From: Pseudofrankia coriaricola
Lineage (GTDB): Bacteria > Actinomycetota > Actinomycetes > Frankiales > Frankiaceae
Reading direction: 5' to 3'
NCBI RefSeq assembly: GCF_001854805.1
Contig: NZ_MBLO01000022.1
Location: 1 to 64,000, forward strand
DNA: 64,000 nucleotides
Part shown: piece after piece, positions 1-64,000 of the stretch
Position numbering within the stretch: position 1 is the stretch's first letter
How the letters are laid out: the number at the start of each line of letters is the position of its first letter
Program-made: the position numbers and the translations under genes
Notes under the pieces: model-generated
Seen by the model: the letters and a program-made list of their open reading frames with translations, nothing else
The model's database searches: none
What the model was told of the DNA's origin: nothing

Positions 1-37
1 CTGGTCGACCGCCCCACCCCCACCAGAACTGGCAGCG

Positions 38-733
38 CTACTTGACCACGTGAGCCACTCCCACCCACTGGTCGCCCCAACCTGACCAACCAGCGACTAG
101 GCGCAGCGCCCGGTCCCGCGTCTTCTCGGAGACGTCCAGGAGCTGTGGGTGCGCGGCCAGGTGCGCCAACAGCGGGAGGCCCAGGTCGGCGGTGTGCGGG
201 ATCGGGATAGGTGCAGGAGGTGGCGGGCCGGGATCCGGCTTGTCGATCAGCTCGATCACCAGGTGGCTCCGATCGCGGCCCCGGTAGATGAGCCGCTTTC
301 CCTCAGGGACCTCGTCCAGGGGAATCGACGCGAGCGCGCGCCGGTAGGCCGCCCGGACCGCCGCGGGCGGGTTCTCGATCCGCAGCACTCCGCCGGCCTT
401 GAGCACCCGGTCCATCACGGTCGTCCCGGAGATTTCCGGATCGCCTGTCAACGGCGCCGGAACGGGCGCGGCCGTCGTCCTGTCCGTAGTTGGACGGGAC
501 GGCGATGTCCTGACCTCCGGCGTCCCGGCCGTCGTACCACCGGCAAGCAACAACCTTCCAGCCTCGGTGATCGTCGCGGTCCATGCCGCTCCATGGCCAC
601 GGACCTGGACCAAGCCGCGGGACGCCAACGCCCTGGCGGTCACACGGTGGCTGAAATCAGGCCACGCACGCTCAGGCGTGCCGTCCCCGATCCACTCGAG
701 AATTTCACGCTGCCGGTCGCTAAGCCTGGCCAC
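38..733 (-). CDS. winged-helix protein, probably C-terminally truncated
   Basis: About 231 residues, reading from a GTG at 733. Residues 3-65 (LSDRQREILEWIGDGT onward, ending in ITEAGRLLLAGG) look like a winged-helix DNA-binding domain of the kind found in many actinobacterial proteins of unknown role. A Pro/Thr-rich linker follows, then a second module around VMDRVLKAGGVLRIENPP and GKRLIYRGRDRSHLVIEL. I recall that relatives continue well past the RALRLV segment, whereas this one ends about 20 residues later in Trp/Gly-rich residues, so the 3' end may be broken. It lies downstream of jetD on the same strand, with a 170-bp gap. The role is unknown. An upstream start at 883 is open but gives low-complexity Arg/Ser residues. 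Confidence 0.5.
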   Translation of the reverse strand: MARLSDRQREILEWIGDGTPERAWPDFSHRVTARALASRGLVQVRGHGAAWTATITEAGRLLLAGGTTAGTPEVRTSPSRPTTDRTTAAPVPAPLTGDPEISGTTVMDRVLKAGGVLRIENPPAAVRAAYRRALASIPLDEVPEGKRLIYRGRDRSHLVIELIDKPDPGPPPPAPIPIPHTADLGLPLLAHLAAHPQLLDVSEKTRDRALRLVAGWSGWGDQWVGVAHVVK

Positions 734-902
734 ACACCTGTATGTAATGCGGGCGTTTGGGAGGCCCGAGGCGCCACGCCATCGAGATCGGCTTCGGCCC
801 CGAAGCCGGCCACTGCTGTATCGCCGGCCCGGTTCGGCAGATCGACGACATGACGCCCCTCGCACACCACCAATCAAGATCATCTGGTATGGCCGGTCTG
901 GG

Positions 903-1961
903 TCAGCTCAGGTCATAGAGCCAGTCGTCATGGGCGGCCAAGTAGTCGCGATTTACAGCTTCCTGGGCCGCGCGTCTGCCGCTCGTCAGGAGATCCTCGA
1001 CGGCCGTGCGGTGCGACGGTCCGAGCCAGATGGCCAGTTCCGCTGCCGTGGCCGCGGTGACAACCTTCGGGGCGCGGCCGGGACGCATGCGGCGCAGCAA
1101 GGCGTCATAGAGCCCGTGCGCGGGCCTTACCGGAGGGAGCCGCTCCCGAACGGCCACGGCCGCCGCGTTCGCCGGGATGCGCAGGCCTTTCTCGTCGAGA
1201 TCTCCGAAATAGGCGATCTCGACCACCGGCGGGTCCAACCTACCGACGGACAGGACCGAAGCCTCGAACGCGCCGCCCGCGCCCCAGCCAACCCGTCCGA
1301 CCCGGTGGCCTGCGCGCTCTACCAGCACACGAACGAGTGAGTCGAAGGTGTCGCTGTTCTCAGCGATGAGCAACAGGTCACCGGGTCCGACCTGTTCGCT
1401 GGTGAACCGGACAACGACCCGGTAAGTCGCCAGCAGCTCGAGGGCGAGGCGGCCGTCGGCGAACAACTGGCTGGTCAGGAGGCGGCCAAGCCGCTTCTCA
1501 TCGCCAAAGATCTCCAGGGAGCGTTCGCGCAGCGGGACAGAAACGACCCCACGGCGGGCGTACAGCCATTCGTTGATCTTTTCCAGGTCGGCCCGCTGCG
1601 TGGGGGTCAGCGGTGTGCCGGGTACCCAGTTCAGGTGCGGGTGCCAGACGGGGTCGTGCCGTGGGGCGGGTGCCAGGTCCGGTTTCGGGAGGGTCACGAA
1701 CCGTGGTAGCTCGGGGATTGCCAGCCGGTCGTAGGACCGTGGGCTGGGCATGACGACGATCTCGTGGCGGGCGAGCTCGTCGAGGGTCTCTCGGAGCACG
1801 GCCCGCCTATGCACGCTCATCCCGAGCGCCGGGTCGGCCTCGTCCAGCAGCCTCCACAGATCGTCAAGGCTCACGCGTCGAGTGGTGCGAGAAGCGAGAG
1901 TTGCCGCGAGCCGAGTCGCGCGCGGGCTGAGCGGTGCCAACGACACGTCGTCGGCGCTCAC
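903..1961 (-). CDS. jetD: Wadjet protein JetD, Toprim nuclease subunit
   Basis: 352 residues, with a GTG start that overlaps the jetC stop as GTGA. JetD is the DNA-cleaving subunit of the Wadjet system and is related to the topoisomerase VI A subunit. In known systems it cuts closed circular plasmid DNA after the SMC motor has extruded it. The Toprim fold is visible in the C-terminal half: a Glu-containing strand (LLLIAENSDTF, near residue 200) and the metal-binding DxD strand (AYFGDLDEKGLRI, near 250). The N-terminal half (ARHEIVVMPSPRSYDRLAIP and nearby) matches the DUF3322-type region. Length is normal for the family and the acidic residues are present, so it should be active. It is the last gene of the jetABCD operon. 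Confidence 0.9.
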   Translation of the reverse strand: MSADDVSLAPLSPRATRLAATLASRTTRRVSLDDLWRLLDEADPALGMSVHRRAVLRETLDELARHEIVVMPSPRSYDRLAIPELPRFVTLPKPDLAPAPRHDPVWHPHLNWVPGTPLTPTQRADLEKINEWLYARRGVVSVPLRERSLEIFGDEKRLGRLLTSQLFADGRLALELLATYRVVVRFTSEQVGPGDLLLIAENSDTFDSLVRVLVERAGHRVGRVGWGAGGAFEASVLSVGRLDPPVVEIAYFGDLDEKGLRIPANAAAVAVRERLPPVRPAHGLYDALLRRMRPGRAPKVVTAATAAELAIWLGPSHRTAVEDLLTSGRRAAQEAVNRDYLAAHDDWLYDLS

Positions 1962-4900
1962 GCGGGTCGGCCCGCCGACGTGCCCGCCGGGGCCGGGCGG
2001 GTGTAGACCCGTGTGCTGGTCAGGGTCCCGCCGCCGTCGGGCTCGCCGAGGCCGGCAAGGGAGCGCGTCATGAGTTCGTCGACAGTGAGGTATTTGAGTC
2101 CGGCGCGCAGGTCGGCGTCGTTGCGGAGCCTGATGATCAGTGGGAAGACGCTGAGCGCGTTCAGGTCGAACAGACCGGTGGTGTAGATCAGCTGGACGCC
2201 CAGGGCGTCGGCGACGGCGAGCTGGAGCTCCAGCAGATAGCCGGCCGAGGCACGGCCGATCGGGTTGTCCAGGAAGAGCACTCCCGCGTGCCGGCGGTCG
2301 GCGTAGCCGCGGTCGTTGGACCGCAGTGCCGCCATGGTGCAGTACAGGATGATCGCGGCTGTGAGCAGCTGGCCTCCGGAGAACACGTCGCCGATTTCGG
2401 CGACCCGCACCCGTTCCGCGCGCAGCACAGCGTCGGGTTTGAGGATCTCGACCTTGACACCCTTATGCATCGCCGCCCGGACTCCCCGCAGCAGCAGGCT
2501 CATCCCGTCGCGACGGATCGGTTTCTTGTCCTTTCCGCCCGGTGCCGCGGCGGATTCCGTCACGTCGTCCACGACCGCGCCAAGGCGTTCCTCGAGCAGC
2601 CGGGGTTCCGCGGTCTCGAAGGTGATCCGGAGGAACTGCTCGCCCGACCAGTCGCCGAGCCCGTCGGGTAGCTCGGACAGCCGGCGGGCCAGGCGCAACG
2701 TTCCGAGGGCGTGCTCGACCAGACCGCGGAGCTGGACGAGGATCGCGCCGCGGTGCCGGTCGATGTGGCCGAGGTCGATCTCCAGCGTGGCCAGCCGGGG
2801 CCGCAGCGCCGCCTCCCAGGCCGCGGCGTGCTGGGGGAGGTCGTCCCGGCCGACGCTGATGATCTGGTGGCGTACCGGGTTCGTGACTGTCGCGAACCTC
2901 GTCGTGACGGTGTACGCGAGTGCGTCCGCTGCCTTCCTGACAGCTTTGTCGGCCTCGTCGAGGTGTCCGGTTCGTTCCTCGACTTCGTGCAGGACGTCCG
3001 CGCGGCGTCTGCCAGCCTCTTCGACGTTCCCGGCGAACATGACGACGGTGGCGTCGGGAACGGCCGGCATGACGATCGCGAGCGCGGACCGGTGTGCGTC
3101 GAACCTGCCCACGAGACCCCGAGCCTCCCCGGCCTCACGGTCCACTGTCCCCAATTGGGTCCGCGCCGTCTCATGGAGGGTGCGGGCGTCCTCCCACTCC
3201 TGCTCGGCGCGTGCGACGAGTGTCTCCGCGTCGGTGATCGTGGTCGGGCGGGTATAGGGCGGTTCGAGTGTCACCTCCTGCGGGGGCAACCTGCGGTGCT
3301 CGCTACGCAGCTCACCGACTCGAGAAGCCTGCTCCGTGTGCTCTTCGTCGGCGGTCCGCAGCTCCCGCCCGCACCGCTCGGCCGCGGCTTCACGGGCCGG
3401 CGCGTCGGCGCCGTCGGGACTGGCGAGCAGAGCGACCGCCAGCGCCCGTGCAGACTCCGGGCGGATGCCGTTGACGGCAGTCAGTGCCGCCGCCTCCGCC
3501 CGCTCCGCGGCCCGCAGGTCACTTCGGAGGTCGTCTCCGACTGAGACCCGCTCGTAGGCCTCCTTCGCTGCCTTGTATGCCTCCCGAAGTGCGGAAACGG
3601 GCAGAGTCGGGGTCGGCTCGGACTCGTATCCGATCGCTCCGAGGATCTCGCCGATATCGCCGCGGCTGGTCGCGGCGACGCGGCGCTGGTCGTCGGCCGC
3701 CCGGCGCGCCTCGCCCGCCTCGCGGCGCAGCCGCACGGCGGTGTCCCGCTGTATCTCGGCCTGCCTCTCGTGGGTGGCGACCGCCACGTTGGCGGCGCGG
3801 ACGGTCGCTTCGAATCCGGGCACGGTGGCGGTGCGAGCGGCGAGGGCAGCGAGCAGCTCGGCGGAGCGGCGCGTCTCGTCCTCGGCTTGCCGTAGGCCTG
3901 GCAAGCTTTGCCGGGCCAAGGCGAGCGCCTCATTGGCCTCCGCCCGGGCGGCGCGGACGCCGTCGACGGCCGTCTTCGCCTCGGCCATCACCGTGGCCGT
4001 GGTGGTGCGCACGGCCCGCAGGTCGGCGAGGGTGCCCGGCGGGTAGCCGTCTCGCCAGGCGGTCAGCCGACGGCTCAGCTCCTGGTCAGTAGTGAGCTGA
4101 GCGGTCAGTTCGTCGTGACGCGCCTTGCGCTGCTCCTGCTGGCGGGACAGAGCGGCGCGTTCGGCCTCGGCCTGGTCGGCGTCGAACAGGGCAGGGTTCG
4201 GCGGGACGAGGAACCCGATGCCCGCCGGCGGCGCGGCGGACTCGTTCGTGATGGCGATCGTCGTGCCGACCGCGACGACCGAGCGCGGCCACAGGCGCGC
4301 CTCGGTGAGGATCCGTTCAGCCGCGTCGAGATCGGCGCCGTCGTTGAGGACGATGCCGCCGACGAGGCTCGGATGGGATCTCAGGACGTTCTCCCGCCGA
4401 TCCGGCGGGACCGCTGCCAGGTATTTCCAGCCGGGCCAGGCCGTGATGCCCGCGGCTTTGAGCAGGGCGAGCGCCTTGCCGATCTCGTCGGCGGGTGGCA
4501 GGAGCCCACCGGAGCCGAGCGTGTCCAGGAGCCGCTGGTCGCGCAGGCTCTCACTTCGTAGGTTGTCAGCCTCGTTCTCGGCGCTCTTGATCGCCTCTTC
4601 GAGGCGGACGAGGAGTGACGGTGTGTCGGTGTCGAGTTCGATGCGGTCGACGCCGAGCAGGGCTGCGAGCCGCTCGTCCTCCATCAGGTCCGCCGCGGAT
4701 GTTTCCGCGAACTCCGCGCGCCGCGCCGCTTCGGCCGCGTCGGTCCTGGCCCGGGTGAATGCGCCCTCGGCGGCCAGCAACTGGTCGTTGCATGTCGCCA
4801 GGTCGCCGTCCAGCCTGTCCCGTTCGGCCTCGGTGGACCCGACCCGTGCCTTTGCTTCGTCGGCCGCATGGGCGCGGGCCTCGGCACGGGCGGCGACGTC

Positions 4901-6457
4901 CTCGTCGGGGGAGGTGAGTAGGCCGTCTGCGACCGCGGCCCGTACTGCCGCCGTCACCGCAGCCACCTGGGCGGCCGCGCTCTGGGCGCGGGCCTTCTCC
5001 TGCTCGCCTTCCTTGTCAGCGTCGCTCCTCGCGTCGTCGGCCGCCTTGGCCTCCTCGTCGAGCGTCGTGGCCGTGGCATCGTGGCGTTTAGCCTCGGCCA
5101 TGGCGGCATCGGCGACGGCGAGCAGCCCGCGTGCCAGCCCGCGGGCTGCGGCGTCGCGGGCGGCGAGCGCTGGCGCGGCGCTGTCTTCGCTTTCGGCCAC
5201 GACCCGGCGGATCGCCACCGCTTTCTCCCGGGCCGTGTTCAGGGCCAGGATCTTCTCGGTCTGCCGCCAGGCCTCGACCCGCTCCTGACGCTGGGCCAGC
5301 AGCGTGGTGAGCCGTTTCTGCTCGGCCACGGCTGCGGCGAGTCGCAGCCCGGCCAGCGTCCGGCGGAGCTCGGCGGTGATCCGGTTCAGCCGGCGGACCC
5401 GGCTGTCCGCGTCGCGCTCGACGGTCCGGGCCGTTTCGAGCCGCTCTTCCAGGATTCTCAGGCGTTCCTTCTCGTGCGCGTGGCGGGACTCGATGGACAT
5501 CGCGAACCGGCCTGCCCGGGCCCGGCTTTCCTCGAGCCCGGCCCTCGCGGTCTCGGCCGCACCGGCGGTGGCCACCAGCGGCTCAAGGTGCGCCAGTGCG
5601 CCGACGACGAAGTCGCGCTCGGCGGTCAGGCCCCCGCGCTGGGAGAGCCGCGCCGCGTACCGGTCTACGAGTTCCGCCAGGCCGCGGGGTTCCTCCTCCT
5701 TGGTCACCGCTGTCAGCAGCCAGTCGACGAAGGCTTCGTCTGAGCGGAACGTGAAGGCATCGGCGGCCTCACCTTCGCCGGCGTTCATCCGCCGTTGGTA
5801 GCGGAACAGCTCCGGATCGAGCCCAAGACTGGCTAGATGGTCGGTCCAATCCTTCTGGTCGGTCTCCCAGCCCAATCTCAGGCCTGGATCCGCCCGGTGG
5901 GCCTCATTGAGGCGGTCTTTGAAGCCCGGGAGTCGTACCGGTTTGTCTCCTTCGACAACCGGAAGCGTGTCGAGGGCGAGTGTCGGGCTCGGATGGAAGG
6001 AATACCAGGCCTCCGCGAACCGGCTCGGGTCACTGGAGACGGTTTCGCCCTTCCAGGCGCTGACCTTGCCGACGACGACCGCCTGGCCGGTCCGTACGTG
6101 TCGCCATTCGAGGACGACGTGCGCGACGTCCCGAGCGAGCACGAAGTTCTCGAGCACGCGGGTATTCGTCGTCCCGACTATCTGGCGCCGGCCGGGCAGC
6201 ATCACCGAGAAGATCAGTTTGATCAGCACGGACTTCCCGCCGCCGTTCTCCAGGAACAACACCGTGGCGGGGCTCGGCCTGCGCGGCACATCGGTATGGG
6301 CTGGCGTCTCACCATCCAGATCGAACATGGACGGCTGCGCTGCTGGCCTCGACACCGGGGCGCCGACGTTGCGCAGGTCAAGGGTGACGTCCTGGTAACG
6401 GGCACCCTTCGGCCCGACGGAAACCAGCCGCACCCGCGCCAGCTCGAACACCCTCAA
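1958..6457 (-). CDS. jetC: Wadjet protein JetC, SMC-like ATPase
   Basis: 1499 residues. JetC is the MukB-like SMC motor that dimerises and extrudes plasmid DNA loops. The Walker A is LFLENGGGKSVLIK (residues 67-80). The middle is long, Ala/Arg/Glu-rich coiled coil (about 290-620 and 720-1200). Between them a non-coiled segment near 620-720 (GGLLPPADEIGKALALLKAAGITAWPGW) forms the hinge-like domain. The C-terminal head has the signature FSGGQLLTAAI (about 1360) and Walker B GVLFLDNPIG (about 1394). In the head, ENGGGKS and LDNPIG are typical of Wadjet and MksB proteins rather than of ordinary SMC. A 17-bp gap separates it from jetB, and its stop overlaps the jetD start. All ATPase motifs are intact. 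Confidence 0.93.
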   Translation of the reverse strand: MRVFELARVRLVSVGPKGARYQDVTLDLRNVGAPVSRPAAQPSMFDLDGETPAHTDVPRRPSPATVLFLENGGGKSVLIKLIFSVMLPGRRQIVGTTNTRVLENFVLARDVAHVVLEWRHVRTGQAVVVGKVSAWKGETVSSDPSRFAEAWYSFHPSPTLALDTLPVVEGDKPVRLPGFKDRLNEAHRADPGLRLGWETDQKDWTDHLASLGLDPELFRYQRRMNAGEGEAADAFTFRSDEAFVDWLLTAVTKEEEPRGLAELVDRYAARLSQRGGLTAERDFVVGALAHLEPLVATAGAAETARAGLEESRARAGRFAMSIESRHAHEKERLRILEERLETARTVERDADSRVRRLNRITAELRRTLAGLRLAAAVAEQKRLTTLLAQRQERVEAWRQTEKILALNTAREKAVAIRRVVAESEDSAAPALAARDAAARGLARGLLAVADAAMAEAKRHDATATTLDEEAKAADDARSDADKEGEQEKARAQSAAAQVAAVTAAVRAAVADGLLTSPDEDVAARAEARAHAADEAKARVGSTEAERDRLDGDLATCNDQLLAAEGAFTRARTDAAEAARRAEFAETSAADLMEDERLAALLGVDRIELDTDTPSLLVRLEEAIKSAENEADNLRSESLRDQRLLDTLGSGGLLPPADEIGKALALLKAAGITAWPGWKYLAAVPPDRRENVLRSHPSLVGGIVLNDGADLDAAERILTEARLWPRSVVAVGTTIAITNESAAPPAGIGFLVPPNPALFDADQAEAERAALSRQQEQRKARHDELTAQLTTDQELSRRLTAWRDGYPPGTLADLRAVRTTTATVMAEAKTAVDGVRAARAEANEALALARQSLPGLRQAEDETRRSAELLAALAARTATVPGFEATVRAANVAVATHERQAEIQRDTAVRLRREAGEARRAADDQRRVAATSRGDIGEILGAIGYESEPTPTLPVSALREAYKAAKEAYERVSVGDDLRSDLRAAERAEAAALTAVNGIRPESARALAVALLASPDGADAPAREAAAERCGRELRTADEEHTEQASRVGELRSEHRRLPPQEVTLEPPYTRPTTITDAETLVARAEQEWEDARTLHETARTQLGTVDREAGEARGLVGRFDAHRSALAIVMPAVPDATVVMFAGNVEEAGRRRADVLHEVEERTGHLDEADKAVRKAADALAYTVTTRFATVTNPVRHQIISVGRDDLPQHAAAWEAALRPRLATLEIDLGHIDRHRGAILVQLRGLVEHALGTLRLARRLSELPDGLGDWSGEQFLRITFETAEPRLLEERLGAVVDDVTESAAAPGGKDKKPIRRDGMSLLLRGVRAAMHKGVKVEILKPDAVLRAERVRVAEIGDVFSGGQLLTAAIILYCTMAALRSNDRGYADRRHAGVLFLDNPIGRASAGYLLELQLAVADALGVQLIYTTGLFDLNALSVFPLIIRLRNDADLRAGLKYLTVDELMTRSLAGLGEPDGGGTLTSTRVYTRPAPAGTSAGRPA

Positions 6458-6474
6458 ACCCCCTATGTTCCGGC

Positions 6475-7254
6475 TCAGCCCAGCAGGTCGCCGCGGATGG
6501 TGTGCAGGCTGCCGGTGCCGTCCGTTACGACGACGACCCCGAGCTGGAGGAGCTCGTCGAACGCGGCACCGGCGGCGAGCTCACGCACCTGCACCTGGTA
6601 GCGCGGCGTTGTCCGGTACGTGCTCCCACCATCGCCGCCGACCTGGATCAGGAAGCCCTGCTCCGCGAGGAACTTCATCGCCTTCGTGACCATGGCACGC
6701 GTCGAGTCCCGCGTGCCGCCGACCTCCGTTCGCCGGGAATAGACCCGCCAGGTCCGCTCCAGCTCCGGCGCCTCCTCCGGCGGGTCGAGGTTCTCCTCCG
6801 CCGCGGCGGCCCGCTCGTCGAGCATCCGGCACGACTCACGAACAACCGCGTCGACCTGTTCGACGCTGAGCCGGCCGACATAGGTGTCGTCAGCCAGGTC
6901 CGCGGGCCGCGGAAACGCGACCGCGGCGACAGCCAGATGGATGAGACCGTGCAGCACCCGTTCCCGACGGTCCCGGACCACGGCGCGGCGTGAGTAGTCC
7001 TCCATCTTCAGCTCGAACAGCGACTCATCGGTCGCCGCCAGCACCAGGCCCGTACGGTCCGAGCAGCCCAGGATGACCAGGCCCAGCCCTGAGACGACCG
7101 CCGCCGTGGCGGCGGCGAACATCTCATCCGTCGCGTGCCGGCGCACCAGGTCCGCGTAGGAACGGTCGCGGGCCGGCACGAGTCGCGGCCGCATGCCGAA
7201 AGCGACCAGTTGGGCCGCGTCAGCGATGTCCGTGATGGTTGGGTTCTCGCTCAC
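6475..7254 (-). CDS. jetB: Wadjet protein JetB, MukE/MksE-like subunit
   Basis: 259 residues, GTG start overlapping the jetA stop as GTGA. JetB is the KITE-type winged-helix subunit (MukE/MksE-like) that binds the JetA kleisin and bridges the JetC heads. The sequence is mainly helical, with a wHTH-like C-terminal half (TKAMKFLAEQGFLIQVGGDG, then a strand-rich RYQVQVRELAAG and LLQLGVVVV). No catalytic motif is expected or seen. Assignment rests on moderate sequence resemblance plus its position between a MukF-like gene and a MukB-like gene. Size is normal for JetB. Confidence 0.85.
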   Translation of the reverse strand: MSENPTITDIADAAQLVAFGMRPRLVPARDRSYADLVRRHATDEMFAAATAAVVSGLGLVILGCSDRTGLVLAATDESLFELKMEDYSRRAVVRDRRERVLHGLIHLAVAAVAFPRPADLADDTYVGRLSVEQVDAVVRESCRMLDERAAAAEENLDPPEEAPELERTWRVYSRRTEVGGTRDSTRAMVTKAMKFLAEQGFLIQVGGDGGSTYRTTPRYQVQVRELAAGAAFDELLQLGVVVVTDGTGSLHTIRGDLLG

Positions 7255-8762
7255 GCCGCGCCCTCCGAGGCCAGGCCGCTGTCCGCGTGGGCAGCGTCGT
7301 GGCCTGAGATCCGAGCGACACCCACCAGCAGGTCGGCCCCGCCGAACCCCTCGTCGTCGAGCCGGGTCCCGTCGTCGACCGCGATCAGAATCCGGTCATC
7401 GCCCTGCCTGCGGGCGGTGCCGACCTCCGGCGACACCGCGTGCAGCGCCAGCAGCATCACCAGCCTGGGTAGCTCGGCCTCCGCCGCCCGTGCGTCGGCG
7501 AGCAGGCCAGACAGCCTGCGCGGCACCTCAGACACGTCCAGCAGCTCTTCCGCCCACCTCCACTGCTCGGCGGTGAATACCTCCGGGTCGGGCAACGGCT
7601 CCAGCTCAGGCTCCGGAAGGCTCTCGCCGAGGTCCGTCCGGTCGGGCGCGGGACGTAGCAGCAGCTCGACCATGTCGAGTAGCCGCGGCACGACGGGCAG
7701 CCTCAGCCCCGTCCCCGCGCGGAAGAACTCGCCAGTCGGCTTCTCGGCGTCCGCGACGGGCAGGTCGAGCGTCGGCGCCAGCAGCTGGCCGAACAGGTCC
7801 ACCGTCGCACGCAGCGGCGGGCCGGAGAACTGCTGGCGGTCCTGCTCTGTCCGGAAGAGGCCCCCCGCGTCCAGCAGCCGCGTCTGCAGCTGGGTGTGCC
7901 GCCGCATGCACTCCTCGACGATCTCGACGATCTCGACGACCGTCGCCGCCTTGCGTTTGCGCTCCGGTTCGACCGCCTCGTTCCGGACCGAACGGATCGT
8001 CGCCAGGATCGCGGTCTCCTGCCTGTAACGAGCCTCCACATGGGCCAGCGCCGTCGCGATCAGCTCGGGCATCTCCTGCTCCCAGTCGACCGAGCGGACG
8101 TCGCGCCGGGTCGCATCCAGACGCCGGCGCAGTTGCTCGGCGTACTGGATGGTCGTGTACCTGGCCTGTAGCGCGGCGGCCTGGGCATCCGCCAACTTGC
8201 CCCGGTTGATCAAGTTCTGGAGCTTGATCTCGGCGGCGATCTGCGCGGACTCGACGTCGGTGTCCAGGGCACCGATCAGGACGTTGATTGCCTCGTCGGA
8301 CGCGCGCAGGTACACCTCACCGTCGGCACCAACCAGTTCGACCAAGAGCTTGAACGAGAACGTGAGCCGCCGATACCGACCGTCGGCCATCGTGCCGTAG
8401 AAGACCTGGAACCCACGGTCGACGCTGCCGACATTGATCAGATTGTCGAGAACCCACCGGGCCACCTGCTCGTGTTCGGCTGTCGTTCGGTCGGGAGCCT
8501 GCGCCGCGACGAACGGCCGAACCCGGGCGATCACCTGCTCCGGCCCCGCCCCACGGTCGAAGTCCATCGCGATGGCCACTTGGTCGAGGATCTGGAACGC
8601 GATCTCCGCCATCGCGTAGACCGAAGCCTCCGCGAAGTCCAGCCGGGACTTCCGCGCGTCGAGGTCATGGATCGGCCCCGTACAGGCCAGAGCCTTCAAC
8701 CGACGAGCGAGCCCCTCGTCGATCGCGAGGACGTCACCACCCATCTCCCCCCGGTTGGTCAC
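7251..8762 (-). CDS. jetA: Wadjet protein JetA, MukF/MksF-like kleisin
   Basis: 503 residues, first gene of the operon. JetA is the kleisin that closes the SMC ring with JetB and JetC. The sequence is helical: an N-terminal wHTH-like segment (YAMAEIAFQILDQVAIAMD), a central coiled part (KLQNLINRGKLADAQAAALQARY, then a long Arg/Glu-rich stretch to about 290), and a C-terminal wHTH-like end (AEAELPRLVMLLALHAVS). The GTG at 8762 was chosen because a TATAGT box lies 9 bases upstream. An ATG six codons further in is an alternative. The order jetA-B-C-D with 4-bp overlaps or a short gap argues for strict co-translation of one complex. Confidence 0.88.
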   Translation of the reverse strand: MTNRGEMGGDVLAIDEGLARRLKALACTGPIHDLDARKSRLDFAEASVYAMAEIAFQILDQVAIAMDFDRGAGPEQVIARVRPFVAAQAPDRTTAEHEQVARWVLDNLINVGSVDRGFQVFYGTMADGRYRRLTFSFKLLVELVGADGEVYLRASDEAINVLIGALDTDVESAQIAAEIKLQNLINRGKLADAQAAALQARYTTIQYAEQLRRRLDATRRDVRSVDWEQEMPELIATALAHVEARYRQETAILATIRSVRNEAVEPERKRKAATVVEIVEIVEECMRRHTQLQTRLLDAGGLFRTEQDRQQFSGPPLRATVDLFGQLLAPTLDLPVADAEKPTGEFFRAGTGLRLPVVPRLLDMVELLLRPAPDRTDLGESLPEPELEPLPDPEVFTAEQWRWAEELLDVSEVPRRLSGLLADARAAEAELPRLVMLLALHAVSPEVGTARRQGDDRILIAVDDGTRLDDEGFGGADLLVGVARISGHDAAHADSGLASEGAA

Positions 8763-8771
8763 AATCCGAAC

Positions 8772-8777
8772 ACTATA
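8772..8777 (-). promoter_or_regulatory. candidate -10 box of the jetABCD operon
   Basis: On the minus strand the sequence reads TATAGT, a good match to the actinobacterial TANNNT -10 element. It ends 9 bases before the GTG of jetA, so the transcript would be nearly leaderless. I see no clear -35 hexamer at the expected distance. Confidence 0.45.
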
Positions 8778-8939
8778 GGCGACAGTGACTCACCTGATCT
8801 GCCCATCGCCGCGACACACATCGAGTCACCGCTGCGCACGTTGAAGAGCCCGCCACCGATTCCCGCGCTGGCTCGCTACCGCTAGCCTTCGGCCCGCTTC
8901 GCGCCGCGGTCACCGCTCGGGCGCGGGGGCTGACGGCGT

Positions 8940-8945
8940 TACGAT
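8940..8945 (+). promoter_or_regulatory. -10 box giving a leaderless antitoxin mRNA
   Basis: TACGAT stands 6 bases before the ATG of the antitoxin, which puts the expected transcription start at or next to the A of the ATG. The same sequence and spacing recur in copy 2 at 37341-37346. No -35 consensus is visible. Confidence 0.5.
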
Positions 8946-8951
8946 GTTGTC

Positions 8952-9212
8952 ATGATCGAGATGCCGCTGTCCGAGGGTGAGCGGCTGGCTCTTGTGGCTC
9001 GCGAGGTCGCCGAGTCGGGCCAGGTCGTCTACCTGACCGACCATGGCCGGCGGTTGGCGGCGATCGTGCCAGCGAGTCTGGCGGAACTTATCGAGCGCGG
9101 CGAAGCGCGCGGTGGCCGGCGGGTCCTGGGCGCCCGCGGTGTGGGGCGCAGCGGTCGGCATGACATCTCCGAGCGGATCGAGGAGATCCTCGCCAACGAG
9201 GTGACGTCGTAA
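8952..9212 (+). CDS. Phd/YefM-type antitoxin, orphan copy
   Basis: 86 residues. The segment LVAREVAESGQVVYLTDHGRRLAAIVP is the Phd/YefM antitoxin fold, which binds its own promoter as a dimer. The C-terminal tail (RHDISERIEEILANEVTS) would wrap a partner toxin. It is nearly the same as the antitoxin at 37353-37613, which still has its PIN toxin. Here the toxin frame breaks after about eight codons (see 9213-9227). It may therefore act as an orphan regulator or as an antidote to the second copy's toxin, and it could cross-regulate that promoter. No Shine-Dalgarno sequence is visible; a leaderless transcript is likely. Confidence 0.8.
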   Translation: MIEMPLSEGERLALVAREVAESGQVVYLTDHGRRLAAIVPASLAELIERGEARGGRRVLGARGVGRSGRHDISERIEEILANEVTS

Positions 9213-9227
9213 CCCTCGTCGTCGACG
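9213..9227 (+). pseudogene. first codons of a lost PIN toxin gene
   Basis: Directly after the antitoxin stop, the frame that encodes the toxin in copy 2 reads TLVVDG, then departs into unrelated sequence. Only the first strand of the PIN domain with its Asp is left. The rest of the toxin has been deleted or replaced. Confidence 0.65.
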
Positions 9228-9648
9228 GAGATTCGGCCGTGAGTCTGGAAGGTCTCGACGAGCCGCCAGGTGAGCCCGCCACCCGGGTTGCCTACTACCG
9301 CCAGCGGCACACCGTAGCTGAGGAACATGCCTCCGCCCTGACGCGGACGTTCAGCCGGGAGACCTGGAAGTCGGGTCCTGCCACGCTGGCACAGATCAAG
9401 ACGAGCCCTTCGATGCCCTCGGCGCAGCGTCTGGAGTCGCTCATGGCGAAGATGCGAGCGTTCGCCAGCGTGCGCTTGGTCGTCATGTGACGGACGAGCC
9501 ATCCCGCTGTATTTTGTCACGAGTTCTTCACCCTGCGGGCCAAGGGCGGGAGCGTCCTGCCTCGACGGCCTCGAGTTTGGGATTCGGCCTCAGTCGTCAC
9601 TGACTCTCCGGGTTGAAGTAGTCGGTGAATTGATCGGAGAAAGCAGCC
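9228..9648. other. 421-bp stretch without a convincing gene
   Basis: It follows the break in the first toxin-antitoxin copy. Open frames on both strands are short and resemble nothing I know. A GGAG motif near 9635 precedes the TTG start of the next gene. The stretch probably holds decayed DNA plus the promoter of the gene at 9649. Confidence 0.4.
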
Positions 9649-12600
9649 TTGACCACCGTCCAGCACATCTCCATGCGTGTACCGTGGCGCGACCGGCTCT
9701 GGGACGACAAGGTCTGCCACAGTCCGCTCGACAACAGCTCATGCCTGTTGCTCAAGAACATCGGCGGCAGGCGGCGGGATGACTGGGAGACGGACGTCGC
9801 TGGCAGGTCCTTCACCGAACTACCTCGGTACGACCAGCTGCCGTGCCTGTCGGAGCGCGGCACCTTTATGTCCGCCCACGGGTACGTCTTGGAGAAGGAG
9901 CACCCGTACCGGTTCAACAGGGCGCTCAGTGGACACCTCGAGCCGACCAAGGTCTCGGTGCCGCCGTACGCGTTCGAGGCGGTGCCGTTCCGCTGGCTGA
10001 GCCGCGAGACCGTCGAGGCCGAACTCTGGGAGGAGACCGGCGAGTATCGGTCCGAGCGTGAGGACGCCGTCAACAAACTGCTGAGGTTCACGCCCGGGTG
10101 GGTGATGGACGGGCGCAATCAGCGTGCACTGATGGACCGCTTCTTCGAGGATGTCGTCGCCGGCGAGAGCCTGGTCCTGATCTACCTCAAGCACTCGCCC
10201 TTGCAGGAGGAATCGGCGCGGCGGTTGCTCGTTGGTGCCGCCACGGTGACGGCCGTGGCCTCCCCGCCGATGTGGAACCAGTCGGGCCGACAGCCCTTTG
10301 ACTCCGCGATGTGGGAGACGCTCGTCAGTCACAGCCTTCGCCCGGACCAGAAAAACGGGATCCTGCTGCCTTATCAGGAGCTGATCCCGCTGCTGGAGGC
10401 CGGGGAGGACGTGAGTGGCGCCTTGGCATGGGCGCCCGAGGACGCAGCCGTGGAGTTCTCCTACGTCACCGAGCATGTCTCCAACGACACCGCGATCGCC
10501 GCGCTCAACTCGCTCCGCGCGGCCGCCGACGGCATGGCCGCGCTTGGCGTTGCCGTGCCTCCCGCCGCCATTGCATGGGCCGATCAGCAGATCGAGCGCC
10601 TGTGGCAGCTGCGCGGCCCGGCTCCGGGCCTCGCGGCGGTGCTCGGACACCTCGGTGTTGAGTCCGCTCACCGGGTCGTGCGGCGGCTGGTCGCCGAGCC
10701 CGACTGGATCCGAGACCCTTGGGGCTTGGTCGAGCGGGCGCTCGACCAGCGCGACCCCCTCGGCGCGGAGCTCCGTCTGCCAGCGTCCATCAAGCTCACC
10801 TGGCGGGGCTTCGAGTCCGACGAGCGGACCGCGCTGAAGATCCTCTCCGCAATGGACGTCAACCGGGAGCAGGTCGCCGATCTGATGAACGGGCGCTCCA
10901 CCTGGCAGGTCACCGCCGCGGACCTCGTGGACAACCCATACTGCGCCGCCACCTGCACATACCGGTCGCCTCACTCGATCGCGCTGGCCACCGTCGACCA
11001 GGCATGCTTCCCTGCCAGGCATGTCCCATGGGTCAACTTGGTCGACACCTTGATTGGCCTCGACGATCCCGGAGACGCGCGACGTCTCGAAGCGCTGATG
11101 GTCGAGGTCCTGGAACGACTCGCCGAGGAGGGCGACACGCTCGCGAGCGAGCCGCAGATGCTGGCCGCTGCCTCGAACATCCCGCTGACCCGGGCATGCC
11201 CGATTTCCCACCCGCTGCTCGTGGCGCACAAGCTCGATCCGGCGCAACTTGCCGACTACGAGCGGTCGACGGCGCTGGTGGCGGCCGAGCTCGAGGGCGA
11301 CCTGCCCGCGTACAAACTGCAGCACCTCTACGACGCCGGCCTGGATATTTCCGAGCACATGCGGGAACGCCGCCTGGCCCCCCGCTTCGACGTGCCCTTC
11401 GACCCTCGTACGTCCATCGACACCGCCTTCGGCACAGCCGATTCTTCGGACGCTGAGGAAGAGTTGGCTCGCGTGGAGAAGGCGGCCGGGCTCGGCGAAC
11501 TCTTCGCCGCGCGGCTCTCAGTCCTGGTCGGCCCAGCGGGCACCGGCAAGACGTCCCTACTCAAGACGCTGGTCGCACGCCCGGAGATCGCTCAGGACGG
11601 AGTCCTTCTGCTCGCGCCCACCGGCAAGGCGCGGGTCCAGCTGCAGACCAAAGTCGGCCACAAAGCACAGACACTCGCGAGCTTCCTGGTCAAGAAGCGT
11701 GGCTACGACCCTGATACCGGGCGGTACCTGCCCGTGGAAAAGTCAAAGCGCTCCCGTTTCGGCCTGGTCGTGATTGACGAGGCGTCGATGCTTACCGAGG
11801 AGATGCTGGCCTCGACGCTGAGCGCGCTGCAGGGCGTGAAACGTCTCATCCTGGTTGGTGATCATCGGCAGTTGCCGCCAATCGGTGCCGGTCGTCCCTT
11901 CGTCGACATCGTCGAATGGTTGAAGCCCGATGAGTTCACCGGTCCGGTCAGGAGCGCGCCAGGGTATGTGGAGCTCACCGTGTTCCGACGTCAGAAGAGC
12001 GAGGACGGCGAGCGGCACGACTTGGCGCTTGCGCGCTGGTTCGGCGGTGAGGACCTTCCCGGAGCGGCCGACGAGATCTGGCAGCAGCTCCGCCTCGGGA
12101 AGCCGTCGGACACCCTGACCTACCGGCAGTGGGGCGATGCTGGTGTCGTCGCGACCCTCATGGCGGCGATCGAGGAGGAGCTTGGCCTCACGGATACCCC
12201 GGAGCCGGAGAGCGCCTTCAAGCTCACCTACGGTGGACGGATCTCGCCGGACGGGAAATGGGTCAATTGGCCTCTCGGCCTCAAAGGAGCGGGCGACCGC
12301 TGCGAGGAATGGCAGATTTTGTCGCCAACGCGTTCGCGTGTCTTCGGGACCGTGGAGCTCAACCGGCTGCTCAAACAGAAGTATCGGGCCGGCGACCTGG
12401 AGTGGGCACAGAGACGGTACGGTCATCGGCCCCCGAAGCCGCTTGGACCCGAACAGATCGTGCTCGGCGACAAGGTCATGCAGACCCGCAACAACAGCCG
12501 GGCCAAGGCCTGGCCCGACGGTGTCGGCCTCGACTACGTCGCGAACGGCGAGATCGGCGTAGTGGTCAGCCGGGCAAGCACGTCGCCCACCTACGCCAAC

Positions 12601-13380
12601 GTCGAATTTTCCTCACAGATCGGAGCGACCTATGGCTACAGGCCATCGTCGTCGGAGGACCCGTGGCTGGAACTCGCCTGGGCGGTGACTGTCCACAAGT
12701 CGCAGGGCTCTGAGTTTGAGGTCACCTTCTTGGTACTGCCGGCGCGCGTGGCTGTGAGTCGAGAGCTGCTCTACACTGCGCTGACTCGGCAGACGAAGAA
12801 GGTCGTGATCCTGCACGAGGGCACGGTGGACGACCTCTTCGCGCTGGCGTCACCGGCGCTGTCGGAGACCGCGCGCCGCATGACCGACCTTTTCCGCAGA
12901 CCGGCGCCGCGCGAGCTCACCATCGGCGACGACATGCGCCGATTCGATGGCAACCTAATCCACGTGGCCCCGGGCGACGTACTCGTGCGCAGCAAGAATG
13001 AGGTCATTATCGCCTCGATACTGGACGAGATTGTTCCGGATCGGTGGTCCTACGAGCAGCCCCTGACCATCGACGGAGTCACCAAGTACCCCGACTTCAC
13101 CATCGAAACGGCCTCGGGCGACGAGATCATCTGGGAGCACCTGGGAATGATGCGCAACCCCAGGTACGTCGCCGACTGGGCTAGGAAGAAAGCATGGTAC
13201 GTAGCCAACGGGTTCCGTCCCTATGACGAGCCCGACGCCGACGGTTCGCGCGGTGTCCTCGTTTGGACCGACGACCGCGGCGGAGTCGACCAGCCCGCAT
13301 GGGCCGAGATGGCCAAGCAGGTCATGGGAGTCGCGGCCCCAAGACGGGCCGCCAGGAGGGCAGCCGGAAGACGGTCATGA
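9649..13380 (+). CDS. RecD-like SF1 helicase with C-terminal nuclease-like domain
   Basis: 1243 residues from a TTG start with GGAG about 9 bases upstream. Residues 1-600 form a domain of unknown function that begins TTVQHISMRVPWRDRLWD and contains several Cys residues. The helicase follows: Walker A VGPAGTGKTS (about 628), Walker B LVVIDEASM (about 707), GDHRQLPPIG (about 738) and the RecD-type late motif VHKSQGSEF (about 1015), then a TALTRQTKK segment. The C-terminus (about 1110-1200) has the spacing of a PD-(D/E)xK nuclease, with PDFTIE and then IIWEHLGM, so one chain may unwind and cut DNA. It converges on the large methylase/helicase operon and could belong to the same defence island. 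Partners are not proven. Confidence 0.75.
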   Translation: MTTVQHISMRVPWRDRLWDDKVCHSPLDNSSCLLLKNIGGRRRDDWETDVAGRSFTELPRYDQLPCLSERGTFMSAHGYVLEKEHPYRFNRALSGHLEPTKVSVPPYAFEAVPFRWLSRETVEAELWEETGEYRSEREDAVNKLLRFTPGWVMDGRNQRALMDRFFEDVVAGESLVLIYLKHSPLQEESARRLLVGAATVTAVASPPMWNQSGRQPFDSAMWETLVSHSLRPDQKNGILLPYQELIPLLEAGEDVSGALAWAPEDAAVEFSYVTEHVSNDTAIAALNSLRAAADGMAALGVAVPPAAIAWADQQIERLWQLRGPAPGLAAVLGHLGVESAHRVVRRLVAEPDWIRDPWGLVERALDQRDPLGAELRLPASIKLTWRGFESDERTALKILSAMDVNREQVADLMNGRSTWQVTAADLVDNPYCAATCTYRSPHSIALATVDQACFPARHVPWVNLVDTLIGLDDPGDARRLEALMVEVLERLAEEGDTLASEPQMLAAASNIPLTRACPISHPLLVAHKLDPAQLADYERSTALVAAELEGDLPAYKLQHLYDAGLDISEHMRERRLAPRFDVPFDPRTSIDTAFGTADSSDAEEELARVEKAAGLGELFAARLSVLVGPAGTGKTSLLKTLVARPEIAQDGVLLLAPTGKARVQLQTKVGHKAQTLASFLVKKRGYDPDTGRYLPVEKSKRSRFGLVVIDEASMLTEEMLASTLSALQGVKRLILVGDHRQLPPIGAGRPFVDIVEWLKPDEFTGPVRSAPGYVELTVFRRQKSEDGERHDLALARWFGGEDLPGAADEIWQQLRLGKPSDTLTYRQWGDAGVVATLMAAIEEELGLTDTPEPESAFKLTYGGRISPDGKWVNWPLGLKGAGDRCEEWQILSPTRSRVFGTVELNRLLKQKYRAGDLEWAQRRYGHRPPKPLGPEQIVLGDKVMQTRNNSRAKAWPDGVGLDYVANGEIGVVVSRASTSPTYANVEFSSQIGATYGYRPSSSEDPWLELAWAVTVHKSQGSEFEVTFLVLPARVAVSRELLYTALTRQTKKVVILHEGTVDDLFALASPALSETARRMTDLFRRPAPRELTIGDDMRRFDGNLIHVAPGDVLVRSKNEVIIASILDEIVPDRWSYEQPLTIDGVTKYPDFTIETASGDEIIWEHLGMMRNPRYVADWARKKAWYVANGFRPYDEPDADGSRGVLVWTDDRGGVDQPAWAEMAKQVMGVAAPRRAARRAAGRRS

Positions 13381-13383
13381 TTC

Positions 13384-13397
13384 TTCCGGACCCGGAA
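13384..13397. terminator. weak hairpin between convergent helicase genes
   Basis: TTCCGGACCCGGAA starts 4 bases after the stop of the plus-strand helicase gene and can form a 5- to 6-bp stem. There is no T-tract. It lies in the 82-bp gap between convergent genes, so it is a plausible but weak bidirectional terminator. Confidence 0.25.
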
Positions 13398-13462
13398 TGT
13401 GCGTCCGGTCGCGGCACGGTGACGCGCGTGATCGTCTGGATCAGCTCGCCCGGTGACCCGGA

Positions 13463-15718
13463 TCAGAGCTGCAAAGGGAGGAACGGGCTTGGGGCGCCGT
13501 GGTAGGTGATGACCAGGGCATCGCGGGCGCGGGTGGCGGCTACGAAGAGCAGGGATCGGTCCTTCTTGCGTTCGCGGTCGTAGCGGTGGGGGTCGGTGTC
13601 CTGGATGCGGTCGAGGAAGCCGCGGGGGATGTAGCCCTGGCTGGCGGCGGCGATGATCAGTTGTCGGTACTCGAGGCCCTTGAAGCGGTGCATCGTGCCG
13701 ACGTGGACGGCGTTCGTGTCCGCGCCGGTGGTCGGACCGTCGGGTCCGATCTCGACGGCTTCGACGCCGTCGGCTGCCAGGGTGGCGAGTACGTCGGCCG
13801 CCAGGGCACGGGTGGGGACGCAGACGGCGATCCGGCCGCCGGACTGGGTGATGGTGCCGGGTTGGGCGTCGCCGAGCCATGCCCGGACCTGGGCGCTGAT
13901 TGTGTGCTGTTCCTCGGCCCAGGTGTCGTGGCGGAGACGCTCAGGCTCGTCGCCGCTGAGCAGGCTGCGGTAACCGGCGAGGTCCTCGGCGCCGTCGTCG
14001 AGGTTGTCGTAGCTTTCGCCATGCAGGAGCTGAAGGGCGAACTTCAGGATCTGGCGGGTGGTCCGATAGCTGAGTGTCAGCTTGTGGGAGCGGCCCCGGA
14101 TGTTCACGCCCAGGCTGCCGAGGCTGACGACGTTGTCGTAGATCCGCTGGTGGGTGTCGCCGACGAGGAACATGTCGTTGATGCCGGGCGCGACCATGGC
14201 GCGCAGCAGCTTCCAGTGCGCCGGGCTGAGATCCTGGGCCTCATCGACGATCACATGGCGGTAGCGGTGACGCGTTCCGGGACCGGACTGCTCCGCCATG
14301 CCGTCGGCGGCAGCCGCCGCGGCCCGGTCGGCGCGGGCGATCTCCAGCTCGGCCGCGCGCTCGGCGACCTGCTGCCAGGTCCACACGTTCTGGTCGGCCA
14401 GCCGCTTGGTGAACCGCTCGGTCAGCTGCCAGACCACGTCGCGGTCCTGGCGGGTGAGCTGCCGGCCGCGGCCTGGGCGCCGCGCCCGGAAGTAGTCGGC
14501 GCGGGAGCGCAGCACCTGGCCGAGGATGACCTGGGACCATTCGGCGGCGAGGAACTCGGCGCTGAAGCGGGTCTCGCCGAGTTCGAGGAGCATCGCCTTC
14601 CACTCGCGGATCTCGGCGTCCTGGCCGATGGTGCTCCGCCTGGAGTCATCGGCCTCGGACACGACCCGGGCGGCGAGACTGTCGATGTTGACGATGTCGA
14701 CGCGCGCGGTGTGCCCGGCGCCGGCCAGCTCCAGCAGCCGGGTGCGCAGATCGGCGGCGAGGTTCCGGTTGAACGTGGTGAGGAGAATCGACTTGCCGGT
14801 CGTTCCTTCCGGCAGGTCGATCGCCAGGTGCAGAGCCCGGTGCAGGGCGACGATCGTCTTGCCGGTTCCCGGTCCACCGCTGATCCGCGCCGGTCCGTTG
14901 TAGGTGTTGTCCGCGAGCTTGCGCTGGGTCGGATGCAGGAAGACCTGCCACCGGGCGAAAGACTCGGCGAGGATCGCGCGCAGCGCCTCGTCGTCGCTCG
15001 TCACCGGCGTCGACGGCCGGACAACGGCAGCCGCGTAGTCGGTGGTGTCGACGGGTTCCGGCGCGGTGACCGGTGTGGTGACGATCTCCATGACCTCGTC
15101 GGCGGTCTTGCCGTCGTAGAGCGCCATGAGGACGTCGGACGTCAGTTGCGGCACGCAGTCGACGAACTGGAGCAGCTGGTCCTCGGTGGTGAGCTTCCGG
15201 ATCGACGGGAGCAACGGCTCCGCGACGCCGAGTTGCAGCAGCGTGGCGTCGTCGACGTCGGGGAAAAGGCTTGCACCCTGTTCCGGGATGACCGGGTCGG
15301 CCGGGGTGGACCTGGGCGACGTCCCGGGTTGGGGTTCGGCTTTGCCGAGGACGCGGCCGACGATGCTGTTGCCGACGGCGGCCAGGTCGACGACCTCGAT
15401 GCCGCCGGTCACCCGGTTGATCTCGTAGGCGTAGCGGTCGAGGTCGTCGTAGACCTCCTTGCGGTCCTTGACCGAGACCAGGAGATAGTCGCCACCGCCG
15501 ACGTGCAGCAGCAGCGCCCGGTGGTCCTGGCCGACGCGGGCCGAATAAAGGCGCGAGCCGCCCTTGAGCTGCTTGAACCGAAGTGACGGGTGGTTCGGAT
15601 CGGCACGGAACTTCGACTGGAACTCGTACACCGCACCCTTCACGACCCGCGGCAGTTCGAGGATCTCCTTGTCGGCCCGGTCGAGGATCCGCAGGGTGAC
15701 TCGGACCTGGGTACTCAC
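13463..15718 (-). CDS. UvrD-like helicase with RelE/ParE-like N-terminal domain
   Basis: 751 residues from a GTG whose GTGA overlaps the stop of the upstream helicase gene. The frame is open further upstream, but the overlap and the homology support this start. Residues about 1-95 (AVYEFQSKFRADPNHPSLRFKQLKGG, then DHRALLLHVGG and KDRKEVYDDLDRYAYEIN) resemble a RelE/ParE-type fold, as in some stand-alone UvrD-like proteins. The SF1A motifs follow: Walker A ISGGPGTGKTIVALH (about 277), Walker B HVIVDEAQDLSPAHW (about 489), GDTHQRIY, then HVGTMHRFKGLEYRQ and LLFVAATRARDALVI near the end. It should be an ATP-dependent 3'-5' helicase. It is the last gene of a four-gene overlapping operon, so it is probably made with the methylase and the other helicases. 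Confidence 0.85.
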   Translation of the reverse strand: MSTQVRVTLRILDRADKEILELPRVVKGAVYEFQSKFRADPNHPSLRFKQLKGGSRLYSARVGQDHRALLLHVGGGDYLLVSVKDRKEVYDDLDRYAYEINRVTGGIEVVDLAAVGNSIVGRVLGKAEPQPGTSPRSTPADPVIPEQGASLFPDVDDATLLQLGVAEPLLPSIRKLTTEDQLLQFVDCVPQLTSDVLMALYDGKTADEVMEIVTTPVTAPEPVDTTDYAAAVVRPSTPVTSDDEALRAILAESFARWQVFLHPTQRKLADNTYNGPARISGGPGTGKTIVALHRALHLAIDLPEGTTGKSILLTTFNRNLAADLRTRLLELAGAGHTARVDIVNIDSLAARVVSEADDSRRSTIGQDAEIREWKAMLLELGETRFSAEFLAAEWSQVILGQVLRSRADYFRARRPGRGRQLTRQDRDVVWQLTERFTKRLADQNVWTWQQVAERAAELEIARADRAAAAAADGMAEQSGPGTRHRYRHVIVDEAQDLSPAHWKLLRAMVAPGINDMFLVGDTHQRIYDNVVSLGSLGVNIRGRSHKLTLSYRTTRQILKFALQLLHGESYDNLDDGAEDLAGYRSLLSGDEPERLRHDTWAEEQHTISAQVRAWLGDAQPGTITQSGGRIAVCVPTRALAADVLATLAADGVEAVEIGPDGPTTGADTNAVHVGTMHRFKGLEYRQLIIAAASQGYIPRGFLDRIQDTDPHRYDRERKKDRSLLFVAATRARDALVITYHGAPSPFLPLQL

Positions 15719-18700
15719 CGTGTGCTCTCCTGATCCTCGGCCAAGTCCGCTTCGCCGACGGTATTGACGATGCTGTTCCGTGGGTCGTTCGACGGGACGG
15801 GCCGACGGCCGACATCGCGATGGATCCGGGCGGCCAGATCCGTGGCGGTCCAGCCGGTCGCTGGTCGGACGTCCCAGCCGGCCTCCCGGTAGGCCTGGTC
15901 CCGGTTGACGGCCTCCTGGTCGGACTCGTCGACAGGGGCGAGAACGACACCGATCCGCGCGTCCGGCCAGGCCAGCTCCGCCTGCCAGGCACTCGCGCCC
16001 AGCTCGAATCCGACCTCGGGCACCGGAACGGCGCCGGCAGCATCCATGGCGTGTCCGGCCAGGGCCTGGACGAGTTCGACAAGCCCAGGTTCGTCGGGGT
16101 CGACCAGGGCAAGCACTTCCCGCCACGCGGGGTCGGTGAGCGTGCCTGGCCCGCTCGCGGAGCGTGCGGGCCGCGCGGGTGTCGTCGGGCGACCGAGCCA
16201 GGTGGAGGTCTCCTGGTCGAGTGCCCGCGCCGCCTGTGCGTCGTCGAAACCGGCACCCTCGGCGGCGGCGAGCAGGGTCGGATCGAAGTCGTCGAGGCCG
16301 GTGACGGTGAGCTGGACGGCGTCGCCGGCGCCGTCAGCGAGGAACTGAACCAGGTTCGTCCAGGCCAGCCACGACGCCCACCGCCGGCCGTGGGCCGACG
16401 CGATCCCGGCCCCGTCTAGCCCACCCTCGGCCTGGCCATCGGGTTCGTGGCCCCCCGCTCCATCGGCTTGTTCGTTCGCCGAGCCGACAGCCTCGTCCCG
16501 GTCATCGATGACGACCAGTGCGGAGAACACCCGGTTCGCCGCGCCGGCGCGGTCGTCGATCAGGGCGAGCACCGGGCAGCCGACGTCATCCTGCGCCCGC
16601 ACCACGGTGATCGCTCCGGTGGAACGTGGCGCCTGCCTCCCGCGCAGCCCGGCGACGACGGCCGCGGGAACACCGGGCGCATTGACCGGTGTCCGGGTGA
16701 CGCCCGTGGTTTGGAGCAGACCGGCGACCGTCGCCTCGGCTCGCTTCCGCCACCGGTCGCTGTCCGGGTCCGCGAGGAAGGCGAGGAGCTGGTCGACCGG
16801 GTTGACCCAGACGTACCGGTCCAGTTCGTCGGCCGGTCGCGAGGCCGTGAGCTGCCGGTAGATGCCGTGCGCCAGCTGCTGGGCCCGGCCCTGGTAGGGC
16901 GCGCGCGCCGGGGAGGGCGTGCCCGGCGTCCTGGTGCGCCACTCGTCGACGTCGTTCCAGGTGAGCTGGAAGACCCGCACCCCGTGGGCGCGCAGCCGGG
17001 AGCGTTTGTCGGCGTCGTCGGCGAGCCGGTTGTGCTCGGCGGAGGCGTGGTAGCGGAAGCCGTCAAGGTAGATGGCGGCCTCCATGGGAGGGCCGTCGAG
17101 CCGGGCGAAATGCACGTCGGGCCGGGTGCCGGCGATGGTGTGTTGCAGCCGCATCCGCCAGTGCGCGATCCCGCCGTCGGGCCCGGTGATCCGAAGTTCG
17201 GCGGCCCGGACGCCGCCCGCGATGATCGTGCTCGCGCTCAGCGTCCCAGGGGTGTCTGCGCGGGCTGCCCAGGCCCGTAGCCCGTCGAGGAACCGGGCTT
17301 CCAGCTCGCTTTCCACCAGGTGGATCATCGACGCTTGGTCGGCGGGGGCGCTGTCCGTGACCTCCCACTCGTCGAGCAGCTCGCGCAGGACGGCGACGGC
17401 CTCGGCCCGCTGGATCTGGGCGAACTCGTCGCGGCGGGCGTAGCGCAGCAGGCAGCGCGGGCAGCCCGACCGACCGGCGTCGGCGCAGGGGCAGTTCTCG
17501 ATCGCGTCGAGGGCCGCGGTCAGGACCCGGTGGAAGCTGTCCGGGTTAGCGAGCCGGTGCAGGTAGCCAGTGCCGCCCGGCTGGCTGTCATAGAGGACGA
17601 GGAACTGGCGGGTCGTTCCGGTCGCGGCGTCGGGCATGACCGCGGACGTGAGCCGCAGGTGGTCGGGGCTGCCCCGGTACGCGCGGGCGATCCCGAGCCG
17701 CAGCGCCGCCGCGAAGGACGCCCGCCGGGTCGTGATCGACTGGGTGAGGGCAGGCACCAGGATGCGAATAGCCTCGGTGCGCAGCTCGTCCGCGAGCAGC
17801 AGCGGCTGGTGGCGTGCCGACGTCGGAGTACGGCGGTGTCGGCAGTAGAGCCGGTGGTGCTCATGGCCGCGTAGCCCGTCGCCGGACTCCGACCGTTCGC
17901 CGTTCATGGTCCCCGGGCCTTCGGCGTTCTGGCCGAAGCCAGCGCCGCTGGCCGTGGTCGCGGGCGGGCCGTCCACGGCGGTACCGCCGCAGTCGACGCA
18001 CACCTGGAACGGGTTGAGCGACACCGTCTCGCCGGCGAAGAGGTCAGTCGGGTTCCGGTCGGGCCGGGTCGCGCCGAGGTTGAACGTACGGACGATGGCG
18101 GGACGGGCATAGTCGACGCCGAACGTCGCGCCAGTGTGCCGCCAGGAGCGGAAGATCCGCGCCGGATCGACGTCGACGGTGGTCAGCGTCGTGTAGAAAC
18201 GGCCCTCGCGGTCGTCAACCTCGTCGCGGATTCGGACGTCGTCGCGCCGGTCGATCGCGGTGACCCGGGTCGGGCGGAGCACGGTGAACTTCGAGCCGGA
18301 GTCGCCGATGCCGGTCTGCCGGCAGCGGTCGCACGGCCCGGTGCTGTCGACGAGGTGGCCATAGGAGTCCTGCGACCCGCCCGACGAGCCGACGGCCAGG
18401 TCTGGCTGGGGGGTGCGCACGAAGCCGCAGGCGGGGCAGATGCGCCACGTCTCCCAGGCGGGCTTCGTCCGCGGGCCGATGTCGAGGCCGGTGACGCGGT
18501 GGGCGTAGCCGCGGACGTAGTACGTGTTACCAGGAGCGATCTCGGTCAGTGCCTGGCGGACAGGGCGGTCGTACTCGCGGACCTCGCTGACGTACCGGCG
18601 CTCGCCGTCGGCGCTCTGCTCCTCCCAGGTGAGGGTGGCCTCCAGCGTCGTCGCGCCGTCGAACAGTGCGTAGTTCGGCAGCAGACCCAGGTCGACGAGG

Positions 18701-21700
18701 GTGCCGTGCGCCGATCGCCCGGTGATCTCGCCGGCGAGGCGGGCGAGCGCGCCCCGCTGCGCGGACAGGGCCCGGTAGTCGCGGCGCTGGTCGTCGTCGG
18801 ACTGCAGCAGACCGGCGCGGGCCTGGTCGATGACGTCGAGCCGGCCGCGCAGGCTCGCGATCCGCTGCTCCCACGCCGCCACGGCCGCATCGATCGTGTC
18901 CCGCAGGCCGCCGACGGCGAACTCGCGCAGCTCGGCGGCGGCCGTCGCGCTTAGCCGCGCGCCGCCCCCACCGGCTGTGTTCTCAGCCCAGGTGGTTTCG
19001 TCGCCGGTGGCGGCACTGTTGTCGGCGCTGTCGGCAGGCGCGTTCTCGGCGGGACTGTCGTCGGTGACGCCGAACAGGCCGAGGAAGTTCTCGACCTCAG
19101 CCGCGCCGATTTTCAGCGCGGCGAGGGTGAAGTCCGCGAGCCAGCCGTCGAGCCCGAACAGCGCCCCCGCCCGGCGCGGCAGCGAGCGAGCCCCGGGCAG
19201 CCGGTCGCGGGCGGCGAGGTCGACCAGGTGGGCGAAGTACTGGCGGCGCAGGATCTCGATGGCCGACAGGTACGTGCCTGGTGGCGCGATCTCCCCGGCG
19301 ATCATGTCGCGGGGCTCCGTCAGGTAGTACTGCTCCCGCTCACCCCGGCCCAGCAGCGTCAGCACGAACGCGTTGCCGCTTGCCCGGCCCGCGCGGCCGG
19401 CGCGTTGGACGTAGTTCGCCGGCCCGGCGGGCAGCGACGCGAGCAGCACGGCCTCCAGCTCGCCGATGTCGATGCCCAGTTCGAGCGTCGGCGTGCAGGA
19501 GAGCACGTTCGGGTCGGTGTAGTGGGTGCCGTCGCGGAACTTCCGCTCCACGGTCTCGCGCTGCTCCCGGGTGAGCAGGCCGGTGTGCTCGTCGGTGACG
19601 ACCCGGAACGCGCCGCTCTCCCGGTAGAGCCGCCGGTAGTAGTCATCGGCGGTCCGCGGCAGCACGGCGTGCCGCAGCGTCCCGGAGCAGCGGTAGCGGT
19701 GACACGGCTGGCCGACCCATGTATGAAGCCGCACTGGTGGAACGGTCTGCGTCCACGCGCAGGCATCGCAGCGGACCCCCGCCGCCCGCGCCTGCTCGTC
19801 GTCGAGGCTGACGACGCTGAGGTGGCCCGGCTGCAGGCCGTAGACCGTGATCCCCGATGTCGGCGTGGCGCCCCGGCGGGGCTGGCGGGAGTTGCCGAGC
19901 GGACGGACGATGACCCGCTGGGCGACCGTGCCCTCCTCAGCGAGGAGGGGGAGCAGTGCGCGCAGATAGTCCGACGCGTGGTCGCGGCTCAGCCCGAGCG
20001 TACGGGCCGTCCAGTCCTGGTACCAGTTGCCGGTGCTGGCCAGCACGTCAAATTGGGTGCGTGGCCGGGGCGCCGTCATGAGGAACGCCGGCGCCCCCAG
20101 GCCGCGGGGGAACGCGGGCATGCCGTTCGGCCGGCCACCCCAGATCCGGAATCGCCGGCCCCCCTCGGCCAGGTACTTGTCCAACCAGTGGTGATAGACG
20201 GCGCCGCGGATCCGCAGCCGCTCCAGCAGGCCCCGCAGATAAGCGTCGTAACGCGCGTCCGTCAGCTCATCGGGCAACAGCGGCTGGACCTGGGAGCGCA
20301 GCAGGGTGTCACGGGCCAGGCCGCGGATCCGCGCCGCATCGCGCAGGTCGACCTCGGCCGCGACCGAGCGGGTCAGTTCCAGCGTGCGGCCATTGCGGGA
20401 CCGTAGGCCGAACTCGAGAACGGTGGCGAAACCGAGCCGGTCGGCCAGCAGCCGCCAGGTGGCGCGCCGGCCCCGTTCCCGGCCCGACAGCAGCGCGTCA
20501 ACGCCTTCGACGTCGTGCAGTTCGGGCGGGACCAGGGCTGCCAGCGTCTCCGGGTCGGCGGCATCGGCGATCAGGTCCGCGATCAGGTCGTTGAGCGCGA
20601 CCGGCTGCCCGTCCGTCAGCTGGGCGGCGAGCAACGCCCGCAGCGAGAACGTGAACGCCCGGGCCGCGACGAACCCGGCCCGGTGGGCCGCGTCCTGCAC
20701 CGAGTCGTTGAACAGCAGTGTGTGCCGGGACTTCCGCGTCGGCAGCTCACCGCCGGTGAACAGCTGGCTGATCGAGACGGATGCCAGGGACGCGAGCCCG
20801 GCGCCCAGGTAGCGGATGCCCTGCTCCAGGCCACAGGCCGGGCAGCGGTCCGCCTCCGCGCCGGCCTCATCGGCGAACGCGCACAGCACCGCAACCCCCG
20901 CCTGCGCGGCCGAGGGGTCGTAGACATGTAGCGCGGTGCCCGAGGCGTCGAGGATCATCACCGGGTTCTCGGCCGGCGCGGCGCGCTCCTGCCCGGTCGC
21001 CTGGATCAGCGCCCGGACCCGCTTCTTCTCCCGGCCCACCCCAGCCCGGTAGATCTTGGTCGGGTCGGCGACGAGCTCGTACGGGTTGCGCTCCGGCGAC
21101 AGTGCCGCCCAGCCGGACCGGCCACAGTGCCGGCAGTACACCGCCGGCAGCAGCGGCTGCCCACTGTCCGCGACCACCGGTACGGCCGACGCCGCCGCGT
21201 CGCCGGATGCGGCCGGGACCGTCGGGGCGTCGCCGTCGTCCATCGCAGCCGTCGTCGCGAGATCCAACGCCGGCGTCGGCGCTGGACGCTGCTCGCCGTC
21301 CCACGCGAACGCAGGCCCCGCAGCGACCGCGCGCAGCAGCCGGGAGACGGCCCGCACCCACAGGTGGGTCTCCACCGCGACGAGCGGCCGGTCTGGGTTA
21401 TCCGGGTCGCGGGCCGCCGACAGCAGCGCGACGAACCGGGCCAGCGCCGCCGCCGCGACCTCCGGCTGGCTGGTCAGGGCCACACCCCAGGCACGCAGGT
21501 CCTCGCGGGGGAAACCTTCCAACGCCTCGCCGGCGGTCCGCGGCAGGTCGCCGAGCAGGCGCAGCACGGCGCGGGTCAGCTTGTGCCGGCGCAGCAGCGC
21601 GCCCAGCAGCGTCGGCGTCAGCGGCCCCTCGGCCGCCGCCGGGCCGAGCACGGCGACGGCCAGCGGGCGCATCGCCTGCAACTGGCGGGCGCGAACGACC

Positions 21701-22737
21701 TCGTCCTCGGTGGGGCCGGCGAGGCCGAGCGCGGGACCGTCCAAAGGCAACGCGGCGAGAGCGGCCGGATCCGGGTCGGGGAGCGACAGGTCTGGTTCCT
21801 GGAGCACCTCGGCCGGGGAGAGCCGGTCCTCACCGATCACCGAGGTCTCGTCGAACGGCGTTCCGAAGATCTCCTCGGCGACGGCACGGATCGCCAGCGC
21901 CGTGTCGTCCGCGATCGCGCCCGAGCCGAGTGTCGCCGAAGTCGCCACCGGGCAGACCGGGCCGAGCGGCCGGCCGGGCCGGGCCACGCCGGTGACCGCG
22001 CCGAGGCGGCGCAGCAGCATCGCGACGTCGGTGCCCTGCGCGCCGTCATAGGTGTGGAACTCGTCGAGCACGACGTATGCCAGGCCGCTGTCCTGCCAGA
22101 GCGGCACATCCTGCGGGCGGTGCAGCAGCTGGTCGAGCATCTTGTAGTTCGTGATCAGAATGTCGGGCGGGGCGCGGCGGATCGCTGCACGGTCGGTTAG
22201 CACCCGGCGGTAGCCCTCTGCAGGAGTGTCCCCGATGTAGAGGCCGGCCGTGACGGCGGCCAGGTCTTCGTGCTCCAGGTAGGCGTTCAGACGGGCCGTC
22301 TGGTCGGAGGCCAGCGCATTCATCGGGTAGAGCAGCAGCGCCTTCACACCCCGACGGCTCGCAGCGGCCTCGCGACGGCAGTGATCGAGTATCGGCACCA
22401 GGAACGCCTCGGTCTTGCCCGAGCCGGTGCCCGTCGTGAGTACGGTCGGCTCGGCCGGGCCGTGCTTCGTCGACAGCCGGGCGAACGCCGCCGCCTGGTG
22501 CGCCCGCGGCGTCCACCCCTTGCCCGGAGCCCAGTCGACATGCTCCCGCCAGCCGTCCTCGGCATCGCGGAACGGCATCCGGACCCGGATGTAGGGGCCG
22601 CGGTAGATCCCGTACTCCGGATCGTCGAGAAACGCCGCCAGCGCCGCCTGCTCCCCCGAGTCGGTGAGCGCGAACGTTGTCGTCAGGTACTGCGTCAACG
22701 ACCGCCGCAGTCCCTCGGCCGCGATCGTCGGCCTCAT
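15715..22737 (-). CDS. giant DEAD-type helicase with DUF1998-like region and nuclease-like tail
   Basis: 2340 residues, ATG overlapping the methylase stop as ATGA. The first RecA lobe has TTGTGSGKTEAFLVP (about 100), YVVLDEFHTYDG (about 222) and VATSATLG (about 262). An insertion of about 800 residues follows, with Zn-binding pairs (VYCRHCGRSG near 536, CPACGLEQG near 630). The second lobe has TPTLELGIDIGELEAV and YVQRAGRAGR (about 1110). Near 1750 lies a Cys cluster of DUF1998 type (CPCADAGRSGCPRC). After it come two segments resembling small restriction nucleases: AAIYLDGFRYHAS with HGVRVFQLTWND (about 1880-1930), and AELAWPDARIGVVL with YREAGWDVRP (about 2280-2320). DISARM DrmA/DrmB, Druantia DruE and MrfA share helicase plus DUF1998 parts. 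I read this as a relative in which several subunits are fused. Confidence 0.75.
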   Translation of the reverse strand: MRPTIAAEGLRRSLTQYLTTTFALTDSGEQAALAAFLDDPEYGIYRGPYIRVRMPFRDAEDGWREHVDWAPGKGWTPRAHQAAAFARLSTKHGPAEPTVLTTGTGSGKTEAFLVPILDHCRREAAASRRGVKALLLYPMNALASDQTARLNAYLEHEDLAAVTAGLYIGDTPAEGYRRVLTDRAAIRRAPPDILITNYKMLDQLLHRPQDVPLWQDSGLAYVVLDEFHTYDGAQGTDVAMLLRRLGAVTGVARPGRPLGPVCPVATSATLGSGAIADDTALAIRAVAEEIFGTPFDETSVIGEDRLSPAEVLQEPDLSLPDPDPAALAALPLDGPALGLAGPTEDEVVRARQLQAMRPLAVAVLGPAAAEGPLTPTLLGALLRRHKLTRAVLRLLGDLPRTAGEALEGFPREDLRAWGVALTSQPEVAAAALARFVALLSAARDPDNPDRPLVAVETHLWVRAVSRLLRAVAAGPAFAWDGEQRPAPTPALDLATTAAMDDGDAPTVPAASGDAAASAVPVVADSGQPLLPAVYCRHCGRSGWAALSPERNPYELVADPTKIYRAGVGREKKRVRALIQATGQERAAPAENPVMILDASGTALHVYDPSAAQAGVAVLCAFADEAGAEADRCPACGLEQGIRYLGAGLASLASVSISQLFTGGELPTRKSRHTLLFNDSVQDAAHRAGFVAARAFTFSLRALLAAQLTDGQPVALNDLIADLIADAADPETLAALVPPELHDVEGVDALLSGRERGRRATWRLLADRLGFATVLEFGLRSRNGRTLELTRSVAAEVDLRDAARIRGLARDTLLRSQVQPLLPDELTDARYDAYLRGLLERLRIRGAVYHHWLDKYLAEGGRRFRIWGGRPNGMPAFPRGLGAPAFLMTAPRPRTQFDVLASTGNWYQDWTARTLGLSRDHASDYLRALLPLLAEEGTVAQRVIVRPLGNSRQPRRGATPTSGITVYGLQPGHLSVVSLDDEQARAAGVRCDACAWTQTVPPVRLHTWVGQPCHRYRCSGTLRHAVLPRTADDYYRRLYRESGAFRVVTDEHTGLLTREQRETVERKFRDGTHYTDPNVLSCTPTLELGIDIGELEAVLLASLPAGPANYVQRAGRAGRASGNAFVLTLLGRGEREQYYLTEPRDMIAGEIAPPGTYLSAIEILRRQYFAHLVDLAARDRLPGARSLPRRAGALFGLDGWLADFTLAALKIGAAEVENFLGLFGVTDDSPAENAPADSADNSAATGDETTWAENTAGGGGARLSATAAAELREFAVGGLRDTIDAAVAAWEQRIASLRGRLDVIDQARAGLLQSDDDQRRDYRALSAQRGALARLAGEITGRSAHGTLVDLGLLPNYALFDGATTLEATLTWEEQSADGERRYVSEVREYDRPVRQALTEIAPGNTYYVRGYAHRVTGLDIGPRTKPAWETWRICPACGFVRTPQPDLAVGSSGGSQDSYGHLVDSTGPCDRCRQTGIGDSGSKFTVLRPTRVTAIDRRDDVRIRDEVDDREGRFYTTLTTVDVDPARIFRSWRHTGATFGVDYARPAIVRTFNLGATRPDRNPTDLFAGETVSLNPFQVCVDCGGTAVDGPPATTASGAGFGQNAEGPGTMNGERSESGDGLRGHEHHRLYCRHRRTPTSARHQPLLLADELRTEAIRILVPALTQSITTRRASFAAALRLGIARAYRGSPDHLRLTSAVMPDAATGTTRQFLVLYDSQPGGTGYLHRLANPDSFHRVLTAALDAIENCPCADAGRSGCPRCLLRYARRDEFAQIQRAEAVAVLRELLDEWEVTDSAPADQASMIHLVESELEARFLDGLRAWAARADTPGTLSASTIIAGGVRAAELRITGPDGGIAHWRMRLQHTIAGTRPDVHFARLDGPPMEAAIYLDGFRYHASAEHNRLADDADKRSRLRAHGVRVFQLTWNDVDEWRTRTPGTPSPARAPYQGRAQQLAHGIYRQLTASRPADELDRYVWVNPVDQLLAFLADPDSDRWRKRAEATVAGLLQTTGVTRTPVNAPGVPAAVVAGLRGRQAPRSTGAITVVRAQDDVGCPVLALIDDRAGAANRVFSALVVIDDRDEAVGSANEQADGAGGHEPDGQAEGGLDGAGIASAHGRRWASWLAWTNLVQFLADGAGDAVQLTVTGLDDFDPTLLAAAEGAGFDDAQAARALDQETSTWLGRPTTPARPARSASGPGTLTDPAWREVLALVDPDEPGLVELVQALAGHAMDAAGAVPVPEVGFELGASAWQAELAWPDARIGVVLAPVDESDQEAVNRDQAYREAGWDVRPATGWTATDLAARIHRDVGRRPVPSNDPRNSIVNTVGEADLAEDQESTR

Positions 22738-25700
22738 CCGACGGCCTCCGTGGCTACAGGTTCCTCGGACTCCCGCCAGCCAGCGTCCCGGGCGGCCTGC
22801 AGCCGAGCCGAGAAGACAGCGTGCGCGGCCCGCATCTCGACCTCCCGGTCGGCCTTGTAGAAGGGGGCGACGTAGCCGGCGGGCGGGAGCCTGCGTTTCG
22901 GGTCCTCCAAGTGCGCCTGCAGCTCAATCCAGTCCGCTTTTTTCTGACCGTGTCCAAAGTTGTTGTAATATGATCCGATTTTGCGTCCGTTCGAGTCGAA
23001 CCAGGTTTCAGCCTCGTAGTCGACAAGCTGTGGGAAGCGTGAGCGATAGAGAGCTACAAGCGCATCGGCGGTTATCCCAAGCCACGTGGCCACGATGGCG
23101 TCGATCTCGACAAGGGCGGCTCGCCGGGAGTATTCTGTTCTCAATGGCGCTTCCTCGGCCCATGCCGAAGTAACGCTGCCGAGCGCCGAGATTCGTGGCC
23201 ACGGGACGGCCCATTCCTCTGACGATCTCCATAGATCGTCGTATAGCTCTGCCCAGAGCGATGAGTACGCATCAGTCAGACAGTTGAGGCGGAGGGTCCG
23301 CAGTAGGAGCGATGAGGCTAGCGGGTGACCGGATGATCCGGCTGGCAGTGAGCGCGCGTCGGATTGCCTAAGGTCGCCACGTCCGGAAATACGGATAACG
23401 TAGTCGAGTGGGAGACTGCTCCAAAAGCCTACGGCCAGCGCGGTGTCACGGGCGGAGGCGTACCCAAGCGAATGGACCGCGTCAATGTGCGCGGGGCCGG
23501 GCGGAAGTAGCGCCGCGTAGAGCGATCGCTCGGTATTCGCGGCGATGCGGCGGCGCCAGAAAACTCTGTAGTAGTCCGTATACGGATGCCCGGCCCACGT
23601 ATCTTGAGCCGACAGGAACTTTTCTCGGGGGCAGCCACGAATGTAGTCCGTTGTCGGTATGGAGTCCGCCGAGAGCGCCGTTATCGGAACCGGATAGTCA
23701 CCAGCGCCGGTCTTTGGCGGCTGCTTCGCGATTGGCGTAGAGACGTTGATCTGGGGCCCGCGAATGATTACCTCGCCCCAGCTGCGGGGGGCCTGGAAAT
23801 TGGCTCGTATGATTCCATCATTCTTCGCGCCGGACTCGTCGTAGCCTCGACTTATCCACGGATTTCCTGTTCCAACTCGGCGCGGCCAGCGTGCTAGCGC
23901 CTCGATTGCTCTCTGCTCATCCGTATTTAGCGGGAAGAGGAGGCGACTGCCGAGAGGGTCTGCATCCGGCTCTTCCCCCAGTCGGCTCCAGTTCGCCAAC
24001 ACTTCTCTATCGACGAGTACTACGCGCTTCTTGTGTGGGCGAACATCCCAATGCCCGTGATGCTTCATTCCGGGCGCCTCTCCTGCGCCTTCATGACTTA
24101 GCGATCCCGTCAGTACCGAAGGATCGTATAGCCAGCTAAGATGGGTGAATGAAACGTCCCTGGGCTGGCCGTAGATGTGAACGCCGAATTGCTTATTCCA
24201 GTCGATATCGCTGAAGATGAGTCGGCGGTTATGGAAGTGAGAATGCAGCCGGAGGCGCCGGTAGGTCGCCGCGCGCAGTCGACGTTCCTGTGTTCCGGTC
24301 AAATGTGTGTCCGGGTGGATCATTCCACTGGTTCCGTTGATTCCAGAGTGCCGGAAAACCTGGATCATGAAGGCGCGGTAAAGGTTCGGCTGCGAGCCCA
24401 CCAGGAGGTCGTAGGTGATCGGGGAGCTGAGCAAGGCGACCAGACCCGTGTTGGAAGCCAACTCGTCCAGCAGGTACGCCCGCGTGGAGGACACCGAAAG
24501 CCGTGTCGACTTTCGTGACTTCCAAATCTCGACGGGCGGCTGGTCGTCCAGCATGAACCACGGGTCATGCTCGGCGAGGACCGCGCCTTCCTCCCAGCGT
24601 GGACGGACCCAGGGAGGATTTCCTACCTGGAGGTCGAAGCCACCGTGCTTGAAGACCTGGGCGAACTCGACTTCCCAGTGGAAGAAGCCCTGGCGTTTGG
24701 CGATCTGGTCGACGGTTTCCAGCCAGGGGAAGAGTTCCGGGAGGCGGGTCCAGTCCTCCTGGCCCATCCACGCGGCCAGGCCGTCCTCGTAGTCCTCGAG
24801 GGCGTCGAGGGACGTGAACTGGCTGACCAGGGAATCCTGGGCGACGTCGCCCCGGCCGACCAGGGCGGTGGCGAAGCGGATCCAGTCGTCGAGGCTCGCC
24901 AACGGGACGGCGCCGCGGAACCGTTCCGGGCGCTTCGTCGCCTTCCCGCCGGACGACGCGGACCGGCCGTTCGCGGCGGCGGGCGGGGCGAGCGTCAGGC
25001 CGGCCTCCTCGCCGAAGATCGACAGCTCTTCCCACGTCACGACCCTGGTCGCGTCGTCGTCGGCCGCGGGGCGGCGCTCAGCCGCCGGCTCGGGGGCGGC
25101 GCTGGTGACGGTGAGCGGGGCGCGGCCGTAGTCGGGAGCGGTGCCGTCCAGCAGCGCGGCCCCGTCGACGGGCCAGAACCAGAGGGCGCACCAGGCGTCC
25201 ATCAGCTTCTTCAGCCGCCAGTACGGCGTGCCGGGCGCCTCCAGGTCGTCCTTGATCTTCTGGCGGGAGACCAGCTCGCGGACCTCGGGGAGGTCGTCGG
25301 CGCCCCAGACGTTGATCTGGCGGCGGATCTCGCGTTCGGAGATCTCCAGGCGCTGCTGGACGAGGCTCCACAGGTACTCGACGCGCCGGGCGAGCGCGGC
25401 CAGCTGGTCCGCCTGGCTGGGTGCGCTCTTCTTGCCCTTCGTTGTTGGCGCCTTTGTGATGGCGCGGCGCCATGCGGCGAGTTTCTTCGCGTCTACGGGC
25501 GCGAGTTCCTTGGCTTCCTTCTCGGCGGCGACCGCGCCCCAGCCGGTGGCGGGCAGCAGGAAGTGGTGGATGGCCCCGGCGGGCAGCTCGCCGTCGCGGA
25601 ACGGGTGGTCGACGGGCGCGGTGTTTAGCCACGAGCGGTCGGCCAGCGTGGCGGGCAGGTAGTAGCGGCGGCCGGCGCCGACGAGGGAGTTGCCGCGGCG

Positions 25701-28097
25701 TAGGTGCAGGCCGAACCACGGTGCCTGCAGGCCGGCGTGCATAACGTTCAGCCAGAGGGAGACGTCGGCGAGCTCGATGGCGGTGGCGTTCAGGTCGACG
25801 CCGTAGCTGTTGTGCAGGGCGATGTAGGCCTTGGCCTTCTGCAGCTCGACGGTGTAGCTCTCCGGGTCGAGTGTTTCCTTCTTCTCCTCCTGGCGCCGGC
25901 GCAGGTACTCGGCGGCGACCTGGTTGATGGCCTCGTTGAGGAACGCGCCGGAGCCGAGGGCCGGCTCGCAGATCGTCCAGTCGAGCATGTCGCGGGCCTT
26001 GAAATCCGGGCCGGCTTCCTCGATCCGGTATTTCAGTGCGAGCTGGACGGTGACCTCGGTGAGCGACTGCGGGGTGTAGTAGGAGGCCGACGTCTGCCGG
26101 TCGCGCCCGGAGAGCCGGTAGACGAACGAGCCGGCCGGGTACCGCCGGCGTTCGTCAGTGCGGTGACCGTCGTCGTCGACTGTGTGGACGAACACCTCGG
26201 CCGGGTAGTCGTGGGCCTTGGAGGCGGGCACCGTCCAGGAGCCGTCCTTCGGGTCGCCGCCCTTCGCGACCTCGTAGAGGTCCTCGCCGGCGATGAAGCC
26301 GGAGTAGGACATCAGCCCCTCGTAGACCGCGCCCAGCTGGTTGATCCCGAGTTGGGCGTAGGAGATGAACCCTGCCCGCTTGCGCCCACCCCCCTTGATC
26401 TTCCGGCCACCCTTGGTGATCATGAGGCGGCGCAGGACCCGGTAGAGGACGGCGTTGCGCAGCCGGGTGTCGATCGGCGGCCGCGGCCCGCCAGCAGTGT
26501 CCTCGTCCTCGTCGTCGGGCCAGGGCAGCGACTGGCCGATCAGCGTGATGGCGTCGGGGGCGAACAGGTCGGAGCGCAGCGGCTCGAACCGGATGCCCTC
26601 CCCCTCGCTGACTTTCGGCGCCGCCCGGCCGGCGCGCCGCCGCGCCTCGGCGTCGGCCTTTGCCTCCTCGGCCGCCGCCCTGTCGGACGTGGGTCCTCCT
26701 TCGGTGGCTGCGGCATCGGTGTCGGTATCGGCGTGCGTGTGACCGTCTGGGGGCGTCGCGCCGTGTGCGCGGTAGCCGTCGTTGACGACGCGGAACAGCA
26801 GGTCCAGCGAGTCGAACAGGTGAGTGCCATGACGCGAGGCTGGGCCGGGGGGCAGCCGGCGGGAGACCAGGTCGCCGAGTCGGGCCAGGCTGTACCCGTC
26901 GACGTACTCGGGATGGTCGACCGGGAGGACGTGTAGCTCGGGGCGGGCCTCGGCGTAGAGGAGGACAAGGATCCGGTAGAGGTAGCGCAGCGCTTCCCTT
27001 GTCAGCCGGGTGCCGAGGGACTCCAGGTCGTCGATCTGCTCGGGGCGGATGCCGGCCTCGGCGAGCCGGGCGAGGACCTCGTTCGCGATCAGCTCGACGG
27101 ACTCTCGCAGCCCATTGCGCAGTTCGGCGGTCACGCCGACGGCCTGCTTCTGCGAGCCCGCGATCAGGTCGGCGAGCGGCTCGGCACCGCCGGCCTCCGG
27201 CGGGCACAGCGCGTCGGCGCCGAACAGCGCCGCGATCACGTCCAGTTCGCCGCCGGGCTTCGTGTCGTTGCGACCGAACGCCACGTCGAGGTTCGCGGCG
27301 AGGAAGCGCGCCTCGCCCCAGGTCCGCCGGTCGGCGAGGATGACGACCGCGCCGGCGAGCAGCAGCACGAAGCGGGGCGGCTCGTCGGTGGCGAACAGGT
27401 GCGAGACGAGGCGCATCCCGTGGGTGACCCGCTCACGTGGGCCCAGGTCGACGGGGTCCAGCAGGCGACCGGCCCCGGCCGGATCGACCGCGGCGTCGAT
27501 CTCGGTGGCCCAGCCGCACTCGACCGCCCACACCCCGTCGACCGCGGCGGCGAGCGGCACGGCGACTTCGACGCCGGCGAGTACGACGGTGCGGGTGTGC
27601 CGGTCAGGCTGGAAGCAGAGCGCGCCGAGGATGTGGTCGTGCAGCCGGTGCAACTGCTGGGCACGTTCGGCGTTGTCGCTGTTGCCGTTGAGCCCGACCA
27701 GGCCGCTCTTGCGGTCGTAGTAGGTCTGCCGCAGGCCGCGCAGCCCGGCTCGCGGCGTGACCGCGACCTCGACCGCGACGGTCGTCTCCTCGGCGGCCTG
27801 GCCGCCGTCGCCGGCAAGGACGAACCGATGGTCGATAGCGGCGGCCTCCGCGACGACGACCTTGCCTTCACTACTGGGGGTCGAGCCGGCGGCCGCGTCA
27901 CCGTCGGTGGTCGTGGTGCCATAGCCGGGGTCGGCCTCGGGTTCGACGAGCGTGGCCGTGACGGCCGGAACCACGGCGGCCTTCTCCCGCTCGGCCCAGC
28001 GCGCGGCGACCGACTTGCGGATCTCGCCGGGGAGGACCTCGTCGAGGAAGTACGGCGAGAGGTACTCGCCGCGGTTCGTCAGCGCGTCGAAGCTCAT
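22734..28097 (-). CDS. giant Eco57I/DrmMI-type adenine DNA methyltransferase
   Basis: 1787 residues from the ATG at 28097, whose ATGA overlaps the upstream SNF2 stop. Upstream in-frame codons belong to the overlap and are not used. Motif I is EPALGSGAFLNEAINQ (about 712) and motif IV is GNPPWVRPRW (about 1159), the NPPW of N6-adenine methylases, so it should transfer a methyl group from SAM to adenine. The N-terminal 650 residues and the C-terminal recognition region are long, as in PglX and DrmMI proteins that protect host DNA in BREX and DISARM. About 22.95-24.56 kb, the probable target-recognition domain, is visibly poorer in GC than the rest of the gene. Stand-alone type IIG activity is possible, but I see no clear nuclease motif. 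Confidence 0.85.
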   Translation of the reverse strand: MSFDALTNRGEYLSPYFLDEVLPGEIRKSVAARWAEREKAAVVPAVTATLVEPEADPGYGTTTTDGDAAAGSTPSSEGKVVVAEAAAIDHRFVLAGDGGQAAEETTVAVEVAVTPRAGLRGLRQTYYDRKSGLVGLNGNSDNAERAQQLHRLHDHILGALCFQPDRHTRTVVLAGVEVAVPLAAAVDGVWAVECGWATEIDAAVDPAGAGRLLDPVDLGPRERVTHGMRLVSHLFATDEPPRFVLLLAGAVVILADRRTWGEARFLAANLDVAFGRNDTKPGGELDVIAALFGADALCPPEAGGAEPLADLIAGSQKQAVGVTAELRNGLRESVELIANEVLARLAEAGIRPEQIDDLESLGTRLTREALRYLYRILVLLYAEARPELHVLPVDHPEYVDGYSLARLGDLVSRRLPPGPASRHGTHLFDSLDLLFRVVNDGYRAHGATPPDGHTHADTDTDAAATEGGPTSDRAAAEEAKADAEARRRAGRAAPKVSEGEGIRFEPLRSDLFAPDAITLIGQSLPWPDDEDEDTAGGPRPPIDTRLRNAVLYRVLRRLMITKGGRKIKGGGRKRAGFISYAQLGINQLGAVYEGLMSYSGFIAGEDLYEVAKGGDPKDGSWTVPASKAHDYPAEVFVHTVDDDGHRTDERRRYPAGSFVYRLSGRDRQTSASYYTPQSLTEVTVQLALKYRIEEAGPDFKARDMLDWTICEPALGSGAFLNEAINQVAAEYLRRRQEEKKETLDPESYTVELQKAKAYIALHNSYGVDLNATAIELADVSLWLNVMHAGLQAPWFGLHLRRGNSLVGAGRRYYLPATLADRSWLNTAPVDHPFRDGELPAGAIHHFLLPATGWGAVAAEKEAKELAPVDAKKLAAWRRAITKAPTTKGKKSAPSQADQLAALARRVEYLWSLVQQRLEISEREIRRQINVWGADDLPEVRELVSRQKIKDDLEAPGTPYWRLKKLMDAWCALWFWPVDGAALLDGTAPDYGRAPLTVTSAAPEPAAERRPAADDDATRVVTWEELSIFGEEAGLTLAPPAAANGRSASSGGKATKRPERFRGAVPLASLDDWIRFATALVGRGDVAQDSLVSQFTSLDALEDYEDGLAAWMGQEDWTRLPELFPWLETVDQIAKRQGFFHWEVEFAQVFKHGGFDLQVGNPPWVRPRWEEGAVLAEHDPWFMLDDQPPVEIWKSRKSTRLSVSSTRAYLLDELASNTGLVALLSSPITYDLLVGSQPNLYRAFMIQVFRHSGINGTSGMIHPDTHLTGTQERRLRAATYRRLRLHSHFHNRRLIFSDIDWNKQFGVHIYGQPRDVSFTHLSWLYDPSVLTGSLSHEGAGEAPGMKHHGHWDVRPHKKRVVLVDREVLANWSRLGEEPDADPLGSRLLFPLNTDEQRAIEALARWPRRVGTGNPWISRGYDESGAKNDGIIRANFQAPRSWGEVIIRGPQINVSTPIAKQPPKTGAGDYPVPITALSADSIPTTDYIRGCPREKFLSAQDTWAGHPYTDYYRVFWRRRIAANTERSLYAALLPPGPAHIDAVHSLGYASARDTALAVGFWSSLPLDYVIRISGRGDLRQSDARSLPAGSSGHPLASSLLLRTLRLNCLTDAYSSLWAELYDDLWRSSEEWAVPWPRISALGSVTSAWAEEAPLRTEYSRRAALVEIDAIVATWLGITADALVALYRSRFPQLVDYEAETWFDSNGRKIGSYYNNFGHGQKKADWIELQAHLEDPKRRLPPAGYVAPFYKADREVEMRAAHAVFSARLQAARDAGWRESEEPVATEAVG

Positions 28098-31000
28098 CGG
28101 GACGCTCCCGTCGGGATCTGGGCGGGGACGGCCGGGGCAAGGACAGCGAGGACCCGCAGCAGCGGCTCGCCGGTGGTGCGCAGGCGTTCGACCAGGTCGC
28201 GCTGCCGCTTCTCGGTGTCGCGCACCCGCTGTTCGCGTTTCGTCAGCTGGCGGGCGGCCGGCCCGTCGTCCCGCCGCTCGGCTCCCTGCTGTTCGAGGTC
28301 GAGGGGCAGGCTGGTCTGCACCCACCGGTCCAGGCGGGACAGGTACCCGTTGAGCGGCTCGGCGACCTGCGCGTTCCAGTCGGCCCGCCGGGCCTCGAGG
28401 TGTGCCCTCGCGGCGGCGACCACGTCCGGGACCAGGGCCTCGAGCGGGGCGAGGTCGACGGCGGCCTGGGTGTTGGTCATGTCCGGGCCGACCTTGGCCG
28501 CGGCCAGTGCCGTCTCCATCGGGCGGATGCGGTCCGGGCCGGGCCGGCCACGGACCGCCATCCACTCGACCACCGTCGGCTGGCCGAATTCGTTGCAGTA
28601 CACGCCCTGGACGAGGAACTCCGGCTCGTCGACAGGCACGGTCAGCACCGGGGCCTGCTGCCGGTCGAGCCGGACCAGCACCTTGTCGACCAGCCAGTCG
28701 ACGACCGGGTGGATATCGGTGATGAAGCCCTTATCGGGCCAGAGCGTCTCGCGACCGCGGCGGGACGCGGCCAGTGCCTCGCCCGCCTCGGTCTTGTCGA
28801 ACGTCAGGCGTAGCTTCAGGTTCCCGTGCTGATCGCGCAGCCGGGCCAGATAGCTCCGGGGCAGGTCGGAGAGCCGCGCCTCCAGGTCCTCCGGCGCGTC
28901 GAACGACCTGAAGGCGCCGTCGCGCCTCAGGCCGACGGCCTGTTCGGCCTGCTCGTCGTAGACCTCGTTGAATGCCTCGTCGACGAACGCCGCGAGCGTG
29001 GTGAAGAGCTGAGGAGGCTTGACCGTCTCCGGCTCCGGGTCGCTGGCGTGCGCCTCGGCGTCCGGGTTCAGATGGGCACCGAGAAGGTCATAGGTCGCCT
29101 CCTGGGCGGCCTCGTCCACCTCGTCGGGCTGATCCTCGGACTGGTCGTCGTCAGCCTGGAGGCCGAGCGGGTCGTTGCCGCCGGTCGCCGGGCCGGTCGC
29201 GGAGCCGGTCGGCACGGCGCGGCGCGCGGAGCCGGCGGCGAGGGACTCCTCGACCGTGCGCCCGGCGAGGAGATCCTGCATCAGGCGGCGCTCCTCACGC
29301 TCCGCCAGGTGCAGGCCGGTGACCTCCTCGGCGGTCCCGAGGGCGACGTAGGCCTCCTCCTCGGCGGCGAGCAGCTTCGCCGCGACGGCCCGGTCGTCCA
29401 GGGCACGCGGCGTCGCCGACCGCAGCAGCAGGGCGGCGAACTCGGGGGCGTGGCGCTGGCCGTAGCGGTCGATCCGGCCGTTGCGCTGCTCGATGCGGAT
29501 GAGGCTCCACGGCACGTCGAAATGGATCAGCCGGTGGCAGGCCCGGTGCAGGTTCACGCCCTCGGAGGCGACGTCACCGGTGAAAAGCAGCCGCACCGGG
29601 CTGCCGTCGAGGGAGAACTCCTCGACGACGCGCTGCTGGTCGGCGTCCGTCAGCTTGCCGTGCAGGAGCCGGGCGGCGCCGCCGTTCTCCCGCCGGTTGA
29701 ACTCCAGGTCGAACGCCGCGTCGCTGAGCCGGCGGTTCGTCGGCAGCTGCGCCAGCGGCAGGCCGAGCCGCGCGGGCACGACCCTGGCGAGCCAGCGCAG
29801 GGTCGCCAGCCGTTCCGAGAAGATGACGACGCGGGCATCGGAGCGTGGGCCGACCCCGGCCTTGCGCAACTGTTCGAGCAGCTCGGCGAGCTTCGTCGAG
29901 TCGTCATCGGATATCGCGGCCGCCAGCCGATGCAGCTCCTGAAGCCTGGCCTGCTCGTCGGCCCGGTTCTCGGCCTGCCTGTGCGTGGGGGACTTCAGTC
30001 GGCTGTCGATCGTCTCCAGCAGTGCGTGGTGCGACGAGAGAAACGCCTTGGCGAGCGTGTACGCGAAAAGCTGCCGCCCGCCGCCGCCTTTCGCCTTCGG
30101 CGCCGCCGTGGCCGTGGCCGTGGGCTCGGGCGCCTGGACCCATTGCGCCGTCAGCTCCGCGAAGACCCGCTCCTCCTCCGCGCTGGCCGGACGTTCCAGG
30201 CGCAGGGAGTCGCCGCGGTCGGCCCACCGGTCGAGGACCTTGTCCCGGACCTCCGACGAGCGCTTCGTCCGCCGGATGTAGAGGTGCTCGATGTCCTCGG
30301 CCTGGTAGGTGTTGAGGTTCGCGATCGCCGCCGGGTCGAGCATCCGGAGCAGCTCGCCGAACGACCGCTTGTTGCCGTTGTGCGGGGTCGCGCTCGCGAG
30401 GATCAGGGCCTCGGTCTGCGCGGCGAGCGTCCGCGCGAGCCGGTTACGCAGGCTGTTCGCGCCGATCAGGTTGTGCGACTCGTCGATGACGACCGCGTCC
30501 CACCGGGTCTCCTCCAGGTGGTGGCCGTACATGCCGACATTCTTCAACGTGTCGATCGAGACGATGACCCGCTTGAAGTAGGTGAACGGGTTGCGGCCCG
30601 CCGGGATCTCCCGCTGGATTCGTTCGATGCCGACCGAGTCGAGCCGCACCAGCGGGATCGAGAACCGCGTCCACAGCTCGTGCTGGAACTGCTCGAGAAC
30701 ATGTTGCGGAGTGACCACCAGCAGCCGCTCGCCCCGGCCACGGCGGATCAGCTCGCCGAGCAGCAGCCCGATCTCCAGCGTCTTCCCGAGGCCGACGACA
30801 TCGGCGATCAGGATCCGCGGCTGCAAGCCCGCCAGGGCCAGCTGGGCGGGCCGCCACTGGTATTCGAGCTTGTCCAGCAGGAACCCTTCGGTGAGCGTGA
30901 GGCGCCGCTCCGCGCGCGGCAGCGGGGTACGCCGCAGCACCGCCTCCAGGTACAGCCGGCTGCGGCGGAACTTCGTCGAGCCGTCCCGGACGAGCTGGGT

Positions 31001-31216
31001 GTCCTCCGGCCGCAGCGTCACGATCGTGTCCAGGCCCGGGCCGTCGAAGAAGGACGCCTCCAGCCCACGGACGAACTCGGAGGCGCCGACGACGCGCACC
31101 AGGTAGCCATCGTGCTGGGTTCGTGTCACCCCACGGACGAGCCATTCCTCGTCCCGGATGAGTACCCGCGCCCCCGGGGCGGGCGGCGCCAACGACGACG
31201 GAGGTGCTGTGACCAC
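28094..31216 (-). CDS. SNF2-family helicase, DrmD-like
   Basis: 1040 residues from a GTG preceded by GAGAGGTAG. The N-terminal domain (PGARVLIRDEEWLVRGVTRT, up to about 110) resembles that of DISARM DrmD. The SNF2 motor has Walker A ADVVGLGKTLEIGLLL (about 135), VVIDESHNL (DESH box, about 238) and LASATPHNG. The second lobe has LLHGKLTDADQQ, FTGDVASEGVNL, HFDVPWSLIRIEQRNGRIDR and YGQ (about 520-610). The C-terminal 350 residues are helical with no motif I recognise. It should translocate on double-stranded DNA using ATP. It is the first gene of the four-gene overlapping set; the SNF2 plus adenine methylase pair is the hallmark of class 1 DISARM. Confidence 0.85.
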   Translation of the reverse strand: MVTAPPSSLAPPAPGARVLIRDEEWLVRGVTRTQHDGYLVRVVGASEFVRGLEASFFDGPGLDTIVTLRPEDTQLVRDGSTKFRRSRLYLEAVLRRTPLPRAERRLTLTEGFLLDKLEYQWRPAQLALAGLQPRILIADVVGLGKTLEIGLLLGELIRRGRGERLLVVTPQHVLEQFQHELWTRFSIPLVRLDSVGIERIQREIPAGRNPFTYFKRVIVSIDTLKNVGMYGHHLEETRWDAVVIDESHNLIGANSLRNRLARTLAAQTEALILASATPHNGNKRSFGELLRMLDPAAIANLNTYQAEDIEHLYIRRTKRSSEVRDKVLDRWADRGDSLRLERPASAEEERVFAELTAQWVQAPEPTATATAAPKAKGGGGRQLFAYTLAKAFLSSHHALLETIDSRLKSPTHRQAENRADEQARLQELHRLAAAISDDDSTKLAELLEQLRKAGVGPRSDARVVIFSERLATLRWLARVVPARLGLPLAQLPTNRRLSDAAFDLEFNRRENGGAARLLHGKLTDADQQRVVEEFSLDGSPVRLLFTGDVASEGVNLHRACHRLIHFDVPWSLIRIEQRNGRIDRYGQRHAPEFAALLLRSATPRALDDRAVAAKLLAAEEEAYVALGTAEEVTGLHLAEREERRLMQDLLAGRTVEESLAAGSARRAVPTGSATGPATGGNDPLGLQADDDQSEDQPDEVDEAAQEATYDLLGAHLNPDAEAHASDPEPETVKPPQLFTTLAAFVDEAFNEVYDEQAEQAVGLRRDGAFRSFDAPEDLEARLSDLPRSYLARLRDQHGNLKLRLTFDKTEAGEALAASRRGRETLWPDKGFITDIHPVVDWLVDKVLVRLDRQQAPVLTVPVDEPEFLVQGVYCNEFGQPTVVEWMAVRGRPGPDRIRPMETALAAAKVGPDMTNTQAAVDLAPLEALVPDVVAAARAHLEARRADWNAQVAEPLNGYLSRLDRWVQTSLPLDLEQQGAERRDDGPAARQLTKREQRVRDTEKRQRDLVERLRTTGEPLLRVLAVLAPAVPAQIPTGASR

Positions 31217-31326
31217 GAACTACCTCTCTCGGGAAAGCTGCGGTTCTGCCGCGGCGGCGAGCCGTCCGGACCGAGCCGTCGAACTGTTCACGCGAGGCGT
31301 CACCTCGCTGCGCGCGGGAGCGCCCG

Positions 31327-32634
31327 TCACAAGGGCGCGTCCCGCGCATAGGCGACGCGCAGCTCGTCCACAAGCCAGCCGATCTGCAAGGGGCGCGACG
31401 TCCGGGCCGGCGAAGGCGCCGTGGTCCTCGACCGCTCCGCCAGCGCGGGCAGCGGGCCTGGCGGGAGGAGAGGCGGGCCGATGACCGTGGTCGTCTCCGG
31501 GTCGAACAGCGCCGCCTCCGCCTCCGCCTCCGCCTCCGCCGCCTCCGCCTCCACCGCTGGCCGCGGTGGCGAGCCGTCCCCGGCGGTGTCCGGCCCGCGG
31601 CCCTGGGCCGGGATGCCAAGCGATAGCGAGGCGTCGGAACCGGTCGGTTCGGGCGCCGCATCGATGGCGACGCCGCGTACCGGGCCGGGCACGTCGTCGT
31701 CCTCGCCCGGTCCGGCGGTCACGCCGTCCGCGGCCGAGACATCCGGCGTCGCTGGTATCGGCGCGACGTACGTCGCGGCGACGAGTTGTCGACGCATCTC
31801 GCTGATCGATCCGGCTGCCTCGACGACGGCGAGCAGGCTGCGCTGCGCGTCCCGGACGGTGGGGCGTCGCGCCGGGTCGTAGGCGACCATGCCGGCGAGC
31901 AGACCGGTCAGCTCTCCTGGCACACCCGAGAGATCCGGCTCGACGACAGGGTCGGTGATCGCCCTGATAAGAGCGGGAATGCCACGGGGCTGGTAGAGGG
32001 TGTGCGCGGTCGCCGCGTAGACCAGCGTCGCGCCGAGCGCGTATACATCGGCCGCCGCCGCGATGGCACTGCCACCTGTTGCCTGCTCTGGCGGCAGGTA
32101 GGCCGGGGTACCGACGATGGCCCCGGACGCCGTGTTCTGCCCCGCCTGGCCCTCAAGGACCGCGAGCCCGAAGTCGATCACCTTCGGACCGTCCGGGCCC
32201 AGCATGACATTCTGCGGTTTGAGGTCACGGTGCAGCAGCCCAACGCGGTGAAGCTTGTCGAGCGCATCGGTCAACGTCATCCCAAGGACCGCGACCAGCG
32301 CACCCGCCAGTGGGCCGTCCTGCTCGACGTGCTCGCGCAGAGTCCGACCAGGCACGTACTCGAAGGCCAGCCACGGCGGATCGTCGTTCATCCCGTCGGC
32401 CTCGAACCGCGCATTGCGCGCCCCGTAGACCAGCCGCAGCGTCTGGATCTCCTCGGCGAACCGCCGCCGGATATCGTCCCCTCCGAGCAACTCAGGCTTG
32501 ATCACCTTGAGTGCCACGTCTTCCCCAGTCGCCGACCGGGCGAGGTATACCCGCCCCATCCCGCCAGCGCCCAGCCGTGCCACGAGCCGGTACCCGCCGA
32601 TCATGCTCGGGTCCGCGGGCAGCAGCGACTCCAC
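31327..32634 (-). CDS. Hanks-type Ser/Thr protein kinase, soluble
   Basis: 435 residues, GTG start with AAGGGGGGC upstream. The kinase domain (about 10-270) is complete: glycine loop LGAGGMGRVY, VALKVIK, the catalytic loop HRDLKPQN (about 133), DFG (KVIDFGLAV, about 154) and GTPAYLPPEQA. The C-terminal 160 residues are Ala/Glu/Pro-rich and disordered, with an EA repeat (31513-31553). I see no membrane segment and no PASTA domain, unlike PknB. The gene lies 110 bp upstream of the SNF2 gene on the same strand and may share its transcript. That recalls BREX type 2, where the kinase PglW accompanies a methylase, but no PglZ or PglY is present here. It could also be an independent regulator. Confidence 0.88.
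   Translation of the reverse strand: MESLLPADPSMIGGYRLVARLGAGGMGRVYLARSATGEDVALKVIKPELLGGDDIRRRFAEEIQTLRLVYGARNARFEADGMNDDPPWLAFEYVPGRTLREHVEQDGPLAGALVAVLGMTLTDALDKLHRVGLLHRDLKPQNVMLGPDGPKVIDFGLAVLEGQAGQNTASGAIVGTPAYLPPEQATGGSAIAAAADVYALGATLVYAATAHTLYQPRGIPALIRAITDPVVEPDLSGVPGELTGLLAGMVAYDPARRPTVRDAQRSLLAVVEAAGSISEMRRQLVAATYVAPIPATPDVSAADGVTAGPGEDDDVPGPVRGVAIDAAPEPTGSDASLSLGIPAQGRGPDTAGDGSPPRPAVEAEAAEAEAEAEAALFDPETTTVIGPPLLPPGPLPALAERSRTTAPSPARTSRPLQIGWLVDELRVAYARDAPL
31513..31553. repeat. hexamer tandem repeat inside the kinase gene
   Basis: Repeats of GCCTCC on the plus strand, with one interruption, encode the EAEAEAEA run in the kinase tail. Unit changes would add or remove whole Glu-Ala pairs without a frameshift. 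Confidence 0.7.
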
Positions 32635-33158
32635 CCGCGCCCCCCTTGGCTACGTCGCGTAGCAACCACTCACCTAGCTGGAGGAATGGAGTCTTCCATA
32701 TGGCCCGGATACATGCCTAGGTGGGGCTGATGGGCGCCGATGGTGCGACATGAGTGCATGTGTGCAGCACAACGTGACGGCAAGGTTGCAACGTCTCGTG
32801 CTCGCGGAGTCGATGCGCCACGGAGCGGCTCGTCAGTCCGGCCTGCCGGGACGCCATGCTGCGTCGCCCAGAGCCGTGGTTCACCGCGTGGATTGGTCCC
32901 CGGTACTCAGGTCGGCGCCGGGTTCGTGGACAGCGGCACGGAGCGTTCATGGGGCCATCACCCGGACGTGCCTGCCGCCAGCGGCGTGGATTGCCGCCAC
33001 GGCGGTCGCCCGACGGCGCGCGCCATTGGCGCGCCACGAAATCGGCATGCTGTGGACGGCACCTGTCCGTGTTCGCGGCCACTGGGTACAGTTCGTGCAC
33101 TGTCGCGGAGTGTGGGCAGTCCTAGCCGGTCCGCGGCTGTTCGGACAGGAGGCTTGCG
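32635..33158. other. 524-bp divergent intergenic region
   Basis: It lies between the divergent kinase and DUF262 genes and must hold both promoters. I see no convincing gene. Small dyads occur (ATGGAgtctTCCAT near 32692, GTTGCAAC near 32785). AGGAGG just before 33159 is the ribosome-binding site of the DUF262 gene. Confidence 0.4.
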
Positions 33159-35009
33159 ATGCAGCTGGACGGGGCCCCTCTGGGGAAGCTGCTCAGAACG
33201 GTGGAGTCGGGCGAGATCCAGCTGCCAGACTTCCAGCGCGAGTGGAAGTGGGACGACGAGCGGATCCGCTCGCTGCTCGCCACTGTCACGCTCGAGTACC
33301 CGCTCGGCGTCGTGATGACGCTCGAGACCGGCGGCGAGGCGCAGTTCAAGGCCCGGCCGCTGGCCGGGACCGCCGTGCCCGCCGACGCCGACCCGGCCCA
33401 GCTACTGCTCGACGGCCAGCAGCGTCTGACGTCGCTCTACCAGGCGCTGCTGTCGCGCCAGCCGGTCCGCACCTCGGACGTCCGCGGCAAGGAGATCTCG
33501 CGCTTCTACTACATCGACATCCGCGGGGCGGTCGACCCGGCGGGGGAACGCGACGAGGCCATCCTGTCCGTGCCGCCGGACCGCGTGCTGCGCACCGACT
33601 TCAACCGCGGGATCACGCTTGACCTCAGCAGCCGGGAGAAGGAGTGCGAGCGCGGGTTCTTCCCGCTCAACCTGGTCTTCAACGTAAAGGAAACCTTCGC
33701 CTGGCAGACGATGTTCGTCCAGTCGACGCCGGACGGCCTGGACCTCTGGCCGGCCTTCCAAGAGCAGGTCCTACAACCCGTGAACCGGTTTAGCGTGCCG
33801 CTGGTCAAGCTGCCCAAGCAGACCCGCAACGAGGCCGTCTGCGCGGTCTTCGAGAAGGTCAACACGGGCGGCGTCGTCCTCAACGTCTTCGAGCTGCTGA
33901 CCGCCACCTACGCGGGCAACCGAGCGTACAAGGAGGAGTCCGGCGCCGAGTTCAGCCTGCGGGCCGACTGGGCGCGGATCTCCGGCGAGCTGGGGGATGC
34001 CTGCCCGGTCCTGAAAGCGCTCGAGAGCCTGGACTTCCTCCAGGCGCTGGCGCTCATCGTCAGCTACCGGCGGCGCCAGGATTTCCTCGCGCGCAACCCG
34101 CACAGCAGGCAGGCCCCGCCCGCCGTTGGCTGCAAGCGCAAGGACCTGCTCGCGCTCCCGCTCAACGCCTACCGCGAGCACGCGCAAACCGTGACCGGTG
34201 CGCTCGCCTGGGCCGGCGAGTTCCTGCGCACGCAGCACGTCTTCCGCCCCGAGGACCTTCCCTACCGGACCCAGCTCGCGCCGCTGGCCGCCATCCGGGC
34301 CATCCTCGGCGAACGCGCCGACACTCCGGAGGCACAGCGCAAGATCGTTCAGTGGTACTGGTGCGGCGTGTTCGGCGAACTTTACGGCGGCACGACGGAG
34401 AGCAGGATCGCCAAGGACGTCGAGCAGGTGACCGCGTGGGTCGATGGTGGCGGCGAGCCGGACACGGTCCTGGAGGCAAGCTTCTCGGCGCAGCGGCTGC
34501 GCACGATGACCTCCCGGCTCAGCGCCGCGTACAAGGGCGTGTTCGCGCGGCTGCTCGCGCGGTCCTGCTATGACTGGCGGTCCGGCGAGCTGATCACGGC
34601 GGAGACCCTGGTCGAGGATGCGGTCGACTTCCGGCAGGTGTTCCCGAAGGGCTGGTTCGAGCGCTCGTCGATCAAGGACGAGCGTATGACCAGCGTGGTG
34701 AACAAGACCCCTCTATCCGCGCACACCTACCGCACAGTCGTCACGCGCTCCCCGGCCGCCTATCTAGAGGTTCTTGACCGTGACCCCGAGATGCGTGGGG
34801 TGTGGGTCGACGACCGGGTCGAGTCGCACCTGATCGACCCGAAAACCCTGCGGGCCGCCGACTTCGAGGCCTTCTACCAAGACCGCTCCGAGCAGTTGCT
34901 CGGGCTGATCGAGGAGGCGATGGGCAAGCTGGCCGCTCAGGATGTTGCAGGGCCGGCGACCGCGACGGCGGAGCCGCCGGCCGGGTCCTCGCCGGGCGCG
35001 GCTGGCTGA
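33159..35009 (+). CDS. DUF262 (GmrSD-type) protein with degenerate HNH motif
   Basis: 616 residues, ATG with AGGAGG 7 bases upstream. The N-terminal ParB-like DUF262 domain is clear: LPDFQREWKWDDERI, YPLGVVMTLETG and the NTP-binding DGQQRLTSL (residues 85-93). FEKVNTGGVVLNVFELLTATYA follows near 230. The C-terminal region keeps the DUF1524 outline (DFRQVFPKGWFERSS, then MTSVVNKTPLSAHTYR), but where active relatives have D-x-H-H-I-F-P this protein reads D490-F-R-Q-V-F-P, so the catalytic His is missing. Relatives such as GmrSD cut modified phage DNA. This one may bind or hydrolyse nucleotide and sense DNA without cutting it. The CBS-HEPN gene follows 14 bp downstream and may supply the effector. 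Confidence 0.82.
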   Translation: MQLDGAPLGKLLRTVESGEIQLPDFQREWKWDDERIRSLLATVTLEYPLGVVMTLETGGEAQFKARPLAGTAVPADADPAQLLLDGQQRLTSLYQALLSRQPVRTSDVRGKEISRFYYIDIRGAVDPAGERDEAILSVPPDRVLRTDFNRGITLDLSSREKECERGFFPLNLVFNVKETFAWQTMFVQSTPDGLDLWPAFQEQVLQPVNRFSVPLVKLPKQTRNEAVCAVFEKVNTGGVVLNVFELLTATYAGNRAYKEESGAEFSLRADWARISGELGDACPVLKALESLDFLQALALIVSYRRRQDFLARNPHSRQAPPAVGCKRKDLLALPLNAYREHAQTVTGALAWAGEFLRTQHVFRPEDLPYRTQLAPLAAIRAILGERADTPEAQRKIVQWYWCGVFGELYGGTTESRIAKDVEQVTAWVDGGGEPDTVLEASFSAQRLRTMTSRLSAAYKGVFARLLARSCYDWRSGELITAETLVEDAVDFRQVFPKGWFERSSIKDERMTSVVNKTPLSAHTYRTVVTRSPAAYLEVLDRDPEMRGVWVDDRVESHLIDPKTLRAADFEAFYQDRSEQLLGLIEEAMGKLAAQDVAGPATATAEPPAGSSPGAAG

Positions 35010-35023
35010 AGGCGGGCAAGGGC

Positions 35024-36193
35024 ATGGACGACAACGACCTGGCCGCGCTCGCCGGCACCGAGCTGACCATCAGGCAACTGGTCGGCAGGTGGGGCCAGGG
35101 CGCTCGCAGCCCCGACCTGGTTGCCCGGATCCGCGCGGACCTGGCGCGCGCGGGCCTGACGACCAGGCCGGCGTTCGACACCGAGCCGTCAAGCACGATA
35201 GTGAAGATCGTCTCCATCCAGCAGCCGCCACTGGCCGGCCCGGGTGCGTCCGGCGCCGCCGCGCCGGCGAACGGCACGACGGCTCCGTCGCCGCCCGGGG
35301 CGGGGCAGAAGAAGGGGCCGACCGGTTCTGGCACCGGCGCGGCGAATGGCCAGGGGCAGCCCGGAAGGCAGCAGGCATCGGCGGGCCGGGCGGCGAACGG
35401 CGGCACGGCGCCGCCGGCCGGGAGCGCGGCGAACGACCAGCAGCCTGACAGCGGCGACCAGGCGGATCAGCAACTGCCCGCGGCAGCCATGCGCGTCGAT
35501 GACCTGCCGTCCGCGCGCGGCGGGGTGACCTCAGTGCCGCCCAGCGCCCAGATCAACGAGGTCACCACGCTCATGTGGCAGCACCAGTTCTCGCAGATCC
35601 CAGTGCTGGAGGGCGACTCCTATCTGCACGGGGTGGTGACCTGGGAGTCGCTCTTCCGGCTGTACCAGAGCTCGAAGGAGCGGACTGTCGCGAACGCGAT
35701 GGAGCGAAGCTGTGCGGAGATCCGAGACCACGACAACCTGCTCGCGGTGCTACCGAAGATCGCCATGGACGACTACGCCATCGTCCGAAACCGGCAGCTG
35801 AAGGTCGTGGGGATCGTCACCACGGCCGACGTGGCCACCAGGTTCGGCGTGGTTGCGGAACCGTTCTTCGTTATCGGCGAAATCGAACGCCGCCTGCGCG
35901 CGTTCCTAGCCCCCGTGTTCGATGGCACGCCCATGCTGAAGAAATCCTGCGGCAAGAACAAGGAGTCCGTGTCCCAGCTGATGTTCGGGGAGTACGTGAA
36001 ACTGCTCTCCGACGAGGACAACTGGCAGAAGCTGGGCTGGGACCACATTAACCGCGCACTGTTCGTCAAGATCGTCGACGAGGTCCGCAACGTGCGCAAC
36101 GCCGTCGCGCACTTCCGCGCCAGACCGCTTACCCCCGCCGAGTCCCAACGCGTTCATGAACTCCTCGCCATGCTGAAGAAAATCAATCTGTAG
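35024..36193 (+). CDS. CBS-domain protein with C-terminal HEPN domain
   Basis: 389 residues; ATG 14 bp after the DUF262 stop. Residues 1-55 (LTIRQLVGRWGQGARSPDLV, then GLTTRPAFDTEPSS) look like a small winged-helix-type domain. A Gly/Ala/Pro linker follows (about 65-150). A CBS pair spans about 155-285 (VPPSAQINEVTTLMWQHQFS, LHGVVTWESLFR, VVGIVTTADVATRFG) and would bind adenine nucleotides. The C-terminal part (about 290-389) is a Swt1-like HEPN domain with the Rx4H motif R358-NAVA-H363 (VRNVRNAVAHFRARP), the RNase active-site signature. Known HEPN effectors cleave RNA in abortive infection. A nucleotide-gated RNase is therefore my inference, with the DUF262 protein as likely partner. Confidence 0.78.
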   Translation: MDDNDLAALAGTELTIRQLVGRWGQGARSPDLVARIRADLARAGLTTRPAFDTEPSSTIVKIVSIQQPPLAGPGASGAAAPANGTTAPSPPGAGQKKGPTGSGTGAANGQGQPGRQQASAGRAANGGTAPPAGSAANDQQPDSGDQADQQLPAAAMRVDDLPSARGGVTSVPPSAQINEVTTLMWQHQFSQIPVLEGDSYLHGVVTWESLFRLYQSSKERTVANAMERSCAEIRDHDNLLAVLPKIAMDDYAIVRNRQLKVVGIVTTADVATRFGVVAEPFFVIGEIERRLRAFLAPVFDGTPMLKKSCGKNKESVSQLMFGEYVKLLSDEDNWQKLGWDHINRALFVKIVDEVRNVRNAVAHFRARPLTPAESQRVHELLAMLKKINL

Positions 36194-36482
36194 GCGCCGG
36201 CGGCGTCACCGATGAGGGGCGCCGAGCTGCCCGAAGCCGAATGTGACCGCCTGGCCGACCTCCTCCGAGACCGCCTGACCTAGTGTCTCGTGGGGGCTGC
36301 GACTTTACGTCCCGTTGACTCGGCCGAGCGGGACATGCTCACGGACAGTGGCGTGGCGATGAGCAAAGAGATCGCCGCACAATCCAGCTGAGGGGGCAGC
36401 CGGATTCAGGAACGGGCTACAACGCTGGCCCCGCGGTCCTGCGAGCTGTGGCCCGGCCCAATCAGCCGGTGCGACCGAACCG
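36194..36482. other. 289-bp intergenic region
   Basis: I see no gene or clear signal here. The stretch separates the CBS-HEPN gene from the alkyltransferase-like gene, which therefore may have its own promoter. Confidence 0.35.
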
Positions 36483-36827
36483 GTGAACGCGCTCCGGGAG
36501 GTTATGAACCAGGCGCTCGCTGCCATACCCGCCGGCCGGTGGACAACCTACGGTGACGTCGCCGCGCTCATCGGCAGCCATCCCGTCCCTGTCGGCAACA
36601 GGCTCGCCAGCTACTCGGCACCGAACGCCCACGGCGTCCTACAGGCCGAGGGAACGGTCGCTCCCAGCTTCCGCTGGCCGGATCCCGGCAAGACCGACGA
36701 CCCCCTCGACGTCCTGCGCGCCGAAGGCGTCCTCATCGACGCCCACGGCCGTGCCGCCGCATCCCAGCGCCTCACCGTTGACGAGTTGGCCGCCCTCGCC
36801 GGAACCTTCGAGTCCACCGACAGCTGA
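36483..36827 (+). CDS. MGMT/ATL-like DNA-binding protein lacking the active Cys
   Basis: 114 residues from a GTG. An ATG seven codons later is also possible. IPAGRWTTYGDVAALIG and the wHTH around VGNRLASYSAPNAHGVL match the DNA-binding domain of O6-alkylguanine-DNA alkyltransferases. The PCHR active-site segment is absent and no Cys acceptor is seen, so it resembles alkyltransferase-like (ATL) proteins that bind damaged or modified bases without repairing them. The C-terminal DPLDVLRAEGVLID-LTVDELAAL part is typical of short actinobacterial members. I recall this domain fused to DUF262 proteins in some actinobacteria; if so, it is a detached modified-base sensor for the two genes upstream. 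Confidence 0.7.
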   Translation: MNALREVMNQALAAIPAGRWTTYGDVAALIGSHPVPVGNRLASYSAPNAHGVLQAEGTVAPSFRWPDPGKTDDPLDVLRAEGVLIDAHGRAAASQRLTVDELAALAGTFESTDS

Positions 36828-36889
36828 CCGTACACAGCGACGCTCTCGGCCGGCCCTTACTGTGCGCCAGCCTTCCCAACCAGCAGGGC

Positions 36890-37157
<268 letters not shown>

Positions 37158-37291
37158 GCGGCATGCAATCCATGGCCCTGGTTGGTGGGGGCCAAGGCAG
37201 TTGAGTGGTCAAGCTCAGGCGCCGAGTTGCCGCAGCGTTCGCCGAGCTCTGCCACGCCGTCTGATCACTGGCTCACTACGACTGACCTCCT

Positions 37292-37628
37292 GCCCGCTCC
37301 GCGCCGCGGTCGCCGCTCGGGCGTGGTGGGCTGACGGCGTTACGATGTTGTCATGACCGAGATGCCGCTGCCCGAGGGCGAGCAACTGACCCTCGTGGCC
37401 CGCGAGGCCGCCGAGTCGGGCCAGGTCGTCTACCTGACCGATCATGGCCGGCGGCTGGCGGCGATCGTGCCGGCAGGTCTGGCGGAACTTATCGAGCGCG
37501 GCGAAGCGCGCGGCGGCCGGCGGGTCCTGGGCGCCCGCGGCGCGGGGCGCAGCGGGCAGCACGACATCTCTGAGCGGATCGAGGAGATCCTCGCCAACGA
37601 GGTGACGTCGTAGCCCTCGTCGTCGACG
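37292..37628 (+). repeat. 337-bp repeat, copy 2
   Basis: The partner of 8891-9227. It contains the same TACGAT -10 box six bases before the antitoxin ATG. This copy runs on into an intact toxin coding sequence. Confidence 0.85.
37353..37613 (+). CDS. Phd/YefM-type antitoxin paired with a PIN toxin
   Basis: 86 residues, near-identical to the orphan copy at 8952-9212 (differences such as MTEMPLPEGEQLTLVAREAA). The Phd/YefM fold (LVAREAAESGQVVYLTDHGR) should bind the promoter, and the C-terminal tail should block the toxin. The stop TAG lies inside the start region of the toxin frame, so the two are translationally coupled. A leaderless mRNA is predicted from TACGAT at 37341. The likely function is a type II toxin-antitoxin module that stabilises this mobile DNA. 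Confidence 0.85.
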   Translation: MTEMPLPEGEQLTLVAREAAESGQVVYLTDHGRRLAAIVPAGLAELIERGEARGGRRVLGARGAGRSGQHDISERIEEILANEVTS

Positions 37629-38017
37629 CTGGCCCGCTCTATGCCTACGTCGACGCCGACGACCAGCATCACGAGGCGTGCGCCGACCTGCTGGAGACAC
37701 ATCCCGGCCCGCTGATCGTCCCGACCCTCGTCCTCACTGAGGTCGTCTACCTGCTCAGTTCCCGTCTCGGCACCCGCGCCGAACTGCGATTCCTCGGCGA
37801 CCTCGCGTCCGGCGCCTTCGACATCGAGCCCGTCCACTCCACCGACTGGCTCCGTATCGCAGACCTTGTCAGCCGGTACCAGAACCTCCCACTCGGCACC
37901 GTCGACGCCTCCGTCATCGCCTGCGCCGAACGCCTCGGCATCGACGAGGTCGCCACCGTCGACCGACGCCACTTCGCCATCGTCAAGGCAAACCGGACAC
38001 TGAGCCTCCTACCCTGA
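37610..38017 (+). CDS. VapC-like PIN-domain toxin ribonuclease, unusual start
   Basis: About 135 codons, reading VALVVDAGPLYAYVDADD through TLSLLP before TGA at 38015. The PIN-domain acidic residues are present: VVDAG near the N-terminus, LTEVVYLL (Glu, about 45), GTVDASVIACAERL (Asp, about 95) and ATVDRRHFAIV (Asp, about 115), so the protein should be a metal-dependent RNase. No ATG, GTG or TTG in this frame precedes the first strand. The frame is closed upstream by TGA at 37570-37572, so the first codon must be GTC, GTA or CTC near 37607-37616, or translation reinitiates after the antitoxin stop. The whole coding sequence is otherwise intact. The start given is a best guess. Confidence 0.7.
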   Translation, partial: VALVVDAGPLYAYVDADDQHHEACADLLETHPGPLIVPTLVLTEVVYLLSSRLGTRAELRFLGDLASGAFDIEPVHSTDWLRIADLVSRYQNLPLGTVDASVIACAERLGIDEVATVDRRHFAIVKANRTLSLLP

Positions 38018-38026
38018 GGCGGATCG

Positions 38027-38320
38027 TCAGGTCGTAGCCCGCGAACCCGTACCTCCGCGAGGCCCGGCTGGGTCACCGGGGCGGTCCCGGATCAGGATCG
38101 CCCTGGCGAACACCTCTGCCTCGGCCTGCAGACCCAGCACCCGCTCGAGGGGCGAGAGCGCCAGGATCGCCTTCACCTGAGTACGCAGCTCAGGGTCGGA
38201 CTCCCACGAGAGCGCGCGGGCACGCGCCCGCGCCGCTGCGGCCTTCGCACGCCAGTGCGCGGCCTCGGCTCGCCGGCGAGCACGCTCCTCCACCGCCAAA
38301 TCTTCGGCCATGGTGGACAT
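38027..38320 (-). CDS. small hypothetical helical protein
   Basis: About 97 residues from the ATG at 38320 (MSTMAEDLAVEERARRR). The first half is an Ala/Arg-rich helix, possibly coiled coil. The second half (ELRTQVKAILALSPLERVLG, then EAEVFARAILI) is the more conserved-looking part and resembles short actinobacterial proteins of unknown role. It converges on the toxin gene with a 9-bp gap. Codon use looks real, but the opposite strand is open in places, so I hold this call loosely. Confidence 0.45.
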   Translation of the reverse strand: MSTMAEDLAVEERARRRAEAAHWRAKAAAARARARALSWESDPELRTQVKAILALSPLERVLGLQAEAEVFARAILIRDRPGDPAGPRGGTGSRATT

Positions 38321-38897
38321 TTTCCCCTCGACCGCTGCTACGGCCGCACTCCACACGCGGGTCCGCCACAGGATCGCGATGCCACGCGAGTCGGCCCTGC
38401 GCCACGGGGTGCAGGGCTCGGGTAAGCACCGCTGGCGGGATCGGCTCCAGCGCCGCGTCCCACGCGGATCCGGAGTTCCCCGTTTCCCCGCCCCGACCCG
38501 TGCGAGCGGACGACGGCTGGGAGGGTGACTGTGTCGCTGCCCGGTGGTCAGAACGGCTGCGAAAAACTGTCTTCGCGGATGCCACCGTGGACGTCATCGT
38601 CGGCCACATCGTGCTGAACTGGGTCATCGCCGAGGCAATCCGCACGGGCATCGCCGATCCGGCCGGACTCGTTTGGTGGTCGGGAGGGACGCCAGCGGCG
38701 GGTCGGGCCGCGCGGGCCCGGACGCGGAGCAGGCGACTGCTGCTGGTGAGAGCGCGGTCGGCGGTGTGGGCGGCCGGGCCAGGCCGGACAGGTTCGTCCT
38801 GCGGTTGGAGCGGCGCCTCGGTGACCGTGGCGCGCAGCCTGTCAGCGAGGTGCCCTCTCGCACACTTGGATGTCGGAGCCATCAGGCTGTCTTAGCC
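38321..38897. other. 577-bp stretch without a supported gene
   Basis: Long frames run on both strands here (38500-38895 plus, 38190-38882 minus), but both read as low-complexity Arg/Ser/Pro sequence without recognisable motifs. A segment such as VFADATVDVIVGHIVLNWVI on the plus strand is the only part that looks protein-like. I leave it unassigned. Confidence 0.35.
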
Positions 38898-38925
38898 GGC
38901 AGACTGTCTAACCCGGTAGTCTGCC
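38898..38925. promoter_or_regulatory. palindrome upstream of the SAM methyltransferase gene
   Basis: GGCAGACT and AGTCTGCC are perfect 8-base arms separated by 12 bases. The palindrome ends 31 bases before the preferred ATG of the methyltransferase gene. It could be a repressor operator or an mRNA hairpin that limits translation. Confidence 0.45.
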
Positions 38926-38956
38926 TGGTGTGGAACGCGGAATCCCGGCGGGTGAC

Positions 38957-39793
38957 ATGAACATCGGGGCGGTTTGCCGGTACTACGACCGCACGGAGTC
39001 ACGGCTGGGTTACCTGTATCTGCTGCGGGGGACGAAGCACTTCGGCTGGTACGAGGCCGGGGACTCCGGGTGGCGGTTCTCGCCGGCGATGCGCCGGATG
39101 GAGCATCAGCTCGGACGTCGTCTCGGTCTCGACGCTGGCTCTCGGGTGCTCGACGCGGGCTGCGGCATGGGCGAGGTCGCGCGCACGCTGGCGGCCGATT
39201 TCGGCCTGGATGTCACCGGGATAGACATTCTCGTTTTCAACCTCGATGAGGCCTGGCGCCGAAGTGAGCGAGCTGGACTTACCGGTAGCACCCGGTTCGT
39301 CGAGGGCGACTACCACGATCTCTCCCAGTTCGAGGACGGGGTGTTCGACGGGGTCTACACGATGGAGACGTTCGTGCATGCCGCCGATCCCGAGTGGGTG
39401 CTGGCCGAGTTCCATCGGGTTCTGCGCCCAGGTGGGCGGCTCGTGATGTTCGAGTACTCGCGGACGCCGGCGGAGCGGTTGGCGCCGGCCGCGCGGGCGG
39501 CGTTCGATGCCGTGTGCGAGCTCGGCGCGATGCCAGCCTGGCACCGTCTCAACCACGGCGACCTCGAAAACCTGCTCGCCTCGGCCTCGTTCAAGGTCGA
39601 GCCGGTGGAGGACGTGACCGCCCGCATGCTGCCGATGCTGCGCGCGTTCGCGGTCCTCGGCCGCGTTCCCTACGCCACCGCGCGGCGACTGGGCAAGACG
39701 GAGAAGGCCGTCAACGCGATGAGCGGCGTGGAGATGTGGAAACACCAGGACGCGTGGCGGTACAACATCTACACGGCCACCAAGAACGCGTAG
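38957..39793 (+). CDS. SAM-dependent class I methyltransferase
   Basis: 278 residues from the ATG at 38957, with CGGCGGGTG upstream. A GTG at 38930 would add nine residues but sits right against a palindrome. The Rossmann fold is clear: motif I VLDAGCGMGEVARTLA (about 65), VTGIDI, a post-I acidic residue, VEGDYHDLSQFEDGVFDGVY, and LAEFHRVLRPGGRLVMFEY (motif III region). It is closest in style to the UbiE/sterol-C-methyltransferase group (N-terminal YYDRTESRLGYLYLLRGTKH), which methylates small lipophilic substrates. No biosynthetic neighbours reveal the substrate. Intact and probably expressed alone. Confidence 0.82.
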   Translation: MNIGAVCRYYDRTESRLGYLYLLRGTKHFGWYEAGDSGWRFSPAMRRMEHQLGRRLGLDAGSRVLDAGCGMGEVARTLAADFGLDVTGIDILVFNLDEAWRRSERAGLTGSTRFVEGDYHDLSQFEDGVFDGVYTMETFVHAADPEWVLAEFHRVLRPGGRLVMFEYSRTPAERLAPAARAAFDAVCELGAMPAWHRLNHGDLENLLASASFKVEPVEDVTARMLPMLRAFAVLGRVPYATARRLGKTEKAVNAMSGVEMWKHQDAWRYNIYTATKNA

Positions 39794-40036
39794 GCCTTCC
39801 GAAAGCGGTCGGCGCGTGCCCGCTCATGAAGCTGCGGTGATCAAGGCGGATTCGCCAGGGGTGTACCTGGCTGGCTGGGCCACGCCGTCGCACGGCACCG
39901 GCACCGCCGTCGGCGGCTGTGAGCGTGCCGAGTGCGTGACTGGCTGACGTCTCCTGGCTAGCCAGCTAGATCGTCGATCACGCGTAGGGTGATGTGAGCA
40001 GGACTGGGTACTGGCCGTGGAGGGGGATCGCTGGCG

Positions 40037-40165
40037 CGTCGCTTTAATACGGCGGGACCGTGTTTGCCGGATCGCCATTATATGGTTCCGGCGTTGTCGC
40101 GGCTGCCGGAGGCGCCGGGGCTGGTGGACCTCAACGCCTACTTCGTCGTACATGCGCCGCAGTAA
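40037..40165 (+). pseudogene. N-terminal fragment of an AAA-type ATPase gene
   Basis: The frame reads RRFNTAGPCLPDRHYM, then LSRLPEAPGLVDLNAYFVVHAP, and stops at TAA. FNTAGPC...PEAPGLVD...YFVVHAPRQTGKTT is the well-known start of a group of bacterial AAA proteins with C-terminal PD-(D/E)xK domains. Here the P-loop codons after HAP are destroyed. The C-terminal part of such a protein lies at 42153-42792. The middle, about 300 codons in intact relatives, is missing. Confidence 0.7.
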
Positions 40166-40175
40166 AATGGCGAAC
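40132..40175. repeat. 44-bp direct repeat, copy 1
   Basis: Matches 43019-43062 with only a handful of mismatches. It covers the AYFVVHAP codons and the following CGCAGTAAAATGGCGAAC. Both copies break the P-loop at the same base, which suggests one decayed gene that was duplicated, or two joins to the same element end. Confidence 0.75.
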
Positions 40176-40441
40176 TACAATGCGGATGGTGACCCGGGTC
40201 GCACAGCAATCACGGCTGCCGGGCGGATGGCTCCGGAGGAAGTGATGCACTTGGCGGACCTGCTCCGCGAACGGCGCCCCCGGCGCTGCTCCTGCACCAA
40301 CCACGGATAGCACGTCCAAGACCTGCGGCGGCCCGGCAATCCTCCCGGATTATCGGCCGCTCCTGTGTTCCAAGCCCTGCGGGGCCTACCCCCATACCCC
40401 GGGCTGAGCGGGGCTCCTCCGGCGGGCAGGCAAGCTCTGCT

Positions 40442-40535
40442 TTGCCCCAGGGTTCTCGGCTGTGCAAGACCCGCCGTCGATGACTGTGCCAATCGTTCGG
40501 GTGCGGGTCTTGCACGGCCGGGGTTCCTGGGGCAA
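40442..40535. repeat. long inverted repeat with 28-base loop
   Basis: The arms are 40442-40474 and 40503-40535. The inner 13 bases are perfect (GTGCAAGACCCGC against GCGGGTCTTGCAC), and the outer 20 bases match with about five differences, including TGGGGCAA. Weaker similarity (CGGAGGAG) continues beyond. No gene is seen in 40176-40784. It could be a folded RNA, a fold-back element or two inverted copies of a short repeat. Confidence 0.7.
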
Positions 40536-40784
40536 CCCTCCGGGGGGCTGCGCGACGGAGGAGACACGCGGACTCACACCGTCCCTCCCCCTCCTCTGGT
40601 GGAAGGGCCGGGGTCCGGGGCAGAGACCCGGCGCGTCAATCGCCCACCGACTTAATCCAGGAACGCCAGGTTTCCGTAGAACACCCAGAATAATGTCGCT
40701 GCGGGCGTCCGGCAACGAGATTCTATCCCACCTTTCCCCTGCGCTATCTTGGCAAGGCGTTCACAGTTCACTTGATCGGCGTTT

Positions 40785-41204
40785 TCATCTTGAGACAGCC
40801 TGCCCCGCCAGCTTTACACGTGAAAGTTCGGCGGTCGCAGCTGCGTGATCCAGATCTTCAAGCATTTTCCGGATCTTCAGTTTATGGTCGTCAGACGTGT
40901 GGGGGTAACCTAGCTGCTTTTCTAGCGTCTTCCGTGCCCGCTTGACTTGCCATCTCTCCGAATACCATTCGGCCTGCGTCTTTAGCTGGAAGAGCATGGT
41001 GCCTGCAACTACCGATACCGTTGGAGCGACGTACATCAAGACTTGACCAAGGACCGTGTGGGTGCCTACCGTCTGAGCAATCGCTACCATACCCGTTCCA
41101 CCACCGACGCCCCCAAGACCCGCATTGAGTGAGGCCTGAACTGGGGGATGATTTTCCGTGCGCTTCCGAGGCCGGCGAGTCTCCGAGGCGTTTGCTTCGG
41201 TCAC
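40785..41204 (-). CDS. small predicted membrane protein
   Basis: 139 residues. Residues about 28-72 form a Gly-rich membrane hairpin (LGGVGGGTGMVAIAQTVGTH, then VLMYVAPTVSVVAGTMLFQL). The C-terminal half is charged and helical (KRARKTLEKQLGYPHTSDDHK, then KMLEDLDHAAATAELSRVKL) and should be cytoplasmic. The start codon overlaps the stop of the gene at 41201 by 4 bases, so the two proteins are co-translated and probably work together. Base composition is AT-richer than the flanks. I do not recognise the family. The layout recalls small membrane components next to actinobacterial conflict-system effectors, but this is a guess. Confidence 0.6.
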   Translation of the reverse strand: MTEANASETRRPRKRTENHPPVQASLNAGLGGVGGGTGMVAIAQTVGTHTVLGQVLMYVAPTVSVVAGTMLFQLKTQAEWYSERWQVKRARKTLEKQLGYPHTSDDHKLKIRKMLEDLDHAAATAELSRVKLAGQAVSR

Positions 41205-41449
41205 TCCGCGCCCCGCTTCATGGCTGCCGAGCGCCTGCGAACGAAGTCCATGATGAAGCGTTCCGCCTGGGCCGGGTTCTCTAGATCAAGCCTTTCTTCC
41301 TGGCCCGGAGACCCAGCGTCGACACGGTCATCAGATGACCTCGCAATCCGCAGCCAAATCGACAGAACATCACGCAAAGAAATGGCCAGGGCGACGCCAG
41401 AAAGGCCGCCCATTATGAATTCTACGTTCAACTCATGAGCCCCCGTCAC
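41201..41449 (-). CDS. small predicted membrane-associated protein
   Basis: 82 residues from the GTG at 41449, with AGAA a few bases upstream. The frame is open upstream to 41581, but that part reads poorly. A hydrophobic stretch (EFIMGGLSGVALAISLRDVL) is followed by IWLRIARSS and a charged tail (ENPAQAERFIMDFVRRRSAA). It is co-translated with the membrane protein downstream through a 4-base overlap. The two form a small AT-rich unit lying between the pieces of the broken ATPase-nuclease gene, as if it came in with an insertion. Function unknown. Confidence 0.5.
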   Translation of the reverse strand: MTGAHELNVEFIMGGLSGVALAISLRDVLSIWLRIARSSDDRVDAGSPGQEERLDLENPAQAERFIMDFVRRRSAAMKRGAE

Positions 41450-41840
41450 ATGATCATTCTTCGCAGCTAGACGATTTCTCGGAAATTTCCTTTCGGTCGA
41501 AAGTGCCAGGCGCTGCGAGGCCGTCACGATCAATCGTCCAGCAAGAGGTCGTGGCCGGCGGAAGCCGGCTGCCACGATCATGGCGCAAGAGACCGCAGAC
41601 GTCTAGGACGTACGCACTGTGCCTCGTCCATCCAGGGCTCCCCGTACAGCCCGCTGGTGTTAGGTCAGCTGGATACGGCTCGGTCAGAGGTAGAACTGGC
41701 GAGGTCAACCGGATCGGGCTGAGGTCCGGCCTCACAATCGCCGACGCGCCGACGCCCACGGGTGGGTGGCGGTCCCGACGCGCCCGGGGTGCCGAGCGAA
41801 GCGAGGCTGGGCCCCGGGGCGTGGCGGGGTGCCTTCTAGT
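41450..41840. other. 391-bp stretch without a supported gene
   Basis: It separates the membrane-protein pair from the IS30 fragment. A plus-strand frame runs through it, but its first half has no recognisable motif. It probably contains the promoter of the membrane pair and the outer end of the IS remnant. Confidence 0.35.
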
Positions 41841-41880
41841 GGTCCTCGCAACGCTCGGGCTTCTGGGGGTTGCGAGGACC
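41841..41880. repeat. perfect 12-bp inverted repeat before the IS30 fragment
   Basis: GGTCCTCGCAAC (41841-41852) and GTTGCGAGGACC (41869-41880) can form a stem with a 16-base loop. The right arm abuts the GTG at 41881 that begins the IS30-like frame. It may be part of the insertion-sequence end or a hairpin controlling transposase expression. Confidence 0.6.
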
Positions 41881-42150
41881 GTGGCGTTTTCGGGTTCGGA
41901 GTGGGGGGTGCTTCGGGAGTGGTTCCTGGAGTTGCTTGAGGAGGTCGGCAGTGTCACGGTGGCGGCTGACCGGATCGGTGTGAACCGGAATACCGCGTTG
42001 GGCTGGGCGCGGAGGGCGGGCGTGCGTTCGGTCTCGCCCCGTCAGGCGGGCCATCCCGGCAGGGCGGAGTACGACCGGCTGCGGGCTGCGGGCGTGCCGC
42101 GTGCGGGGGCTGCTCGGCGTGTCGGTGTCAACGTGCGCACGGCTCGGGTG
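41881..42150 (+). pseudogene. IS30-family transposase, 5' fragment
   Basis: About 90 codons with two helix-turn-helix segments: TVAADRIGVNRNTALGWARR and RAEYDRLRAAGVPRAGAARR followed by VGVNVRTAR. This is the N-terminal DNA-binding half of actinobacterial IS30 transposases. The frame then runs directly into unrelated sequence encoding the C-terminal part of an ATPase-nuclease (42153 onward). The catalytic DDE domain is missing, so the element is dead. The junction near 42150 marks the inner edge of an insertion or deletion. Confidence 0.65.
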
Positions 42151-42152
42151 AG

Positions 42153-42792
42153 CCACTCGTTCTGGACCCGTATGACGACGACACGGCCTATGTCCGTGAC
42201 CTGGGACTGATCGCCCCGGACGTCCCGGTCCGGCCGGCTAACCCGATCTATCGAGAGGTCATTGTCCGGGTGCTGTCGAGTAACTATCAGGACAGCGTCG
42301 CCACCGACCCACGTACCTTCGTGCGGCCCGGCGGGAGCTTCGACCTGCCCGTCGTGCTGGAAGTTCACCGACTGGTGGATCCAGAACGGCGAGCAGCTCA
42401 CCAGCACCGGCCACTACGCGGAGGCCGCCGCGCAGCTCGTCCTGCAGGGCTATCTGCAGCGGGCGGTCAACGGGACCGGCACGATCGATCGTGAGTACGC
42501 GATCGGCACCGGCCGGGTCGATCTGCACCTGCGCTGGCCCTACACCACCCCCGACGGCGTCTGCCACGTCCAGCGCGAGGGCTTTGAGATCAAGGTGTGG
42601 CGTACCAACCGCGCCAACCCCCAGCCAGCCGCGCTGCGCCAGCTCGACCGTTACCTGGACCGCCTCCGGCTCGACACCGGCGTCCTCGCGATCTTCGACC
42701 AGCGCAGCGGCGCCCCCTCGATCGACACCCGCACCGGCCTGTCCACCATCAACAGCCCCGCGGGCCGCACCATCACCCTCCTCACCGGCTGA
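42153..42792 (+). pseudogene. C-terminal part of an AAA ATPase/PD-(D/E)xK protein, frameshifted
   Basis: The first part reads PLVLDPYDDDTAYVRDLGLI and then VRPANPIYREVIVRVLSS through LPVVLE (to about 42363). The frame then shifts by one base and continues FTDWWIQNGEQLTSTGHYAE, QLVLQGYLQRAVNGTG and the nuclease core EYAIGTGRVDLHLRWP...GFEIKVWR, with the Asp and the ExK of a PD-(D/E)xK site. It ends at TGA 42790. The N-terminal part of the same kind of gene lies at 40037-40165, two kilobases upstream on the same strand. The central ATPase region is absent, so the gene is certainly inactive. Confidence 0.72.
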
Positions 42793-43018
42793 GGCCAGGG
42801 CGAGGCCCGGTCCTGCGCGACGCAACGCAGGTAGCACAACGTGCTCGGCGACTCCCGGACGCCTGGGGAGGTTCGGCCGGGGGTGCTGGCCTGGGATGGG
42901 CTTGAATCGTCCGTCAAGTTCCCGGACAAGCCCGAGGCGTTAGTCGCCGGGCAGGAGACGCTGAGTCAGATCAGAGCGTGAGGGCGCGGAGGTCGGCGGA
43001 TGACCCCGACCAGGTCTG

Positions 43019-43062
43019 CAACGGCTACTTCGTTGTCCACGCGCCGCAGTAAAACGGCGAAC
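43019..43062. repeat. 44-bp direct repeat, copy 2
   Basis: Second copy of 40132-40175, encoding GYFVVHAP and then a stop. Nothing else of the ATPase gene is present around it. The flanks on both sides differ from copy 1. Confidence 0.75.
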
Positions 43063-43109
43063 CAGACGATCCATCGGCGCCGAGGTCATCGGCGCCCGGC
43101 TCACACGTC

Positions 43110-43272
43110 CTAAAAGACGGCTCCGGTGTCGAGTGCCCCGCGGGCGGGGCGGAGCTGTTCGCCGAGGTCGCGGACGGCTGGCAGTCGTGCCCTGTCTGGG
43201 TCGGCGCTGAGATAGCGGTGGATGCCGGCTGCTCGGTTGGCGGTGCGGCCGTGGGCGAGCTCTACCGCACCC
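43110..43272 (-). pseudogene. C-terminal remnant of an XRE-TPR regulator
   Basis: Directly downstream of the pterin dehydratase-like gene the minus strand reads AAGIHRYLSADPDRARLPAV and RDLGEQLRP, then GALDTGAVF and TAG. The end of the intact regulator at 50758 reads ASAIYRQLTANPDWSRLPAI and CDLAAQLP, with equivalent spacing. This is the tail of a lost paralogue; the DNA-binding and TPR parts are gone. Confidence 0.55.
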
Positions 43273-43278
43273 TGGGTG

Positions 43279-43599
43279 TTAGACGGGTGTGGCGTCGTGG
43301 GCGGCGGCGATGGCGTCGATGCGGGTGGCGAGGTCGAAGTCGGCGGCGGTGAGGCGGTGGCCGGCGTCGTGGGTGGTGATGGCGAAGCGGATGGTGTCCC
43401 AGCGTAGGTCGATGTCGGCGTGGTGGCCGATGAGGCGTTCGACGTCGGCGACGTGGACGATCAGTGCGACGGAGCCGTGGTAACGGAGCCGGAAGGTGCG
43501 GGTGATCTCGTCGCCGGTCCGGGTCCAGCCGGGGTGGTCGGCGAGCTGGATGGCGATCTCGTCGTCGGTGAGCGGGGTAGGCACGTCGGAAATGGTCAC
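43279..43599 (-). CDS. pterin-4a-carbinolamine dehydratase-like protein
   Basis: 106 residues from a GTG that overlaps the stop of the regulator gene as GTGA. PLTDDEIAIQLADHPGWTRT begins the typical PCD fold, followed by ITRTFRLRYHGSVALIVHVA and ERLIGHHADIDLRWDTIRFA. TTHDAGHRLTAADFDLATRI ends the domain. The HH-D-D motif (GHHADIDLRWD) and the later H (THDAGHRLT) are the family's active-site signature, so dehydration of 4a-hydroxytetrahydropterin is chemically possible. Actinobacteria often carry such genes without aromatic hydroxylases. Coupling to an XRE-TPR regulator beside a RiPP-like locus is the only context. Confidence 0.85.
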   Translation of the reverse strand: MTISDVPTPLTDDEIAIQLADHPGWTRTGDEITRTFRLRYHGSVALIVHVADVERLIGHHADIDLRWDTIRFAITTHDAGHRLTAADFDLATRIDAIAAAHDATPV

Positions 43600-44759
43600 G
43601 CCTCCGTTGCGGCGAGGACCTCGGCGAGGTCGGTGGCGACACGGGCATCCTTCCATGGCCGCATGCCATGACGGAGGGCGGCGAGTTCCCTTCGTAGCCG
43701 GGCGGATCCGGTTTCGGTGGCGATGGGGACGACCTGACGGGCGAGGTGCAGGGCCTTGTCGGGTTGGCCTGCCTGGGCGCAGGCGGTGGCGTGGCGGGTG
43801 AGGTAGACGCCGTGGTCGCGTCGGGCGGTGGGTGGGATGTCGGTGAGGAGGTGGTCCCAGAGGGCTACGGCTTCGTGGGCGAGGCCGAGGCGGCCGTAGC
43901 AGGTGGCACGTTGGATCTGTAGGTATCCGGGGGTGCGGTGGCAGGCGTTGCCCCAGGGCAGGTCGTCGTCGAGGCGGTCGGTGAGGGTGTCGGCGGTGTC
44001 GAGCGAGGTGTCGACGGTGGCGCGGTCGCCGAGTAGGGAGGCGCCGTGTGCCCGCTGCTGCAAGGTCATGAGTCGGACCTTGGGCGCGAGGGCGTCGCTT
44101 GTGGCGAGGGCGGCGTCGCACAGGTCGAGTACGCCGGCGCCGTCGCCGAGGTCGGTGCGGACCGAGGCGTGGTTGATGAGCGCGTAGGCGGTGAGGTGCG
44201 AGTCGCCGGAGCGCAGGGCGAACTCCTGGGCGATGCCACGCCAGAAGGCTGACGCGGCGAGGTCGCCGGCGTCCTGGTAGAGCCAGCCCACGAGAGCGGC
44301 GTAGGCGGTGCCGATACGTAGGAGGTCTCGGTGGGTGTCCGCGGTGGTGGCGCGGGCCAGCCGGTCGATGAGTTCGAACTGGGTCGCGACGATGCGGATG
44401 AGGTCGCGCGGGCCGAGCAACATGTCGGCCCGGTAATGCCCTTCGAGCTGCGTTTCGAAGTAGTCGGTCACCGCCGGGTCGACGGATCGGGCGGTGACCG
44501 GCCCTGTCGCCAGGGCGGGGCCGGCGACCGAGGTGCTGATGCCCGTGGCGTCGGTGGCTGGGGGTCTGCCCGCGAGTTCGACGAGTTCGCCGCCGGCGTT
44601 CAGCGTTTTGTCGAGCGCTGCGGCGATGCGCAGGCTGGGGGAGCTGCGGCCGCTTTCGAGGGCCCAGATGTGGGATTTTCCGCAGTGTGCCCGGCGGGCC
44701 AGTTCACGGATTGGCAGTTCGCCTCGCCAGCGTCGCAGGGCCTCGCCGAAGGTTTCCAC
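43596..44759 (-). CDS. XRE-family regulator with TPR-like C-terminus
   Basis: 387 residues from the GTG at 44759 (VETFGEALRRWRGELPIREL). An ATG at 44795 is an alternative. Residues 1-60 are an XRE helix-turn-helix (LARRAHCGKSHIWALESGRS, SPSLRIAAALD). The remaining 300 residues are helical TPR-like repeats (LLRIGTAYAALVGWLYQDAG, FWRGIAQEFALRSGDSHLTA). Such actinobacterial regulators sense peptides or cell state and control the genes transcribed away from them. It is divergent from the PCMT-like methyltransferase gene, and the shared 137-bp promoter region carries a symmetric TGTCCG array. It should regulate the RiPP-like locus and itself. Confidence 0.82.
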   Translation of the reverse strand: METFGEALRRWRGELPIRELARRAHCGKSHIWALESGRSSPSLRIAAALDKTLNAGGELVELAGRPPATDATGISTSVAGPALATGPVTARSVDPAVTDYFETQLEGHYRADMLLGPRDLIRIVATQFELIDRLARATTADTHRDLLRIGTAYAALVGWLYQDAGDLAASAFWRGIAQEFALRSGDSHLTAYALINHASVRTDLGDGAGVLDLCDAALATSDALAPKVRLMTLQQRAHGASLLGDRATVDTSLDTADTLTDRLDDDLPWGNACHRTPGYLQIQRATCYGRLGLAHEAVALWDHLLTDIPPTARRDHGVYLTRHATACAQAGQPDKALHLARQVVPIATETGSARLRRELAALRHGMRPWKDARVATDLAEVLAATEA

Positions 44760-44804
44760 TCCGCCATCATCCCGGCGATGCCCCAGGCCAGCCATCGCGA
44801 CGTG

Positions 44805-44836
44805 TGTCCGTTGGTGTCCGCGGACAGCGGCGGACA
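44805..44836. promoter_or_regulatory. symmetric TGTCCG operator array
   Basis: Four half-sites are arranged with perfect symmetry: TGTCCG (44805), TGTCCGCGGACA (44815-44826, a perfect 12-base palindrome) and CGGACA (44831). Neighbouring half-sites on each side are spaced 10 bases apart, one helical turn. The array lies between the divergent regulator and methyltransferase genes, where two dimers of the XRE regulator could bind side by side. Confidence 0.65.
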
Positions 44837-44896
44837 GCGAAGTCCTTCCTCTCGGCAATGTCCGGCGGAACGATGCCGTTGGAAGGGAGGACGTGC

Positions 44897-46120
44897 ATGG
44901 CTGGAATGGCTGAGAGCGTCGGTGTTCTGGATGACGAGCAAGGCGCGGCGGAGGCCCGCGCCGCGTTGGTTGACAAACTGATCGCGGACGGGATGATCAC
45001 AACGCCGGTGGTGGAGGCGGCTTTCCGAGCGGTGCCGCGGCATCTGTTCGCCCCGGAGGTCTCGCTGGAGGCCGCGTACGCCGATCACATCGTGCGAACG
45101 AAGCAGGACAAGCAGGGGGTGACGCTCAGTTCGGTGTCCGCGCCCTGGCTGCAGGCCCGGATGCTCGAGTCAGCCCGCGTCGGCCCGGGAATGCGCTGCC
45201 TGGAAATTGGCTCTGGCGGATACAACGCGGCTCTGATGGCCGAGCTCGTCGGCCCGGCCGGCGACGTGACGACCGTCGACATCGACCCCGACGTGACCGA
45301 CCGTGCCCGCCGCTGCCTGGCCGCTGCGGGCTACGACCAGGTGCGGGTCGTGCTCGCCGACGCCGAGGACGGCCTGCCCACGTCGGCCCGCTACGACGTC
45401 ATCCTCGTCACCGCCCAGGCTTGGGATGTACCGCCAGCGTGGACCGACCAGCTGGTCGAGGGCGGGCGGCTGGTCGTGCCGCTGCGACTGCGCGGGCTGA
45501 ACCGCACCGTCACGTTCGAGTCCCGCGGCGACTGGTTGGAGAGCACGTCGGTGCTGTACTCCGGGTTCGTGTCGATGCGTGGAATCGGCGCGCACGACAA
45601 ACCCACCTTGGCGCTCGACGGAGAACGGATCACGCTCGTCTTCGACGACGACCTGCCCGACAGCCCCGACCAGCTGGCAGGTGTTCTGGGCACGCCCCGG
45701 GTTGATGTCGACACGGGGGTGATCTTTCCGAATCGGGTGTCGTTCGAGACGTTGCAGTTGTGGCTGGCGACCGCGTTCGATGGCTACTGCCACCTCGCCG
45801 TCGACAAAGAGAAGACGCCCGGCCTGATTCCCCCACCGGTCGGCATGGGCCACGCCGCGGTCGACGGCGCCAGCCTCGCCTACCTCGGCGGAGACAAGAT
45901 CGACGACGACTGGTTCCGTTTCGGAGTCCATGGCTTCGGCCCGGAGGCCGCCACGCTCGCGGAGGCGTTCGCCGCGCAGGTCCGCCACTGGAATCACGTC
46001 CACCGCGACGGGCCCGGTCCTCGCGTCACCCTGCACCCGAGAAACACGCCGGACAGCGAGCTACCTGGCGGCCGCGTGATCGACAGGCGGCACAGTCGGA
46101 TCGTGCTGTTGTGGCCGTAG
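44897..46120 (+). CDS. PCMT-like methyltransferase of FxLD type
   Basis: 407 residues, ATG with GGGAGG 6 bases upstream. The N-terminal half is a protein-L-isoaspartate O-methyltransferase domain: VVEAAFRAVPRHLFAPE, VTLSSVSAPWLQARMLES, motif I MRCLEIGSGGYNAALMAELV (about 95), VTTVDIDPDVTDRAR and VLADAEDGLPTSARYDVILV. The C-terminal 180 residues (LRLRGLNRTVTFESRG, LVFDDDLPDSPDQLAGVLG, HPRNTPDSELPGG) are the extension found in the FxLD-system methyltransferases of actinobacterial peptide clusters. In related RiPP systems such enzymes methylate Asp side chains and drive aspartimide formation. The precursor encoded two genes on has two Asp residues in its core. First gene of the operon. Confidence 0.82.
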   Translation: MAGMAESVGVLDDEQGAAEARAALVDKLIADGMITTPVVEAAFRAVPRHLFAPEVSLEAAYADHIVRTKQDKQGVTLSSVSAPWLQARMLESARVGPGMRCLEIGSGGYNAALMAELVGPAGDVTTVDIDPDVTDRARRCLAAAGYDQVRVVLADAEDGLPTSARYDVILVTAQAWDVPPAWTDQLVEGGRLVVPLRLRGLNRTVTFESRGDWLESTSVLYSGFVSMRGIGAHDKPTLALDGERITLVFDDDLPDSPDQLAGVLGTPRVDVDTGVIFPNRVSFETLQLWLATAFDGYCHLAVDKEKTPGLIPPPVGMGHAAVDGASLAYLGGDKIDDDWFRFGVHGFGPEAATLAEAFAAQVRHWNHVHRDGPGPRVTLHPRNTPDSELPGGRVIDRRHSRIVLLWP

Positions 46121-46134
46121 ACGGAGGAAGCCGG

Positions 46135-47247
46135 ATGCACGAGGTCATCGCGAGCCCCTTCCTGGGCAACTACCTTCTGGTCCGCCCCGCTTCCCGGCGC
46201 GGCGTCAAAGCTCCGCGGCAGCGGTACACCGAACTCGCGGAGGCGTCCGCCGGCGGCCTGGTCTGCCCGGACTGGCTGGCGGCCACCGTGCGCCAGACCT
46301 GGCAAGTCGACCTGGATGGCCGCCGCGTCCGCGACGTGGTGCTCGTGCGCAGGGAGACCGCATACGGTTTCGGCCGGGCGTCCTACGAGCTGAACCTTGG
46401 CTGCAACTACGACTGCGAGCACTGCTACCTCGGCCTGAAAAGGTTCGAGGGCCTGTCCTGGCCGGACCGGGAACGGGCGCTCCACATGCTCCGGGACGCG
46501 GGGGTGCTCTGGCTGCAGCTGACCGGCGGCGAACCGCTGATCGACAAGCTGTTCCCGGACGTCTACCGACTCGCGAGCGAGCTGGGCATGATGCTCACGA
46601 TCTCCACCAACGGATCCAGGCTCGCGAACCCCGCCATCCTCGACCTGCTCACCTCGGCGCGGCCCTACGAGATCGTGGTCAGCGTCTACGGTGCGACCGA
46701 GGCGAGCTACGACGGCCTGACCCGCCGCCCGGGCTCCTTCCGCAAGTTCCGCCAAGGCCTCGCCGCCGCGCACGAAGCCGGTCTGCCTCTGCACCTCAAC
46801 CTGATCGTTGCCCGGCACAACGCCGACGAGGTCGACGAGATGCGCGCTCTGGCGGAGGGCTACCAACTGCCGTTCGATGAGTACACGAACATCTCCCCGA
46901 CGATCTACGGCGGCGCCGAGACACTGCCCGCGCAGTCCAGCGCCCACCTGCGGACACGCAAGCCCTTCACCGGCTGCAACGCGGGCCACACGTTCTTCCA
47001 CGTCGACCCGCACGGCAAGGCGTCGATCTGCAAGGTCGGCCGGGACCCGCACGTCGACCTGCTGGCCGAAGGCGTCGACGGGCTGGTTCGTCTCGGCGGC
47101 ATCGCCGACGGCCTGCTGGCCCGTCAGGGCGGATGTTCGGGCTGCACGCTCAGCGGCACCTGCGGTACCTGCATGCCGCTCGTGACGCTCTACCGCAAGG
47201 CGGCGGCATCCCCGTCCGCCTACTGCCAGCACACCGAAGGGAGGTGA
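46135..47247 (+). CDS. radical SAM/SPASM peptide-modifying enzyme
   Basis: 370 residues; ATG 14 bp after the methyltransferase stop, with GGAGGAAG upstream. The radical SAM cluster motif is CNYDCEHC (Cx3Cx2C, about 96-103), followed by the SAM-binding LTGGEPLIDKLFPD and TISTNGS. The C-terminal SPASM-type region carries the auxiliary-cluster cysteines: GCNAGHTFFHVDPHGKASICK, then CSGCTLSGTCGTC and YCQH. The N-terminal 80 residues (NYLLVRPASRRGVKAPRQRY) are probably the peptide-binding part. Such enzymes make thioether or C-C links in ribosomal peptides, often at Cys. The precursor gene starts 4 bp after its stop, and its ribosome site lies within this gene's end, so the pairing is strong. Confidence 0.88.
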   Translation: MHEVIASPFLGNYLLVRPASRRGVKAPRQRYTELAEASAGGLVCPDWLAATVRQTWQVDLDGRRVRDVVLVRRETAYGFGRASYELNLGCNYDCEHCYLGLKRFEGLSWPDRERALHMLRDAGVLWLQLTGGEPLIDKLFPDVYRLASELGMMLTISTNGSRLANPAILDLLTSARPYEIVVSVYGATEASYDGLTRRPGSFRKFRQGLAAAHEAGLPLHLNLIVARHNADEVDEMRALAEGYQLPFDEYTNISPTIYGGAETLPAQSSAHLRTRKPFTGCNAGHTFFHVDPHGKASICKVGRDPHVDLLAEGVDGLVRLGGIADGLLARQGGCSGCTLSGTCGTCMPLVTLYRKAAASPSAYCQHTEGR

Positions 47248-47251
47248 CACC

Positions 47252-47395
47252 ATGACGGCCGTGATGGTCGAACTCGGACCACGTCCCGCCACCGTCGACG
47301 ACGACAGCACCGAGCTGCAGCTCGTCGAGGACCTGGACGTACTGTCCGCGTCGGACATGTGCAGCTGCAGCGCGGGCGACAACAACCCCTACTAG
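47252..47395 (+). CDS. RiPP precursor peptide with Cys-Ser-Cys core
   Basis: 47 residues with a strong Shine-Dalgarno (GGGAGGTGA) at 47240-47248. The leader is acidic and includes TVDDDSTELQLVEDLDVL; EDLDV resembles the recognition segment of FxLD-type and similar leaders. The C-terminal core SASDMCSCSAGDNNPY holds the only two Cys residues, three of the Ser and two Asp. The radical SAM enzyme would act on the Cys residues and the PCMT-like enzyme on Asp (D before M, or D in GDN). A perfect hairpin 10 bases after the stop would stabilise or terminate the short mRNA. Too short for routine gene calls; I found it by its position. Confidence 0.82.
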   Translation: MTAVMVELGPRPATVDDDSTELQLVEDLDVLSASDMCSCSAGDNNPY

Positions 47396-47404
47396 ACGAT
47401 CAAC

Positions 47405-47445
47405 CGGCCCGCCCGGGCGCCCACCCGCGCCGCCCGGGCGGGCCG
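47405..47445 (+). terminator. perfect 15-bp stem-loop after the precursor gene
   Basis: CGGCCCGCCCGGGCG (47405-47419) and its exact complement (47431-47445) flank an 11-base loop. No T-tract follows. It may act as a partial terminator or an mRNA stabiliser, giving more precursor than downstream phosphotransferase transcript. Confidence 0.7.
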
Positions 47446-47476
47446 AACCATGCGAACGGAGAGGGATCGAGTAACG

Positions 47477-48283
47477 GTGTCGATGACGCGAATCGGCTGG
47501 GCCGACCTGCCCGACGAGATGCAGGCCGCGGTCGAGGACAAGATCGGGCCTGTACTCGGCCACACCTCCGCGGACGGCGGAGTGAACTCCGCGATCGCCG
47601 CGACACTGCACACCGCCGCTGGCCGGGTCTTCGTCAAGGGCATCCCGCTGGACCATCCGCAGATCGGTGCCCAGCGGCGGGAACGCGACATCAACCCGTC
47701 CGTGCGCACCCTCGCCCCACGGCTGCTGTGGGACCTCGAAACCGCGGGCTGGAGCCTGCTCTGCTTCGAACACGCCCCCGGACGCCACGCCGACTACACA
47801 CCGGGATCGGCGGACTTACCTCGGGTTGCGGCGATCCTGAACGACCTTGCCGCCATCCCGTGCCCACAGCTTTCAACGATGAAGAGCGTCGAGCAACGCT
47901 GGTCCGCCTACGTGCGGCCGGCGCAGCGCCACCACCTGCACGGCACCCACCTGCTCCACACCGACTTCGCCCCCGACAACATCCTGATCAGCGCTGACCG
48001 GACCCTGCTCCTCGACTGGGCTTGGCCCACCATCGGCCCTGCCTGGGCCGACCCCGCCGTGCTTCTCGTTCGACTGATCGACGCCGGCCATCCCGCCGCT
48101 GCTGCGGACGCCTGGGGCCGTCACCAGTTCCCCAGCTGGAACGATGCGCCTTCAGGAGCCGTCACCGCCTTCACCGGAGCACTTGCCCAGATGTGGACGG
48201 AGATCGCCGAAACGGATCCCCGACCCTGGAAGCAGAACATGGCCTCCGCCGCCCGTCGGCTCGCCGACCGCCGAGCCAGTTGA
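47477..48283 (+). CDS. APH-like phosphotransferase
   Basis: 268 residues from the GTG at 47477, with GGAGAGGG about 12 bases upstream. ATGs at 47450 and 47483 are alternatives; the first sits against the hairpin. The aminoglycoside-phosphotransferase fold is shown by AAGRVFVKGIPLDHPQ (ATP-binding Lys), the catalytic loop LLHTDFAPDNILI (H-x-D-x4-N) and LLLDWAWPTIGPAWADPA (metal-binding Asp). The substrate is unknown. Position after the precursor suggests it could phosphorylate the peptide, for example a core Ser, or confer self-resistance. Such kinases appear in other actinobacterial peptide loci, but the link here is inference. Confidence 0.75.
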   Translation: MSMTRIGWADLPDEMQAAVEDKIGPVLGHTSADGGVNSAIAATLHTAAGRVFVKGIPLDHPQIGAQRRERDINPSVRTLAPRLLWDLETAGWSLLCFEHAPGRHADYTPGSADLPRVAAILNDLAAIPCPQLSTMKSVEQRWSAYVRPAQRHHLHGTHLLHTDFAPDNILISADRTLLLDWAWPTIGPAWADPAVLLVRLIDAGHPAAAADAWGRHQFPSWNDAPSGAVTAFTGALAQMWTEIAETDPRPWKQNMASAARRLADRRAS

Positions 48284-48460
48284 CACTCGGCCGCCGCCAA
48301 ACAAATCCGTCGAGGTCGCGTTGACATCGCCCGATGACTCGACACTGATCCGTATATTGAACAATAGACTATCTATGCGGGTATACTCTCCACCAGCTCT
48401 ACGCTCGAGACGATCCTGTGGTGGCCGGCCGTGATCCGGGACGAGTATCGGACATTAGGT

Positions 48461-50275
48461 TCACAGGCCTTCTAGTTCACTCTCCAGCTGAAGTGCTAAT
48501 CTTCGCCCTCTGATTGTCGGATCATGGTCACCAACACTCTGCCTTCGCGAGGTGACGCGATCCCGCTGGTTGCTGGCGTGTTCCTCAAGAATCTCCATGA
48601 TCTGCGGCTCGATGGATTTCCATCTTGGACTGATGTCCAACTTCAACATATACGGTGCAATGGGACCACTGACCGAATCTGGCCGAGTGACGGGTTCGCA
48701 GGTCTGTCGGAGTGGGAGTAGGGCGCGATCTCTAGTGATTAAGCAGGGATTGAAATTCAATTCATCGATGCTGGCGCCGTAATCAAGGAATCGGAGAAAA
48801 GTAAGGTCCCACATTGCGGTCCAGGTCGCGTGGACGGCATCCGATGTGCCAATTTTCAGCAAACGCTGGACGTAATCATGCTCGCCTGAACAGCCAAAGA
48901 AAGCGTTGAGTGCGACCTTGAATTCCAAGGGGCTTCCGACCATAAGATCTGTGTCGATCCATCTAACTAGCTTCCGGAATCTTGCAAGGCGGTCCTGTGG
49001 GCCCGAGAACTTCGACGCCAAAAGGATTCGGAGTTTCAATAGTATGGCATAGCCTGGAGCTTGCATAAGAGTGAACAGGCTGAGGTCCGACCGGGTGCCT
49101 CCAGACCAGTCGCGCGGCGATTCGTAGGCGCCGAGCGGGTACCTGGTCGCGGCGGGTTGATGCTCGGCGAACTCTGCCTCAATTTGCTCTGGCGGCCAGT
49201 AAGAGATAACTCGCCACGCATGACCAGCCCGATGAACCCTTTCGGTATCAGGTGATTCTGCAAGTCTTGATCTGCAGGTCTCTTCGATCGCGACGCCAGG
49301 GATTATGTCGTCTCCCGCAATCGACAAGAGTGTATTCTTGAGTCTGACACTTGACTTGAGGGGAAGATTATCTTGGTAGAACCAGTTCTCGCCGTCTATC
49401 AGTACATTGCTATCCAGGTATATTTGGCGTCGGAGCGACGGCCGGTAGTTCTTTGATGGTATGAATGTGCAGCCCTCAATGTCGCCGACATCGGGCGGGA
49501 CTGCGTACGGAACCGCACGAACTAGACCTCCGACAACGCGTTCCTCTTGGGCACCTTTTCGAAGCCACTGCGACACCGGCTCTCGGGGGCGGGTGCTGCG
49601 GCCTGTGACGACCAGGCACTCCGAATGCCGCCTTAAGTCTCGCACCCATTCGGAGGGGGGATCTGTGTGTGAAAATACCTTGTCCCCGTTATTCGCGCGC
49701 AGAATTACGTGTGCGTCAGAATATTCAAGCCTAAGACCATGTACCTCGGTCGCCTGCCTCCATAAGATGCGGTTCCGCGGAAGAGTGAGGATCTTGGTAA
49801 TTCCGGTCCACTCCGTCGCTCCGGACGGAGGTCGCCCGATCATGTATCGAAAGGCGTCCCACCAAAGAACTGGCGGAAACTTGCCTTTCCTTGTCCAGAA
49901 TAGATTGTCTCCACCTACGTCTGGATCGCTGTCACCCTTCCATCGGACCGAGGGGATGTCGATAATCTTAGTGACGGAAGGCAGGGTTCCGTCGGCAATC
50001 AATTTTTGCACTGCTGCGCGAGCATTATAGATTGGTTCGACCCGGTCGTCTTGAGGGAAGGCGTTATCCGAGAATACAATAAAAGCTAGAATCTCCAGGA
50101 CTTCTGGAATTCGTAGCAGCATTATCCGCTCAATGCCGAGGGTTGGATCGGCTAATTCTCCTGCTGAATAATAATGCGTGACTCCGAGTTCCTCGGAGGT
50201 AACTCCGAGGTTGGGAGGGAGATCTGCAAGCCCGGGAAATCTGAGTGCGAGTGTTACGGTATGTCCGGCGGCCAT
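48461..50275 (-). CDS. hypothetical protein with C-terminal PIN-like motifs
   Basis: About 604 residues from the ATG at 50275, preceded by GGGGAGGGAA. The frame is open to 50323, but that part lacks a ribosome site. The N-terminal 300 residues are unfamiliar. From about 290 the spacing of acidic residues fits a PIN-like nuclease: IYLDSNVLIDGENWF (about 295), GVAIEETCRSRL (Glu, about 340) and DAVHATWTAMWDLTFLRFLD (Asp near 510), then CLITRDRALLPL (about 535). The gene is markedly AT-richer than its neighbours, so it was probably acquired separately. It converges on the phosphotransferase gene across an AT-rich 177-bp gap. It could be a stand-alone toxin or defence RNase; I would not go further. 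Confidence 0.6.
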   Translation of the reverse strand: MAAGHTVTLALRFPGLADLPPNLGVTSEELGVTHYYSAGELADPTLGIERIMLLRIPEVLEILAFIVFSDNAFPQDDRVEPIYNARAAVQKLIADGTLPSVTKIIDIPSVRWKGDSDPDVGGDNLFWTRKGKFPPVLWWDAFRYMIGRPPSGATEWTGITKILTLPRNRILWRQATEVHGLRLEYSDAHVILRANNGDKVFSHTDPPSEWVRDLRRHSECLVVTGRSTRPREPVSQWLRKGAQEERVVGGLVRAVPYAVPPDVGDIEGCTFIPSKNYRPSLRRQIYLDSNVLIDGENWFYQDNLPLKSSVRLKNTLLSIAGDDIIPGVAIEETCRSRLAESPDTERVHRAGHAWRVISYWPPEQIEAEFAEHQPAATRYPLGAYESPRDWSGGTRSDLSLFTLMQAPGYAILLKLRILLASKFSGPQDRLARFRKLVRWIDTDLMVGSPLEFKVALNAFFGCSGEHDYVQRLLKIGTSDAVHATWTAMWDLTFLRFLDYGASIDELNFNPCLITRDRALLPLRQTCEPVTRPDSVSGPIAPYMLKLDISPRWKSIEPQIMEILEEHASNQRDRVTSRRQSVGDHDPTIRGRRLALQLESELEGL

Positions 50276-50757
50276 TTCCCTCCCCGCTGGATTATTCGAC
50301 CGAGGTTCGCCCGCTCTCATCAAGATTGCTGGACGAGTGCGGCTGATGGCAGATGCGATCGTCTGTACGGTCTTCCCGACCTACTGAAATACTTCAGCCA
50401 ATCTCTGTGATGTTAGCCGGCCTGTGCGCTGGTTTCCAAGTTTTTGACATGGTGCCTCCCTGCACCGACGATGTACCGACCCGGCAAACTGTCGGCGGAT
50501 AGGGACGAACCCGGCAAACGGCACCCTCTGGCCGACCGGGGTGACGCAAATCCTCGATGCTCGCGGACGATGGCTGGTCCGGACTTCCATCTGATCTTGG
50601 TGTCGGGGTCGCCGCCGCTTCTCACGATGCCGTCCGCGATGCATCGGCCCTGCGGATCTCACGCCGATGGCCTCCGGGTGCGTGGCGCGATGCTCCATCT
50701 ATCAGCGTGTCGGTGTAGCTCTGTCGGAGAAGCGGATCGTTGTCGCCAACGATGGGC
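50276..50757. other. 482-bp stretch without a supported gene
   Basis: Several short frames exist on both strands, but none has a motif I know. The stretch separates the AT-rich gene from the convergently placed end of the XRE-TPR regulator and shows an intermediate base composition. Confidence 0.35.
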
Positions 50758-52122
50758 TCAGAGCACCGAAGCCGGAGGCAACGCGCGCGGGCTGGCAGGC
50801 AGTTGGGCTGCGAGGTCGCAGATGGCGGGGAGGCGAGACCAATCCGGGTTGGCGGTCAGTTGGCGGTAGATCGCTGAGGCGCGATCCACGGTGCGTGGGT
50901 GATTGTTGCCGGCTGCCGCGCGCAGGGCGTCCCGGACTGCTGTGGCGGTTTGCTCGGGGTCGGGTGTCTGGCGGCGGAGGAAGGCGCGGGCGAGTGCGAG
51001 TTGTGTGCCGGCCTGCTGGACGAACCGGCCTGTACCGGCGAGCAGCGCGAGCGAGCGAAGTCCGTGATGCTCGGCGTCTTCGCCCCTGCCGACGTAGCCA
51101 AGGGTAACGGCGCTGAAGGCCTCATAGGTCTCCTCGTCACCGGGTTCGGGGCCGGGGAGGAGCGGGCCTGTCCAGATGTTGTCGTGCATGGTTCGCAGCG
51201 CTTTGAGGGCTCCCTCGGCGTTACCGGTCTGGGCGAGCGCGCGGGCCAGGGAACTGGCGAGTGTGGGCACCACGTAAGGGTGGGCGCCGGGCAGGGATCG
51301 GCGGGCGAGGGCCGCGGCGGCGGCGAAGTCGCCAGCGAAGAACGCCACTGCGGAACGCATCACCGCGACCGAGCCGGCGAGCAGAGTGTCGCCGACGGCG
51401 TGGGCGTGTTGGGCGGCGAGGACGAGGAAAGTGAGTGCCGTCTTGTTGTCGCCCATGTCAAAGGCGAGTTGACCTCTGTAGTAGGCGTACTGGCCGGCGA
51501 CGAGCTCGAGGTCGGTGCGGGTCGGGCCGGTGACACGGGTGTCCAGAAGGGCTTCGGCGTCGGTCCAGGCGCGTTCGATCGGAGCGACGAGGTCGGCGTG
51601 TGGGGTAAGCGCGTAGCGCGTGGTCAGCTCGTGGATTCCGTGCTGCAGCTGCACCAGGGTCAGCGGGTCGGGTGTGGCGGCGGCGATCGCGCGGGAGATC
51701 CGCGCGGCCTGCTCAGTTGGGCTGGCGACGGCGGCGGTGCTTGTCAGTAGTACGCCGGCGGACAGCACATCACGGCGACGCGTCGGACTCACCTCTTCAA
51801 GCAGTGCCGGCGGGACGTTCTCATCGTCACCTGGGTTACCCGATAGGTCACGGTCCGGCGTAGCGGTAGGTGAACCCAACAGGCTCGCGGCGTCGAGTCC
51901 GAACATCGCCTCCAGGACGCGGCATGACGCGGGGTGCGGCAGGGAAGGGAGACGGCCGGACAGCCAGCGGGTGGCCTGGCGGTGGCTGATCGCATGGTCG
52001 CGGCGGTCGGGGCCGGCGCGACGGCCGGCGCGGTTGAACTCGCGGACGAAGTCGTCGACGGTCCAGTGCCGTTCGCGCAGGAGCTGGGCGAGACGGGTTC
52101 TGGGGGCGGGCGGCTGGGTCAT
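50758..52122 (-). CDS. XRE-type regulator with TPR repeats
   Basis: 454 residues, ATG with GAGGAGG 7 bases upstream. Residues 1-75 are the helix-turn-helix (TRLAQLLRERHWTVDDFVRE, HAISHRQATRWLSGRLPSLP). SPTRRRDVLSAGVLLTSTAA near 110 resembles a twin-arginine signal but is common inside these cytoplasmic regulators. The last 300 residues form helical repeats (YAYYRGQLAFDMGDNKTALT, SSLARALAQTGNAEGALKAL). It is divergent from a two-gene plus-strand set, and the gap has three GGACGTCC palindromes that could be its operators. Similar regulators sit next to integrative elements and antibiotic loci in actinomycetes. Confidence 0.8.
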   Translation of the reverse strand: MTQPPAPRTRLAQLLRERHWTVDDFVREFNRAGRRAGPDRRDHAISHRQATRWLSGRLPSLPHPASCRVLEAMFGLDAASLLGSPTATPDRDLSGNPGDDENVPPALLEEVSPTRRRDVLSAGVLLTSTAAVASPTEQAARISRAIAAATPDPLTLVQLQHGIHELTTRYALTPHADLVAPIERAWTDAEALLDTRVTGPTRTDLELVAGQYAYYRGQLAFDMGDNKTALTFLVLAAQHAHAVGDTLLAGSVAVMRSAVAFFAGDFAAAAALARRSLPGAHPYVVPTLASSLARALAQTGNAEGALKALRTMHDNIWTGPLLPGPEPGDEETYEAFSAVTLGYVGRGEDAEHHGLRSLALLAGTGRFVQQAGTQLALARAFLRRQTPDPEQTATAVRDALRAAAGNNHPRTVDRASAIYRQLTANPDWSRLPAICDLAAQLPASPRALPPASVL

Positions 52123-52175
52123 GCCGCGCCTCCTCGGGATGGGGCGGATCGGACATCTTCAGGATCGGGATGTTC

Positions 52176-52263
52176 GGACGTCCTGTCACGGCGCCGCTGC
52201 GCGGCGTGTCGAAACATCCCCAAGCCGGCGTACGGACGTCCCTGAGACGGCATACGGACGTCC
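52176..52263. promoter_or_regulatory. three GGACGTCC palindromes in a divergent promoter
   Basis: GGACGTCC occurs at 52176, 52234 and 52256, each preceded by C and followed 4-6 bases later by ACGGC. The 338-bp gap 52123-52460 between the divergent genes contains no gene. The array probably serves as operators for the XRE regulator or for the DNA-binding protein encoded downstream. Confidence 0.55.
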
Positions 52264-52460
52264 TCAAACGGCACTCCGAGGGCCGCCGTCCGCCCGACGA
52301 CGCCGGGGTCGACCTGGCGTCGGACAGCTGGCGGGCAGGAGTCACTGGGAACGGCGGACCGGGTGCGGCGACGGTGACGGCGCGGGCCTGCCGTCGGCCG
52401 GCATCGAACCCCGGCGGCGGGCCCGTCCAGGCTCGCTGGCACGGGAACGGGAGGTCCCCG

Positions 52461-52958
52461 ATGCAGGTGATGATCGATGTGGATGGCGGGCCCGGTGGCC
52501 TGGCCACGGTGGACCTGAAGCCGTTCCCGTTGCCGGCGCGACCGGGGGTGGTCTGCGACCGGCTTCCGAGGATGGAGCCGGTGTTCGTGGCATCGCATCC
52601 GTTCCCAGCCGAGTCAGCGGCGCGGTCGTTGGCGGGGATGAGCGGCGAGCGGGTGCTGGTGGCGTGCCCACCGCTAGTCTCGCCGGGGTTGACGAGGTTG
52701 GCACTGGCGGTGGGCCGGCTGCTCGCCGACGTACGGGAGGCGGGCTGGCCAGGCCCGGTGCCGGTCGTGGTCTGCGCGGTTCGGCCGCGGTGTGCGTGGC
52801 AGTCCGGCGAGATCGTGCTGCCGCACCTGGTGACGGTCGTGACCCCGCAGGCGGCTCAGCTGCGGGTCGTGTGGGAGCTGACAGACCGCTTCCGGGTCGC
52901 GAGCTTGCTGTCCAGCGCTGTCCCGGCCGATGCGCTGCCAGCGGCGGTGGCCGCGTGA
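52461..52958 (+). CDS. hypothetical protein
   Basis: 165 residues, ATG with GGGAGG 6 bases upstream. The sequence is a compact alpha/beta type (MQVMIDVDGGPGGLATVDLK, ERVLVACPPLVSPGLTRLAL, VPVVVCAVRPRCAW) with alternating hydrophobic strands, but I recognise no family. Its stop overlaps the GTG of the next gene, which encodes a DNA-binding protein, so the two act in one unit. This pair precedes the relaxase and probably belongs to the same mobile element. Confidence 0.6.
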   Translation: MQVMIDVDGGPGGLATVDLKPFPLPARPGVVCDRLPRMEPVFVASHPFPAESAARSLAGMSGERVLVACPPLVSPGLTRLALAVGRLLADVREAGWPGPVPVVVCAVRPRCAWQSGEIVLPHLVTVVTPQAAQLRVVWELTDRFRVASLLSSAVPADALPAAVAA

Positions 52959-53806
52959 CACCGGCCCCGGCCGGCGTGGCCGTTCGAGATCTGGGCCCTG
53001 ACGTGCCTGATGGCGAGGCGCATCCTGAGCCCGGCGGGGAGGGCTGGGCCTCGATTGCCGAGGCGCTCAACAGGCGGATGGCGGCTTGCCGGATGAGTCA
53101 ACATCGGCTGGCCGAGGTGTCGGGGATCTCGGTAGCGACGATCCGCATGCTTCAGCGGGGCGCCGGTGGTCGTCGGGCCCGCGACGACACCCTGGCCGCC
53201 CTGTCCCGGGCACTGGACTGGCCGGGCGACCACCTGCTCAGGGTTCTCCTCGGCGAGCAGCCCGCCGACGTCGCCGGCAGTCGGCCAGGTGCTATCGGCG
53301 TCGGGAAGCGGCGGTCCGGCCAGGCCGAGAACCGCCGGGAGAACGGACGCGCCACTGATGCCGCGGGCGGTACCCGGGCCGGGCGGCGGGTGGCCGGCGG
53401 TGACGGTGAATGGCGGTCGCTGGCCGCGGTTGCCGAGGACTTGAGCGTGGTCGTCGAGCTGCTTGCCGACCTGCTCGACCGGTTGGCTGACCTCCCTGCG
53501 GTTAGGCAGGGATGCGGATCCGCAGCGGGGGAGGACGCGGTGTCCGACGTCGGGAGCGAGGGATGCTTGTTCGGGGTGGTGAGCTTCGCCGATCCCGGCC
53601 ACACGCGGGCGTTGGCGGTGTGTCTGCCGTTCGAGTCGCCGAGCGCTGCTCGTGCGTACGCGCGTCGCCAAGGCTTGGCGCACAGCCTGGTCAGCCCGTT
53701 GGCGTTCGACACGACCGCCGACGCGGCCGTCGACGGCGCCGTCAGCAACGGGCAGGACGATGCGGCCGAGACCGCCACCGAACTGGTCGTGGCGCGCGCC
53801 GGCTGA
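52955..53806 (+). CDS. XRE-family DNA-binding protein
   Basis: 283 residues from a GTG overlapping the upstream stop (GTGA). A helix-turn-helix spans about 25-85: SIAEALNRRMAACRMSQHRL, AEVSGISVATIRMLQRG and DTLAALSRALDWPGDHLLRV. A Gly/Arg-rich linker is followed by a helical segment (LAAVAEDLSVVVELLADLLD) and a small alpha/beta C-terminal part (FGVVSFADPGHTRALAVCLP). It may control transfer genes of the element, given the relaxase gene 370 bp downstream. No catalytic motif is visible. Confidence 0.7.
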   Translation: MTPAPAGVAVRDLGPDVPDGEAHPEPGGEGWASIAEALNRRMAACRMSQHRLAEVSGISVATIRMLQRGAGGRRARDDTLAALSRALDWPGDHLLRVLLGEQPADVAGSRPGAIGVGKRRSGQAENRRENGRATDAAGGTRAGRRVAGGDGEWRSLAAVAEDLSVVVELLADLLDRLADLPAVRQGCGSAAGEDAVSDVGSEGCLFGVVSFADPGHTRALAVCLPFESPSAARAYARRQGLAHSLVSPLAFDTTADAAVDGAVSNGQDDAAETATELVVARAG

Positions 53807-54176
53807 CGCGCCGCCTTGGGCCGGCCGCTCGCTGATTGCTGCCGGCGCAATGGGGACCTACCTGTGCCGTCTTGGGGCCTGCGATGTCTCCAGGGATGTC
53901 CTGCGCGATGCGTGCATCCGCGCGATTACGTCGCGATGCCGTTCGCGGTGTCTCTTGCGATGTCGTTCGCGGTGACAGCGGGCGGCAGCGTCGGGGCTTT
54001 CGGGTATCCCGCGCCGCCCGGGTCTGGGCCGCGCGGGTGCCGTCCTGGCGAGCGGGAGGCGACATGGCGCGGCCCGATCCAGGCCCGGTCCAGCGAACCG
54101 GGCCACAGCTGGCAGCGGAAGTCGACAGCCGTCCGGAGGGTGCTGACCCGGTCCGGCCTGGTGGGGCAGGTCGTCG
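53807..54176. other. 370-bp region upstream of the relaxase with direct repeats
   Basis: No gene is supported. GCGATGCCGTTCGCGGTGTC (53933-53952) is repeated with two mismatches at 53957-53976, a period of 24 bases. Related GCGATG words occur just upstream. Repeats directly before a MobF relaxase gene are candidates for the transfer origin or for binding sites of the adjacent XRE protein. Confidence 0.45.
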
Positions 54177-57100
54177 GTGATCGCGACGGCAAAAGTGCTG
54201 CGGGTCCGGGCCCGGGATACCGGGCAAATCGCGAGGGCGGCGCGGGCGGTCGTGAACTACGTCCAGGGTGGGCAGCCGCAGGCGGCCGATCCGTTGGCGC
54301 GGTATTACGGCCGGGGCCACGCGCAGGGGCGGGCGCGCGGGTCGGCGGCCGGGCTGGTCGGGCTGCGGGGCGAAGTGTCCGGGCTGGCGTTGGAACGACT
54401 GCTGCGCGGCGAGCACGCGGTCACCGGCCGGCCGTTGCTCGCGGCGACGGGTTCCGCGGGCCGGGTGATCCGCCTCCCCCCTGCGGACAGCGGGGCCCAG
54501 ACGACCGACCCCAGACCTGATGATCTGTTGACGCTGGCGCAGGCGGCGGCGCTGGCCGGGGTCGGCGCTACCTATCTACGCCGCCTGGTCAGCCGTACCA
54601 GTCCCACTCCCGCAGCAACCGCACCACCGACGATCGATATCTCTGCCGCGGTCGGCGTGCCTGCTGATGACCGTGCCAGCCCGGCGGCGCCACTGGTCGG
54701 CGAGGGGACCGTCCAGCAACCGGCGAACCAGCTGGCCGGGGTGCGAGGGCCGGACGGGCGGTGGCTGGTCCGGCGGGGCGAGTTGGACCGGTGGTGCGCG
54801 GCGCGGACCGCGCCGGCGACCGTGATCGGCTACGACGTGGTGTGCGCGGCGCCGAAGTCGGTGAGTCTGCTGTGGGCGTTCGGCGACGACGCGCTTCGCG
54901 CCGATGTCGCCGCCGCGCTGGACGCGGCGGTGGACGCGACGATCGGCTATCTGGAACGCCATGGCGCGTTCGGGGTCGTGTGTGGCGAGAGCCGTCACGC
55001 GTTGGGCCTGGCGGTGGCGTCCTATTTGCACGACGTCTCGCGCAGCGTCGAGGCGCACCTGCACGTCCACAACATTGTGATCAACGCGGTCGTCGTCCCC
55101 GCCGAGCCCGACGGCGAGCCGCAGGCGGGGGAGGGGTGCTGGGAGTGGCGGGCGCTCGACGGGGAGCTGTTCCTCGCTGAGGTCAAGACCGCCGGCCACG
55201 TCGGCGCGGCGGTGCTGCGCCACGAGCTGTCCGCGCGCCGTGGGGTCGTGTGGGAGTCGGCGCGTAACGGGGTTGCCGAGATCGCGTCGTTTCCGCCCGA
55301 TCTGTTGGCGGCGTTCTCGACGCGGCATGGCGAGGTCGTCGAGGAGTTCGCCCAGCTGGTCGCGGCCGGTTTCGAACCGTCCGCCGCGACCGAGGCCGCG
55401 GCGCAGCGCGGCTCCCGCCCCGCCAAGCGGGTGCTCGCCGACGCCCAGGTCCAGGCGCTTCAGACCGAACGGCTGGCGGCTGCGGGCTTCACGGTCGAGC
55501 AGATCCGCGGCCTCGCCCCCGCACGGCCTGCCCCGGCCCGTCCCGCTGTCTTCGACGAGGAAACGGTCGGCGGGCTGTTCACCCGGCTGGCCGGGCCGGT
55601 CGGGCTGACCGAACATGCCACGACGTTCACCCGCCGCGACGTCGTCCAGCATGTCGCCACGTTCGCCGGAGACCGGCTCAGCGCGGACGGCATCGAGCAG
55701 CTCGCCGACCGGTTCCTCGCCGACCAGCGGGTCGTCGTCCTGCACGACACCGGGCGCACCCGGCGCCGGCATCAACCCGAGTGCCTCTACTCCGTCGAAA
55801 GCCTGCTCGCCGCCGAGGACACCGTGTTCGCGCTGATCCGCCAGGGCCAGGTCGCCGCCGGCGCCCCACCCCGGCTGCTCGTCGACCCGGCGAGGCTCGA
55901 CTCCTCTCTGGCCGCCCTCGTCGCCCCGGCCCCGACGGCACTCGCCCCTGAGGAACGGCCGGCGCTGTCCGCCGAGCAGATCGAGCTGATCCGCCGACTG
56001 CTGGCCAGCGGCGACCTGGTCCGCCCCATCGTCGGCCCGGCTGGGACAGGCAAGACCGAGGCCATGCGCGCCCTGACCGTCCTTGTCACCGCCGCCGGGC
56101 GCGGAGTGTTCGCCACGGCGCATGGTGGCCGGCAGGCCGAGGAGCTCGCCGAGAGGATCGGCGTCCCCGCTCGGGTTGTCACCAGCTGGCTGACGCTGCT
56201 CGACAACGTCGACGACCCGGCCGCCGTGTGGCTGCCGGGGTCGGTGCTGATCGTCGATGAGGCGACCCAGGTCTCCACCCGGCACGCCGAACGCCTCCTG
56301 CGCCACGCCACCCGCACCGGCACCGTGGTGATCCTGCTCGGCGATCCCGCCCAGCTCGGCTCCGTCGACGCCGGCGGCTGGTTCACCCACCTGGCCACCC
56401 ACACCGCCGACATCCCCACACTCACGACGGTGCACCGCCAGGTTGGCGCCGAGATGACACCGATCCGCGCCGCGCTCGCCGCCCTGCGCGCCGACACCGC
56501 CCCGGCGACCCGCGCCGCCCTGACCCGACTCGCCGACACCGGCCACATCGCCCTCGCCGACACCGCCGACGCCCTCCTCGAGCGCGCCGTCACCGACTGG
56601 TACACCGAACGCCGCCAAACCCTGGCTGCCGCGGCTGGCGACGCCGCGGCGAGCGGCGCGCCGGAACGCGCCGAACCCGACAGCGCGAACGGCGCGAACG
56701 GCGCGAACGGCGCGGACACGCGCCGCGCAGGCGGCGCGAACCAGATGAGCGCGCCGGTACGCGCACCGATCCGCGCCGCCTCTCCCGGCCCAGCCGCGCC
56801 GACCGCCGCCGCCTCGAACACGGGGCCCGTGCCGACGGGAGCCCGCCGCATCCGGCGGAGTCCGAGAACCGCGCCGGCCCGGCCGGCAACGGTGCGCATG
56901 ATGGCCGAGCGGCAACGCGACGTCGACACCCTCAACACCAACGCCCGCGTCCTCCTCGCCGCCGACGGCACCCTGACCGGCCCAGTTCTGACCGCTGCGG
57001 GACGGGAGTTCCAAGCCGGCGACGAGGTCATCACCCTCACCCAGGCCGGCCACACCCTCATCCCCACTGGCCGGCCAACGTCGGCCTACATCCGCACCGG

Positions 57101-58853
57101 CACCGTCGGCATCATCACCGCCGTCCACCCCGCCGACACCGCCCACGAGCAGACACTCGAGGTGTACTTCCCGAGCAAAGGCACCGTGCGCGTGCCCTGG
57201 GAGTACCTGACGCACCGGTTCGAGGACGGCCGCGACGGCGGCCTCGGCCACGCCTACGCCATCACCGCCGCCAAGGCCCAAGGCGCCACCCTGGAGACCG
57301 CCCGGGCCATCGTCCCCGACGACACCACCCGCCCGGCGCTCTACGTCATGCTCTCGCGCGCCCGCACCGACCTACACGCCTACGTCCTACGCCGCGACGA
57401 GCTCCGCCACCGTGACGACGACGAGAACTGGCTACCTCAGATCGCCGACGCCGAGGCCGGCGGACCGCTCGATCGACTCGCCGACCAGCTCGCCCGTACC
57501 CGGACCGAACGCCTCGCCACCGACCGCGACCCCGACGCAGCTGCCGTCCACCAACTCCGCCTCCGCCACAGCCTCGCCGAACTCGCGGCCCTGCGCTTCA
57601 CCGCCGGACCGGCATACCGACCCATCGGCGCGAGCACGAACCGGGCCAGCGCGGCCGCGCCTGATCGCGCGCCGGACGCGCCGCGCCAAGCGCCGCCGGC
57701 GCCCGCCGACGCGCCGCACGCTCCGCCGTCCGCGCCATCCACCGGGACGGCCGCGCCGGACGGGGCGCCGTTCGCGCCGACCCGCGCTGGTCTCCCACGC
57801 CAGGTGGCGCTCCGGCGCGCCGAGCTCGCCGCCGAAGCCGCGCTCCGCGCCGCCGCGCTCACAGCCCCACCGGCCGCGCTGCTGGCTCGGATCGGCCCGC
57901 GGCCCACGGCAGGTTCCCAGCAGGCCGGCTGGGAGGACGCGGTCGCCGCGCTGGCGATCTATCGAGCTCGCCACCAACCGGCCGCCCCCGTCCACGACCC
58001 GGGCCCGCCACCCGGCGCCTACCCCGACGACCGGCGCCGCGACCCGTGGCTACGCCACTACGACCAGGCCGTCCACCTCGCCGCCACCTGGGCCAGCACC
58101 CTCCCGGAGCCGGCCCAGGGCCGGTTCCGCAGCCCGCGCGAGAGCGTGCCGCGCGACCAGGCGATCGCCGGTCTGCACGCCCTGCTCGATCACGGCCACC
58201 CCGCCGACCAGATCCACACCGCGCTCACCCGCCAGCCTGTCACCGACGTCCAGGCGGCCGCCGCGGTCCTGGCACACCGCGTCGTCGACCTGTGCACGCA
58301 GGCCGGGCTCGACCCGGCGCTCTACGACCTCCCCACGCCACGCACCGCCCAGGACGAGTGGAACCAGACCACCCGCCTCCTGGAGACCGCCGAGATCGGG
58401 CACCTCGCCACCCGGCCTACCGGCGACTTGGCCTCCGAACGCCGCACCCTCGACGAACATCTCCGCCCGGCGGACGATGCCGACGCGGGGGAGCTGTCTT
58501 CGCGAGACCGCGCCTTGGCGCAGACCCGGCTGGCCCGGCTCGACGCCGCGCTCGACCGCCACACCAGCCACGCCCTTCTACGTGCCCAAGCCGAACCGCC
58601 TGGCTACCTCGTCGCGCTGCTCGGCCCCCGCCCCACCGGGCAGCACACGACCGCGTGGGACGACGCCGCCAGGCGCGTTGAGCACTACCGCCACCACCAC
58701 GTCGGCCTGCCCCACAGCACCCCCGCCATCTCGGGAGACGCCGACCCTGCCCGCGCAGCGCTCGGGAACCGCCCGCCCGACCCGCACGCCGCCGCGGCCT
58801 ACGACCAGGCCCACCAACCCGGGCCCGACCTCGACCCGCAACTACCGCTGTAA
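54177..58853 (+). CDS. MobF-type conjugative relaxase-helicase
   Basis: 1558 residues from a GTG. The relaxase domain (1-400) has N-terminal Tyr residues (VVNYVQGGQ, LARYYGRGH) and the metal-binding His triad in EAHLHVHN (H294, H296, H298). Between them lies an embedded excisionase-like HTH (LLTLAQAAALAGVGATYLRR, then GRWLVRRGELDRW), an unusual insertion. The RecD/TraI-like helicase follows: Walker A VGPAGTGKTEAMRALT (about 620), VLIVDEATQV, GDPAQLGSV (about 720) and HAYAITAAKAQGATLE (about 1022). The tail is Ala/Pro-rich with two copies of an RIGPRP/LLGPRP module (about 1230 and 1480). It nicks and unwinds transfer DNA. No coupling protein or T4SS gene is seen in the window. Confidence 0.88.
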   Translation: MIATAKVLRVRARDTGQIARAARAVVNYVQGGQPQAADPLARYYGRGHAQGRARGSAAGLVGLRGEVSGLALERLLRGEHAVTGRPLLAATGSAGRVIRLPPADSGAQTTDPRPDDLLTLAQAAALAGVGATYLRRLVSRTSPTPAATAPPTIDISAAVGVPADDRASPAAPLVGEGTVQQPANQLAGVRGPDGRWLVRRGELDRWCAARTAPATVIGYDVVCAAPKSVSLLWAFGDDALRADVAAALDAAVDATIGYLERHGAFGVVCGESRHALGLAVASYLHDVSRSVEAHLHVHNIVINAVVVPAEPDGEPQAGEGCWEWRALDGELFLAEVKTAGHVGAAVLRHELSARRGVVWESARNGVAEIASFPPDLLAAFSTRHGEVVEEFAQLVAAGFEPSAATEAAAQRGSRPAKRVLADAQVQALQTERLAAAGFTVEQIRGLAPARPAPARPAVFDEETVGGLFTRLAGPVGLTEHATTFTRRDVVQHVATFAGDRLSADGIEQLADRFLADQRVVVLHDTGRTRRRHQPECLYSVESLLAAEDTVFALIRQGQVAAGAPPRLLVDPARLDSSLAALVAPAPTALAPEERPALSAEQIELIRRLLASGDLVRPIVGPAGTGKTEAMRALTVLVTAAGRGVFATAHGGRQAEELAERIGVPARVVTSWLTLLDNVDDPAAVWLPGSVLIVDEATQVSTRHAERLLRHATRTGTVVILLGDPAQLGSVDAGGWFTHLATHTADIPTLTTVHRQVGAEMTPIRAALAALRADTAPATRAALTRLADTGHIALADTADALLERAVTDWYTERRQTLAAAAGDAAASGAPERAEPDSANGANGANGADTRRAGGANQMSAPVRAPIRAASPGPAAPTAAASNTGPVPTGARRIRRSPRTAPARPATVRMMAERQRDVDTLNTNARVLLAADGTLTGPVLTAAGREFQAGDEVITLTQAGHTLIPTGRPTSAYIRTGTVGIITAVHPADTAHEQTLEVYFPSKGTVRVPWEYLTHRFEDGRDGGLGHAYAITAAKAQGATLETARAIVPDDTTRPALYVMLSRARTDLHAYVLRRDELRHRDDDENWLPQIADAEAGGPLDRLADQLARTRTERLATDRDPDAAAVHQLRLRHSLAELAALRFTAGPAYRPIGASTNRASAAAPDRAPDAPRQAPPAPADAPHAPPSAPSTGTAAPDGAPFAPTRAGLPRQVALRRAELAAEAALRAAALTAPPAALLARIGPRPTAGSQQAGWEDAVAALAIYRARHQPAAPVHDPGPPPGAYPDDRRRDPWLRHYDQAVHLAATWASTLPEPAQGRFRSPRESVPRDQAIAGLHALLDHGHPADQIHTALTRQPVTDVQAAAAVLAHRVVDLCTQAGLDPALYDLPTPRTAQDEWNQTTRLLETAEIGHLATRPTGDLASERRTLDEHLRPADDADAGELSSRDRALAQTRLARLDAALDRHTSHALLRAQAEPPGYLVALLGPRPTGQHTTAWDDAARRVEHYRHHHVGLPHSTPAISGDADPARAALGNRPPDPHAAAAYDQAHQPGPDLDPQLPL

Positions 58854-58928
58854 TCGGTCGCTGGCTTTGGCGTGCGGGCCGACCCCTGGTTCGGCCGAAG
58901 CGCGATATCGGTTATCTCGACAAGCACG

Positions 58929-58947
58929 GAGCCAAGCCTTTTGGCTC
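58929..58947. terminator. hairpin downstream of the relaxase gene
   Basis: GAGCCAA and TTGGCTC form a 7-bp stem with a 5-base loop, 76 bases after the relaxase stop. There is no T-tract. It is a possible terminator; the rest of the 180-bp gap up to the IS element is featureless. Confidence 0.35.
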
Positions 58948-59040
58948 TCGCACGCCCGATCGGCGACGCCAGCAGAGCGCAACGCCCGGATGATGCTCGA
59001 GGCCCCAGCAGCCGGCGGCCGTATGCACGTCGCGCGCTAG

Positions 59041-59065
59041 TACGGCAGCCGTAGTTTTGTGATCA
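59041..59065. repeat. IS701 left terminal inverted repeat
   Basis: Pairs with 62966-62990. The outer 11 bases TACGGCAGCCG and the inner GTTTTGTGATCA are identical in both ends. Confidence 0.85.
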
Positions 59066-59112
59066 TTTGATCTGGGTGGGCTGGTGGTGGGTGGCCGGGT
59101 CGGCATGGCCGG

Positions 59113-60159
59113 GTGTCGGTCCCGGGACGCGGAACGGCCACCGGTGATCGTCGCGGGTTTGTGACGACTCGTTTGGATCTACCGGTGGCCGCGGGCCACA
59201 GCATAGACAGTGATCGTTTACTGGGTGAGTTCGAGGGGCTGCTCGACCGGATCGGTGGCCGGTTTAGTCGGGTCGAGACCCGGCGGCGGGTGCGGTCGTT
59301 CCTGCTCGGACTGATGGCGGGTCTCGGGCGGGCGAACTGCTGGACGCTGGCCGAACAGGCCGGCGAAGCCAACCCGCACGGAATGCAACGGCTGCTGGCC
59401 CGGGCGGTCTGGGACGCCGACGAGGTCCGCGACGACCTGCGCAGCTATGTCGTCGAGCGGCTCGGCACCGGTGGCGCGGTGTTGGTCGTCGACGAGACCG
59501 GCGACCTGAAGAAGGGCAGCCACACCGTCGGCGTCCAGCGCCAGTACACCGGCACCGCCGGCCGGATCGAGAACGCCCAGGTCGCGGTCTACCTCGCCTA
59601 CGCCACCGACCGCGGCCACGCCTTCATCGACCGCGCCCTCTACCTGCCACGTTCCTGGACCGAAGACCGCGACCGGTGCGCCGCGGCCGGCGTCCCCGAG
59701 CAGACCGGGTTCGCCACCAAGCCGGCCCTGGCCCGCCAGATGCTCACCCGGGCCCTCGACGCCGACGTGACGGCAACCTGGATCGCGGCCGACGAGGTCT
59801 ACGGCAACGACCCGGCCCTACGCAAGGAGCTGGCCCACCGCGGTCTGGGCTATGTCCTCGCCGTCGCGAAGGACCACCGGATCGTCACCGGTATCGGCAC
59901 CCGCAAGGCCGTCGAGCTCGCCGTGCGCCTCCCAGACCGCGCCTGGCAGCAGGTCTGCGCCGGCGCCGGCTCGAAAGGCCACCGGTACTACGACTGGGCG
60001 CTGCTCGACACGACCGACACCGACCTGCCCGGCCGGCACTGGCTACTCGTCCGTCGCAACCAGACAACCGGCGAGTACGCCTTCTACCGCGCCCACGCCC
60101 CCAGCCCGGTCCCGCTCGCCGCCCTGGTCCAGGTCGCCGCCCGACGCTGGCACGTCGAG
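59113..60159 (+). pseudogene. IS701 transposase, N-terminal part
   Basis: About 349 codons from GTG 59113; GTG 59161 is an alternative start. The DDE-type transposase is recognisable from VETRRRVRSFLLGLMAGLGR, GAVLVVDETGDLKKGSHTVG (first catalytic Asp), the QRQYTGTAGRIENAQVAVYL box, DVTATWIAADEVYGNDPALR (second Asp) and VAARRWHVE. At RRWHVE the reading frame enters foreign sequence (IGYTQCI and a stop). Family members continue ESFQ..K..., and that continuation is found at 62645-62968. The protein as it stands lacks the final catalytic Glu region and should be inactive. Confidence 0.85.
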
Positions 60160-60220
60160 ATCGGCTACACACAGTGCATCTGAAAATGGCGGCGCTGGGG
60201 TGGGCGGGCCGATAATCAGT

Positions 60221-60430
60221 GTGGATGCGTTGCTGCGGCTGGCGGCTTTGGTCGTCCGGTTGCGGTCGGTGACGGATAGGTCCGGAGATGGTGAGAGATG
60301 TCCGGCGAGCGTGGTGAGCCCCCCAGTCGGGGGTGTGGCCGAGGCTTCCCGTCGAGCGGCGGGGGATGGCGGTGCGCCTGCTGGCGGGGTGGCTGGCTCG
60401 GGTCGTGATGGCCGGGGGTGGTGCCGATGA
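60221..60430 (+). CDS. small ORF coupled to the serine recombinase
   Basis: 69 codons from a GTG (VDALLRLAALVVRLRSVTDR), ending in TGA that overlaps the recombinase ATG as ATGA. The first 20 residues are helical, and the rest is Gly/Ala/Arg-rich. The coupling suggests a helper such as a directionality factor, or just a leader frame that delivers ribosomes to the recombinase gene. No homologue is recognised, so I keep confidence low. Confidence 0.4.
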   Translation: MDALLRLAALVVRLRSVTDRSGDGERCPASVVSPPVGGVAEASRRAAGDGGAPAGGVAGSGRDGRGWCR

Positions 60431-62604
60431 GCACGGCGGGGTCTGTGCTGGGCAGCAGGTCGGAGAGCCGGATCCGGCCGGAGCACACTGATCGCGCGGC
60501 GGTTGTCTATGTGCGGCAGTCCAGCCGGCAGCAGGTTGTCGAGCACGCCGAGTCGACGCGGGTGCAGTACGCGCTGGTCGAGCGGGCGGTGGGTCTGGGC
60601 TGGGCGCGGTCGCGGGTGATGGTCATCGATGACGACCTGGGTGTGTCGGCGGCGGTCGCCGGTTCCCGGGCGGGGTTCGCGCGGCTGGTCACCGAGGTGA
60701 CGATGGGGCGGGTCGGTCTGGTGCTGGGGGTGGAGATGTCCCGGCTGGCCCGCACCGGCCGGGACTGGCATCAGTTGATCGAGCTGTGTTCGCTGGCGGG
60801 GACGTTGCTGGCCGACCTCGACGGGGTCTATGACCCTGCCGTCTACAACGATCGTCTGTTGCTGGGGTTGAAGGGCACGATGTCGGAGGCCGAGCTGTGG
60901 CTGATCCGGCAGCGGATGTGGGGCGGGAAGCTGGCCAAGGCCGAACGCGGCGAGTTGGCGTGGGCGCTGCCGATCGGCTACTGGCGCGACCGCGCCGGGC
61001 AGGTGGTGTTCGACCCGGACGAGCAGGCCCGGACCGTGGTCCGGCTGGTCTTCGACCTGTTCGACCGGCTCGGGACGGCGAACGGCGTGCTGCGCTGGCT
61101 GGTCGAGCACCAGGTGCAGCTGCCGGTGCGTTCCCACGGCGGGGTCGACAAGGGTGAGCTGACCTGGCGGCGCCCCAACCGGGAAACCCTGCAGGTCATG
61201 CTGCACAACCCCATCTACGCCGGGTACTACGCCTACGGCCGCCGCCGCGTGGATGCGCGGCGCAGGAAGGCGGGCCGGCCCAGCACGGGGCGGGTGGTGC
61301 GCGCGATGGATGACTGGCATGTGCTGCTGCCCGACCGGATGCCGGCCTACATCAGCGCCGACCGGTATGCCGCGAACCTGGCCCGCATGCAGGCCAACCG
61401 GCAGATCGCCGCCTCACCTGGGGCGCCCAGGTCGGGATCGGCGCTGCTGGCGGGTCTGCTGCGCTGCGGACGGTGCGGGCATCGGATGACGGTCAGTTAC
61501 CACACCCCGGCCAGCCGGTTCCCGTCGCATAACTACCACTGCGGCTACCTGCTCGCGACCTATGGCACCGGCCAGGCATGCCAGCACCTGGCCGGCCCGG
61601 CACTGGACCGCTTCATGACCGGCCAGCTGCTCGACGCCGTCGCCCCCGCCGCGTTGGAGGTCTCCCTGGCCGCGGCCGCCCACGCCGAGGCAGACCGGGC
61701 CGAGCTGGACACCCTGTGGTGCCAGCGGCTGGAACGCGCCCGCTACACCGCCCAGCGCGCCCGGCGCCAGTACCAGCTCGCCGAACCGGAAAACCGGCTG
61801 GTCACCCGCCAGCTGGAAACCGACTGGGAGACGGCGCTGGCCGACCTCGACCGACTCGAAACCGACTACCAACGGTTCATCGAGACACGCCCGCAGACGC
61901 TCACCGCCGCCGAACGGGCGACCATCACCGCCCTCGCCCACGACCTGCCCGCGCTCTGGAACGCGCCGACCACCAGCCAGACCGACCGCAAACAGCTCCT
62001 ACGCGCCCTGATCGACGAGATCACCGTGACGGTCGTCGGCACCAGCGAGCTCGTCGACGTCACCATCACCTGGGCCGGCGGGCACCAGACCCGCAGTCGC
62101 ACCACCCGCCCGGTCGCCCGCCTCGACCAGCTCTCCTACTACCCCCACCTGGTCGAACGGATCACCGAACTCGCCGGTGCCGGCCACTCCAGCCGGCAGA
62201 TCGCCGACCAGCTCAACGCCGAGGGACTACGCCCACCCAAACGCACCACCCGGTTCGGCCCCGGCCAGATCCTCACGCTGACCCGACGGCTCGGAATCGG
62301 GGTCCACCACCCCCGCGACACCCGCACCGCCCTGGCCAACCCCGGCCCCGGCCGGTGGTCAGTGGCCGGCCTCGCCGTCGCCCTGAACATGCCAACCGCC
62401 ACCCTCTACAACTGGATCTACCGAGGATGGATCACCGCCGAGCGCCACCCGGACGGCAGATCCTGGATCATCCTCGCCGACGACGCCGAGATCAGGCGGC
62501 TCCGCGAACGCCGGGACCGCCCACCCGGCTACTACACCCGAGCCCGCTGGACCCAGCCCCGCCCAGCACCGCCAGACCACGGCATGAACGGAACCCGGAC
62601 ATGA
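60427..62604 (+). CDS. large serine recombinase
   Basis: 725 residues from the ATG at 60427 (ATGA overlap with the small ORF; GTG at 60418 is possible). The catalytic domain has AAVVYVRQSSRQQVVEHAES with the nucleophilic Ser among QSS (about 30), VLGVEMSRLARTGRDWHQLI and LLLGLKGTMSEAELWLIRQR. The recombinase domain follows (LPIGYWRDRAGQVVFDPDEQ, NPIYAGYYAYGRRR), then a zinc ribbon (LLRCGRCGHRM with a later Cys pair), a coiled coil (about 425-500) and an HTH-like tail (SVAGLAVALNMPTATLYNWI). It is full length and looks active. It would catalyse excision and integration of the element in which it lies. Confidence 0.88.
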   Translation: MSTAGSVLGSRSESRIRPEHTDRAAVVYVRQSSRQQVVEHAESTRVQYALVERAVGLGWARSRVMVIDDDLGVSAAVAGSRAGFARLVTEVTMGRVGLVLGVEMSRLARTGRDWHQLIELCSLAGTLLADLDGVYDPAVYNDRLLLGLKGTMSEAELWLIRQRMWGGKLAKAERGELAWALPIGYWRDRAGQVVFDPDEQARTVVRLVFDLFDRLGTANGVLRWLVEHQVQLPVRSHGGVDKGELTWRRPNRETLQVMLHNPIYAGYYAYGRRRVDARRRKAGRPSTGRVVRAMDDWHVLLPDRMPAYISADRYAANLARMQANRQIAASPGAPRSGSALLAGLLRCGRCGHRMTVSYHTPASRFPSHNYHCGYLLATYGTGQACQHLAGPALDRFMTGQLLDAVAPAALEVSLAAAAHAEADRAELDTLWCQRLERARYTAQRARRQYQLAEPENRLVTRQLETDWETALADLDRLETDYQRFIETRPQTLTAAERATITALAHDLPALWNAPTTSQTDRKQLLRALIDEITVTVVGTSELVDVTITWAGGHQTRSRTTRPVARLDQLSYYPHLVERITELAGAGHSSRQIADQLNAEGLRPPKRTTRFGPGQILTLTRRLGIGVHHPRDTRTALANPGPGRWSVAGLAVALNMPTATLYNWIYRGWITAERHPDGRSWIILADDAEIRRLRERRDRPPGYYTRARWTQPRPAPPDHGMNGTRT

Positions 62605-62644
62605 AAGACGATCACAGCTTCAGGAGCACCAACAGTGGCTCACT

Positions 62645-62968
62645 GAGGAAAGCTTCCAGACCTGCAAGGAACTCACCGCCCTCGACCAGCACCAGGTCCG
62701 AACCTGGACGTCCTGGCACCGCTGGACGATCCTCGCGATGCTCGCCCACGCCTACCTGACCATCACCGCCGCCGACCAACGCGACCAGCCCACCGACGAC
62801 CGACTGCTACCCATCACCGTCAACGCGACCCGCAGGCTGTTCCTGGCATTCCTCGCCCTGCCCACCGCCACCCTCGACCACATCCTGCGCTGGTCCTGGT
62901 GGCGACGCCGCCACCAGGCCAACGCCAAGACCAGCCACTACCGACGACGCAACCATCAACTCAACTGA
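62645..62968 (+). pseudogene. IS701 transposase, C-terminal part
   Basis: 107 codons in the same frame as the N-terminal part once the insert is removed. EESFQTCKELTALDQHQVRT carries the last catalytic Glu region, followed by WHRWTILAMLAHAYLTITAA, the usual IS701 C-terminal signature, and an Arg-rich end. The stop codon lies inside the right inverted repeat. It has no start codon of its own near the junction. Confidence 0.85.
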
Positions 62969-62990
62969 TCACAAAACAGCGGCTGCCGTA
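62966..62990. repeat. IS701 right terminal inverted repeat
   Basis: Complement of 59041-59065 with two mismatches; CTAG follows at 62991. It overlaps the last codon of the transposase gene. Confidence 0.85.
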
Positions 62991-62994
62991 CTAG

Positions 62995-63399
62995 GCCCTC
63001 TCCCGCAGCACCGGAACCCGTTCGACGACCGCCCGTCCAACGACAGTCGCGAAGATCATTAAATGGCGCCGTATTGCTATAGATCTTGTATTGAAAGTAT
63101 CTACCTATAACCTTGAGCCGGCGTTGAGCCGGCCCGCCCAGGACTTGCCCACACCGCCTCCAGCATCGCCCCTGCGCCGGTGGCGAGCACGGCCCGCGGA
63201 GCAGGAGCAACTACAACCCCTCGGGGGTCACTGCGACGCTCCGGCACCTATGGGGGTGGCGGCTACGCCGCCACCCCCGAGGACCTCGGCCTTGTAGCCT
63301 GCCAGAACTCGATCCGGCGGGTCGGCGGCGTTCGTTGATCACGCTGCCGAGGATCTTGCGGTGGTGGATCGGGCCGTTGAGAGGCGCGGCGGTCGGTGG
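62995..63399. other. 405-bp stretch without a supported gene
   Basis: An AT-richer patch lies near 63060-63110. GGGGGTGGCGGC and GCCGCCACCCCC form a strong dyad near 63250-63279. I see no gene. Confidence 0.4.
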
Positions 63400-63593
63400 A
63401 CCAGCCGGCGCACCCGGATCCCTGCGGCAGCAACCGGGCCACCGCGGTCAGGATCGCGCGGTCGGGCCAAGTGAACCGGGGCCGCCCGACCTGGCGACGC
63501 AGTACCGAGCTCCTGGCGCAGCACCAGTACCTCCGCCGACTTCGCTGCGGCGCCGCGGGTGAGCAGGACGAGCCAGCCAAACACCTCCGTCAT
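63400..63593 (-). pseudogene. transposase N-terminal remnant, frameshifted
   Basis: From an ATG at 63593 the minus strand reads [20 protein letters not shown] and EVLVLRQEL, then continues in a second frame as [20 protein letters not shown] and [24 protein letters not shown]...PDRA.LAALARLLP is the start of a common actinobacterial integrase-core transposase. The frame shift near 63510 and the loss of everything downstream show that it is dead. Confidence 0.65.
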
Positions 63594-63601
63594 GATTACA
63601 T

Positions 63602-63960
63602 ATCCCACTCGCAACCCATGGCAGCAATTATGTCCACGACGCGCGGCGGTAAACCCGCAGGTCAGCGGCCCCGCATCGAGTTCTGGCACGGTACAAGCGC
63701 CGTGACATGCGGGTGACACCCCACAGCCCAGTTCCGGGGCCTGGTGAGTGTCCATCAACCTCCGAGATCGGCAGAGGCGTGATCAAACAGTCATCTACTT
63801 GCGCTATGACAACCAGGCCAGTCGAGGCGAGGCCGGGGGGAAATTTCTCCCGCTTCCCGGACTCGAGCGTTCCTCATAGCGTCAAACCTGGGCACGCCGA
63901 ACGCCTCCGCCGAGGCCAAGGGCGTAATTGCCAGCTCGGACGATTCGTCGAGGAGGATCG
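63602..63960. other. 359-bp intergenic region
   Basis: No gene or repeat is recognised. The last 15 bases, with GAGGAGG, serve as the ribosome-binding site of the gene that starts at 63961, so the upstream part should contain its promoter. Confidence 0.4.
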
Positions 63961-64000
63961 ATGGCCGAGAAGATGTCCCGCCACCAGGTCGACACGGGGT
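63961..64000 (+). CDS. start of a gene running off the window
   Basis: An ATG stands 5 bases after GAGGAGG, an excellent ribosome site. The first 13 codons read MAEKMSRHQVDTG and stay open to the window's end. Too little is visible for a functional call. Confidence 0.5.
   Translation, partial: MAEKMSRHQVDTG

Follow-up and report, generated by a model that had tools for sequence, protein, structure and literature searches.

The window analysed here, a 64,000-nucleotide stretch that is part of contig C22 in the 11.2-Mb genome of Pseudofrankia coriaricola, carries on its minus strand four joined genes for three helicases and a DNA methylase, with a protein kinase gene immediately upstream. Two questions arise from this arrangement: to which defence system do the four genes belong, and does the kinase belong to it as well? 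The original prediction described the operon as DISARM-like; the genes that it named, their coordinates and their strand agree exactly with the open reading frame calls and Pfam matches below, in which the gene names anticipate the assignment that we reach.

31327-32634, minus strand: kinase gene (armK, a provisional name), 435 aa; Pfam Pkinase 1.5e-33
28094-31216, minus strand: armA, SNF2/RapA (BrxHII/DrmD-like) helicase, 1040 aa; Pfam SNF2-rel_dom 3.9e-14
22734-28097, minus strand: armB, PglX/type IIG-like adenine methylase, 1787 aa; Pfam Eco57I methylase 2.7e-12
15715-22737, minus strand: armC, YprA-family helicase, 2340 aa; DEAD 5.8e-20, Helicase_C 3.4e-12, MZB 5.5e-13
15718-17430, minus strand: C-terminal tail of ArmC (residues 1770-2340), a predicted PD-(D/E)xK nuclease and a second nuclease-like domain
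13463-15718, minus strand: armD, UvrD/GajB-like helicase, 751 aa; Pfam UvrD-helicase 5.4e-23

The four arm genes are joined by 4-base overlaps, as had been noted, at 28094-28097 (armA/armB, read directly from the sequence) and, from the reading frame coordinates, at 22734-22737 (armB/armC) and 15715-15718 (armC/armD); the gap between the kinase gene and armA is indeed 110 bp. Among the loci compared, the closest operon is that of Frankia nepalensis CN7 (L052), with 79-92% identity over the operon. We looked for the four-gene order in other genomes, as the original prediction had proposed, and found it in E. coli, Alphaproteobacteria, Nostoc and dozens of actinobacteria. The operon is therefore not a chance assembly, and the possibility that its genes rarely co-occur is set aside by their strict order across these genomes.

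The genes and their order correspond to those of ARMADA, a class of defence systems between DISARM and Druantia that was first described in 2025 (Bell et al. 2025 preprint, PMC12458937). ARMADA Type II consists, in order, of BrxHII-like, PglX-like, YprA-like and GajB-like proteins; its ArmC has an MZB/DUF1998 domain, a C-terminal Vsr-type nuclease, a BrxA-like insert, zinc modules and an EEP domain, and its ArmD an N-terminal RelE-like domain (PMC12458937). E. coli members of this type have been tested against phages, the ATCC 8739 locus in the strain that naturally carries it. In E. coli, defence requires all four Arm proteins and is direct rather than suicidal (PMC12458937). The window has the same order, based on Pfam matches and comparison to the E. 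coli locus. When the ATCC 8739 locus was used as the reference for pairwise comparison, ArmA matched its counterpart with 471 bits (34% identity), ArmB in three matches (295, 291 and 124 bits), ArmC with 635 bits and ArmD with 336 bits. The original prediction had allowed that the giant helicase could be an ordinary DruE family member, but it resembles ArmC much more than DruE, since its match to the Druantia III DruE adjoining the E. coli ARMADA locus is only 122 bits. Similarly, in a tree of ArmC rooted on two DruE proteins, with Type I references left out, the window ArmC branches with ARMADA II and outside both DruE proteins. Thus, judged by gene content, order, domain make-up and sequence family, all of which it has in common with ARMADA Type II, the four-gene operon is a member of that type, neither DISARM nor a new system. 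Where it departs from that type is in the dedicated kinase, with its conserved tail, that is encoded upstream in the actinobacterial clade of the window. The proposal of a distinct system holds with respect to DISARM, but the system is already described as ARMADA Type II; likewise, the UvrD-like protein is a core member as proposed, but of a type that had already been reported (PMC12458937).

The relation to DISARM is real but limited. Three operon proteins have homologs in class 1 DISARM, namely the SNF2 helicase (there DrmD), the methylase (there DrmMI) and the YprA-family helicase, and DrmD and DrmMI profiles do match ArmA and ArmB. However, ArmA scores 261.6 bits against a curated DrmD cut-off of 610 bits, and ArmC scores 287 bits with DruE profiles versus 60 with DrmA. 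Moreover, DISARM has separate DrmA and DrmB proteins and a PLD-type nuclease, DrmC, whereas the window has a single chain with a nuclease-like tail, plus a UvrD-RelE protein; neither a separate DrmA or DrmB nor a PLD nuclease was found among the operon proteins with Pfam. Gene content and the DrmD cut-off together rule out membership of class 1, and the DISARM-like framing with which the locus was first presented, that of a class 1 variant, is left with almost no probability.

Membership of the two other related systems is rejected on similar grounds. ArmC and DruE are sister YprA helicases, and DruE profiles match ArmC with up to 287 bits, but DruE has other partners (DruH or DruM), profile searches found no Dru partner among the operon proteins, and in the tree ArmC falls among the ARMADA II proteins, with both DruE proteins on the outside. 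Pgl (BREX Type 2) is a functional parallel, in that it too combines a PglX-like methylase with a Hanks kinase, PglW, which Pgl needs for defence. PglW is, however, a multidomain protein of 1400-1600 residues, while the window kinase has 435 aa and neither a NERD nuclease nor a sensor domain. The kinase scores only 51.7 of 990 bits on a PglW profile, and no match to PglY or PglZ was obtained among the operon proteins.

ArmB contains methylase motif I, EPALGSGAF (residues 711-719), and motif IV, NPPW (1160-1163), both invariant across 12 homologs. In ArmC, the MZB (formerly DUF1998) zinc domain lies at residues 1676-1763 (Pfam) and is followed by the long tail, in which the nuclease-like segments span about residues 1800-1935 and 2200-2316. 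Six residues of this tail (E1813, D1874, G1893, H1897, D1908 and R1912) are invariant in an alignment of 31 homologs that includes the E. coli protein, and the Pfam restriction-enzyme family MTES_1575 matches 5 of the 31 tails, with a best value of 5.8e-5; therefore, the two nuclease segments of the original prediction are probably real. The AlphaFold model of the tail is confident (pLDDT 85), but comparison of the whole 571-residue tail with known structures by Foldseek gave no match under E 0.001, and a search by VIA gave weak matches (Z 5.9 or less). Since no fold can be named from matches this weak, the assignment of the tail as a predicted PD-(D/E)xK nuclease rests on sequence. The sole profile matches to the tail among solved structures were engineered repeat proteins, which we judged spurious. 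The suggestion that one chain combines the roles of DrmA and DrmB with a nuclease-like tail is supported. ArmD is a helicase, as had been recognised, but it also has an N-terminal RelE-like domain that had been missed: residues 1-262 are modelled by AlphaFold with a pLDDT of 84.5, and Foldseek identifies a RelE/YoeB fold at about residues 1-120 (TM-score by target length 0.71-0.78).

The kinase had been mentioned only in passing, correctly as a Hanks kinase 110 bp upstream on the same strand, yet it is the part of the locus for which we found no description. We read its distribution from the gene order in two collections of loci. The first came from searching named genomes with an alignment of ArmB, which gave 80 loci and is biased towards relatives of the window; the second came from a class-wide sample of 394 actinomycete genomes, including the window's own family. 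In a tree of ArmA with 120 rows (3 of which end at contig edges), the kinase is present in all 96 rows of one clade (support 99) and absent from the 21 rows outside it, such that a single change explains its presence; the ArmC tree agrees, with the kinase in 17 of 17 members of the clade (support 100). Loci without the kinase include those of E. coli, Haematobacter, Gemmobacter, Nostoc and Tsukamurella. In the class-wide sample, ArmA is encoded in 41 of the 394 genomes, about one in ten. Of the 41 loci that could be resolved, the majority, 24, carry the kinase and 17 lack it (for one of these only 0.9 kb of upstream DNA was read); 2 others are cut by contig ends. Where the position was measured, the kinase gene is upstream of armA on the same strand in every case (101 of 101 loci), usually with a gap of about 100-170 bp, and a 4-bp overlap between the two genes is possibly real in only four. 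We conclude that the kinase was gained once, by one actinobacterial clade of ARMADA II, and was kept in every locus of that clade that we examined. The word 'kinase' occurs nowhere in the main text of the ARMADA paper (PMC12458937). As far as the available papers and databases go, a kinase-bearing clade with a single origin and the tail motif described below are undescribed, although the ARMADA supplement could mention the kinase.

The kinase is of the Hanks Ser/Thr type, with its domain at about residues 15-264, followed by a low-complexity linker and a tail that reads ELRVAYA. The catalytic Lys, Asp and Asn and the Asp of DFG are invariant across 37 diverse kinases of the clade. The linker is divergent across the clade, but the C-terminal motif [LIVM]RxxYA occurs within the last 45 residues of 90 of 97 clade kinases, or of 96 with a relaxed pattern. 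By comparison, the strict motif is missing from the tail of all 37 other kinases taken from these loci and from the genome of the window, and one of the 37 has the relaxed form. One kinase of the same genome (G000:C236:44508-45416, L235) is an orphan that branches among the ARMADA kinases but lacks the tail motif, and no Arm genes were found near it in the 20 kb read; this single case is consistent with the tail being needed for partnership with ARMADA. The kinase has also diverged together with its neighbours: its distances correlate with those of the Arm proteins (r 0.79-0.95, compared to 0.91-0.97 between Arm proteins), and none of 2000 permutations gave a correlation as high.

These observations bear on what the kinase does. 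The kinase could be a separate, stand-alone defence gene of the PD-T4-6 or Stk2 kind that merely lies beside ARMADA in defence islands, an idea that accords with its best PADLOC matches, which are the generic PD-T4-6 and mad6 models, with the function of E. coli ARMADA without any kinase and with the gap that usually separates the kinase gene from armA. The association is never missing, however, in a clade that spans many families and goes back to a single gain, and for this reason we consider a kinase unlinked to ARMADA unlikely. Such a gene would also not be expected to hold the same position and strand throughout, to co-diverge strongly with the Arm proteins or to carry a tail that other kinases lack, while the other defence neighbours vary freely. 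A different proposal, somewhat easier to entertain yet still doubtful, is that the kinase restrains ArmB or the helicase-nuclease in uninfected cells, so that losing it would poison the cell rather than abolish defence. Both the toxicity of PglX without its antitoxin PglZ in the Pgl system (PMC4365076) and the RelE-type toxin fold on ArmD fit this proposal, but E. coli ARMADA stays harmless without a kinase.

We regard it as probable that the locus encodes an ARMADA Type II restriction system of five genes, in which the kinase is the regulator. That the kinase was gained once and kept in every locus checked points to control of ARMADA II by phosphorylation in this lineage. By extension from the E. 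coli work, ArmB would mark or recognise host DNA by adenine methylation, allowing self to be told from non-self; the three motors ArmA, ArmC and ArmD would engage non-self phage DNA; and the nuclease tail of ArmC would cut it, so that the cell survives, with the RelE domain of ArmD perhaps contributing RNA cleavage. The kinase itself must be dispensable for the core activity, because ARMADA of E. coli gives defence with no kinase present (PMC12458937). It would dock on an Arm protein through the [LIVM]RxxYA tail, and by autophosphorylation, or by phosphorylation of one of the Arm subunits, it would switch the complex from idle to active or back. A model for such control may be found in Pgl of Streptomyces, where the kinase activity of PglW is essential and the methylase PglX is the proposed recipient of its signal (PMC4365076). 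No sensor domain was identified in the window kinase, and the interval that usually separates the kinase gene from armA in the clade, about 100-170 bp, leaves room for a separate transcript.

We looked for docking sites in the form of inserts specific to the Arm proteins of the kinase clade, but found none that is well conserved. The N-terminus of ArmB in this clade does carry the sequence TPRxxLRxLRxxYF, and because this resembles the kinase tail, the tail may compete with this segment of ArmB; the similarity covers few residues, and some ArmB proteins from kinase-less loci also have an aromatic pair at this place. The full form of this idea, that the kinase is an obligate regulatory subunit whose C-terminal helix mimics the ArmB segment, with phosphorylation and tail-ArmB competition timing the attack on DNA, is speculative and on balance improbable. 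Should the kinase prove functional, phosphorylation would control a restriction system that is abundant in antibiotic-producing soil bacteria, the second such case after Pgl, and the short tail would offer a direct handle on how control works. The minimal system of E. coli would then not be the whole story of ARMADA.

The ARMADA operon sits in a defence island, since a Wadjet type III system (JetD 903-1961, JetC 1958-6457 and JetA 7251-8762, with an unmatched reading frame at 6475-7254 in the JetB position) and, after it, the candidate defence gene PDC-S68 (9649-13380; 1406.7 bits) adjoin it. On the other side, a gene with a GmrSD_N domain (33159-35009, plus strand) is divergent from the kinase gene and is overlapped by a reading frame (34802-36193, plus strand) with CBS and weak Swt1-like HEPN matches.

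Further arrangements were noted at other loci. The same genome has a second kinase-linked copy of ARMADA II on G000:C51 (L021-L022 and L143), followed by what looks like a two-gene Druantia III, in which one gene encodes a protein of 1269 aa and the other a DruE-like helicase of 1687 aa; thus the pairing of ARMADA with Druantia, known from E. coli, is found in Frankia too. In two ARMADA II loci on alphaproteobacterial plasmids, a gene for a WYL-domain regulator occupies the upstream slot of the kinase (L236, 4296-5156; L237, 983-1870). Just upstream of a kinase-less ARMADA II on a Tsukamurella plasmid (L123, 1-6413) lie genes for a UvrD-type helicase and another helicase-related protein and a separate DUF1998 gene, in a split arrangement like that of DISARM. 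In many loci of Streptomyces, Micromonospora and Actinomadura, the operon is interrupted, with 1-9 kb or more of DNA separating armB from armC (for example L046, L049, L054, L063, L078 and L118). Overall, 26 loci have inserts in this interval, 41 have the two genes adjacent and in 34 the interval was not reached; the inserts examined include an HTH_31-DUF5753 regulator, a HATPase gene, GmrSD genes, OLD-like ATPases and a caspase-helicase fusion.
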